Part shown: positions 1-35,294 of the stretch, one piece after another
How positions within the stretch are numbered: position 1 is the stretch's first letter
How the letters are laid out: every line of letters begins with the position of its first letter
Origin: Saprospiraceae bacterium
GTDB taxonomy: Bacteria > Bacteroidota > Bacteroidia > Chitinophagales > Saprospiraceae
Direction of reading: 5' to 3'
Length of the DNA: 35,294 nt
Assembly: GCA_021739645.1 (NCBI GenBank)
Contig: JAIPBL010000066.1
Location: 1-35,294, forward strand
Translations under genes and position numbers: made by a program
Notes under the pieces: generated by a model
The model's input: the letters and a program-made list of their open reading frames with translations, nothing else
Database searches by the model: none
Told to the model about the DNA's origin: nothing

Positions 1-66
1 AGTTGGCAGACAAGAACGTGGTAGCACCACCTGACTGCCAACTCCCCACTGTCGAACTGCCAACTA
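1..66. repeat. Intergenic word repeat, inverted (TTGGCAGT family)
   Basis: The 9-mer AGTTGGCAG at 1-9 occurs as its reverse complement CTGCCAACT at 35-43 and again at 57-65, so alternative hairpins can form just past the stop codon of the amidase gene (which ends at 64 on the minus strand). Bases 31-65 match 25917-25951 on the opposite strand at about 31 of 35 positions. The element may continue beyond the left edge of the window. It could terminate amidase transcription, but no clear T-tract is visible. Confidence 0.6.
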
Positions 67-1038
67 CAAAATGCCGTTCTTTTCAATCTCCAGAATCGCC
101 TCCACGTGGGCATCGGCGATTTTCTGGCGGACGGAATCCTTCATCAGTTCCATCACTTCTATTTTGTTGTTGTAAAAACCGTTTTCGGTCAGGATGGCGG
201 GCATCACCGTCTTTTCCAGCACGTACAGCGGCTTTTCGGCGGTGGATTTTAGGTTACGGTTTTTGAAGCCCGTTTTCAAAATCATGTGTTTCTGGAACAC
301 AGCGGCGAGTTTTTTGCCCTTCGTGCTGTTCTGGGCGTACCAGGTTTCCGAGCCGTTGATGCTGTCTGCTATCCAATCATTGGCGGTGGCAGCAGGGCCA
401 GCGTTGGAGTGGACGGAAACAAAAAGCTTCGGCAAGTCCGATTGTTTCTTGTTTGCCCGGTCCACCCGCTCCTCCAAAAAGCTGCCCACATCGTTGAAGT
501 CTGGCACCACGTCGTAGTATTTTATGCCGTGTTTTTTCAACTCCTTGATGATTTTCTCCACCACGTCCCGGTTGAACTCGTACTCGAAAAAACGGGTCGT
601 TCCGTCGTCGAAGAGTGGGGAACGCTTGCCCGCTTGCAACTTACCGTGGCCATTGTCGAGGCACCACAGGTAGCGAGGTTTTGGCGCAGTGGGGGTGGTT
701 GGGGTGGTCGGTGGCGTGGGGGTTGGCGGTGTAGGGGTCGGCGGAGGTGTCGGCGGGGTCGGTGGGGTCGGTGGAGTAGGCGTCGTGGGTTCTTCGCTGT
801 CCACGGCATTTCCCTTGTCGTCGTCGGCAAATGGGCCAGGCGCATCGGGTATCACCTCAATCACCGGCACGGTGTGGATGCTGTCCGCAGGCACGTCGGA
901 GCTGTCCTCTACCTCGCCGGGCTTCCGGTCGTTCGGGGATTTTGGTTGGGTAGAAGGCTGTGGCGCCGGAGCTGGCGTTGTTTTTTTACCAAAAAGCGAA
1001 GAAAAGAAGTTGGCGATGGCGTCGAAGAAGTTTTTCAT
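64..1038 (-). CDS. N-acetylmuramoyl-L-alanine amidase (Amidase_3 type) with Pro/Thr-rich linker
   Basis: Predicted zinc amidase that cleaves the bond between N-acetylmuramic acid and L-alanine in peptidoglycan. The catalytic domain covers about residues 122-324. It shows the expected zinc ligands and catalytic residues: H131 in LDNGHG, a Glu in the FFEYEFN stretch (152/154), H210 in SVHSNAG and E285 in LTENGFYNN. Residues 84-120 are an almost pure Pro/Thr linker. The first 18 residues look like an amphipathic helix (FFDAIANFFSSLF) rather than a cleavable signal peptide, so export or membrane association is uncertain. The ATG at 1038 is the first in frame. A possible promoter box lies at 1127-1134, leaving a leader of about 80 nt that carries tandem repeats. 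The family is clear; the exact role (cell division, sporulation-like or phage-type lysis) is not. Confidence 0.9.
   Translation of the reverse strand: MKNFFDAIANFFSSLFGKKTTPAPAPQPSTQPKSPNDRKPGEVEDSSDVPADSIHTVPVIEVIPDAPGPFADDDKGNAVDSEEPTTPTPPTPPTPPTPPPTPTPPTPTPPTTPTTPTAPKPRYLWCLDNGHGKLQAGKRSPLFDDGTTRFFEYEFNRDVVEKIIKELKKHGIKYYDVVPDFNDVGSFLEERVDRANKKQSDLPKLFVSVHSNAGPAATANDWIADSINGSETWYAQNSTKGKKLAAVFQKHMILKTGFKNRNLKSTAEKPLYVLEKTVMPAILTENGFYNNKIEVMELMKDSVRQKIADAHVEAILEIEKNGIL
689..790 (-). repeat. Low-complexity Pro/Thr-coding tandem repeat
   Basis: Degenerate GGTGT/GGCGT-rich tract on the plus strand. It encodes alternating Pro-Pro-Thr and Pro-Thr units in the amidase linker (about residues 84-118). 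It is a minisatellite-like coding repeat and may vary in length between strains. Confidence 0.8.
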
Positions 1039-1044
1039 GTTGAA

Positions 1045-1092
1045 TGGTTTGCGGTGAATGGTGAACGGTGATTGGTGAACGGTGATTGGGGG
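1045..1092. repeat. Intergenic word repeat (GGTGAATGGTGAAC family)
   Basis: Tandem variants of a 7-8 nt unit (GGTGAAT, GGTGAAC, GGTGATT) lie immediately upstream of the amidase start at 1038. The block GGTGAACGGTGATTGG is nearly duplicated. If the promoter box at 1127-1134 is used, these repeats sit in the 5' untranslated region. No inverted partner is seen nearby. Confidence 0.7.
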
Positions 1093-1126
1093 CAGTAATG
1101 CGCAGCGGCAATATTTTTTTAAAAGC

Positions 1127-1134
1127 CAAAGCTA
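1127..1134 (-). promoter_or_regulatory. Possible Bacteroidota -7 box for the amidase gene
   Basis: The minus strand reads TAGCTTTG, matching the TAnnTTTG -7 consensus. An ATTG that could act as the -33 element lies about 20 nt further upstream (1155-1158). Transcription would start near 1120, giving a repeat-containing leader of about 80 nt. Confidence 0.4.
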
Positions 1135-1169
1135 ACCCATCAGCCACAATATCCCAATAACTCAATATC

Positions 1170-2366
1170 CTAATTCTTCATCGCCTGCACCAAATCCCCG
1201 ATGATATCATCCACATGCTCAATGCCGACGGAGAGGCGAATCAGCCCGTCCGTGATGCCGTTGGCGAGGCGGATTTCCTTCGGAATGTTCAGGTGCGACA
1301 TACTGGCCGGGTGCAGGATGAGCGTGTCCACGTCGCCGAGCGTGGGAGCGAGGGTGCAGAACTTGATGTTGTTCATGAATTTCACGCCAGCCTCCAAGCC
1401 GCCCGCCAGTTCGAAGCTCAACATCCCGCCGAAGGCGCTCATTTGGCGCTTCGCAGTTTCATGGTCGGGGTGCGAGGGCAAGCCGCAGTAGTTTACCCGC
1501 TCCACAGCTTTGTCATTCTGTAAAAAACTGGCAATGCGCAGGGCGTTGTCGCAATGGCGGTCCATCCGCACAGCGAGGGTTTTCATGCCATTGTGCACCA
1601 GCCAGGCCTCCCACGGCGAGCAATTTGTACCTGCCAATTTCATCGCCTGCCAGATGCTGCCGCCCATGCGCATCTGCGAGGTGTGGGAAGTGACGAGCGC
1701 CCCGGCGATGGAGTTGCCGTGGCCGTTGAGGAATTTGGTGGTGCTGTGTACGATGAAATCAACGCCGTGACGCAGTGGCTGTTGGAGATACGGCGTGGCG
1801 AAGGTATTGTCCACGGCGCTGAATCTGCCATGCCGCTTCGCAATGTCGGCCAGCGCAGCGATGTCCACGCAAGCGAGTGTCGGGTTGGCGGGCGTTTCAA
1901 AATAGAGCAGTTTGATATCGGGGTCATTTTTTACCAAGTCCTCCACCTTGTCCAAATCGTGCAGGTCGGTGAGGATGGTCTCAATGCCGAACGGTTGGAA
2001 AATTTTGACAAAAAGTTCCGTCGTGCCGCCGTAGAGGTTGCCCTGCGTGAGGATTTTGTCGCCTGATTTCAGTAGGCCCATCACCATCGTGCTGACGGCG
2101 GACTGTCCGCTGGAAAACAGCATCCCCGCAGCCTCGACGCCCGTTCCGGCAGCTTCGAGGGCGGCGATTTTGGCAGCCACGGCGTCCACCGTGGGATTGC
2201 CGTAGCGGCCGTAAACATGGCCTTCTTTTTTGTTGGAAAAAATTTCCATGCCTTCGTCAATGTTCTCGAATGCGAACGACGAGGTGGCGTACAGCGGCAA
2301 GATGTGCGGCTTGGTGGTGCGGGGGTCGTGGGTTTCTTTGGCGCAGATGGATTCGATGTGAGACAT
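1170..2366 (-). CDS. Cys/Met-metabolism PLP-dependent enzyme (cystathionine gamma-synthase / gamma-lyase / methionine gamma-lyase family)
   Basis: Fold-type I PLP enzyme of transsulfuration, 398 aa from the ATG at 2366; family members are usually 380-400 aa. Visible family motifs are YGRYGNPT (phosphate-contacting Tyr/Arg), SSGQSAVST (cofactor phosphate loop), DNTFATPYLQQPL (Asp pairing with the pyridine nitrogen) and HSTTKFLNGHGN, whose Lys211 should be the PLP Schiff-base residue. A start 60 nt further upstream is possible, but it would add a low-complexity leader encoded by intergenic repeats, and the family normally begins near HIESICAKETHDP. Sequence alone does not decide between synthase, gamma-lyase and methionine gamma-lyase. 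The neighbours are unrelated and it is probably monocistronic. Confidence 0.9.
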   Translation of the reverse strand: MSHIESICAKETHDPRTTKPHILPLYATSSFAFENIDEGMEIFSNKKEGHVYGRYGNPTVDAVAAKIAALEAAGTGVEAAGMLFSSGQSAVSTMVMGLLKSGDKILTQGNLYGGTTELFVKIFQPFGIETILTDLHDLDKVEDLVKNDPDIKLLYFETPANPTLACVDIAALADIAKRHGRFSAVDNTFATPYLQQPLRHGVDFIVHSTTKFLNGHGNSIAGALVTSHTSQMRMGGSIWQAMKLAGTNCSPWEAWLVHNGMKTLAVRMDRHCDNALRIASFLQNDKAVERVNYCGLPSHPDHETAKRQMSAFGGMLSFELAGGLEAGVKFMNNIKFCTLAPTLGDVDTLILHPASMSHLNIPKEIRLANGITDGLIRLSVGIEHVDDIIGDLVQAMKN

Positions 2367-2400
2367 GCTGAAGGATTGAAGGATTGAGGGACTGAAGATT
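2367..2400. repeat. Intergenic word repeat (GAAGGATTGA family)
   Basis: Repeats of GAAGGATTGA, GGATTGAGGGA and CTGAAGATTTGA directly abut the start codon of the PLP enzyme at 2366. They belong to the same class of gap-specific tandem words seen elsewhere in the window. No inverted partner is visible. Confidence 0.55.
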
Positions 2401-2518
2401 TGAATTTGAGGTGCAAAATTGCGCAAGCAAAACCAATTTCAAAGCGGAAAATGAAAAACTGCCACGCTGGTTGCGGGAAAGTTGCGTTATTTTGCAATCT
2501 TTTCCCCGAAAAATAAAC

Positions 2519-2610
2519 GGTTTCAGGTTCGGGGTTTCAGGTTTCAGAAGGGTTTCAGGTTTCAACCAGCCGCCCCTTGAAACCTGAAACTTCTGAAACC
2601 TGAAACCATT
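2519..2610. repeat. Large intergenic inverted repeat built from GGTTTCAG words
   Basis: The left arm 2533-2565 and right arm 2577-2607 are reverse complements along the whole length, apart from a 2-nt bulge of two extra G in the left arm. The loop is 11 nt (2566-2576). Each arm is itself a tandem array of GGTTTCAG/GTTTCAGG units. The element lies between divergent genes, so it is not an ordinary intrinsic terminator. It ends a few bases before the start of the pseudouridine synthase gene. Confidence 0.9.
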
Positions 2611-2622
2611 GAAACCGTGAAT

Positions 2623-3687
2623 ATGCGAGGAGTACCCGATAGACTGTCATTGAGCGAAGATTATTACGAACCGCACAAATACGTGGCGGACAAAGGCCAA
2701 GGTGTGATGCGCCTCGACAAATTCCTTGCTGAGCGGATTTTTGGCATTTCGAGAAGCCGAGTTCAGAACGCCATCAAGGCGGGACTGGTGAAGGTGAACG
2801 ACGAGGAGGAGAAAGCCAACTACAAAATGCGCCCGAACGACGTGGTGGAGATGCTGATGCCCAAGCCCATGGAGGATTCCGTGAAGGTGCAGCCAGACAA
2901 GATTCCGCTCAACATCATTTACGAAGACGACGACCTTCTGGTGCTGAACAAACCTGCTGGCATGGTGGTGCATCCCGGCGTGGGCAACTACCGCCGTACC
3001 CTCGTGAACGCCCTGGCCTACTACTTTCAGGACCTGCCCGTGATGGAGGGAAACCCCGACAACCGCCCCGGCCTCGTGCACCGTATCGACAAGGACACCT
3101 CCGGCCTGATGGTGGTAGCGAAATCGGAATTTGCGATGTTTTCCCTCGCCAAACAGTTCCACGACCACACCATCCACCGCCGCTACCATGCCATTATTTG
3201 GGGCGAAATGGACGAGGAGTTAGAGGAGGGTACCATCGAAAACTACCTGGGTCGACACCCCCGGTTCCGCAAGAAAATGGCCGTGATGGAAGATGGCGAA
3301 GGCAAACTCGCCATCACGCACTGGAAGGTGCTGGAGCGGCTTTACTATGTCAGCTACATGGAACTTCAACTTGAAACGGGGCGCACCCATCAAATCCGGG
3401 TACACATGTCGCACCTCGGCCACCCACTTTTCAACGACGAACGCTACGGTGGCAACCGCATCATGAAAGGAACGGTGTTCAGCAAATACAAGTCGTTTGT
3501 GGAAAATTGCTTCGAGATTTTGCCACGGCAAGCGCTCCATGCCAAGGAAATCGGATTCGTCCATCCCCGCACCGGAGAACACATGAAGTTCGACTCCGAA
3601 CTGCCCATGCCGATGCAGGACTGCCTGGCCCGCTGGCGCACATATGTGACAGATAGGAAGCAGAAGCTGACTTTGGACCAGGAATGA
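2623..3687 (+). CDS. RluA-family 23S rRNA/tRNA pseudouridine synthase (RluD-like)
   Basis: Isomerises specific uridines to pseudouridine in structured RNA, acting in the cytoplasm. An N-terminal S4 RNA-binding domain spans about residues 29-80 (LDKFLAERIFGISRSRVQNAI), followed by the synthase domain from about 97. The family signature HRIDKDTSGLMVVAK is present and its Asp156 is the expected catalytic residue. The length (354 aa) fits RluD/RluC-type enzymes. The ATG at 2623 is preferred; a GTG two codons upstream (2617) is also possible. The target position cannot be assigned from sequence. A large palindromic repeat precedes the start and a second one follows the stop. Confidence 0.93.
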   Translation: MRGVPDRLSLSEDYYEPHKYVADKGQGVMRLDKFLAERIFGISRSRVQNAIKAGLVKVNDEEEKANYKMRPNDVVEMLMPKPMEDSVKVQPDKIPLNIIYEDDDLLVLNKPAGMVVHPGVGNYRRTLVNALAYYFQDLPVMEGNPDNRPGLVHRIDKDTSGLMVVAKSEFAMFSLAKQFHDHTIHRRYHAIIWGEMDEELEEGTIENYLGRHPRFRKKMAVMEDGEGKLAITHWKVLERLYYVSYMELQLETGRTHQIRVHMSHLGHPLFNDERYGGNRIMKGTVFSKYKSFVENCFEILPRQALHAKEIGFVHPRTGEHMKFDSELPMPMQDCLARWRTYVTDRKQKLTLDQE

Positions 3688-3691
3688 AGGG

Positions 3692-3805
3692 ATTTACGAT
3701 TTACGATTTTGGATTTACGATTGGGGACGATGCTTCATTCCAAGTCCATCGTAACATCGCAACCCACGGACTCCAATCGTCATTCGTAAATCGTAAATCG
3801 TAAAT
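3692..3805. repeat. Inverted intergenic repeat of ATTTACGAT / ATCGTAAAT words
   Basis: The left arm 3692-3724 and right arm 3773-3805 are reverse complements at about 29 of 33 positions, enclosing a 48-nt loop. Each arm carries about three tandem ATTTACGAT-type units. The right arm includes the first two bases of the acyl-CoA reductase ATG (3804-3806). In a transcript reading through from the pseudouridine synthase gene, the start codon would lie in the stem. Bases 3781-3805 are identical to 30491-30515. Confidence 0.9.
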
Positions 3806-4820
3806 GCATTTAAGCCTTCGCATATCCGCCCTCGCCCGCCTCGGTGAACACCTGTTGCAGCCGGACGACTACCTCGATGCGGTCATCCACCGCACCCATT
3901 ACAACAATAATTGGTTTACGAAGGAAAACCAAGCGTTGGCCATTCGGGCTATTGCGACGGAGTTTTTGGATAAAAACAAGCTGGAAAACTGGGCGGCGGG
4001 CTATCCGATTTCGGACGAGCCGCCGTTGAAAACCGTGGGAATGGTGATGGCCGGAAACCTGCCGCTGGTGGGCTTTCACGACCTTGTCTGCACTTTTGTG
4101 GCGGGGCATCAAGCGAAGATAAAACTATCGGACAAGGACAAGTTTCTGCTGCCGTACCTGCTGCAATTGCTGGAAAAATACGCTCCCGGCACAGGTAGTT
4201 TTTTTGAAATTGCGGAGCAAATAAATGGCGTGGATGCGGTCATCGCCACAGGCAGCAACAACTCGGCTCGCTACTTCGAGACATATTTCGGAAAATACCC
4301 GCACATCATCCGCAAAAACCGCAACGCCGTGGCCGTACTCGACGGCACTGAAACCGAAGACGACCTTCATGCAATCGGCAAGGATGTGTTCCGGTTTTTT
4401 GGTTTGGGCTGCCGCAATGTTTCCAAACTGTATTTGCCGAAAGGCTACCATTTTGCGGCGCTGATGGAACGGCTGCACGACTATCGGGAAATCGCCAACC
4501 ACGGCAAGTACCGCAATAATTTCGACTACAACCTCGCCCTGCTGATGCTGAACCAGGTGCCGTACTTCAACAACGGCTGCATCATCGTGGCGGAAAACCG
4601 GGACATCGCCAGCCGAATCGCTACGTTGCACTATGAATTTTACGAAGATAAAACGGCGCTAGAAGCGGAACTGGCAAGCCGCAGCGAGGAAATCCAGTGC
4701 ATCGTTGCCAAGCCGGAGCTGCTCAGCATACCTACCATCCCCTTCGGAAAATCGCAGGAGCCGGGTCTCACTGACTACCCCGACGGGGTGGATGTGATGG
4801 CGTTTTTAATGGATTGTTGA
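3804..4820 (+). CDS. LuxC-like acyl-CoA reductase
   Basis: Aldehyde-dehydrogenase-superfamily protein resembling the LuxC acyl-CoA reductase family, which reduces fatty acyl-CoA or acyl-enzyme to aldehyde with NADPH. It is 338 aa, shorter than LuxC of luminous bacteria (about 480 aa). Visible features are the MVMAGNLPLVGFHD stretch near 81-94, the ATGSNNSARYFE segment near 148-159, and FGLGCRNVSKL, in which Cys203 is the expected nucleophile. The start ATG at 3804 lies at the very edge of a palindromic repeat; the next methionine (residue 80) is too far in. The gene is convergent with the FG-GAP gene and no luciferase genes are nearby, so a role in lipid or fatty-aldehyde metabolism is likelier. 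The substrate is unknown. Confidence 0.85.
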   Translation: MHLSLRISALARLGEHLLQPDDYLDAVIHRTHYNNNWFTKENQALAIRAIATEFLDKNKLENWAAGYPISDEPPLKTVGMVMAGNLPLVGFHDLVCTFVAGHQAKIKLSDKDKFLLPYLLQLLEKYAPGTGSFFEIAEQINGVDAVIATGSNNSARYFETYFGKYPHIIRKNRNAVAVLDGTETEDDLHAIGKDVFRFFGLGCRNVSKLYLPKGYHFAALMERLHDYREIANHGKYRNNFDYNLALLMLNQVPYFNNGCIIVAENRDIASRIATLHYEFYEDKTALEAELASRSEEIQCIVAKPELLSIPTIPFGKSQEPGLTDYPDGVDVMAFLMDC

Positions 4821-4879
4821 ATTGCTATATTGTTGGATTGTTGCTCGTATGGCGTTTAACAATCCAACAATATAACAAT
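4821..4879. terminator. Bidirectional terminator-like hairpin of ATTGTTGGATTGTT words
   Basis: Arms 4821-4842 and 4858-4879 are reverse complements at 21 of 22 positions with a 15-nt loop, lying between two convergent genes. The word GGATTGTTG also occurs at 4811-4819, inside the last codons of the acyl-CoA reductase gene. There is no strong T-tract, so efficiency as an intrinsic terminator is uncertain. Confidence 0.7.
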
Positions 4880-4882
4880 CCG

Positions 4883-7177
4883 TCACTTCTTCACAAAGCG
4901 CTTCGTCACCTGCATTCCACCTACCTGCAATTCCAAGAAATAGAGTCCTGAACTCAGGTTGGAAACATCCATTTTTTTGCTCGCAACGTCCAAACTGCCG
5001 CTGCCAACGAACTGGCCTAGCGCACTGAAAATGCGATATCTACAGACCGGATTGCCTTCCGTTTTGATATTTACAAAAAGGAAATCGCCCGTGGGATTTG
5101 GATAAATGTCAACGCCGACCGTGGGCTTCACCTCGTGCGCCGCAACGCTACCATCCATGATGATGGGTGAGCTGTACAGCGCCAAGCCGCCTCGATGGTT
5201 GCCGACGAGGCAATCAATAAAATCATCGCCATTGAGGTCGCCGAAGCTGGGTCGGGTGATTTTGCCCTCCCTCATGCCAGCACCAAGCTGTGCATCAATC
5301 AGTTCGAAACGCCCACCAAGGTCGCCTTGGAAAATTGGCCTATCATCAATGCTGTCAGGATTGATTTTGTAATATTTCAAGTAGCCCAGTTCTGTGCCCG
5401 TCACGAGGAACATGGTGCTGTCCATGGTTTCAATAACGACTGGCGCACTGTAGCCTGTCGTGTAGCCCGGCTGCTGGGTGCTGATGGCACCAAAACTCCA
5501 GTTGTTGGGTGCTTCATCGGGGTTTGAATGGAAGTCGGGATTACCGACCGTGCCGATATTGGGCATGTAATTGATGGTGCCTTTATACTCGCCAATCACA
5601 AGGTCGCCAAGCCCATCGTGGTTGATGTCATGGACGCAAGGCGTGGAAAACTGACCGACCGAGATGCCTTTCCAATACGGGATAATGGGCGCAAAACTGA
5701 GCGGATTGCCCGGCCCTGCGAGGTTTTGACCATAAAAAAGCCGGCCTTGGCGCTCGCCCACCACGAGGTCCAAGTCGCCATCGCCGTCCACGTCGCCAAA
5801 GGTGGGCGCATAGGCGTAAGGTTGTGAATTGGGGTCAACGAACTGGCTAAAGTTCAGCCAATCGCTGTTCACGAGTTCAAAGGCTGGCTCGGTAAGCGTC
5901 CCCACGTTTTTATACAAAAACAAGCGGGAGTCCTTGACGAAATTGGGCTTGTAGGCAGACTCGTTGCCCACCACAAAATCGAGCAAACCATCGGCGTTGT
6001 AGTCAATAAATGCTGGGTTTGCACCCGTGCCGAGGTCAATGGTTTCATCCTCCAAAAAGCGGTCTTTCTGAAAGTTAAAAACAGGAAACTCGTTGCTTTG
6101 GGTGTTTTTGTAAAACCAAACAACGTTTTCATCGAACCCGCCCTGCGAGATGTTTGGCGATGTAATCAGGTCTTTCAAGCCGTCATTGTCCACATCGAGG
6201 TGAAAAGCCCCCGGGAAATCGATGATGTCCGTCGGAGCACCATAGCTCGGGTACATGGTGTCCTGCTCACAAATCCAAGCAGCCTGTGCCGACCCACAGT
6301 TTTTTCCACGGATTAGGTGGGGATAAATCAGGTCGCCGTAAAGCACCTCCAGGTCACCATCGTTGTCTTCGTCCAATGTGCAGAGCGTAGCGCCGCCGTG
6401 CACCCCGCCCCGCTCCTCAATCTCGCCGTCTGGATCTTGGAAAAAAACGCACATGTTTGGGTCGGTGCTCAGCAGCATGGACTGCGCAAAGGCCGGAATG
6501 TAGAACTTGCCCCAGCAGTCGTCCATAATGGTAAAAATCAGCGTATCGTCCGTGAACCCTGACTCCAGCGCAATATTTTTGTAGAAATAGACCTTAGAAC
6601 CTGTGACCCCAAGTGCCAGTACATCAAGGTCGCCGTCCCCATCTACGTCGTCAATGGCGGGATAATCCCCAGCATTGACGGGAAGCTGGGTAGGTGCGCC
6701 TCCAGCTTCTATCAAAAGCACATCAAAAAGCCAAGGGAAAGAGACCCGATTGAATACAAGATGGTTGTTTTCGTAACTGCCCGTATAGACTTTCAGGCCA
6801 GCAATGCCTTCGTCCAGTGAACTCACAAAAAGGTCCATCACACCATCCCGGTTGTAATCACGGAGTAGGGTAAAAAAGCGGCATGACGGGAAGTTGGCGG
6901 CGTATTGCGGTGCAAACTGGTATTTCGTTTCGCCGGGGCCACCCACGTTGAGGAAGCAAACGTGCTTGTCACCGTTGCGGTCGAAAGCGTAGAGGTCCTG
7001 TTTGCCATCATTGTTGAAGTCAACAGCCGACCACTGTGGGGCATTGAAGCCGCCTACCCAGGGGTTGGCAAGTGGAGTGTCGTTTTCGGTAACGGGGGCA
7101 TAGATTCGGTTGAAAACCTGGGCATTGGCGAAGCCAAGCAAGGTGACAAAAAAGGCTAGGAGCGATAATTTTTTCAT
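4883..7177 (-). CDS. Secreted FG-GAP/VCBS repeat protein with type IX secretion sorting domain
   Basis: Large exported protein of 764 aa. It has a signal peptide (MKKLSLLAFFVTLLGFANA, cleavage before Q). At least nine calcium-loop FG-GAP/VCBS-like repeats follow, such as DFNNDGKQDL, DYNRDGVMDL, DVDGDGDLDV, DYNADGLLDFVVG, DINHDGLGDLVIG and DLNGDDFIDC. This pattern predicts a beta-propeller that binds metal ions. The last 75 or so residues form a type A sorting domain (VDIYPNPTGDFLFV ... LSSGLYFLEL ... KRFVKK), which targets the protein to the type IX system for secretion or surface attachment. The start at 7177 is supported by the signal peptide and by a promoter box at 7213-7220; an upstream extension lacks both. 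The ligand is unknown; adhesion or extracellular matrix binding is a reasonable guess. Confidence 0.92.
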   Translation of the reverse strand: MKKLSLLAFFVTLLGFANAQVFNRIYAPVTENDTPLANPWVGGFNAPQWSAVDFNNDGKQDLYAFDRNGDKHVCFLNVGGPGETKYQFAPQYAANFPSCRFFTLLRDYNRDGVMDLFVSSLDEGIAGLKVYTGSYENNHLVFNRVSFPWLFDVLLIEAGGAPTQLPVNAGDYPAIDDVDGDGDLDVLALGVTGSKVYFYKNIALESGFTDDTLIFTIMDDCWGKFYIPAFAQSMLLSTDPNMCVFFQDPDGEIEERGGVHGGATLCTLDEDNDGDLEVLYGDLIYPHLIRGKNCGSAQAAWICEQDTMYPSYGAPTDIIDFPGAFHLDVDNDGLKDLITSPNISQGGFDENVVWFYKNTQSNEFPVFNFQKDRFLEDETIDLGTGANPAFIDYNADGLLDFVVGNESAYKPNFVKDSRLFLYKNVGTLTEPAFELVNSDWLNFSQFVDPNSQPYAYAPTFGDVDGDGDLDLVVGERQGRLFYGQNLAGPGNPLSFAPIIPYWKGISVGQFSTPCVHDINHDGLGDLVIGEYKGTINYMPNIGTVGNPDFHSNPDEAPNNWSFGAISTQQPGYTTGYSAPVVIETMDSTMFLVTGTELGYLKYYKINPDSIDDRPIFQGDLGGRFELIDAQLGAGMREGKITRPSFGDLNGDDFIDCLVGNHRGGLALYSSPIIMDGSVAAHEVKPTVGVDIYPNPTGDFLFVNIKTEGNPVCRYRIFSALGQFVGSGSLDVASKKMDVSNLSSGLYFLELQVGGMQVTKRFVKK

Positions 7178-7212
7178 AAAAAAAGATTTGTGGGCTTGAT
7201 GGTTTGCTAGCG

Positions 7213-7220
7213 CAAAAGTA
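7213..7220 (-). promoter_or_regulatory. Bacteroidota -7 box for the FG-GAP gene
   Basis: The minus strand reads TACTTTTG (TAnnTTTG). It predicts a start site near 7206 and a leader of about 29 nt to the ATG at 7177. No convincing -33 TTTG is seen. Confidence 0.5.
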
Positions 7221-7292
7221 CCGTTTTGATGGGGATAAATGGTGTCCGAATAGCAAGTATGTTGGGCGGGTTGCAAACAAGGAAAAGTCCCA

Positions 7293-7353
7293 ATTCCACA
7301 AAATGGCGTGAATTCATCGAACACATTCCACAAAATGGCGTGAATTTATCGAA
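7293..7353. repeat. 29-bp direct repeat, two copies
   Basis: Copies at 7293-7321 and 7325-7353 are identical except for one base and are separated by 3 nt (period 32). They lie between the yggS stop (7360) and the promoter of the FG-GAP gene. There are only two units and no further spacers, so this is not a CRISPR. Confidence 0.9.
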
Positions 7354-7359
7354 TAGCCC

Positions 7360-8010
7360 CTACCTCGCCCCAAAAAGCAGCGTCCCCACCCGCACCATCG
7401 TACTCCCCTCCTCCACGGCCATTTCATAATCGCCGCTCATGCCTATCGAGATTTCTTTGAAACTGGGTTGATTTTGGAAAAACCGGGCCTTCAAATCCTC
7501 AAATATTTGCTTCAAATGCCGGAACTCCCGCCGAACCTGCACTTGATTGTCGGTGAAAGTGGCCATGCCCATCACGCCCGTGATGCGGACGTTTTTCAAA
7601 GCTTGAAAATCAGGCGATTGGAGCAATTCGGCGGCCTCCGCTTCGTCCAACCCGAACTTGGTTTCCTCCTCGGCAACATGAAACTGGAGCAGGCAGTCAA
7701 TCACCCGTTCGTGCTTGGCGGCCTGCTTGTTAATCTCTTCCAGCAGCTTCCCGCTGTCCACCGACTCAATGCAGGCCACGAACGGGGCGATGTACTTGAC
7801 CTTGTTGGTCTGGAGGTGCCCGATGAGGTGCCACTCGATATCTTTGGGCAGGGCTTCGTACTTGGCGGTAAGCTCCTGCACCCGGTTTTCCCCAAAAATA
7901 CGCTGGCCCTGGTGGTAGAGTTCCAGTACCCGCTCAGGCGGATGGGTCTTTGACACGGCGATGAGCTTGGTGTGGGTGGGTGCGAGTTGTTGGAGGATTT
8001 TTTTTAGCAT
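7360..8010 (-). CDS. yggS: YggS/PROSC-type pyridoxal phosphate homeostasis protein
   Basis: Cytoplasmic PLP-binding protein with an alanine-racemase-like TIM barrel fold and no known catalytic activity. It buffers PLP and affects amino-acid and vitamin B6 balance. It has 216 aa, within the usual range of about 215-235. Lys21 in LIAVSKTHP is the expected PLP-linked residue. The other family marks are FGENRVQEL, WHLIGHLQTNK and the C-terminal GMSGDYEMAVEEGSTMVRVG. The ATG at 8010 gives the standard N-terminus. The gene is divergent from the methyltransferase gene; this gene usually sits near cell-division or proline genes in other bacteria, which is not the case here. Confidence 0.95.
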   Translation of the reverse strand: MLKKILQQLAPTHTKLIAVSKTHPPERVLELYHQGQRIFGENRVQELTAKYEALPKDIEWHLIGHLQTNKVKYIAPFVACIESVDSGKLLEEINKQAAKHERVIDCLLQFHVAEEETKFGLDEAEAAELLQSPDFQALKNVRITGVMGMATFTDNQVQVRREFRHLKQIFEDLKARFFQNQPSFKEISIGMSGDYEMAVEEGSTMVRVGTLLFGAR

Positions 8011-8028
8011 GGGGTAAAATTAGAAAGA

Positions 8029-8057
8029 TTTGGACTTGATTTTCAGCCTTACTTTCG
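8029..8057 (+). promoter_or_regulatory. Bacteroidota-type promoter for the methyltransferase gene
   Basis: TTTG at 8029-8032 is followed after 17 nt by TACTTTCG at 8050-8057, a good fit to the -33/-7 arrangement. Transcription would begin near 8063, downstream of the ATG at 8059. This argues that translation starts at 8167 or 8206 instead. Confidence 0.55.
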
Positions 8058-8205
8058 AATGCAAAACCAAGATGCTGCGGGCAGTTTAGTTTTCAGGCCA
8101 TTAAATTCTATTTTGCAGCCATATTTTGGCAATCTGAAACAAGCGGGCATTGCCTCCCGTTTTTCAATGACTATCCTTGACCAACCTCCCAAACCATTTT
8201 ATCAA

Positions 8206-9822
8206 ATGCAAAAAAAAGACAACTACCTCCTCCGAGAGGAAATTTTCCGCCACCTAGATGGCATCGTGACTGCCCCGACTGCTTTTGCCCTGCACGAAAA
8301 AGGCGTGCTGGCCCATTTGCTCCAAGAAAAAGAGGCCGACCTGCAAGATTTGACCGCCAAATTCAAGGCCAACGAGGGCTACCTCAACGTGGCGCTGCGG
8401 GTGCTCTGCTCGCAAGGCTGGCTCACGCAACAACTTGACAACCAAAAAGATACGATTCGCTACGCAACGACGGAGACGAGCGAAACGGCTTTTGCACTCG
8501 TGCCGCTTTACGCCGAAGTGGTTCATCTGCTCAAACTCAGCGAGAAATACCACAACCGCCGCTTCGAAGTGGAGCCGTTCCGGGTGCTCAAGTCCATCTT
8601 CGAAAAATACCGCAACGACTACGGCCTCCACCTTTCCGAAGATGAAAAAATCCGTGCCGTGCAGCACCAGGTTTTGAAGCACATCGAGGGCATTTTGGTG
8701 GGGCCAACGGTGGTGCATTTGGGCATGGGCGGCATGTTTCACAAGTACTTCATGGAGGCTTCGTTCCGGCCGGACGAGTACCACAAAGACCCGGAAAGCT
8801 TCAAGGAACTGCTCGATATGTTTGCGCACCTCGGATGGTTTTTGGAAAAAAACGAGACGTACCGTTTCACGGAAAAGGGCTTGTTTTTGGCACGGCGGGC
8901 CAGTGCCTACGGTGTGACGGTTTCGTACATTCCGATGCTCCGCAAGCTGGACGAGCTGATTTTTGGCAACCCGAACCTGCTGCGGGACATCCCCGAAGGT
9001 GCGCCGGAGCTGCACGTGGACCGGGAAATGAACGTCTGGGGCAGCGGTGGCGCTCATGCTGCCTATTTCAAAAAAGTGGACGAAGTCATCATCGGGCTGT
9101 TCAACCGGCCCATTGCGGAGCAACCAAAAGGCATCCTCGACATGGGCTGCGGCAACGGGGCGTTCCTCAAGCACATCTACGAAGTCATCGAACAGCGGAC
9201 GCTGCGGGGCGAGATGCTGGCCGAGAACCCGCTCTTCCTCGTCGGGGCCGACTACAACAAGGCGGCGCTGCGGGTGACCCGCAACAACTTGATTCAGGCG
9301 GACATCTGGGCGAAAATCGTCTTTGGCGACATCGGCAGGCCGGAACTGCTGGCCACCGACCTGCTGGATGACTACGGCATCCACCTCGGCGACCTGCTGA
9401 ACGTGCGCACCTTCCTCGACCACAACCGGATTTGGTCGCAGCCGTCCCAAATTACGCCGGGCAGGGTGAGCGAGTCCACCGGCGCTTTTGCGCATCGGGG
9501 CCAGCGGATTTCCAACAACCTCGTGGAGGACAACCTGGCCGAGCATTTCCGTAAATGGACGCCCTACGTGGGCAAGTTCGGGCTGCTGGCCATCGAGCTG
9601 CACACGATTGACCCGGTGCTTGCTGCGCAAAACATCGGCAAAACCGCCGTGACTGCCTACGATGCCACGCACGGTTTCAGCGACCAGTACATCGTCGAAA
9701 TCGAGGTGTTTCACAAGGTGGCGAAGGAGGCGGGATTGAACGTGGTGGAGCAGTATTTCAGCAAATTCCCGAACTCAGATTTGGCGACGGTGAGCATCAA
9801 TTTGCTTGCGAGCGGGGGGTGA
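8206..9822 (+). CDS. SAM-dependent methyltransferase with two N-terminal winged-helix-like units
   Basis: Predicted class I methyltransferase of about 538 aa. The SAM-binding motif ILDMGCGNG lies at residues 310-318, with an acidic VGADYN motif after it. The N-terminal half appears to hold two related units. The first (about 5-70) reads REEIFRHLDGIVTAPTAFAL and ends in VLCSQGWL. The second (about 160-230) reads HQVLKHIEGILVGPTVVHLG and ends in MFAHLGWFL, followed by a wing-like YRFTEKGLFL. This resembles a duplicated O-methyltransferase-type winged helix. The overall plan recalls the AprA-type methyltransferases of polyketide pathways, but that link is only from memory. The start could also be 8167; the ATG at 8059 lies upstream of the predicted transcription start. 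The substrate is unknown and no biosynthetic cluster surrounds it. Confidence 0.8.
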   Translation: MQKKDNYLLREEIFRHLDGIVTAPTAFALHEKGVLAHLLQEKEADLQDLTAKFKANEGYLNVALRVLCSQGWLTQQLDNQKDTIRYATTETSETAFALVPLYAEVVHLLKLSEKYHNRRFEVEPFRVLKSIFEKYRNDYGLHLSEDEKIRAVQHQVLKHIEGILVGPTVVHLGMGGMFHKYFMEASFRPDEYHKDPESFKELLDMFAHLGWFLEKNETYRFTEKGLFLARRASAYGVTVSYIPMLRKLDELIFGNPNLLRDIPEGAPELHVDREMNVWGSGGAHAAYFKKVDEVIIGLFNRPIAEQPKGILDMGCGNGAFLKHIYEVIEQRTLRGEMLAENPLFLVGADYNKAALRVTRNNLIQADIWAKIVFGDIGRPELLATDLLDDYGIHLGDLLNVRTFLDHNRIWSQPSQITPGRVSESTGAFAHRGQRISNNLVEDNLAEHFRKWTPYVGKFGLLAIELHTIDPVLAAQNIGKTAVTAYDATHGFSDQYIVEIEVFHKVAKEAGLNVVEQYFSKFPNSDLATVSINLLASGG

Positions 9823-9825
9823 AAA

Positions 9826-9855
9826 ATTGGGTATTGGGTATTGGGTATTGGGTAG
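9826..9855. repeat. Intergenic word repeat (AATTGGGTATTGGG family)
   Basis: Three to four tandem copies of ATTGGGT/GTATTGG (7-nt period) follow directly after the methyltransferase stop codon. The same word, with its inverted partner, is used at 28873-28935. Confidence 0.75.
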
Positions 9856-9889
9856 CGTTGACTTCACGGCTGTTGGAAGTTTTTAATTT

Positions 9890-10093
9890 ATGCGAATTAG
9901 GGGTTGAAATGCGGCTAAACGTGCCGTTAGGCACGAAATATTGGTAGCAATATGCCCAAACATCGGTCTGCGTGCCGTTAGGTACGCTACTTCTCGTGGG
10001 AATTGTTGCGTACCTACGGCACGCAGACCCATTTTCATTCGATTTCTACCGACATTTTGTGCCTAACGGCACATTTCAATCCCTAATTCGCAT
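9890..10093. mobile_element. Nested palindromic MITE/REP-like element
   Basis: About 204 bp with several layers of dyad symmetry. The outer arms 9890-9911 and 10072-10093 are reverse complements with one mismatch. The inner motif GTGCCGTTAGGCAC at 9921-9934 pairs with GTGCCTAACGGCAC at 10059-10072, each also being partly self-complementary. The symmetry extends imperfectly for about 20 bases further in. A central hairpin pairs 9965-9987 with 10008-10029 (one bulged T) around a 20-nt loop. No coding capacity is present. It may be a non-autonomous element mobilised by a REP-associated or IS transposase elsewhere. It fills most of the 350-nt gap between the methyltransferase and DUF1080 genes. 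Confidence 0.8.
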
Positions 10094-10141
10094 AATTTCT
10101 AAATTTCCAATTTCCAATTAGCGTCAATTGCCTCTCGCTGT

Positions 10142-10149
10142 TAGCTTTG
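10142..10149 (+). promoter_or_regulatory. Bacteroidota -7 box for the DUF1080 gene
   Basis: TAGCTTTG matches TAnnTTTG. It predicts a start site near 10156 and a short leader to the ATG at 10173, and it argues against a start at 10128. No good -33 element is seen. Confidence 0.45.
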
Positions 10150-10172
10150 CAGTTCATCAAAAACAAAACAAA

Positions 10173-10793
10173 ATGCGACGCATCCTCCTTCCTTTGCTGC
10201 TTTTTGCTTGCCTCTTCACGGCTTGCGATACTTCTAAAAAAGCAACCGCTACCGACAAATCCATCTCCCTTTTCAACGGAAAAAACCTCGACGGCTGGAT
10301 AAATTACGGCCGTGAAAAATGGTACGTGGAAGACGGCCTGCTCATCTGCGAAAGCGGTCAGTACAAAGAGTACGGCTATCTCGGCACCGAGCAAAAATTC
10401 AAGGACTTCGACCTGACGCTGGAATTCAAGCAAGAAGCAAACGGCAACAGCGGCGTGTTTTTCCGCTCCAGCATTGAGGGCACGAAGGTCTCCGGCTGGC
10501 AGGCCGAAGTTGCCCCGAAAGGCCACTCCACGGGTGGCATCTACGAGAGCTACGGCCGGGGCTGGCTCATCAAGCCGATTCCCTCACTGGACGAGGTGCT
10601 GAAAGAAGACGAGTGGAACACGATGCGCATCCGCTGTGTCGGCGACGAGGTGACGACCTACCTGAACGGCATCGAAATGATTACGTTGAAAGACGAAAAA
10701 ATCGGGCAGGCGAAGGGGCAGATTGCGCTGCAGATTCATGATGGCGGGGGGATTAAGGTGCGGTGGCGGAATATTCGAATCAAGCGGCTTTAA
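10173..10793 (+). CDS. DUF1080-family lipoprotein (3-keto-disaccharide hydrolase-like)
   Basis: Lipoprotein of 206 aa. The signal peptide ends in the lipobox LFTAC, with Cys18 as the acylated residue. Residues 30 to the end form a single concanavalin-like DUF1080 domain: SLFNGKNLDGW, WYVEDGLLIC, FKQEANGNSGVFFRS, GGIYESYGRGWL, EWNTMRIRCVGDEVTTYLNG and GQIALQIHDGGGIKVRWRNIRIK. The family includes 3-keto-glycoside hydrolases; it is common in Bacteroidota and Planctomycetota and acts on sugars at the cell envelope. The ATG at 10173 gives the proper signal peptide and lies behind a promoter box. The gene is convergent with kynureninase, 19 nt apart. The family assignment is secure; the substrate is not. 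Confidence 0.93.
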   Translation: MRRILLPLLLFACLFTACDTSKKATATDKSISLFNGKNLDGWINYGREKWYVEDGLLICESGQYKEYGYLGTEQKFKDFDLTLEFKQEANGNSGVFFRSSIEGTKVSGWQAEVAPKGHSTGGIYESYGRGWLIKPIPSLDEVLKEDEWNTMRIRCVGDEVTTYLNGIEMITLKDEKIGQAKGQIALQIHDGGGIKVRWRNIRIKRL

Positions 10794-10815
10794 CACGAAC
10801 TGCCAGTCTGTGTTA
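10791..10815. terminator. Small hairpin spanning both stop codons of a convergent pair
   Basis: TAACAC at 10791-10796 and GTGTTA at 10810-10815 are reverse complements. The first contains the stop codon of the DUF1080 gene and the second the stop codon of kynureninase. The stem is only 6 bp, so terminator function is doubtful, but it follows the window's pattern of inverted repeats reaching into stop codons. Confidence 0.35.
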
Positions 10816-12084
10816 CGAACGCCCCAACAAATCCACCAACCGCCAGCAATCCTTAAAACTATTGTACATCGGCACGGGCGCTACCCGAATCACGTTCGGC
10901 TCCCGCCAGTCGGCGATAACACCGTTTTCCGTGAGGTAATCGAAGAGCTTTTTGCCCTCATCGCCCGTCAAAATGGAGAGTTGAGCGCCCCGCTCTTCAG
11001 GGTTCTTCGGGGTGATGATGTGGAAGCGGCGATGTCCCGATTTTTCATTCAAATTTTCTATCAAATATTCCAAGTAGGCCGTCATTTGCAAGCTCTTTTC
11101 CCGCAGTGCCTCCATGCCGACTTCATCGAACATATCGAGGCTGACCTTGTGGGCGGCCATGCTCAGGACTTGGGCGTTGCTCAGTTGCCAGCCCGCAGCG
11201 CCGAGCATGGGTTTGAAGCCTTTTTTCATCAAAAAACGGCTCTCCTCATCGTGGCCCCACCAGCCAGCGAAGCGAGGGAAGTTGGGGTCATTCCCATGTT
11301 TTTCATGAACAAAAAGGCCGCTGGGGCCGCCGGGGCCGCTGTTCAGGTATTTGTAGCTGCACCAACAAGCGAAGTCCACGTTCCAGTCGTGGAGTTGGAG
11401 CGGCAGGTTTCCGGCGGTGTGGGCCAGGTCGAAGCCAGCGAAGGCACCCACTTCGTGCGCCTTTTCCGTTATTTTTTTCAGGTCAAAAAACTGTCCAGTG
11501 TAGTAGTTCACGCCGCTGAACATGACCACGGCCACGCTGTCGCCGTGCTGCGCAATGGTCGCCAGAATATCTTCGGTGCGGAGGGTCTCCTCGCCAGTTC
11601 TTGGTGTCACTTCAATCACCGCTTCGTTGGGGTCAAGGCCGTGCCACCGAGCCTGTGTTTCCATGGCGTACATGTCGGAAGGGAAAGCCCCGGCTTCCAT
11701 GATGATTTTAAAACGCTGCTTCGTGGGCCGGTAAAAAGATGCCATGAGCAGGTGCAGGTTGGTCGTGAGGGTATTCGCCACCACCACCTCTGACTCCAGC
11801 GCCCCCACCAGCCGGGCGCTCTGCGGTTGCAGGAATTTGTGGTAGTGCATCCAGGGCATATCACCTTTGAAGTGGCCTTCCACGCCGTACTCCCGCCAGT
11901 GTTTCAGCTCTTTGCGAAGCGCCTTTTCGACGCCGTGCGGCTGCAGGCCGAGCGAGTTGCCAGTGAAATAAAGTACGTTCTTGCCGTTGTGTTTTGGAAA
12001 GAAAAACCGCTGGCGGTAGGGGCGCAGCGTGTCGGCTTTGTCGAGTTCTTGGGCGTGGGCGAAAGTGGGTTGAAAGTTCGTCAA
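10813..12084 (-). CDS. kynU: Kynureninase
   Basis: PLP-dependent hydrolase that splits L-kynurenine to anthranilate and alanine, or 3-hydroxykynurenine to 3-hydroxyanthranilate. It has 423 aa, typical for the family. Lys245 in WCSYKYLNSGPGG is the expected PLP lysine. YFTGNSLGLQP, FDLAHTAGNLPLQLHDW and the C-terminal RVAPVPMYNSF are characteristic. The N-terminus is complete relative to the family but has no ATG: the only suitable start is a TTG at 12084, which overlaps the hicA stop as TTGA (12081-12084). Translation is therefore probably coupled to the toxin-antitoxin genes. No other kynurenine-pathway or NAD-synthesis gene is in the window. Confidence 0.95.
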   Translation of the reverse strand: MTNFQPTFAHAQELDKADTLRPYRQRFFFPKHNGKNVLYFTGNSLGLQPHGVEKALRKELKHWREYGVEGHFKGDMPWMHYHKFLQPQSARLVGALESEVVVANTLTTNLHLLMASFYRPTKQRFKIIMEAGAFPSDMYAMETQARWHGLDPNEAVIEVTPRTGEETLRTEDILATIAQHGDSVAVVMFSGVNYYTGQFFDLKKITEKAHEVGAFAGFDLAHTAGNLPLQLHDWNVDFACWCSYKYLNSGPGGPSGLFVHEKHGNDPNFPRFAGWWGHDEESRFLMKKGFKPMLGAAGWQLSNAQVLSMAAHKVSLDMFDEVGMEALREKSLQMTAYLEYLIENLNEKSGHRRFHIITPKNPEERGAQLSILTGDEGKKLFDYLTENGVIADWREPNVIRVAPVPMYNSFKDCWRLVDLLGRS

Positions 12085-12275
12085 AATGGGCTAGGTATTC
12101 TTAGCTGTTTGCAAATATGGATACAGAGGATTCGGTTAATCGTAGGATGCCTTGGCACAGCAACTGGCGGTGCATCGGGGTTGTCAATATTGATAAAAAT
12201 GGAATGACGGCTACCCTCTCTGAATAGTTGGCATCCATGTTTGTTCAAGTGTTGGAGAAATTCTTTGCGCTTCAT
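12081..12275 (-). CDS. hicA: HicA-family mRNA interferase toxin
   Basis: Small toxin of 64 aa of the HicA type, which cleaves mRNA through a double-stranded-RNA-binding-like fold. It shows the family layout: KEFLQHLNKHGCQLFREG, then GSRHSIF with the catalytic His in the expected place, and VAVPRHPTINRILCIHICKQL with the usual C-terminus. It starts at the ATG at 12275, 2 nt after the stop of the antitoxin gene. Its stop overlaps the TTG start of kynureninase. Antitoxin-first gene order is a known variant of HicBA modules. Confidence 0.88.
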   Translation of the reverse strand: MKRKEFLQHLNKHGCQLFREGSRHSIFINIDNPDAPPVAVPRHPTINRILCIHICKQLRIPSPF

Positions 12276-12277
12276 TA

Positions 12278-12505
12278 TCAGGCAAGTTCTAGTTCTTCCC
12301 GTATCACGTTTTGGTGATACCCTTTTCTACGTGATAGTTCACGCTGTGCCTCAAGCACCATTTCAAGTGCATCCATGAGGTTTTCTTTTACCTCCTCCAA
12401 AGTTTCACCTTGAGTACAGACGTTCGGCATCTCTTCGACAAATGCCATGAAACCGCCTTCTTCTGTGGGTTCAATGATCGCGTTGAATTTAAATGCAGCT
12501 TTCAT
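12278..12505 (-). CDS. hicB: HicB-family antitoxin
   Basis: Antitoxin of 75 aa for the adjacent HicA. It has a partly degraded RNase H-like HicB fold with FNAIIEPTEEGGFMAFVEEMP and CTQGETLEEVKENLMDALEMVLEAQRE. No C-terminal DNA-binding helix-turn-helix or ribbon-helix-helix is evident, so autoregulation may need another factor or work through the complex. The ATG at 12505 is chosen because the family starts near KFNAIIEP; a longer reading to 12622 would overlap the upstream nucleotidyltransferase gene and does not resemble HicB. Confidence 0.88.
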   Translation of the reverse strand: MKAAFKFNAIIEPTEEGGFMAFVEEMPNVCTQGETLEEVKENLMDALEMVLEAQRELSRRKGYHQNVIREELELA

Positions 12506-12555
12506 AAACAGTATTTTTAATGGCAAGAATGGCAAGCAAGTTTGTCCTATCTTTT

Positions 12556-12855
12556 TCAAGCATAAATGGCAGATTGAAGTATCTGAGTTTTGAAATATGG
12601 TTTCAAATATTTCTCCCTGCACAAGTCCACTTTTCGATGAAAACGAGCACCGACCATTTGCCGAATGGCTTCTTTTTTTTCAGATAAATTATCTGTTTGC
12701 GGCGCAAATTCAATAATCAAGTCAATATCGCTAACATCACTTTGTTCATTCCGAGCAAATGAACCGAAAAGCCCAATTTTGCTGACATGAAACTGCTTTT
12801 CTAGCATCGGTTTGATGTCAGTCAAATAGCTCAATATGTTTTCCTTGGAAATCAT
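12556..12855 (-). CDS. MNT-type nucleotidyltransferase domain protein
   Basis: A 99-aa protein of the minimal nucleotidyltransferase family. It has the signature GLFGSFARNEQSDVSDIDL (GSxAR at 31-35, metal-binding Asp43 and Asp45). Such proteins act as antitoxins that AMPylate or otherwise modify HEPN toxins (MntA/HepT). No HEPN gene is adjacent; instead the next genes are hicB and hicA, 50 nt downstream. The ATG at 12855 is preferred over a TTG at 12864. It may be an orphan antitoxin left after loss of its partner, or may act on a partner elsewhere. Confidence 0.88.
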   Translation of the reverse strand: MISKENILSYLTDIKPMLEKQFHVSKIGLFGSFARNEQSDVSDIDLIIEFAPQTDNLSEKKEAIRQMVGARFHRKVDLCREKYLKPYFKTQILQSAIYA

Positions 12856-12919
12856 TGTATTCAAATAAATCGCCGCAATTTACACCTTTCCTCCCGCCCC
12901 ACAAACTACGGGCAGGCCG

Positions 12920-12953
12920 CAATCGTAAATCCAAAATCGTCAATCGTCAATCA
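12920..12953. repeat. Intergenic word repeat (ATCGTAAAT / ATCGTCAAT family)
   Basis: AATCGTAAATCC is followed by AATCGTCAATCGTCAATCA. The last unit contains the TCA that is the (reverse-complement) stop codon of the alkyltransferase gene at 12951-12953. The word family is shared with 3692-3805 and 30491-30535. Confidence 0.7.
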
Positions 12954-13445
12954 AAACAAGCTCCCCTGCTCCCCGTAGCTCATCGGGTTTTCCAATTCGA
13001 GCAGTTTCCGCTTCATGTCGAGGCCGTAAAAATAGCCTTGCAGGTCGCCGTCCTTGGCAATGACCCGGTGGCATGGGATGACGATAGCAATGGGATTGGA
13101 ACGGTTGGCGAGGCCCACGGCCCGCACGGCTTCGGGGTTATTGATTTGCTTCGCAATGGCCGAGTAGCTGGTGGTGTGGGCATAAGGGATTTTCAGTAGC
13201 TGCCGCCAAACACTTTGGTTAAAAGCCGTGCCCGCCGAGAAGTCCAACAGCAGGTCGAACTCGGTGCGCTGGCGATAGAAATACTCGCTCAACTGCCGAG
13301 CCGCTTCCAGTACATGCTCTGGCCCATCGTGCCAATCTTCCGGCGGAATTGCCTGGTTTTGAAGCAGTTGCACCCCAGTGATGGCGTGGTCGTTTGCCTC
13401 GATTTTGAAGCAGCCAAATGGAGAATGGTAGTAGAAGGTGTGCAT
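12951..13445 (-). CDS. ogt: Methylated-DNA--protein-cysteine S-methyltransferase
   Basis: Suicide DNA-repair enzyme that moves the alkyl group from O6-alkylguanine to its own cysteine. It has 164 aa, typical for Ogt. The active-site motif IVIPCHRVI is present with Cys125. FNQSVWRQLLKIPYAHTTSYSAIAKQI forms the helix-turn-helix that binds DNA, and AVGLANRSNPIAI holds the conserved arginine-finger region. The ATG at 13445 gives a full-length protein. A 24-bp hairpin lies between it and the upstream gene on the same strand. It is not fused to AlkA or Ada domains. Confidence 0.95.
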   Translation of the reverse strand: MHTFYYHSPFGCFKIEANDHAITGVQLLQNQAIPPEDWHDGPEHVLEAARQLSEYFYRQRTEFDLLLDFSAGTAFNQSVWRQLLKIPYAHTTSYSAIAKQINNPEAVRAVGLANRSNPIAIVIPCHRVIAKDGDLQGYFYGLDMKRKLLELENPMSYGEQGSLF

Positions 13446-13451
13446 GGCACA

Positions 13452-13518
13452 AAGTTATGAATTAGGCGTGATGCGTTCACCATTTGCCTACTACCGCATC
13501 ACGCCTGATTCACAACTT
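13452..13518. repeat. Intergenic 24-bp inverted repeat
   Basis: The arms 13452-13475 and 13495-13518 are reverse complements at 22 of 24 positions, with a 19-nt loop. A run of six T follows on the plus strand. The repeat sits between two genes on the minus strand (stop at 13522, next start at 13445) and may reduce read-through. The loop contains TTCACCATT, the reverse complement of the AATGGTGAA word near 1055. Confidence 0.8.
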
Positions 13519-13521
13519 TTT

Positions 13522-15174
13522 TCATTCGAAGGTCAAGCTCCCAAACCGATACCCCCTACCCCGCTCGCCCAGCACGGCCATCTCCCGCTTGCCGATTTGC
13601 TTGCACATTTTCGGCCGGGTCACCACACCTGCATCCCGGTTTGAAGTGAGGGGATAGACGCTGACATCACCCTTGATGCTGACTTGCGCCAGCGCCACCA
13701 CGCTGTTGTTGCCACCAGTGTAAGTGTACAGTTTGCCATCGTTACGGCCAAAATTACGGCCATCGTCGTTGAAAAGGAAAAAGAAGCCGTCACGGGTCGT
13801 CGTCATGGCGTAACTGGAGTAGTAGCCGCCGTCGTTGCGGGTTTCCTGTCGCTTGGGTATCCTCGACGACCACTCTATCTGCCCGTCGGGGCTGATGTTC
13901 ACCACGATAATGTCGTTGTAGTGGTAGTAATAATCAGTCTGGCGGTTGTTGTAGCGGTTGTAGTAGAACGGGTCGTAAAACGGCGAGTAGTAGGGGTTGT
14001 AAAGCCCATAATTGTTGTTGTAATCCTGCTCCACAAAGTATTGCTCTGCCACAAGCACTGCCCCGCCATCGCTGCGCAAAACCAGCTCGTCGAGGGAGTA
14101 GTCGAACAATTCGGGCGCTTTGCGAGTATCGCCCTTGTTTTCCGCCTCGGCAGCCTTTTGGCGGCTGCGGTCGGACATGAAGGCTGTGCGGAAATCAAAG
14201 GGAAACTCCGAAGACTTCCGATTCTTAACTGCCCGTTCGTGGGGGTCAAGTTGGAAAAAATACGTGCCTTTCACGCTGTACGTCCCACGCTCAGAGTAAA
14301 ATCCAGCAAAGACCAGGTTCCCGTCGTTACCAATTCGAAAAGTCAAGTCGGTGATGAATTTGTCCTCCAAATCAATACGATACTCCTCGAAAGCTGTGCC
14401 GTTGTCCATGTAGGCCAGCACGACGTAGCGGTAGGTCGGATTGCCCCGGCGGCGGTATTTTGCGTTGTCTTCGTAAAGCACGCCAAGCAGGTAAACATTG
14501 CCGTCGTTGTCGATGCGATAATCCTCGACGGTGAATTTATCATCATTGTACGGCAGCACGATGTTCTTCTCCCATAGGAGGTCAAAATTTTGGTCAAAAA
14601 CCCGGAACCCGAAGCGTTCCGGGCTTTTTCGCTCGTAGGGCAACTCGTTGTAAATCAACAAATTGGAACTGTCTTTCGAAATGCTGTACGCAAAACTGCC
14701 TTCCACTTCCTTATTGCGAGCTTCCGTCTCACAGACCATTTCGAGGCTCTTGCTCGCCACCAGCGACTTGGTGCTCACCTCCTGTTTGAAGAGGTAATTG
14801 CGCTTCTTCGCTGTGTTGTTGAACGAAGTGAGCAGGTAGAGTTTGCCGCCGAAGTAGAGTACGTTTTCGAAGTCACGCTGCTTGCGCTTGTACTTCAGGT
14901 CCATCTCCTCGGAGCGCACGAGTTTCATTTCCTTCGAAAAATATTCGATCCAGACTTTGGGTTTGGCGTTCACGCTTTTCTGCACTTTTTGGCGAAGCAC
15001 GTAAAAGCCATCTGGGGTGATGCCGATGACCTTGGTGGCCACGGTGTTGCCGGGTTCGTTGTTATCAGGGCCCCAGGTGAGCTTCGCAGGAGCGTCGGTT
15101 TGGGCTGTCGCCAAATGTTTACCGAAGGAGAAAAAAATGATAAAAATTAAGGCTTTCAGAATGTATTTCCGCAT
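13522..15174 (-). CDS. Exported protein of unknown function, Tyr/Asn-rich segment
   Basis: I do not recognise this 550-aa protein. It begins with a signal peptide (KALIFIIFFSFGKHLATAQ, cleavage after TAQ). The rest is soluble and rich in beta-type strands with repeated phrases such as DNDGNVYLLGVLYED and IGNDGNLVFAGFYSE, which could form a beta-propeller. Near residues 400-440 is an unusual Tyr/Asn-rich run (NYGLYNPYYSPFYDPFYY). It lacks a clear C-terminal sorting domain, so a periplasmic location is likely. The start at 15174 is supported by the signal peptide and by a promoter box at 15217-15224; a start at 15270 would lie upstream of that promoter. Confidence 0.8.
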   Translation of the reverse strand: MRKYILKALIFIIFFSFGKHLATAQTDAPAKLTWGPDNNEPGNTVATKVIGITPDGFYVLRQKVQKSVNAKPKVWIEYFSKEMKLVRSEEMDLKYKRKQRDFENVLYFGGKLYLLTSFNNTAKKRNYLFKQEVSTKSLVASKSLEMVCETEARNKEVEGSFAYSISKDSSNLLIYNELPYERKSPERFGFRVFDQNFDLLWEKNIVLPYNDDKFTVEDYRIDNDGNVYLLGVLYEDNAKYRRRGNPTYRYVVLAYMDNGTAFEEYRIDLEDKFITDLTFRIGNDGNLVFAGFYSERGTYSVKGTYFFQLDPHERAVKNRKSSEFPFDFRTAFMSDRSRQKAAEAENKGDTRKAPELFDYSLDELVLRSDGGAVLVAEQYFVEQDYNNNYGLYNPYYSPFYDPFYYNRYNNRQTDYYYHYNDIIVVNISPDGQIEWSSRIPKRQETRNDGGYYSSYAMTTTRDGFFFLFNDDGRNFGRNDGKLYTYTGGNNSVVALAQVSIKGDVSVYPLTSNRDAGVVTRPKMCKQIGKREMAVLGERGRGYRFGSLTFE

Positions 15175-15216
15175 GGTTTGAATCTTTGTTTTTTGTAAAA
15201 TCCTCCAATAAATTTT

Positions 15217-15224
15217 CAAAGGTA
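15217..15224 (-). promoter_or_regulatory. Bacteroidota -7 box for the 550-aa exported protein
   Basis: The minus strand reads TACCTTTG, an exact TAnnTTTG match. It predicts a start near 15210 and a leader of about 36 nt. TTTC lies about 19 nt upstream in place of TTTG. Confidence 0.55.
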
Positions 15225-15315
15225 AAAGATTTTGGAAGCGTTGGAAATGAAACAGTTTCAAGGCTTGCATGGCTCAACCATTTTAAAAAATTAACGCCAT
15301 TTTGACACTTGTTTA

Positions 15316-15323
15316 TACCTTCG
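15316..15323 (+). promoter_or_regulatory. Possible -7 box for the TonB receptor gene
   Basis: TACCTTCG (TAnnTTCG variant) lies 17 nt before the ATG at 15341. No convincing -33 element at the usual spacing is present, so another sigma factor or an activator could be involved. Confidence 0.4.
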
Positions 15324-15340
15324 GCTAAAATTATGGGCTT

Positions 15341-17689
15341 ATGTTTTTCAATAAATACACACTGTTTTTCGCTTTCCTTTTTTGGATTGGTGTCGCCCAA
15401 GCCCAGCAGGACTCCCTGCTGCTCCACCCCGAGAAGCTCGCCGAAAAGGATATTTACATCCCGATGGAAACGCAAAAAAAGAACATAAAAATCATCTCCG
15501 GCAGCCACTTTCCCATAGCTGCTGGGGATTTGCCGTTCAGTGTCCACGTCATCACCCGGGAAGAAATCCGGCGCAACGGCTACGAAACCCTCGTGGATGC
15601 CCTGAAAATGGTGCCCGGCATCCGGGTGAGCCAGCCCGGCTCGGCCACGGAGGGCGAGACTTTCCTGATGCGGGGCCTGCTCGGCAACACCTACACCAAA
15701 ATCCTCATCAACGACGTGCCAGTGAAGCCGTCCATGCTGGCCTCCATGCCCATCGGGGCGCAGTTGCCCATCAAGGAGGCGGAGCGCATCGAAATCATCT
15801 TTGGCGCCGGGGCGGCGCTGTACGGTTCCGATGCGGGGGCTGGCGTCATCAACATCATCACGAGGGAATCGGACAAGCCTGTTTTCATGCAGGCCGACTT
15901 GGCGGTGGGCACGGGTGTTTATAGCAGCGTGAACGTGATGTTTGGTGGCCGACTGGGCAGGGACAAGCGCATTTTCAATTACCTCGCCTACGGCTCCAAC
16001 GTGCTGTTCGAGCGCCGCAATATTTTCAACAACAAAAACAACTTTGACCCGCTGACCTATGTGGATTCGCCCAGCGACACAGCTTTTGCCCTGTTGCCAA
16101 ATTATGGCGGAACGGCGGCAAACCCCATCCTCACCAACACGGGCCACCTGAGCCGAAAATTCGGCTTCAACCTCAAGTACAAGCGCCTTACGCTCTCGGC
16201 AGAAACGATGTACCGCCGTGACCACAGCTCGCTCGGACTCAACCCCGTGGCCTACTCCTACCGCAACCCGCAGACCTACACCGGGGAGTCCATTTTGAAG
16301 TTCAACCTCAATATTTACAAGGAAAAAGAGAAAAAAAACCGCAAGACCGACTTTACCTACGTCCGTTATAAATTGGACAGCCGCTCGTCCATCCTGCCCG
16401 TGCAGAATCGCTTGTCCCTCATGCTGCTGGATGCAGCCACGGCGAAGGCAAACCTGAATGGCAACGACAGCACTCTCCAATATTTCACCCAATCCTATAA
16501 CAAGTACCTCAACGGCCTCCGCTACATGTTCGGCGAGTCGAGCGAGTTCAGGGTGGAGCATGTTCGCAACTACCGGCTGTTTCAGTACATAACGCTGACG
16601 GTGGGCACCAACGTAAAATTCGTGGATGGGTATCCCCTTACGAGCCTGCTGGCCAGGCCGACCCTTGACAACAGGAACCAGCTATTCAGCTCAGGCAGCG
16701 AGTACCTGAATGATGAAAATGTCTTCCCGGTTTCCGCTTTTTCGGGCGGGTTTAGCGAATCCAATGCTTTCAGCCAGTTGTTTTACAACGGCAATAAACT
16801 GAAACTGGCAGCTGGATTCAATTACACCAATGTTGGGTTATCGTTGGGAGATGAAATCAACGGCAATTTTTCGGGCACTTCCCCACGCCTTGCAGGCTTG
16901 TACAATATCGTTGATAATGTGAACATCCGTACTGCTTGGGGCATTTCCTATCGGACGCAAAACATCGCCTATCGGAGCAATTCTTATGTGGTCAATTCAC
17001 AAGAGGGAAAACCACTCTTTCGAAGCAAGTTGAATATTATGCCCGAAAAAACGACCTCTTGGGAAAGCGGCATCCGGTGGAAAAGAGAAGGAGGCAACGT
17101 AGGAGCCGACCTCACCCTGTTTGTCAACCGCACCTCACGGCTGCTGCGCTATCGCTACGATGGGGGTTTCAGCGACCCAGATTCTACTATTTTTACTGGG
17201 CACCTTGGCTACACCAATTTTGAAAATTCCTTCGTAAAATACACCGGTGGGCAAGCATCCTTGTTTTTTGAAACTGTCTTTAATGATAAAAAATACAGCG
17301 ACGGGCTGTTGAGTTATTCATGGTTGAACGTAAAATCTGGGGTGTCGGGCCTCGACGAAGGCTTCTTCCTGAGCCCTCCCCACGGCAGCACCTTGCAGTT
17401 CCGCAACAGTTTTACCTTGTTCAAAGAATCCACCATCATCGTGGACATCATACGATACAAAGACATAGCGACGGCATATTTTCCTAAAACCAAATCCAAG
17501 TTTTGGACCTGGGACATCGTTTGGCGCTACGCTTTTACGAACCGCTTCGATTGCTACCTAAAAATCATCAACCTTTTCAACAAAGAATATTCAGGCATAC
17601 AGCCCGAGGCCGACCCAATGGACCTACTCCGATACAACCCACAGTCCGGGTTCTTTCTTCGCCTCGGCATGAACTACAACATCGAATGA
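15341..17689 (+). CDS. TonB-dependent outer-membrane receptor
   Basis: Outer-membrane active transporter of 782 aa. A signal peptide ends at about residue 21 (WIGVAQA). A plug domain follows (about 60-165), with FSVHVITREEIRRNGYETL, ALKMVPGIRVSQPG, FLMRGLLGNTYTKILINDVP, and ERIEIIFGAGAALYGSDAGAGVINI. The remainder is a 22-strand-type beta barrel ending in LGMNYNIE. It lacks the N-terminal carboxypeptidase-like (CarboxypepD_reg) domain and the SusD partner that mark SusCD glycan systems, so iron, haem, corrinoid or another small ligand is likelier. The next gene, a membrane adenylate cyclase, overlaps its stop codon, which suggests joint function or expression. Confidence 0.93.
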   Translation: MFFNKYTLFFAFLFWIGVAQAQQDSLLLHPEKLAEKDIYIPMETQKKNIKIISGSHFPIAAGDLPFSVHVITREEIRRNGYETLVDALKMVPGIRVSQPGSATEGETFLMRGLLGNTYTKILINDVPVKPSMLASMPIGAQLPIKEAERIEIIFGAGAALYGSDAGAGVINIITRESDKPVFMQADLAVGTGVYSSVNVMFGGRLGRDKRIFNYLAYGSNVLFERRNIFNNKNNFDPLTYVDSPSDTAFALLPNYGGTAANPILTNTGHLSRKFGFNLKYKRLTLSAETMYRRDHSSLGLNPVAYSYRNPQTYTGESILKFNLNIYKEKEKKNRKTDFTYVRYKLDSRSSILPVQNRLSLMLLDAATAKANLNGNDSTLQYFTQSYNKYLNGLRYMFGESSEFRVEHVRNYRLFQYITLTVGTNVKFVDGYPLTSLLARPTLDNRNQLFSSGSEYLNDENVFPVSAFSGGFSESNAFSQLFYNGNKLKLAAGFNYTNVGLSLGDEINGNFSGTSPRLAGLYNIVDNVNIRTAWGISYRTQNIAYRSNSYVVNSQEGKPLFRSKLNIMPEKTTSWESGIRWKREGGNVGADLTLFVNRTSRLLRYRYDGGFSDPDSTIFTGHLGYTNFENSFVKYTGGQASLFFETVFNDKKYSDGLLSYSWLNVKSGVSGLDEGFFLSPPHGSTLQFRNSFTLFKESTIIVDIIRYKDIATAYFPKTKSKFWTWDIVWRYAFTNRFDCYLKIINLFNKEYSGIQPEADPMDLLRYNPQSGFFLRLGMNYNIE

Positions 17690-19920
17690 GAAACACAATT
17701 TACATATTCCTGCTGACGATGCTGCCATTTGCCGCTTTAGCAACGGTCGAACTGGACACCATCAAAACGCTCAGTGAAAGCATCCTGGCCGCCAACCCTG
17801 CCGTGGAGGACCTGCGCCTGGCACTTTACGATTTCAGGCTTGCAGAAAGGGAGCAGCGCACGGAAGACCAATTGGAGCATTGCCTCCGCATCGGCCATAT
17901 TTACAACCGGGAGCTGTATTTTTCAAAAGCCGTCAAATACTTCCAACTAGCGGAGCTGCTGGCGCAGAAACTGGGCGACGAGCCTGCCCTCCTCGACATC
18001 CAATGGCTAACGGCCAATGCCCTTCTTGAAGATGAAAGGTTCAACGAAGCCCATGCCGCATTCATAATAATACTCGAAAAACACGAAGCAGCCAACCGCT
18101 ACGAAGACCAAGTGCGCACGTTGGAAAAATTGTCGCAAACCTGCCTTGCCATTTCCAATTTCCCGAAGGCAAATGTTTACTACTTGAAAACCAATCAGTT
18201 AGCACAGCGGAACAATGACCCCGTCACTGCCGCCACCGCCCTGAACAACCTCGGCTTTGCTGCCAACCGACAGCACGACTTCCAGGCAGCGGTGGACTAT
18301 TTCACTCAGGCCGAAGTCATCTACACCGCCAACCCGAATATCAAAACCAATTATGTTTACGCAAATCTGGGCATCGCCTGGAACAACATTGGCGAGTCTC
18401 GGCGGTCTTTGGAAAACCTGCAAAAAGCCGACAATGGACTGGACGACAAAAGCTATGTGCAGCATCTGATAGCTTCCATTTACCTCAAAAACAAGGACAT
18501 TTACAACTCCCTGAAATACAACGAGCTGGCCATTGGCTCCGCCAAAAAATCGAAGAACATGCAGGTGGAATGCGACGCCTTTGAAGCTGCTTCGCAAATT
18601 TACACGCAGCTTTTCGAGTACGACAAGGCCCTCGATTTTTACAAAAAACACCTCAGCCTAAAGGACAGCCTGCTTCGGGAGGAACGCTTGCAGCAGCAAA
18701 ATATGGAAGCACTGCATTCCCTCCTCGAACGCACCGAAAACGAGACCATCCAAAACCTGAGCGAGGAAGAACTGCGCCAACTGGCCCTTGCCAAACTTCA
18801 GGCCGACAACGAGCGATTCAAGCTCGAAGCCACCAACGAGCGCCTCGATGCCGACCGAAAGGAAAAGGAAATAACGCTGCTTCGCCGTGACCAAGAAATC
18901 AAGGAGGCTAACCTTCGCTCCGCAAAACTGGAATCCGAGCGGAACCGCCAGGCACTCAAATTGGCCACCCAACAGCTTTTGGCAGAAAAACAGGGTCGTG
19001 AAATCGCCAGCCTTGCGCAGCAAAACAAGCTCGACAGTCTGGAGGCGGCCAGCCAGAAAGCAGAGCAGCAGCAGCAAATCGCCATGCTTGAAAGCCAAAA
19101 ACAGTTGGACAAATTAAGAATTGAGAAGCAGGAGAGTTTTCGCAAAACCGCTTCTTTTATTGGGTTGTTGGGAGCTGTGCTTTTGTTGCTGATTGGTGGC
19201 AGTTGGTACTACGGTCGCCGATTGAACAAGCGGCTCGCCGCCCAAAACCAGCAAATTGAGGCACAAAAAACGGAAATTGACGCCGAACGCAGCCGTGCCG
19301 AGGGCCTCCTGCTCAACATCTTGCCCGACGAAGTGGCGGCGGAATTGAAGGCACAGGGCGTTGCAACTCCCCGGCACTACGATTCTGCCTCGGTGCTATT
19401 CACCGATTTTGTGGGCTTCACCAAGATTTCTGCCATGCTGCCACCGGGCGAGGTGGTGCAAGAGTTGAACAAGTTTTTCCTTGGTTTCGATGAAATCGTC
19501 GAGCGGCACAACCTCGAAAAAATCAAGACCATCGGCGACAGCTACATGGCCGCCGGGGGGCTGCCCGTCGAGAACCGCAGCCACCCGCAGGATGCCGTGG
19601 CTGCCGCCCGTGAAATGCTGCGCTTTGTGGAACAGCAAAACACCAAAAACGCCGCCAACGGAAAGCCGCATTGGCGCATCCGCATCGGCATCCACACGGG
19701 CGAGGTGGTGGCCGGGGTGGTGGGCAGCAAGAAGTTCGCCTACGACATCTGGGGCGACACCGTGAACACCGCCAGCCGCATGGAAAGCAACGGCCCTGCT
19801 GGGGAGATTAATATTTCCGAAGCTACCTACAAGCTTGTAAACCAATCGTTTACGTGCGAGTATCGGGGCGAGCTGGAGGTGAAGAACAAGGGGAAGCTGG
19901 GGATGTATTTGGTGAAATAA
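17686..19920 (+). CDS. TPR/coiled-coil membrane adenylate cyclase (class III)
   Basis: Signalling enzyme of 744 aa. A signal peptide (residues 1-19) leads into a periplasmic region of tetratricopeptide repeats (about 35-330), then a long charged coiled coil (about 330-480) and one transmembrane helix (about 489-510: IGLLGAVLLLLIGGSWYYG). The cytoplasmic class III cyclase domain occupies about 560-744. Its two metal-binding aspartates are D574 (LFTDFVGFT) and D618 (IKTIGDSYM). K614 and D687 are the residues expected for ATP rather than GTP, and N694 and R698 are the transition-state residues. The catalytic set is thus complete, and cAMP is the predicted product. The ATG at 17686 overlaps the receptor's stop (ATGA). 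A reading starting further upstream would lie inside the receptor gene and lacks the signal peptide at its N-terminus. Confidence 0.93.
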   Translation: MRNTIYIFLLTMLPFAALATVELDTIKTLSESILAANPAVEDLRLALYDFRLAEREQRTEDQLEHCLRIGHIYNRELYFSKAVKYFQLAELLAQKLGDEPALLDIQWLTANALLEDERFNEAHAAFIIILEKHEAANRYEDQVRTLEKLSQTCLAISNFPKANVYYLKTNQLAQRNNDPVTAATALNNLGFAANRQHDFQAAVDYFTQAEVIYTANPNIKTNYVYANLGIAWNNIGESRRSLENLQKADNGLDDKSYVQHLIASIYLKNKDIYNSLKYNELAIGSAKKSKNMQVECDAFEAASQIYTQLFEYDKALDFYKKHLSLKDSLLREERLQQQNMEALHSLLERTENETIQNLSEEELRQLALAKLQADNERFKLEATNERLDADRKEKEITLLRRDQEIKEANLRSAKLESERNRQALKLATQQLLAEKQGREIASLAQQNKLDSLEAASQKAEQQQQIAMLESQKQLDKLRIEKQESFRKTASFIGLLGAVLLLLIGGSWYYGRRLNKRLAAQNQQIEAQKTEIDAERSRAEGLLLNILPDEVAAELKAQGVATPRHYDSASVLFTDFVGFTKISAMLPPGEVVQELNKFFLGFDEIVERHNLEKIKTIGDSYMAAGGLPVENRSHPQDAVAAAREMLRFVEQQNTKNAANGKPHWRIRIGIHTGEVVAGVVGSKKFAYDIWGDTVNTASRMESNGPAGEINISEATYKLVNQSFTCEYRGELEVKNKGKLGMYLVK

Positions 19921-20228
19921 AAATTTGTCCCAGTTTTTAGTGTTGTTCAAGAACGAATTTCGAATCGTTTTCAAAAAAACATTAGGGTAGCCTATCACCC
20001 TGCATTTCTTCCCCGTTCCAAGGTGAAGAACTGAAAAATCCAACCACACAAATGCATAAAACCAAGACCTTACTCCTTCAAGGTTGAAGCCACAATATTG
20101 ACTTTTTGCACCCACCCGCTGATTTTAATCAACCATGAAAAACGGAGGCAAGTGAAAGAACCAAAACCCTACTGCGTAGCAATAGTTGAAAGTGATTCAG
20201 AAACTATTGTTAACTTAAAATTATCGTC
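19921..20228. other. 308-nt intergenic region without recognisable genes
   Basis: Between the cyclase and the DUF2202 gene. It holds only a 5-bp stem (AGGGT at 19984-19988 with ACCCT at 19997-20001), too weak to call a terminator, and no TAnnTTTG box at a sensible distance from 20229. Absence of a housekeeping box would fit transcription of the DUF2202 gene by the nearby ECF sigma factor, but this is conjecture. Confidence 0.4.
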
Positions 20229-21272
20229 ATGAAAAAGCAAATGTTCAAATTGATCGCCAGCGTGGCCATGCTCATAAGTTTCGCCATGCTATTTACAAGG
20301 TGCGAATCCGATGCAAACGAAATCGTACCGATTGACAGTATGAAAGCAACGGCCACCGTCAACGACGTAGCTGCTGCAACTACGGTCGCTTATGATGCAG
20401 CGCAGGTTTGCGACTGTCTGCTGACCAATTTCCCTTATGAAGCATTGACGGCAACGGAAACAGCTGCCTTGCTCTTTATGCGGGAAGAGGAAAAATTGGC
20501 TCGAGACGTATATACCGGCCTAAATGAAAAATGGGATGTCAGGATATTCTCCAACATCGCCAAATCAGAACAGCGCCACATGGATGCCGTTCTTTGCCTC
20601 ATTGACAAATATGGTTTGGGCGACCCAGTTGGCGAGAATGCAGCAGGTGTTTTCGTCAACGCTGACCTGCAACTCCTCTACAACAACCTGATGGATCAAG
20701 GCTCGACTTCCTTGGCGGCAGCCCTCAAAGTAGGTGCGACCATCGAAGACCTCGACATCTCCGACCTGCTTGCAAGGATGCCCGACATGGGAAATGAAGA
20801 CATTGTTGCTGTCTTTACAGAACTGACGAAAGGCTCCCGCAACCACCTGCGCGCCTTTAACCGCAACTTGGTGAATGTGGGAGAAGTGTACGTACCGCAA
20901 TACATCAACCAAGCACTTTTCGATGAAATCATCAGCTCACCCAAAGAAACCGGCGGTGCCATCTGTGGCATTTGCTTGGGCACAGGTAGTGGAAATGGGC
21001 CCGGGAACGGAACGGGCACTTGCGACGGCACTGGCCCTCACGGGAACAATGGCGGTAACGGCACCGGAACTTGCCCTAACGGAAATACTGGTGGCGGCGG
21101 TAACGGCGACGGTACAGGAACTTGCCCTAACGGAAATACCGGTGGTGGCAACGGCGGAAACGGTAATGGCGGCGGCAATGGAGGCGGCGGCAATGGAGGC
21201 GGCGGTAACGGCGGCGGTGGCAACGGCGGCGGTGGCAACGGCGGCGGTGGCAACGGCGGCGGTGGCAACTAA
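20229..21272 (+). CDS. DUF2202 ferritin-like lipoprotein with Gly/Asn-rich repeat tail
   Basis: Lipoprotein of 347 aa. Cys25 in LFTRC is the predicted lipid-attachment residue. Residues about 70-235 form a DUF2202 domain, an all-helical ferritin-like fold: LLFMREEEKLARDVYTGL, SEQRHMDAVLCLIDKYGL and KGSRNHLRAFNRNL. The Glu and His residues in these helices could bind metal. The tail (about 245-347) is low complexity: two GTCPNGNTGGG units, then GGGGN repeats encoded by six 15-nt tandem units. The function of DUF2202 is not established. The gene is followed by a strong terminator, an ECF sigma factor and a membrane protein. Confidence 0.88.
   Translation: MKKQMFKLIASVAMLISFAMLFTRCESDANEIVPIDSMKATATVNDVAAATTVAYDAAQVCDCLLTNFPYEALTATETAALLFMREEEKLARDVYTGLNEKWDVRIFSNIAKSEQRHMDAVLCLIDKYGLGDPVGENAAGVFVNADLQLLYNNLMDQGSTSLAAALKVGATIEDLDISDLLARMPDMGNEDIVAVFTELTKGSRNHLRAFNRNLVNVGEVYVPQYINQALFDEIISSPKETGGAICGICLGTGSGNGPGNGTGTCDGTGPHGNNGGNGTGTCPNGNTGGGGNGDGTGTCPNGNTGGGNGGNGNGGGNGGGGNGGGGNGGGGNGGGGNGGGGNGGGGN
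21168..21269 (+). repeat. 15-nt coding tandem repeat (GGGGN units)
   Basis: Six consecutive 15-nt units related to GGCGGCGGTGGCAAC cover 21180-21269. A 12-nt shortened unit precedes them. The last four units are identical, pointing to recent expansion by slippage. The array encodes the extreme C-terminus of the DUF2202 protein, and the stop follows directly. Confidence 0.95.
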
Positions 21273-21312
21273 CCCTTCACGGCTTTCATAAGTCGCAATG
21301 ATAATTCGCCAT

Positions 21313-21348
21313 CAACTGCCCTGCCTACAAAGGCGGGGCAGTTGTTTT
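21313..21348 (+). terminator. Intrinsic terminator after the DUF2202 gene
   Basis: Stem arms 21313-21325 and 21332-21344 pair over 13 bp with one G:T pair, around a 6-nt loop (TACAAA). TTTT follows. This is a classic GC-rich intrinsic terminator separating the DUF2202 gene from the sigma factor gene. Confidence 0.88.
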
Positions 21349-21439
21349 GCGTCAAGTGACTTTTATCTGTTTTTCTTGTTTTTATTTGGCCGAAATTTCC
21401 CCATTCTTTGGTTTTCTTCCTTCCTGAGAAACGACAAAC

Positions 21440-22033
21440 ATGGTAGTTCCAAAAGAAATATGCGACAGGTTCAGCGAACTGGAAATCATCCAGAAATCGC
21501 TGTCGGAGGTGGATTATTTCTCTTGCCTGTATGAGCGATATGAAGCCCGGCTGATGCGGTACATCAAACGATTGGCGCTTGTGACGGACACGGAGGCCGA
21601 AGACATTTTGCAGGAATCGTTCATCAGCATTTGGAAAAACCTACATGCCTTTGACCAAAGCCTAAAGCTGTCCAGTTGGATTTACCGCATTGTTCACAAC
21701 CAAGCACTTTCCGCTTTTCGCAAGAAAAAATCATACGGCAAGGATAACAAAGTAGCGTGGGACGATTCGCTCAATGCCAATCTCCCAGACGACACAACGC
21801 TGACGGATGCAGGAGAAATGCAAAACATTGACCTGTCTCTGCACGAGGTTTTGGAGCAATTGCCACTGCCCTACAAAGAAGTGCTGATGCTGAAGTTTTT
21901 GGAAAATATGGGCTACGAAGAAATCTCGGACGTATTGAAAATACCGGAAGGTACGGTGGCCACCCGCATCAACCGTGCTAAAAAAGCATTCAAACATTTG
22001 GCAGAAGCACAACACATAAGTTTCGAACATTAA
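21440..22033 (+). CDS. ECF-type RNA polymerase sigma-70 family factor
   Basis: Alternative sigma factor of 197 aa. Region 2 covers about 30-95 (LYERYEARLMRYIKRLALVTDTEAEDILQ then SWIYRIVHNQALSAFRKKK). Region 4 is at about 135-190 (LEQLPLPYKEVLMLKFLENM then GYEEISDVLKIPEGTVATRI). Region 3 is missing, as in ECF factors. The next gene, 10 nt downstream, encodes a three-helix membrane protein that could be its anti-sigma factor. The target genes are unknown; the DUF2202 gene upstream is a candidate. Confidence 0.93.
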   Translation: MVVPKEICDRFSELEIIQKSLSEVDYFSCLYERYEARLMRYIKRLALVTDTEAEDILQESFISIWKNLHAFDQSLKLSSWIYRIVHNQALSAFRKKKSYGKDNKVAWDDSLNANLPDDTTLTDAGEMQNIDLSLHEVLEQLPLPYKEVLMLKFLENMGYEEISDVLKIPEGTVATRINRAKKAFKHLAEAQHISFEH

Positions 22034-22043
22034 ATTCAGTGCC

Positions 22044-22754
22044 ATGAAAGGTTCAGAAAAACTAATCGAAATCATTCGGCAGCAGGACATCCAACCTGCG
22101 CCCAAATGGCAATTTTCCATGAAAAACGGGTTGGCTTGGGCCGGGTTCCTTGCAGCCGTGGTGCTGGGGGCCATGGCTTTTTCCGTCATCCTGTTTGCCA
22201 TCCAACAGACCGACTTCAACTTGGTCAGCCACTTGTCACATTCCCGGCTGGAAATGTTCCTCGGACTTTTGCCTTTCATCTGGATTGTTTTCTTGATTGC
22301 AGCCTTGGCCATTGCATTTTACAGTATCCAGTTTTCAAAAAAAGGCTACAAATTTACGGCAGCAAAACTGGTGGGCTTCAGTGCACTGTTGAGCATTTTA
22401 TTGGGCACTCTGTTTTTCATCGGCGGTGGTGGCCATCAGTTGGAGCATGCCTTTGCAGTAAACGTTGACCTCTACGAAAGCATTCAACAAAAGAAAACCA
22501 AGCTCTGGTCAATGCCAAAAGATGGATATTTGTCGGGACAAATTGAAGCGGTCAATCCTGATTTTTTTGTTCTAAAAGACTTCAACAACAAGTCCTGGAA
22601 AATCCATTATGATTCGGCTTTTATAGCGCCAGTGGTTCGATTGGAAGAAGGCGAGACTGTAAAACTGATTGGAAAAATGGAATCAATAGACGAGTTCACC
22701 GCCAAAGAAATAAGGCCGTGGGGTGGCCGAGGTAACCGGATGAGAGGCAACTAA
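22044..22754 (+). CDS. Three-helix membrane protein, possible anti-sigma partner
   Basis: Unrecognised protein of 236 aa. The cytoplasmic N-terminus is short (about 28 residues, EKLIEIIRQQDIQPAPKWQF), followed by three predicted transmembrane helices near 29-52, 71-94 and 107-127. The C-terminal 100 residues are soluble and include GQIEAVNPDFFVLKDFNNKSW and EGETVKLIGKM, which reads like a small OB- or beta-barrel-type domain. Its position directly behind an ECF sigma gene suggests an anti-sigma or sensor role, but it has no zinc-binding anti-sigma motif. It ends 14 nt before the XdhC-family gene, so transcription may continue. Confidence 0.75.
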   Translation: MKGSEKLIEIIRQQDIQPAPKWQFSMKNGLAWAGFLAAVVLGAMAFSVILFAIQQTDFNLVSHLSHSRLEMFLGLLPFIWIVFLIAALAIAFYSIQFSKKGYKFTAAKLVGFSALLSILLGTLFFIGGGGHQLEHAFAVNVDLYESIQQKKTKLWSMPKDGYLSGQIEAVNPDFFVLKDFNNKSWKIHYDSAFIAPVVRLEEGETVKLIGKMESIDEFTAKEIRPWGGRGNRMRGN

Positions 22755-22768
22755 ATTGACTTTATAAA

Positions 22769-23896
22769 ATGAAAGAAATCACAAACATACTCGCCGCCTA
22801 CGACCGTCTCGACTTTGCGGAGCGCAAGGCCGCACTGGCCACGGTGGTACACGTAGCTGGTTCAAGCTACCGCCGGGAAGGCGCCCGGATGCTCATCGTG
22901 GACGACGGCCACTGGACGGGCGGCATCAGCGGCGGCTGCCTCGAAGACGACGCCATCCGCAAGGCCAACATGGCTATTTTTCAGCAAAAACCGAGGGTGG
23001 TTCGCTACGATACCACGCAGGACGACCCCTTCCAAATCGGCGTTGGGCTGGGCTGCAAGGGCATCATTGACGTGCTGATTGAACCAGTAGATGCTTCCGA
23101 CCCCTTCAACCCTGTGGAGCTGCTGCGCAGCGTGGCAGGGCAACGGGGTGACGCTGCGCTCGGCGTCGTGACCGCTTCCGAAAGCCCGGAAGTGCCAGTT
23201 GGGCTACGCATTTTAAAAACAAAAAACGAATTGGTGTTGAACATGACACCGCTGGCAGGTTGGGAACGACTGACGGAGGAAGTGTTGGAAACATTGGAAA
23301 ATGGCGCTTCCCGCCAATTGGAAATGACCTGGACGGACGGCCAACCGGTGAAGTTTTTCGTGGAAATGCTGCCCCCGCCCATCCACCTCGTGGCCCTCGG
23401 CAGCAACTACGACTTGCTCCCGCTGCTCGAAATCGGGCGAACGCTCGGTTGGCAAATGAGCGTCGTTGGCAACCTTCGGAAAATCGGCAAGCCCATCTTC
23501 GAACTGGCGACGGTGGTGGCCGAGTTCGAGCAGGTGCCAGTGCCACCCGACGACCACACCGCCACTGTGCTCATGTCGCACGATTACAAAACGGACTTCC
23601 TGAATTTGAAAAAAATCCTGCCGCACGGCCTACCATTCATCGGCTTGCTCGGACCCCGCAAGCGCACCGAGCGCATCCTCGTTGAGCTAAAAAACGAGGG
23701 CATCCACCTCTCCCCTGCTCAACTCGAAGCCCTGCACGGCCCCGCCGGATTGGACATCGGGGCGAGGACCCCGGAGGCCATCGCCCTGAGCATTGCCGCT
23801 GAAATCCAATCGGTGTTTGGGCGGCGCAAGGGTGGCCCGCTTCGCCATCGCACAGCTCCCATTTACGACCGAAAAACCGTCACCGAAAATGCCTGA
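22769..23896 (+). CDS. XdhC/CoxI-family molybdenum-enzyme maturation factor
   Basis: XdhC-type proteins bind molybdenum cofactor, help insert the terminal sulfido ligand and load it into xanthine dehydrogenase or related enzymes. This protein has 375 aa. The N-terminal XdhC_CoxI domain shows ATVVHVAGSSYRREGARML and GGISGGCLEDD. A C-terminal Rossmann-like domain starts near residue 205 (PPPIHLVALGSNYDLLPLL) and continues to GLLGPRKRTERIL and GLDIGARTPEAIALSI. Its stop overlaps the start of the MobA-like gene by 8 nt. No molybdenum hydroxylase gene is in the window, so the client enzyme must lie elsewhere. Confidence 0.92.
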   Translation: MKEITNILAAYDRLDFAERKAALATVVHVAGSSYRREGARMLIVDDGHWTGGISGGCLEDDAIRKANMAIFQQKPRVVRYDTTQDDPFQIGVGLGCKGIIDVLIEPVDASDPFNPVELLRSVAGQRGDAALGVVTASESPEVPVGLRILKTKNELVLNMTPLAGWERLTEEVLETLENGASRQLEMTWTDGQPVKFFVEMLPPPIHLVALGSNYDLLPLLEIGRTLGWQMSVVGNLRKIGKPIFELATVVAEFEQVPVPPDDHTATVLMSHDYKTDFLNLKKILPHGLPFIGLLGPRKRTERILVELKNEGIHLSPAQLEALHGPAGLDIGARTPEAIALSIAAEIQSVFGRRKGGPLRHRTAPIYDRKTVTENA

Positions 23897-24479
23897 GCGG
23901 GCAACCAATTTGGCCATCATCATATTGGCTGCGGGTGCTTCCACCCGGCTGGGGCAGCCGAAGCAGCTGCTGCGCATGGGGGATAAAACCTTGCTTGCGC
24001 AAATCTGCGAAACGGCACTTTCCATTGAAAATCAGCGAGTTGTGGTGGTATTGGGCGCTCATTGCGAAGCGATAAAACCTGCCATCGAACAGCTTCCAGT
24101 CGAAATCGTTTTCAACGAAAAATGGAGCGAGGGCATGGGCGGCAGCATCGCCTGCGGCATGGCTCATTTGCCCAAAAACACGGACGGCGTGCTGCTTTTG
24201 CTCTGCGACCAGCCGTTTGTTACGACGGTTTTTTTGGAAAAATTATTGGAAAAATGGCGCACTTCCGAATGCCTCATCGTCGCCTCGGCGTATGGGGGCA
24301 GCTTCGGCCCTCCTGCCATTTTTGACCAACAACTGTTCCCTGAACTCGCCGAATTGCACGGGCAAAAAGGGGCAAAAAAGTTGATGGAGAAATACCGAGA
24401 GCAGTTGGAATTGGTTGATTTTCCCGAAGGGGAAAAAGACATTGATATGCCGGAGGATTTGATTTGGCTCGGCAAATGA
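23889..24479 (+). CDS. MobA/MocA-like molybdopterin nucleotidyltransferase
   Basis: Nucleotidyltransferase of 196 aa of the MobA-like NTP-transferase family. Such proteins, when paired with XdhC, usually attach CMP to molybdopterin to form the cytosine dinucleotide cofactor (MocA), although GMP attachment is possible. The nucleotide-binding loop LAAGASTRLGQPKQLL lies at residues 13-28. GMGGSIACGM and LLLCDQPFV follow, and GPPAIFD sits near the active site. The ATG at 23889 is preferred: it overlaps the XdhC stop by 8 nt, which suggests coupled translation. An earlier in-frame start lies inside the XdhC gene. Confidence 0.9.
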   Translation: MPERATNLAIIILAAGASTRLGQPKQLLRMGDKTLLAQICETALSIENQRVVVVLGAHCEAIKPAIEQLPVEIVFNEKWSEGMGGSIACGMAHLPKNTDGVLLLLCDQPFVTTVFLEKLLEKWRTSECLIVASAYGGSFGPPAIFDQQLFPELAELHGQKGAKKLMEKYREQLELVDFPEGEKDIDMPEDLIWLGK

Positions 24480-24538
24480 CCGTCAAATGACGCTTGCCTG
24501 AACGTTTGCCAAGACTATGTTTTTTAGGAACAAACGCT

Positions 24539-24546
24539 TAACTTTG
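24539..24546 (+). promoter_or_regulatory. Bacteroidota -7 box for the Uma2-family gene
   Basis: TAACTTTG matches TAnnTTTG and lies 15 nt before the ATG at 24562, implying a very short leader. It argues against a start at 24517. No well-placed -33 element is seen. Confidence 0.45.
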
Positions 24547-24561
24547 AGGAAAATAAAAGTC

Positions 24562-25161
24562 ATGATTGCTACTTCCATCCTGCCAGAAGCCCGTCGGGCC
24601 ACCCTCGAAGAATACTTCGAACATGAACTGGCGTCCGAGTCAAAACACGAATTCATCAACGGACAAATAACACCTATGGCCTACACATCCGACAACCACG
24701 GGTTGATTGCCACTAATTTTAGTGCTGAAATCAGGCAAATTTTCAAAAAACATGATGGGCGGGTTTACGCAGGTGACCGCATGGTCTTCTCCCCCTTCTG
24801 CAATGAAATCTATTATCCCGACATCGTGGTCGTAAAAGGCCAGCCGGAGTTTTACCAGTACAAGGGAAACATGCGGGCCACCTTGAACCCAACCATCCTC
24901 GTAGAAGTGCTTTCGGATAGCACGGAAGAACATGACCGCAACGGGAAATGGCCCTGCTACCGTGAAATCAAATCGCTGCAACAATTTTTCCTCGTGTCAC
25001 AGCACGAGCCGTCTGTGGAATACTACACCCGGATGGAGGACGGATCTTCCCGCTGGATTTACACCTACGCCAACAACCTTGACGCTGGCATTCCCATCGG
25101 CGGTGAAGAGGTCTCGCTGCGTGAGATTTATGCTTTGGTAAACTGGCAGCAGCAAGCCTAA
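24562..25161 (+). CDS. Uma2-family PD-(D/E)XK nuclease-like protein
   Basis: Uma2 (DUF820) proteins have a PD-(D/E)XK restriction-endonuclease fold; they are often present in many copies per genome and their role is unclear. This one has 199 aa. The family landmarks are KHEFINGQI (catalytic Glu), GDRMVFSP, EIYYPDIVVVKG (catalytic Asp), NPTILVEVLSDSTEEHDRNGK (Glu-x-Leu with downstream Lys) and LQQFFLVSQHEPSVEYY. All putative active-site residues are present, so it may be active. The ATG at 24562 is supported by the -7 box. No methylase or transposase is adjacent. Confidence 0.9.
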   Translation: MIATSILPEARRATLEEYFEHELASESKHEFINGQITPMAYTSDNHGLIATNFSAEIRQIFKKHDGRVYAGDRMVFSPFCNEIYYPDIVVVKGQPEFYQYKGNMRATLNPTILVEVLSDSTEEHDRNGKWPCYREIKSLQQFFLVSQHEPSVEYYTRMEDGSSRWIYTYANNLDAGIPIGGEEVSLREIYALVNWQQQA

Positions 25162-25235
25162 AAAAAAAAAGTACCAACTGAAAGGGGCATGGCTATATAA
25201 AACAGCAGTGCCCCTTCGCTTTTCATGGCCCCGTG

Positions 25236-25243
25236 TATCTTTG
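25236..25243 (+). promoter_or_regulatory. Bacteroidota -7 box for ccmB
   Basis: TATCTTTG is a consensus -7 box and ends 6 nt before the ATG at 25250. The transcript would be leaderless or nearly so if this box is used. Confidence 0.45.
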
Positions 25244-25249
25244 CCGCCG

Positions 25250-25909
25250 ATGAATATTTTCACTCAGATATTTTACCTGCTCCGAAAGGAAATCACGCTG
25301 GAATGGCGGCAGAAATATGCCCTCAGCGGTATTTTGCTTTACGTGCTTAGTACTGTTTTCATCGTGTACATCTCGTTCCAAAACATCGGCCCACAGGTTT
25401 GGAACGTGCTTTTTTGGGTCATCATGCTCTTCGCTTCGGTGAATGCGGTGATGAAAAGTTTCGTGCAGGAGAGCGGTTATCGGCAACTTTATTACTTCCA
25501 ATTGCTGCACCCCATCGCTATTTTGCTGTCAAAAATGATTTATAACTCGCTGCTGCTGCTCCTGCTGGGCGGGTTGACTTTTGTAGCTTTGGCCTTCATC
25601 GCTGGCAATCCCGTGCAGGACGCTGGCATTTTCGCACTGACCTTGTTCCTCGGCAGCACGGGGTTTTCGATTACGTTCACCTTCGTGTCGGCCATTGCCG
25701 CCAAGGCGGACAACAGCAGCACCCTGATGGCCATCCTGAGTTTTCCGGTGGTCATCCCGATTTTGCTGCTGCTGGTCAACCTCTCGGCGCACAGCATTGG
25801 CCTACTCGGCAGCACGGATATTGCCGACAAAACCATGCTACTCGGCGCCGTGGACTTGATTCTGGTGGCGATGGGGCTGGTTTTGTTTCCGTTTTTGTGG
25901 CGGGATTGA
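25250..25909 (+). CDS. ccmB: Haem exporter membrane subunit CcmB
   Basis: Integral membrane protein of the CcmABCD complex that handles haem for cytochrome c maturation. It has 219 aa and six likely transmembrane helices, as usual for CcmB. Recognisable segments are FYLLRKEITLEWRQKYAL at the N-terminus, the helix pair VWNVLFWVIMLFASVNAV, SYRQLYYFQ-type residues in the first loop (SGYRQLYYFQLLHP), and the last helix LILVAMGLVLFPFLWRD. The ATG at 25250 gives the proper N-terminus. The ATPase gene ccmA is not in the window. The gap to ccmC holds word-like repeats. Confidence 0.93.
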   Translation: MNIFTQIFYLLRKEITLEWRQKYALSGILLYVLSTVFIVYISFQNIGPQVWNVLFWVIMLFASVNAVMKSFVQESGYRQLYYFQLLHPIAILLSKMIYNSLLLLLLGGLTFVALAFIAGNPVQDAGIFALTLFLGSTGFSITFTFVSAIAAKADNSSTLMAILSFPVVIPILLLLVNLSAHSIGLLGSTDIADKTMLLGAVDLILVAMGLVLFPFLWRD

Positions 25910-25916
25910 GCAAAGA

Positions 25917-26008
25917 AGTTGGCAGTTCGTCAGTGGGCAGTGGGCAGTCAAGGGCTGCTAAATTGGCAGAACCCAAAAACAATTCAACAATAAAGCAATC
26001 CAACAATC
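25917..26008. repeat. Intergenic word repeats (TTGGCAGT and CAATCCAACAAT families)
   Basis: The ccmB-ccmC gap has two word blocks. GCAGTGGGCAGTGGGCAGT units occupy 25917-25951 and are a 31/35 match to bases 31-65 on the opposite strand. AATTCAACAATAAAGCAATC then CAACAATC runs up to the ccmC start. The latter shares CAATCCAACAAT with 4860-4871. No inverted partner is seen inside the gap. Confidence 0.7.
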
Positions 26009-27061
26009 ATGAAAAAATACTGGTGGAAAATACTCGGCGTCCTCATCCTGCTCTACACTTTTTTCATGGGGCTGCTGACGCCGCTGAAAACGGGCATCTC
26101 GGAGGCCAGTCCGATGAGCCTCCATGCAGGTCGGAGCGAGACCGTGACCGTAGTGGGCTACAACTCCTTTTTTACGAAGGAAAAAGAAAAACTGCGTGCC
26201 TGGCTGAAACTGCCGAACGGCAAAGCACTGGCTGCCAAACGAATTGACGTGGTGGACGACCGGGTGGCCAAGCTCACCTTCGACCTGCCATCCTACCTGC
26301 CCATTGACACGAAAGTGAAAGATTTCACCCTGCTGATTGACAGCCCGGTGGATGGGGCGAGCGTACTGCCCGGCGGTATTGCAGTGACACAGGACACGGT
26401 GAATCTGGCTCTCGCCGATGCACTTTGGCCAAATGCCGAGATTTCACAACTCCATGAGAAAGAGACGATTACGTTTCCGTTCCGCAATATTTTGGGCGAA
26501 ACCATCCGTAATACCTACTACCATGTGCCGCTTTGGATGGCCATGTTTATCATCCTGACGGGAGGCATGGTCTTCAGTGTTATTTACCTCATAAAAAACG
26601 ACGCCGATGCAGACCGTAAGGCAATGGCGCTTTCCAACGTAGGGCTGCTGCTGGGCATCCTTGGCATCATCACCGGGGCAATTTGGGCGAAGTACACTTG
26701 GGGCAAATTCTGGAGCTGGGACGTAAAACAGAACATGACGGCCATCGCCCTGCTGATTTATGGCGCCTATTTCGTGCTTCGGGCCTCGTTTGAAGACCCG
26801 GAGAAAAAAGCACGAGTCGGGGCGGTCTTCAATATTTTCGCCTACGCCAGTTTGGTGCCGCTACTCTACATCATCCCGAAACTCACAGATAGCCTGCATC
26901 CCGGCGCTGGCGGCAACATTGCCTTCGGCAGCGAAGACCTGGACAGCACCATGCGAATGGTGTTCTACCCGGCCATCATCGGCTGGACACTCATCGGGCT
27001 TTGGATTGGCCAAATCATCCTACGCACCACACGGCTTCGGGACAGGTTGATGGAGGTCTGA
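26009..27061 (+). CDS. ccmC: CcmC/CcsA-family haem-handling protein with extra N-terminal domain
   Basis: Membrane protein of the haem-handling family that presents haem for cytochrome c assembly. It has 350 aa, longer than E. coli CcmC (about 245) because an extracytoplasmic beta-rich domain (about 30-150) follows the first helix. The core begins near 172 with the conserved His in YYHVPLW. The tryptophan-rich signature is WGKFWSWDVKQN (231-242), and a second conserved His is H297 in DSLHPG. These are the expected haem ligands. The extra domain could handle haem or the CcmE-like chaperone. The 3' end forms one arm of a terminator-like inverted repeat that includes the stop codon. Confidence 0.9.
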   Translation: MKKYWWKILGVLILLYTFFMGLLTPLKTGISEASPMSLHAGRSETVTVVGYNSFFTKEKEKLRAWLKLPNGKALAAKRIDVVDDRVAKLTFDLPSYLPIDTKVKDFTLLIDSPVDGASVLPGGIAVTQDTVNLALADALWPNAEISQLHEKETITFPFRNILGETIRNTYYHVPLWMAMFIILTGGMVFSVIYLIKNDADADRKAMALSNVGLLLGILGIITGAIWAKYTWGKFWSWDVKQNMTAIALLIYGAYFVLRASFEDPEKKARVGAVFNIFAYASLVPLLYIIPKLTDSLHPGAGGNIAFGSEDLDSTMRMVFYPAIIGWTLIGLWIGQIILRTTRLRDRLMEV

Positions 27062-27129
27062 GGTATGAGGTATTGAAGTATGAGGTCTAGGGGTTTGGGA
27101 AACATACCTCCATACCTCAGACCTTTTTA
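27054..27129. terminator. Terminator-like inverted repeat of GAGGTATGAGGT words after ccmC
   Basis: The left arm 27054-27073 starts inside the last codons and stop of ccmC. It pairs with 27104-27124 (one bulged base) and is followed by TTTTTATTT. The left arm also contains tandem GAGGTATGAGGTATT words. This fits an intrinsic terminator on the plus strand, so ccmD may need its own promoter. Confidence 0.75.
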
Positions 27130-27203
27130 TTTGCCCGTGCAGAAAATTTCACAGACCTTAGCGCCCGTTTTAAGGACAGGATAAAAAGTTAAATATCAAA
27201 ACC

Positions 27204-27425
27204 ATGTTGATAGCTTCAAAAAAAGCGCTTTCTACTTGCTTGTTGTTTGTTCTCCCCCTCACTTTTCTATTGGCACAGCAAGACACGGACTTCATGCGCA
27301 GCATGGGGAAAATGTATGTGGTAGTGGCTGTGATTGCTGCTATTTTTCTTGGGATTGTTATTTATCTGATTCGCCTGGACCGCAAGCTTACCAAATTGGA
27401 GGACCAAATTAAAAATCATGGCTAA
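27204..27425 (+). CDS. ccmD: CcmD-family small membrane protein
   Basis: A 73-aa protein with an N-terminal helix resembling a signal peptide (TCLLFVLPLTFLLAQQ) and a second hydrophobic helix (YVVVAVIAAIFLGIVIYLIRL), then a charged tail RKLTKLEDQIKN. This is the arrangement of the Bacteroidota CcmD-like proteins that sit behind ccmC and help release haem-loaded chaperone. It is separated from ccmC by a terminator-like repeat and 142 nt. Its stop overlaps the dehydrogenase start by 8 nt (27418-27425). Confidence 0.8.
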   Translation: MLIASKKALSTCLLFVLPLTFLLAQQDTDFMRSMGKMYVVVAVIAAIFLGIVIYLIRLDRKLTKLEDQIKNHG

Positions 27426-28860
27426 ACAAATTCAAGTACCAAATTTCTACACGACCGTAGAAAACTTTTTCGAAAAAGCAGCGCCGTACACAGGCCTCGA
27501 TGCAGGCTTGCTGGCCCAAATCAGGGTCTGCAACTCCATCTACGCCATCCAATTCCCAGTCGAAATCCAAAACAAAGTGACTGGCAAAATGGAGGTAAAA
27601 GTAATCGAGGCATACCGGGTGCAGCACAGTCACCACCGCTTGCCAACCAAGGGAGGTATTCGCTACTCCAACAATGTTGACCAGCACGAAGTAATGGCGC
27701 TGGCCACGTTGATGTCGTACAAATGCGCCATCGTTCACGTACCGTTTGGCGGTGCAAAGGGCGGCGTGAAAATCAATCCGAGGGATTACACCGAAGAGGA
27801 ATTGGAGCGCATCACCCGCCGTTACACCTACGAGCTGGTGCGCCGCAATTTCATCGGCCCATCCATTGACGTGCCTGCCCCCGATTACGGAACTGGCGGC
27901 CGTGAAATGGCCTGGATTTATGACACGTATCGTACCCTCAAGGAAAATGAAATTGACGCCGCTGGTTGTGTAACCGGTAAGCCTGTTGCCGTTTATGGCA
28001 TCCAAGGCCGCACCGAAGCCACCGGACGAGGCGTTTATTATGGCCTCCGGGAGGCTTGTGCGGATGAGCACGACATGAAAAAAGCGGGCTTAACCACTGG
28101 CTTGGCGGGCAAAACGATGATTATCCAAGGGATGGGTAATGTGGGGTCCTTTACCGGAACCATTTCACAGGAAGAAGGCGACGTGAAAGTCGTTGGTGTC
28201 GGTGAGTGGGATGGCGCTATCTATCTGGAAAGCGGTATCAATGTTGAAAAACTGCTGAAAGTACGGGATGAGACTGGCTCTATCACCAATTACCCGGGTG
28301 CAAAGGTATATTCAAAAGAGGACCGCAACAAGATTCTTGAAATGCCTTGCGACATACTCGTTCCAGCAGCGTTGGAGAACCAAATCACTACGGATAATGC
28401 CAGCAAAATAAAAGCAAAAATCATTGGTGAAGCGGCCAACGGCCCTATCAGCTCATCGGCTGAGGAGGTGTTGCTAAAAAAAGGCATCCTCATCGTGCCC
28501 GATGTTTACTTGAACGCTGGCGGTGTAACCGTTTCTTACTTCGAGTGGCTGAAAAACCTGTCACACATGCGATTTGGCCGGATGGAGAAACGCTTTAACC
28601 AGACTTCGCAAGAGCGCCTCTTGCACGCCATGGAAGACCTCACTGGTCGGAAAATAGACCCAGATTTGCTGCGCAAAGTGGCACGTGGTGCCGATGAGGT
28701 GGACCTTGTTCGTTCTGGCTTAGAGGAAACCATGAGCCGTTCTTACGGGTTCATTCATGAGTTCCAGAAAAAACACAATATTGATATGCGCACAGCTTCG
28801 TTCGCTTACGCCATCAAATTGATAGGCGACGATTACCAGAACTTGGGCATCTTCCCATAG
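27418..28860 (+). CDS. Glu/Leu/Phe/Val dehydrogenase
   Basis: NAD(P)-dependent amino-acid dehydrogenase of 480 aa, most likely a glutamate dehydrogenase converting glutamate to 2-oxoglutarate and ammonia. The substrate region reads RLPTKGGIRYSNNVDQHEV, with PFGGAKGGVKI holding the catalytic Lys114. The dinucleotide-binding motif is IIQGMGNVGS (GxGxxG). DVPAPDYGTGGREMAWI and GEAANGPISSSAEEVL are also typical. Glu versus Leu/Phe/Val preference cannot be fixed from sequence alone. The start overlaps the end of ccmD, so the two are probably co-translated; why a dehydrogenase follows a haem-handling gene is unclear. Confidence 0.93.
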   Translation: MAKQIQVPNFYTTVENFFEKAAPYTGLDAGLLAQIRVCNSIYAIQFPVEIQNKVTGKMEVKVIEAYRVQHSHHRLPTKGGIRYSNNVDQHEVMALATLMSYKCAIVHVPFGGAKGGVKINPRDYTEEELERITRRYTYELVRRNFIGPSIDVPAPDYGTGGREMAWIYDTYRTLKENEIDAAGCVTGKPVAVYGIQGRTEATGRGVYYGLREACADEHDMKKAGLTTGLAGKTMIIQGMGNVGSFTGTISQEEGDVKVVGVGEWDGAIYLESGINVEKLLKVRDETGSITNYPGAKVYSKEDRNKILEMPCDILVPAALENQITTDNASKIKAKIIGEAANGPISSSAEEVLLKKGILIVPDVYLNAGGVTVSYFEWLKNLSHMRFGRMEKRFNQTSQERLLHAMEDLTGRKIDPDLLRKVARGADEVDLVRSGLEETMSRSYGFIHEFQKKHNIDMRTASFAYAIKLIGDDYQNLGIFP

Positions 28861-28877
28861 TGGTGGAGTTCGAAATT

Positions 28878-28938
28878 GGGTAATGGGTTTGGGAATTGGG
28901 TATTTTATACAATACCTAATTCCCAATTCCTACTACCC
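28878..28938. terminator. Bidirectional terminator-like repeat of AATTGGGTATT words
   Basis: The left arm 28878-28904 and right arm 28911-28938 are largely complementary. The loop-proximal 14 bp match at 13 of 14, with a 6-nt loop. The right arm reaches the first base of the yqhA-like stop codon (28938-28940). Convergent genes flank it. The word is shared with 9826-9855. Confidence 0.7.
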
Positions 28939-29384
28939 TACTTCTTGTTGAAAATCGTAAGTGCTGCAATCACCAGCGCAATGCCCGCCCCGAGGTAGAA
29001 CACATCCATGCCGCCCTCCCAGTTCACGACCTTGCCAAGAAAGACCACTGCCAAAATCATTACCACTACTTCCAATAGTTTTTTCTTGAGGTCTGTTAAA
29101 TCTCGAATGGTCAGCCATTCCGGCATCTCAATGTCAGGGTCAATGAACAGGTCGTATAGCCCGAGCGCAATCAAGTAAAGCGCCACGGCAAGTAGAAAAA
29201 GGTCGGCTGTTTCCAGAAAACCAAGCATCGAAAGCTTCGTGTCCAACTCGCCGTTGACAATCCCTATCACAATCTTCACAATCTTGTAACCGCCAGTACC
29301 CATGAGCGCAATGCTCGAAACCAACAGGCCAAACACGGGCACAATGACGAGGTAGCGGCTGTTGGAAAGGAGTTTTTTTAGCAT
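28938..29384 (-). CDS. YqhA/UPF0114-family membrane protein
   Basis: Small membrane protein of 148 aa with about four hydrophobic helices: YLVIVPVFGLLVSSIALMG, ETADLFLLAVALYLIALGLY, LLEVVVMILAVVFLGKVV and FYLGAGIALVIAALTIF. The GLYDLFIDPDIEMPEWLTI segment after the second helix matches the UPF0114/YqhA family. The molecular function is not established. It begins at the ATG at 29384 with no partner gene on the same strand. Confidence 0.85.
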   Translation of the reverse strand: MLKKLLSNSRYLVIVPVFGLLVSSIALMGTGGYKIVKIVIGIVNGELDTKLSMLGFLETADLFLLAVALYLIALGLYDLFIDPDIEMPEWLTIRDLTDLKKKLLEVVVMILAVVFLGKVVNWEGGMDVFYLGAGIALVIAALTIFNKK

Positions 29385-29526
29385 GAAAAATAATTTTAGC
29401 GGTTTGCAAGGTAGGGTTTTTGGAAAAAGAATCGTCTTTGATTAAACGGCACTGACCAAAAAGTGTCAATAGCTTCACCAGAAAAAATCAGCTGCTATGT
29501 AAGCAAGAATACTCGACAGTTTTTAC

Positions 29527-29538
29527 CGGTGCGCACCG
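29527..29538. promoter_or_regulatory. Perfect 12-bp palindrome upstream of a lipoprotein gene
   Basis: CGGTGCGCACCG is a perfect palindrome about 50 nt before the ATG at 29590. It could be an operator. No TAnnTTTG box is found near it, so its role is open. Confidence 0.35.
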
Positions 29539-29589
29539 AAAGGCTGCTCCAAATTGAAGCATCATTTTTAACAAAAAAAATCTACTGAA

Positions 29590-30420
29590 ATGAAGATGAC
29601 CAAATTGATTTTTAGCTCCGCCCTTGTGATGGGCTTTGTTTTCACCAACTGCACAAAAGACGAATCAACGACCGACCAAGCAGCCACCCAACAGATGGTT
29701 GCGGCGAGCGAGGACAACTCCACCGCTGAAGACCTCTACCAAAACGTGGACGACCAAGTGGACGTAGTTGTCGAAGCCCGTGGCGGTGGCGGCGGCGCTT
29801 GCCCCACTGTGACGGTTGACCCAAGCTGGGACATGTTCCCTCGGACGGTCACCATTGATTTCGGCACAGATGGCTGCACAGGCCCGGATGGCCGCATCCG
29901 AAAGGGCCAGATTGTCGTGGTACAAACGGCTGAATGGTGGGTACCAGATGCCGAGCGCACTACCACTTTCATTGGATTCTCCGTTGACGGCGCACAACTC
30001 GAAGGCACAGCCACCCTCGTAAACCAGGGCTACGATGCCAACGGCAACATCACCCTCACTCGGACGGTAGCCGGTGCCAAAATTACTTTTCCAAACGATG
30101 ATGTGACCACTTGGGAAACGCAGCAGCAGCTCACCCAAATCGAAGGCGGAGGCACGCCGCTCATTTTACTCGACAATGTTTTTGAATTCACGTCCATTTC
30201 CAGCGGCATCAACCGCAACGGCCAGGCATTCACGGTCGAAACCATCACCCCGCTGGTGAAGCACAAACTTTGTCCGTGGCTCGTATCTGGCATCATCCAA
30301 CTGGACGTGGCAGGCAAGACGCTGCAGCTTGATTACGGCAATGGCAACTGCGACAAATTCGGTACTTTGACCTTGCCAAATGGCGCTTCGCTAATCATCG
30401 AAGTACGCCGGACTTGGTAA
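29590..30420 (+). CDS. Lipoprotein of unknown function
   Basis: A 276-aa lipoprotein; Cys21 in VFTNC is the predicted acylated residue. A stretch rich in Asp/Glu/Gln follows, then a GGGG turn and a beta-rich domain from about 75 to the end. Repeated phrases include VTIDFGTDGCTGPDGRIRKG and LQLDYGNGNCDKFGTLTLPNG, which look like two related halves with paired Cys-containing turns (DGC...G and NGNC). I recall this type from Bacteroidota but no function. The second Met (29596) is an alternative start. It ends just before a strong terminator and is convergent with glnS. Confidence 0.8.
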   Translation: MKMTKLIFSSALVMGFVFTNCTKDESTTDQAATQQMVAASEDNSTAEDLYQNVDDQVDVVVEARGGGGGACPTVTVDPSWDMFPRTVTIDFGTDGCTGPDGRIRKGQIVVVQTAEWWVPDAERTTTFIGFSVDGAQLEGTATLVNQGYDANGNITLTRTVAGAKITFPNDDVTTWETQQQLTQIEGGGTPLILLDNVFEFTSISSGINRNGQAFTVETITPLVKHKLCPWLVSGIIQLDVAGKTLQLDYGNGNCDKFGTLTLPNGASLIIEVRRTW

Positions 30421-30456
30421 CATGAAACCAATTTTTCTTCAAAATTTCCAAAAAAG

Positions 30457-30490
30457 AAAAGCGTGGTCGAGCAATCGGCCACGCTTTTTT
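30457..30490 (+). terminator. Intrinsic terminator after the lipoprotein gene
   Basis: Arms 30457-30470 and 30475-30488 pair over 14 bp (one G:T) around a GCAA tetraloop, ending in a run of T. The A-run on the left also makes it able to act in the reverse direction for glnS. Confidence 0.9.
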
Positions 30491-30535
30491 CATTCGTAAA
30501 TCGTAAATCGTAAATCGTCCAATCGTAAATCGCCC
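30491..30535. repeat. Intergenic word repeat (ATCGTAAAT family) beside glnS
   Basis: Tandem ATTCGTAAATCGTAAATCG units plus a further AATCGTAAATCG end directly at the glnS stop codon (30535-30537). Bases 30491-30515 are identical to 3781-3805. No inverted partner is present here; the adjacent hairpin is a separate, conventional terminator. Confidence 0.85.
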
Positions 30536-32214
30536 TACCCCTTCGCCTTCGACCAGGCATCTCGCAGCGTCACGGTGCGGTTGATGACCAGTTTTTCGGT
30601 CGTCGAGTCGGTGTCCACGGTGAAATAGCCGAGACGCAGGAACTGGTATTTATCGCCGGGGGTTCCCGACGCCAGACTCGGCTCCAACATGGCTTTCGTC
30701 ACTACTTTCAACGAATCAGGATTAATGAGTTCGAGGAAGTCACGCTCATCGTTGGCGGGGTCTTCAACCGTAAAAAGGCGGTCGTAGAGCCGCACTTCAG
30801 CCGGAATGGCATGAGGGGCGCTCACCCAGTGGATGGTCGTCTTCGGCTTGAGGCCGCTGGTATCGCTGCCGCTTCTGGATTCCGGAAAATAGGTGCAGCG
30901 CAGTTCTGTGGGCTTGCCGTCTGCATCCTTCACTACCTCGTCGCATTGGATGATGTAGGCGCTTTTCAACCTGGCCAACGTGCCGGGTGAGAGGCGGAAA
31001 AATTTCGGTGGCGGGTTTTCCATGAAATCATCCTGTTCTATCCAAAGTTCCCGGCCAAATGGCATTTGACGAGTCCCGCCGTTCGGGTCCTCGGGGTTGT
31101 TCTCGGTTTCGAGGAACTCCGTTTTTCCTTCTGGATAATTCGTGATGACCACTTTCAGTGGGTCGAGCACGGCCATTGCCCGCAGGGCGATTTTGTTCAA
31201 ATCCTCCCGCACGAAGAACTCCATCAGGCTCAGGTCCACGAGGTTTTCCCGCTTCGCAATGCCGATGCGCTTGGCCCATTCCCGAATGGCTGTTGCCGTG
31301 TACCCCCTGCGCCGCATAGCGGAAATGGTGGGCATGCGGGGGTCGTCCCATCCATTCACATGGCCTTCGTTCACCAGTTTCAGCAGTTTTCTTTTCGAAA
31401 CAATGGTGTAGCTCAGGTTGCGCCGAGCGAACTCATATTGCTTCGAAGGGAAAATGCCCAGCTTCTCAATGCACCAGTCATAAATCTCCCGGTGCGGCAC
31501 GAATTCCAGCGTACAAATCGAGTGTGTGATATGCTCGATGCTGTCGCTTTGGCCGTGCGCCATGTCGTACATCGGGTAGATGCACCAGTCGTCGCCGGTG
31601 CGGTGGTGGTGTGCGAACTTGATGCGGTACAGCAGCGGGTCCCGCATAATCATGTTTGGGGAGGTCATGTCGGCCTTCGCACGCAGGGTTTTTGTGCCTT
31701 CGGCAAACTCGCCCTTGCGCATCCGCTCGAACAGGTCGAGGTTTTCTTCCACGCTGCGGTCACGGTACGGGCTGGGTTTACCCGGCTCGGTCGGCGTGCC
31801 TTTCAGCGCTGCGATTTCCTCGGCCGTGCTGTCATCCACGTAAGCGAAGCCCTTTTTGATGAGGTCAACGGCGAAGTCGTACAGCTTTGGAAAGTAATCG
31901 GATGCATAGAAGATATTGGCTGGCTCAAAGCCCAGCCAGCGCACGTCGTTGATGATGCTGTCCACATACTCCGTCTCCTCCGTCACCGGGTTGGTATCGT
32001 CGAAGCGGAGGTTGCACTTGCCGCCATACTTCACCGCCAGCCCGAAGTTTAGGCAGATGCTGGTGGCATGTCCCACGTGCAGGTAGCCGTTTGGTTCCGG
32101 CGGGAAGCGGGTATGCACCCGGCCTCCGTTTTTGCCAGCGGCGATGTCTTGCTCGATGATTTCTTCGAGGAAATTGAGGGACTGGGTTTCTTCTTTGATG
32201 TTGTCGGTTGTCAT
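30535..32214 (-). CDS. glnS: Glutaminyl-tRNA synthetase
   Basis: Charges tRNA-Gln with glutamine. The 559-aa length fits bacterial GlnRS. The class I HIGH-type motif is NGYLHVGHA (within residues 40-50, HVGH in place of HIGH), preceded by TRFPPEPNG. The KMSKS equivalent is VSKRK at about 270, in [13 protein letters not shown]. The C-terminal anticodon-binding beta barrels are complete ([15 protein letters not shown]-type end). The gene lies 1 nt behind the unknown gene 32216-32962, so the two are probably co-transcribed. Confidence 0.95.
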
Positions 32215-32215
32215 T

Positions 32216-32962
32216 CTAAAAAATTGATGTCTTGATGATTCGTCCGTTTTGAACTGTGATATAGTTCATAAATCCAAGTCGGTATTTTCCGTCTGGTGCC
32301 AACTCAACACCCTGAATAACATTATTTCCTTTTTTCACTACAGTAGAGCCATCATAATATTCTATTGCAATATCACCTCTATCCGTTGTAAAATTTGAAG
32401 TAACAAGTATTCCTATTAATACTCCATTTTCCACTACATATCTTTTTCCAAAGCTTTTTATCGTAGCATTCTCAATAGGTTTCATTTCAATTGTCACCTT
32501 AGAACCAATGACGTTAGGATAGTTGTGAAACTCTAAATTCATTCCATCCGGGAGTTCTCTTTGGAAAATATTATTTTTAGCGTAAAATAGTTTCTTGATA
32601 TAAGAGCTTACATCTAAATCTGGAATTAAGACCTCATTAGCCAAAACGAAATTCCCATTTTTTAAACCATCTTGATTCAATACCATTACCGCAGAATCAA
32701 CGAAATTTTGATTCAACAATATTTTGTCTTTCAACCTGTCAATCAATAGGCTTTTTGCTGGCGCTAAATATTCCCATTTACCAATCGTGACTACTCCATT
32801 CAATGACATCACCAATTCACCATCACGCTTGAAAATATACTTTTGGAAGCCACCTTCTGAATCAATCAACACCCAAGGCACATCCACAAAAGTCTCTTTT
32901 CGGTCAAGGCTTTGACTAAATTCCTTGAGACGAGGAATGATGTTTTCGATGTATTCTTTCAT
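32216..32962 (-). CDS. Protein of unknown function, AT-rich gene upstream of glnS
   Basis: I do not recognise this 248-aa soluble protein. It starts at the ATG at 32962 (a TTG at 33001 is a poorer choice that would overlap the neighbour). There is no signal peptide or membrane segment. The text is beta-rich: [49 protein letters not shown], and a C-terminal [15 protein letters not shown]. The DNA is visibly more AT-rich than all neighbouring genes, which suggests acquisition by transfer or weaker selection. It ends one nucleotide before glnS, an unusual place for an acquired gene. Confidence 0.75.
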
Positions 32963-32993
32963 TGGAATGGGTTTACATCTGGAGGCAATTTTC

Positions 32994-33377
32994 TTAGGCA
33001 ATAACAGCCAAATTATAATCTTCCTTCACCGGATTCACCCCCCCAAACACCTCCGAAGGCAACATCCAGCTTTCCAGCGCCTCGCCCGTAGCCTCGTCAT
33101 AAAGCAAACAAAAGACCTGCTCCAGTTCTGATGTATTGAAGGCGTCACGCACGGAGATTTGACCTGATTTCACTCCTTCCAATCGGGCTTCGGTTATGGG
33201 GAGCACTAACCGCTGCTCCAAGCCACCCTCGGCATACTGCAAGAGGTAACTGAGGTATTTAAAACCAGCATGGTTCTGCTCCACCGTCAGCACGGGTACG
33301 CCCTGAAAATCAAGCACTTCCACCACTTCGAGGTCAAGGGGATGAAAATTGAGTTTGTATGTGTCAGGTATTTTCAA
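32994..33377 (-). CDS. Small protein of unknown function, no ATG start
   Basis: Unrecognised protein of about 127 aa; LDLEVVEVLDFQGVPVLTVE and VLPITEARLEGVKSGQISVRDAF vaguely recall DUF6575-type proteins, but I cannot confirm it. No ATG is available: the reading frame opens after a stop at TTG 33428 and has another TTG at 33377. The region between them encodes a perfect 11-bp hairpin (33396-33422), more like a leader than protein, so 33377 is preferred. The gene precedes the AT-rich gene by 31 nt and, with it and glnS, forms a probable three-gene run. Confidence 0.6.
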   Translation of the reverse strand: MKIPDTYKLNFHPLDLEVVEVLDFQGVPVLTVEQNHAGFKYLSYLLQYAEGGLEQRLVLPITEARLEGVKSGQISVRDAFNTSELEQVFCLLYDEATGEALESWMLPSEVFGGVNPVKEDYNLAVIA

Positions 33378-33395
33378 GTGAAACCGGGTTTGCGG

Positions 33396-33422
33396 CTTGC
33401 TGTCGTGGGGAACGACAGCAAG
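33396..33422. promoter_or_regulatory. 11-bp perfect hairpin at the 5' end of an ATG-less gene
   Basis: CTTGCTGTCGT at 33396-33406 pairs exactly with ACGACAGCAAG at 33412-33422 around the loop GGGGA. It lies just upstream of the favoured TTG start at 33377. It could be an RNA leader structure or an operator. Confidence 0.55.
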
Positions 33423-33483
33423 ACGCAAATTTCAACGAAAAACCCCAACTAATGATTCCTATTAGAAAAAATCACCAAAAAAA

Positions 33484-34197
33484 TCACTTCCCCGCCACCT
33501 GAGCAGGCCGCACCTCCACCTTGCTCGGCAGCGTCCTCGGGTTCATTTTCAGCAGGTCAACCGTCATCTGGCCGAGGTCTTCCGGCTGGATTTTCCAGGC
33601 ATCGGCGGCGTTCGGTGTGTGGTTGTTGAAGTGAGTGGCGACGGAGCCAGGCATGATGGTCGTGACTTTGATGCCCCGGTCACGCACATCGAGCATGACG
33701 GCTTGGGTGAAACCCACAAGGCCAAACTTGCTGGCATTGTACGCCGATGCCGTCGGGAAAAAGTTGGTGCCCGCCAAACTGGCGATAGTGATGAGGTAGC
33801 CCTTCGTGGCCGTCAGTGCTTCCAATGAAGCTTTAACGCTGTAAAAAACGCCCGTCAGATTGGTGTCGATGGTCTCGTGCCACTGCTCCGGCGTCAGGTC
33901 GGCGATGTTGGCGAAGTGGCCGACACCCGCATTGGCGACCATCACATCGAGGCTACCGAAGGCTGCCAGCGTCTTTGCTACCGCTGCTTTTTGACTCTCA
34001 AAATCTCGAACATCGGCGGTGATGGCGAGTACTTTACCAAACTTGGACAGTTCAGCGGCAGCGGCTTCAATAGTCGCTGCGTTTCGGCCAGTAATGGCCA
34101 CATTCAAGCCTTCTTTCAGCAGGCTCTCAGCGATGCCGTAGCCAATGCCCTTGCTGCCCCCGGTGATGAGGGCTGTTTTTCCAGTGATGTTCTGCAT
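33484..34197 (-). CDS. Short-chain dehydrogenase/reductase (SDR)
   Basis: Classical SDR oxidoreductase of 237 aa. The cofactor motif is TGGSKGIGYG (12-21), with ANAG near 88-91. The catalytic tetrad is N113, S140, Y153 and K157 (YNASK). A basic residue after the glycine motif, R38, suggests NADP(H) use. The substrate is unknown; 3-oxoacyl or sugar-like alcohols are typical. It is divergent from an aldo/keto reductase gene, with overlapping promoter regions, so the two may be regulated together. Confidence 0.93.
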   Translation of the reverse strand: MQNITGKTALITGGSKGIGYGIAESLLKEGLNVAITGRNAATIEAAAAELSKFGKVLAITADVRDFESQKAAVAKTLAAFGSLDVMVANAGVGHFANIADLTPEQWHETIDTNLTGVFYSVKASLEALTATKGYLITIASLAGTNFFPTASAYNASKFGLVGFTQAVMLDVRDRGIKVTTIMPGSVATHFNNHTPNAADAWKIQPEDLGQMTVDLLKMNPRTLPSKVEVRPAQVAGK

Positions 34198-34231
34198 GTC
34201 GTTTTTAAGTAAAAAGGTGAAAGGAAAAAGT

Positions 34232-34263
34232 CAAAAGTAGCGAGACGTGCTACATTTGCCAAA
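34232..34263 (-). promoter_or_regulatory. Bacteroidota promoter for the SDR gene
   Basis: On the minus strand TTTG (34260-34263) is followed after 20 nt by TACTTTTG (34232-34239). The predicted leader is about 30 nt to the ATG at 34197. It overlaps the -7 box of the divergent reductase gene. Confidence 0.6.
34251..34258 (+). promoter_or_regulatory. Bacteroidota -7 box for the aldo/keto reductase gene
   Basis: TACATTTG matches TAnnTTTG and predicts a start near 34264, about 43 nt before the ATG at 34307. A start at 34247 would be upstream of the transcript. No -33 TTTG at the usual spacing is visible. Confidence 0.5.
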
Positions 34264-34306
34264 ACGCCCCGGAAGCCGATTGGTTGACTTTTCAAAAATC
34301 AAATTC

Positions 34307-35242
34307 ATGAAAAAACTAATTTTCAAAAACGGAGACACGATGCCCGCCCTCGGCCTCGGCACTTGGCAGGCACCTCGTGGCGAGGTCGGACAGGCAGTGC
34401 GGGAAGCCATTCGCTGCGGCTATCGACACATCGACTGTGCCGCCATTTACGGCAACGAAATGGAAATCGGTGAGGCGTTGCACGCCACCTTCGAGGCTGG
34501 CGAGGTACGAAGGGAGGAGCTTTGGATTACCTCCAAACTGTGGAACACCCGCCACGGCCACGCCAACGTGCGACCCGCCCTCGAAAAAACACTGGCCGAC
34601 CTCCAACTCGGCTACCTCGACCTTTACCTCATCCATTGGCCTGTCGTGCAGGATGGCAGTACGCAGCCCCCCAGCTTTGTACCGTTGGAGCAGCAGCCCA
34701 TCGCCGATACTTGGCTGGGCATGGAGGACTGCCTCGAAGCTGGCCTGACACGACACATCGGCGTCTCGAATTTTAGCATAAAAAAGCTGGCGAAACTATT
34801 GGAAACCACTCGCCACCACCCAGAGATGAACCAAGTGGAAATGCACCCGCTGCTGGCGCAAAACGAGTTGGTCGCATTTTGCGGAGCGGAAAAAATACAC
34901 GTCACGGCCTACACACCGCTGGGCAGACCGGCCGCTGCCGACCGCCCCGCCAACGCCCCTGAGCTGCTGAACAACCCTGTGGTAACGGCCATTGCGGAGC
35001 AACGAAACTGCACACCAGCGCAAGTCGTGCTGGCCTGGGCGATGGAGCGGGGCACTTCGCCGATTCCAAAGTCGGTGACGCCTAAGCGGATTCAAGAAAA
35101 CTTGGCTTCGCAAAACGTGGCGCTCACGACGGCGGACATGACAGCTTTGAACGGCCTCGACCGTCATTTTCGGTATGTGGATGGAACGTTTTGGGTGGTG
35201 CCTGGCGGGCCTTATACTTTGGAGAATTTGTGGGACGAGTAA
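34307..35242 (+). CDS. Aldo/keto reductase
   Basis: NADPH-dependent carbonyl reductase of the AKR superfamily, 311 aa with the (alpha/beta)8 barrel. Catalytic residues are D43, Y48, K77 and H110 (HIDCAAIYGNE, WITSKLWN, YLIHWPV). The cofactor-binding end is IPKSVTPKRIQENL. LGLGTWQAP near the N-terminus is typical. The ATG at 34307 is preferred because the alternative at 34247 precedes the promoter box. The substrate is not predictable; the nearest relatives in style are the aldose/aldehyde reductase type. Confidence 0.94.
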   Translation: MKKLIFKNGDTMPALGLGTWQAPRGEVGQAVREAIRCGYRHIDCAAIYGNEMEIGEALHATFEAGEVRREELWITSKLWNTRHGHANVRPALEKTLADLQLGYLDLYLIHWPVVQDGSTQPPSFVPLEQQPIADTWLGMEDCLEAGLTRHIGVSNFSIKKLAKLLETTRHHPEMNQVEMHPLLAQNELVAFCGAEKIHVTAYTPLGRPAAADRPANAPELLNNPVVTAIAEQRNCTPAQVVLAWAMERGTSPIPKSVTPKRIQENLASQNVALTTADMTALNGLDRHFRYVDGTFWVVPGGPYTLENLWDE

Positions 35243-35251
35243 TGAATCGTG

Positions 35252-35294
35252 CCGCCGAACTCCAGTTCGGCGGTCATACCTCCGCCGAACTGGA
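35252..35294. repeat. REP-like palindrome at the window edge
   Basis: CCGCCGAACT at 35252-35261 pairs with AGTTCGGCGG at 35264-35273 around a 2-nt loop. The 13 bases 35282-35294 are the reverse complement of 35261-35273, so a second hairpin begins and runs off the window. It may terminate the reductase gene or be a dispersed REP-like element. Confidence 0.7.

Follow-up and report, generated by a model that had tools for sequence, protein, structure and literature searches.

Seven-base tandem words between the genes of a Saprospiraceae genus read with their G-rich strand outward from gene borders

The window that we analyzed is a stretch of 35,294 nucleotides from a Saprospiraceae bacterium (contig JAIPBL010000066.1; the genome is G000 in our numbering). 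Several gaps between its genes contain arrays of short tandem words. We give features with facing copies without a strand. At the start of the window (1-66), TTGGCAGT words and facing copies lie past the stop codon of gene 64-1038 (minus strand); these were found in the sequence itself, and all of the other arrays were found with TRF. Immediately upstream of the start of the same gene is a GGTGAAT/GGTGAAC array (1041-1092, plus strand), whose G-rich strand points outward, and a TGAAGGAT array (2369-2404, plus strand) precedes the start of the minus-strand gene 1170-2366. At 2519-2621, a GGTTTCAG array (2519-2555) and its reverse complement (2578-2621) form a hairpin whose unit variants are mirrored. 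At 3691-3805, an ATTTACG array (3691-3722) lies past a stop codon, and its reverse complement (3775-3805) reaches the next start codon. A GGATTGTT array runs across the stop codon of 3804-4820 and is accompanied by its reverse complement (4810-4881), between convergent genes.

Farther along, ATTGGGT occurs four times (9826-9854, plus strand) close behind the stop codon of 8059-9822. The far side of this gap holds an array of a related word, AATTTCC, in reverse orientation (10102-10119, minus strand), which also entered the polarity count described below. An ATTTACG/ATTGACG-type array (12920-12952, minus strand) points away from the stop codon of 12951-13445. A TTGGCAGT/CAGTGGG array (25917-25951, plus strand) lies past the stop codon of 25250-25909, and a AACAATCC array (25976-26008, minus strand) abuts the start codon of 26009-27061 on its 5' side. 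At the other end of this gene, a GAGGTAT array includes the stop codon and is followed by its reverse complement and then by TTTTTATTT (27053-27124). A AATTGGGT array and its reverse complement lie between convergent genes (28876-28938), with a close homologue in G013. Finally, a TCGTAAA array (30494-30532, minus strand), which reads as ATTTACG in the direction away from the stop codon of 30535-32214, adjoins the classical terminator of the facing gene. Several of these features were also compared with orthologous gaps (those beginning at 2369, 3691, 4810, 25917, 25976, 27053, and 30494). RNA folds of 2519-2621, 3691-3805, 4810-4881, 27053-27124, and 28876-28938 are far better than those of shuffles (z = -8.4, -5.1, -7.6, -3.4, and -7.2), and the fold of 1-66 is barely better (z = -1.7). 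The arrays that an earlier note on this DNA had cited were all located, at most a few bases off, and the facing reverse-complement words that it described can be seen at these same six sites.

The arrays are far more abundant than chance predicts. If we require at least two units plus one base, exact tandems are found in 7 of the 24 gaps in the window (30 dinucleotide shuffles gave a mean of 0.3 and a maximum of 2) and in 67 of the 523 gaps in a 0.83-Mb sample of this genome (mean 10.1 and maximum 15 in shuffles). With a stricter score, a 432-kb sample had 25 arrays in 19 of 243 gaps, versus 0.45 for shuffles and 3.05 for coding segments of equal length. Shuffled gaps, which the earlier note had named as the check on a chance origin, do not yield comparable numbers. 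The arrays had also been said to fill many gaps. They are real, but by the exact criterion they are in under a third of the window's gaps and in about an eighth of the sampled gaps. Similarly, arrays do abut start and stop codons, but the enrichment is modest: among 221 arrays, 31 overlap the edge of a gene and 51 are within 10 nt of one, where uniform placement predicts 28.9 and 31.3. In G019, no array was found within 40 kb.

Among eight genomes of the genus, seven have 7 as the most frequent period of their intergenic arrays, and in the eighth (G008), periods 7 and 8 are tied. In this genome, 36 intergenic arrays have period 7, 15 have period 8, 3 have period 6, and 1 has period 9; the 36 arrays of period 7 lie in 127 kb of intergenic DNA, versus 20 in 701 kb of coding DNA. 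As in other heptameric short tandem repeats, seven-base units are concentrated between genes and the same word occurs at many loci. For instance, ATTTACGATTTACGAT has 51 matches on many contigs of this genome (counting overlapping matches), and the reversed control has none. Also, gaps within the window share words: three of them have ATTTACG-type words (at 3691, 12920, and 30494), and the TTGGCAGT, ATTGTTGG, and AATTGGG types are in two gaps each. The claim that each gap has its own word was therefore wrong. The sample from this genome has more than a dozen classes of words, some of which may be due to chance, and some words differ by a single base (ATTTACG and ATTTATG). By eye, a longer phrase, ATTTTGGATTTACG, recurs at unlinked gaps on five contigs. 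As to how such words might arise, simple slippage would not obviously favor units of seven over units of four to six, and if copying were purely local, one would not expect the exact triple of ATTTACGATTTACGAT to be present in many phyla, as it is.

At orthologous gaps, relatives mostly have different words. We compared 95 orthologous pairs, from the 44 of 512 gaps with sequence on both sides. Among the 36 pairs with arrays on both sides, the word was the same in 6, near in 4, and different in 26, as the earlier note had proposed to check; this comparison used a looser array score, so some of its arrays are weak. Several of the start edges that are orthologous to that of 1170-2366 have other words, as do several orthologues of the 4810-4881 gap and, in several congeners, the stop edge of 25250-25909. 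The start edge of a gene for a Cys/Met enzyme has different C-rich words in several congeners. The AACAATCC word at the start edge of 26009-27061 is conserved in five congeners. A conserved classical terminator, the ordinary explanation that had been allowed for, is not shared by relatives in the gaps that we compared.

These comparisons bear on whether the arrays could be small mobile elements (similar to REPINs or MITEs) that are moved by a Y1 transposase or a similar enzyme, which we consider very unlikely. Before gene 26009, G000 has a gap of 99 nt, as compared to about 27 nt in G007, which lacks the array, and where only the relative has an array, the relative's gap is longer (10 pairs; medians of 90.5 vs. 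69). But among the 17 pairs with an array in G000 alone, the gap in G000 is not longer (medians of 124 vs. 136), so gap lengths point both ways on insertion. Of 14 genomes of the genus (this one included), 12 have Y1_Tnp matches, and phrases recur at unlinked gaps, as a mobile element would allow. On the other hand, Y1_Tnp counts (2 in G002, 1 in G004, 9 in G006, and 8 in G009) show no evident relation to array density, which is highest in G002 (eight genomes, compared by eye). Also, REP/REPIN elements and MITEs have one consensus at all copies, while these words vary among gaps and congeners; we noticed no constant ends in passing.

A new observation is that most arrays share one polarity, with the G-rich strand pointing away from the nearest gene border. 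With one vote per gap, the G-rich strand is outward in 108 of 130 gaps (p = 8e-15). In further stretches that were absent from this count, it is outward in 25 of 27 gaps; some of the G012 gaps among these had previously been viewed by eye, and five of the loci are from other contigs or parts of G002, which had already been counted. Across the genus, 169 arrays of period 7 or 8 are outward and 32 are inward, with 71 outward and 16 inward at start edges and 98 outward and 16 inward at stop edges. At stop edges without an array hairpin, the G-rich strand is outward in 41 of 46 gaps. Within the genus, the polarity is seen at both kinds of gene border and does not depend on hairpins. These counts are for gaps of 20 to 1,500 bases, leave out the 20 of 221 period-7/8 arrays with weak G skew, and use gene calls from a codon model instead of an annotation, so that start codons are approximate. 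Gaps without arrays have no G skew at stop edges (0.024) and some at start edges (0.197). In gaps with arrays, the G skew persists when the exact arrays are masked (0.176 at stop edges and 0.247 at start edges), so part of the polarity may reflect the composition of the gap or degenerate copies.

ATTTACG has no G skew and was counted apart. In the sample from this genome, 14 of its 18 arrays are outward, 1 is inward, and 3 are inside called genes. Across phyla, we considered 165 arrays of ATTTACG, of which 24 are inside reading frames and 7 are far from genes; 56 are outward and 8 inward at start edges, and 35 are outward and 35 inward at stop edges. G-skewed words outside the genus, with crude gene calls, gave 25 outward and 9 inward at start edges and 36 outward and 24 inward at stop edges. 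So outside the genus, there is clear agreement only at start borders, and the polarity at stop edges is weak or absent.

The polar start edges, both in the genus and for ATTTACG across phyla, might suggest that the words are binding sites of RNA- or DNA-binding regulators, placed in a fixed orientation beside start codons. Such an orientation was reported by MacGregor for TAACTGA in Beggiatoaceae (PMC4679880), and as in TAACTGA-type regulatory repeats, these arrays lie next to start codons in one orientation. However, the stop edges in the genus are at least as polar. Furthermore, more than a dozen classes of words in one genome are ill-suited to one site per protein, and congeners have other words at the same gene. 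Overall, a regulatory role of this kind seems quite unlikely.

Inverted partners are present in the window, as the earlier note had described, but over eight genomes only 32 of 137 array-bearing gaps have one by a strict word test, compared to 13 of 137 in the null. In 57 of these 137 gaps, there is a further direct copy (null 9 of 137). We also examined array hairpins, in gaps of 25 to 500 bases and with a stem score of 10 required. The two arms mirror the order of unit variants more than permuted units do (mean stem score of 19.1 vs. 15.4), as if they had copied each other's variants; 23 of 54 hairpins reach the 5% level and 31 miss it, and these hairpins had been preselected for strong stems, which is a source of bias. 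Partly mirrored arms are expected of template switching. By eye, one pair of 24-nt arms is perfect in G000 and unequal in G013, which is suggestive of a switch mutation, albeit from a single pair. T and A show no skew in the 5' arms (0.016), so the wobble explanation given in PMC8794818 fits G and C only.

Might the hairpins instead be functional elements that end transcription, selected as terminators or as stabilizers of mRNA 3' ends, with words that drift while the arms keep pairing? Their RNA folds are stable. They are most frequent between convergent genes (14 of 159 gaps) and least frequent between divergent genes (4 of 194 gaps vs. 52 of 870 elsewhere; p = 0.03), and one of the compared gaps has a classical terminator in G007 (by eye). 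But intrinsic terminators have a G+C-rich stem and a T-run, and the 5' arms of array hairpins are G+C-poor (0.37 vs. 0.455). A T-run follows just 4 of 56 array hairpins, compared to 48 of 321 other hairpins, although this difference is not significant (p = 0.14); by eye, 27053-27130 is an exception. Also by eye, a classical terminator and arrays coexist in one gap (30421-30534 and its orthologues), and one hairpin arm before gene 26009 has been replaced by an unpaired word. The polarity persists in gaps without array hairpins as well. We think that this explanation is unlikely. No known RNA family was identified in the window (0 Rfam matches at the gathering threshold). We also rejected circularization of mRNAs by equal words at the two ends of a gene, as the end words of 3804-4820 and of 26009-27061 differ (by eye). 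Guard sites similar to Chi were another idea that we considered.

The geometry of the arrays resembles fused telomeres, with the G-rich strand outward from both borders and the arrays facing each other. Broken ends within gaps might be extended on the 3' strand by a telomerase-like or fold-back polymerase that adds G-rich heptads, and then joined. A preprint (PMC12632851) describes DRT10, a reverse transcriptase of bacteria that uses an RNA template to produce short DNA repeats in tandem, but in the system studied, the motif has 9 nt and the products are not chromosomal arrays. In this genome, the only protein that matches RVT_1 is within a putative diversity-generating retroelement (by eye), although distant reverse transcriptases could escape RVT_1. 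Ku, for end joining, has no match in any of the 14 genomes of the genus, including this one. Also, writing at DNA ends does not predict single arrays near one border, and words that vary by single bases, such as ATTTACG and ATTTATG, are unlike the product of a fixed template. We consider this scenario extremely unlikely. More broadly, the sequence-directed enzyme or RNA system that had been proposed has no support so far from the searches for RVT_1, Ku, and Y1 transposase; an unknown enzyme could still be behind the arrays.

The explanation that we favor, and to which we give about an even chance, is that these are 7-8 bp repeats of a known kind that are rewritten by slippage and template switching, with the survivors keeping one polarity. 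Replication slippage would lengthen a word. Template switching or fold-back copying would lay the word down as its reverse complement across the gap and would re-match the two arms. Both processes might continually overwrite older arrays, so that the word at one gap could differ between sister species. Active copying by template switching or slippage had been suggested before, and it fits the differing words at orthologous gaps, the recurring phrase (seen by eye), and the mirrored arms. Genes would tolerate rewriting mainly in the gaps and at the extreme ends of reading frames, and the arrays that survive would have a single polarity, with the G-rich strand away from the gene border. This would make the leader before the start codon C/A-rich and the trailer past the stop codon G/U-rich. 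Inverted pairs would form stable RNA hairpins, which may help to end or insulate transcripts. It would be bolder to propose a general polarity law for the heptamer repeats of bacteria, in which an as yet unrecognized replication or repair reaction advances by about seven bases at a time, adds G-rich words to the 3' strands that lead away from the borders of genes, and thereby builds, mirrors, and overwrites the gaps of many phyla. We doubt that this is so.

The polarity bears on why seven-letter repeats abound in the gaps of bacterial genomes. Along with the partial mirroring of the arms and the differences in words between orthologous gaps, it could be used to test which polymerase or repair route makes the arrays and if their direction is set by transcripts or by DNA ends. 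These features also call for caution in interpreting the arrays in such gaps as conserved regulatory sites, since rewriting may be too fast for this.

As a class, arrays of heptamers are already described in the literature (PMC4679880, PMC4692102, PMC6344855). Template switching is described as both a maker and a mender of hairpins (PMC8794818), and quasipalindrome or template-switch mutation creates and re-matches inverted arms, as we propose here. It leaves unpaired arrays and the period of seven unexplained, and what we have seen of that paper does not describe tandem-word arrays at gene borders. The template-switch model predicts G-C over C-G and U-A over A-U in stems, and the preference for U-A over A-U is not seen in ours.

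TAACTGA direct repeats are reported from Beggiatoaceae, Cyanobacteria, and some Bacteroidetes, and were proposed to be the binding site of a regulator in Beggiatoaceae (PMC4679880). As in our genus, they are upstream of start codons and, in Beggiatoaceae, mostly in one orientation, with a C/A-rich sense strand; one set in F. litoralis is reversed right behind a stop codon. In contrast, the sets in M. aeruginosa have no shared orientation (six forward and eight reverse relative to the start codon), and the TAACTGA system has one word, while the genus studied here has many words and paired hairpins.

Heptameric repeats are known from cyanobacteria and Xanthomonas as well as from Beggiatoaceae (PMC4692102, PMC4679880). 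GGGAATC in Xanthomonas and GGGGA(C/T)T in Nostoc are described as heptameric simple sequence repeats (PMC4692102; see also the SPADE survey, PMC6344855). Like the arrays in our genus, they have seven-base units, are mainly intergenic, and are spread over the genome. According to PMC4692102, convergent pairs number 70 and 75 in two Xanthomonas genomes, and few inverted pairs are reported for Nostoc. The Xanthomonas arrays lie near the gene at their 5' side (28 nt away on average vs. 160 nt), which is the outward polarity that we found. As compared to these systems as reported, each genome of the genus studied here has many words, the words differ at orthologous gaps, and there are arrays with period 8 as well; also, the polarity was counted at both start and stop borders and in every gene orientation.

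The tandem runs of a short word (arrays) that the earlier note cited in the gaps between genes are present, as judged from Tandem Repeats Finder and direct reading of the window. Their units are 7 or, less often, 8 bases; examples include ATTTACG, GGTTTCA, GAGGTAT, ATTGGGT, GGATTGTT, and TGAAGGAT. Such repeats are called STRRs, a name from cyanobacterial work. The 6.16 Mb genome from which the window comes is designated G000, and the window is its contig C70. By an exact criterion, 7 of the window's 24 gaps contain an array (30 shuffles gave a mean of 0.3 and a maximum of 2), as do 67 of 523 gaps in a 0.83 Mb sample of the genome (shuffles: mean 10.1, maximum 15). With a stricter score, a 432-kb sample had 25 arrays in its 243 gaps; with this score, shuffles yielded 0.45 and coding segments 3.05. 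Across eight genomes of the genus, some arrays overlap a gene edge, either on the stop side (24/221) or on the start side (7/221).

To quantify the period p, we scanned the intergenic DNA of eight genomes of the genus, including G000, and counted exact tandems with a length of 2p+3 bases or more. Period seven was the peak in seven of the eight; in G008, periods seven and eight were equal (3 each). The counts for G000 were 36 for period 7, 15 for period 8, 4 each for periods 4 and 5, 3 for period 6, and 1 for period 9. Period-7 tandems numbered 48 in 22 kb of intergenic DNA from G002 and 26 in 32 kb from G004. In G000, there were 20 in 701 kb of coding sequence versus 36 in 127 kb outside. Among 119 stretches from other genomes, which were chosen for their ATTTACG content and are not a random sample, the counts without ATTTACG were 110, 23, 5, and 3 for periods 7, 8, 6, and 5 outside of called frames, and 36 and 16 for periods 7 and 6 inside them.

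The earlier claim that each gap has its own word fails: ATTTACGATTTACGAT matches the genome 51 times, counting overlaps, and its reversed control does not match at all. ATTTACGATTTACGAT is present in 8 of 13 congeners and in 11 of the 60 genomes searched, including G000. By eye, the phrase ATTTTGGATTTACG is on five contigs of the genome. The exact 21-base ATTTACG triple occurs in at least 119 stretches of the GTDB collection, and record titles among the matches listed include Bacteroidetes, Verrucomicrobia, Chloroflexi, Armatimonadetes, Acidobacteria, a cyanobacterium, and others, with many of these records being metagenome bins whose contigs may be misplaced. Within the phylum, this triple is in 11 of 296 genomes (reversed control, 1) and the GAGGTAT triple is in 3 (reversed control, 1); both counts include G000. 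The reversed GAGGTAT control had 16 matches in one genome, G347, and none in the others of the phylum, a hint that the amplified words may differ from genome to genome.

Some other repeats lie near arrays or in the window. In Akkermansia bins (stretches L091, L100, L152, L175, and L188, with variants in L104, L119, and L155), a dispersed repeat starts with GCAATTC and an ATTTACG array, and a G+C-rich hairpin-like stretch often follows; by eye, these look like REP-like repeats with heptamer arrays attached. A MITE-like, nested palindromic element of ~230 bp has two copies in the sample, at 9875-10110 of the window and at about 2085-2310 of stretch L258. It has GTGCCGTTAGGCAC cores, flanked by ATGCGAATTAGGGGTTGAAATG and its near reverse complement, and in the window two word arrays lie on either side. 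The window also has a 32-bp direct repeat, ATTCCACAAAATGGCGTGAATTCATCGAACAC, whose two copies (7293-7353) are almost identical and lie upstream of the minus-strand gene 4883-7177, and a glycine/asparagine-rich coding repeat (21047-21269) at the end of protein 20229-21272.

We compared orthologous gaps using four protein searches, read by eye, and synteny. In the gap that separates gene 3804-4820 from the pseudouridine synthase gene, four genomes (G000, G008, G012, and G013) carry ATTTACG arrays. In the same gap, G003 has ATTTATG-type words, G006 has GAGGTAT, and G007 has, by eye, a classical terminator. For the Cys/Met enzyme gene, the word at the start border is CAATCCTT in G000 and G003, CAACAATT in G013, CCAGAATC in G006, and AATCCG-type in G005, G008, and G011; G002 has TTCCTCA-type arrays farther upstream, G012 has short traces only, and G007 and G009 have none. 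Before gene 26009-27061, the right-hand word is common to G000, G003, G005, G008, G012, and G013, and the left-hand word is another one in G000 and G008 and is absent in G012. This gap is ~27 nt in the array-free G007 versus 99 nt in G000. A set of 95 orthologous pairs, from 44 of 512 gaps, had arrays on both sides in 36 pairs, in G000 only in 17, in the relative only in 10, and in neither in 32. Where both had arrays, the word was the same in 6 pairs, near in 4, and different in 26. By eye, classical terminators accompany the arrays at 30421-30534 and in some orthologues.

Among gaps of 25-500 bases, arrays with a reverse-complement copy (array hairpins) occur in 14 of 159 gaps between convergent genes, 38 of 711 between co-directional genes, and 4 of 194 between divergent genes. 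G exceeds C in the 5' arm of 54 of these 56 hairpins (the reverse holds in 2), compared to 191 of 321 other hairpins (reverse, 96). A T-run follows 4 of the 56. Folded as RNA, five of six window stretches are far below shuffles; the sixth, 1-66, is not. The mean stem score falls from 19.1 to 15.4 when the 3'-arm units are permuted. For 23 of the 54 hairpins, the observed score is reached by no more than 5% of the permutations; in this subset, unit variants are mirrored between the arms, as if one arm were copied from the other. By eye, one divergent gap has a perfect 24-nt pair in G000; in the close relative G013, its arms belong to the same word family and are unequal.

In this genus, the arrays have a preferred polarity. 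Genes were predicted by codon models, one per genome and trained on its long frames. For period-7 or period-8 arrays with G/C skew, we scored whether the G-rich strand points away from the closest gene border (outward) or toward it (inward). Across eight genomes, 169 arrays were outward and 32 inward: 98 versus 16 at stop borders (35 versus 5 if convergent) and 71 versus 16 at start borders. When each gap was given a single vote, 108 of 130 were outward (p = 8e-15). Of the stop-border gaps without an array hairpin, 41 of 46 were outward. In further stretches, drawn from five congeners, additional G002 sequence, and two genomes of the family, 25 of 27 gaps were outward. ATTTACG lacks G/C skew and was also outward in 14 of 15 placed arrays in the G000 sample. 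Beyond these genomes, where gene calls were cruder, the outward polarity recurred at start borders (56:8 and 25:9, out to in); at stop borders it was not clear (35:35 and 36:24). Because array-free start borders are already skewed outward (0.197; stop borders, 0.024), background composition may explain part of the start-border polarity. In array-bearing gaps with arrays masked, the skew was 0.247 at start borders and 0.176 at stop borders, so something skewed persists around stop-border arrays, either degenerate copies or the gap itself.

Slippage could account for unit gain and loss, and template switching could produce the reverse-complement copies and re-matched arms (PMC8794818). From within-strand switching, this paper also derives G-C over C-G and U-A over A-U; the G-rich 5' arms fit this expectation, but the absence of T/A skew does not. 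Neither process explains the seven-base period, the sharing of ATTTACG across phyla, or the polarity of unpaired stop-border arrays. Among the candidates sought for a writer enzyme (RVT_1, Ku, and Y1 transposase), we found none: RVT_1 had one match in the genome, Ku had no match in 14 genomes, and Y1 transposase counts had no visible relation to array density. The RVT_1 match lies in stretch L303 (G000:C51, around 39.7-43.4 kb), by eye a probable diversity-generating retroelement, with a reverse transcriptase frame of 410 amino acids, an Avd-like protein, a candidate variable protein with RGGSWNNNPENCRAANRNRNN, and an adjoining Y1 transposase-like gene.

A word-based search of the open literature found no report of two-border polarity or of word replacement in this group. 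Heptameric repeats themselves are already known (PMC4679880, PMC4692102, and PMC6344855), and PMC6344855 calls their function unclear. The published TAACTGA sets of Microcystis (PMC4679880), with six forward and eight reverse relative to a start codon, do not fit the outward polarity that we found. In contrast, the GGGAATC arrays of Xanthomonas sit near the gene at their own 5' side, with converging pairs (PMC4692102), and this placement agrees with it.
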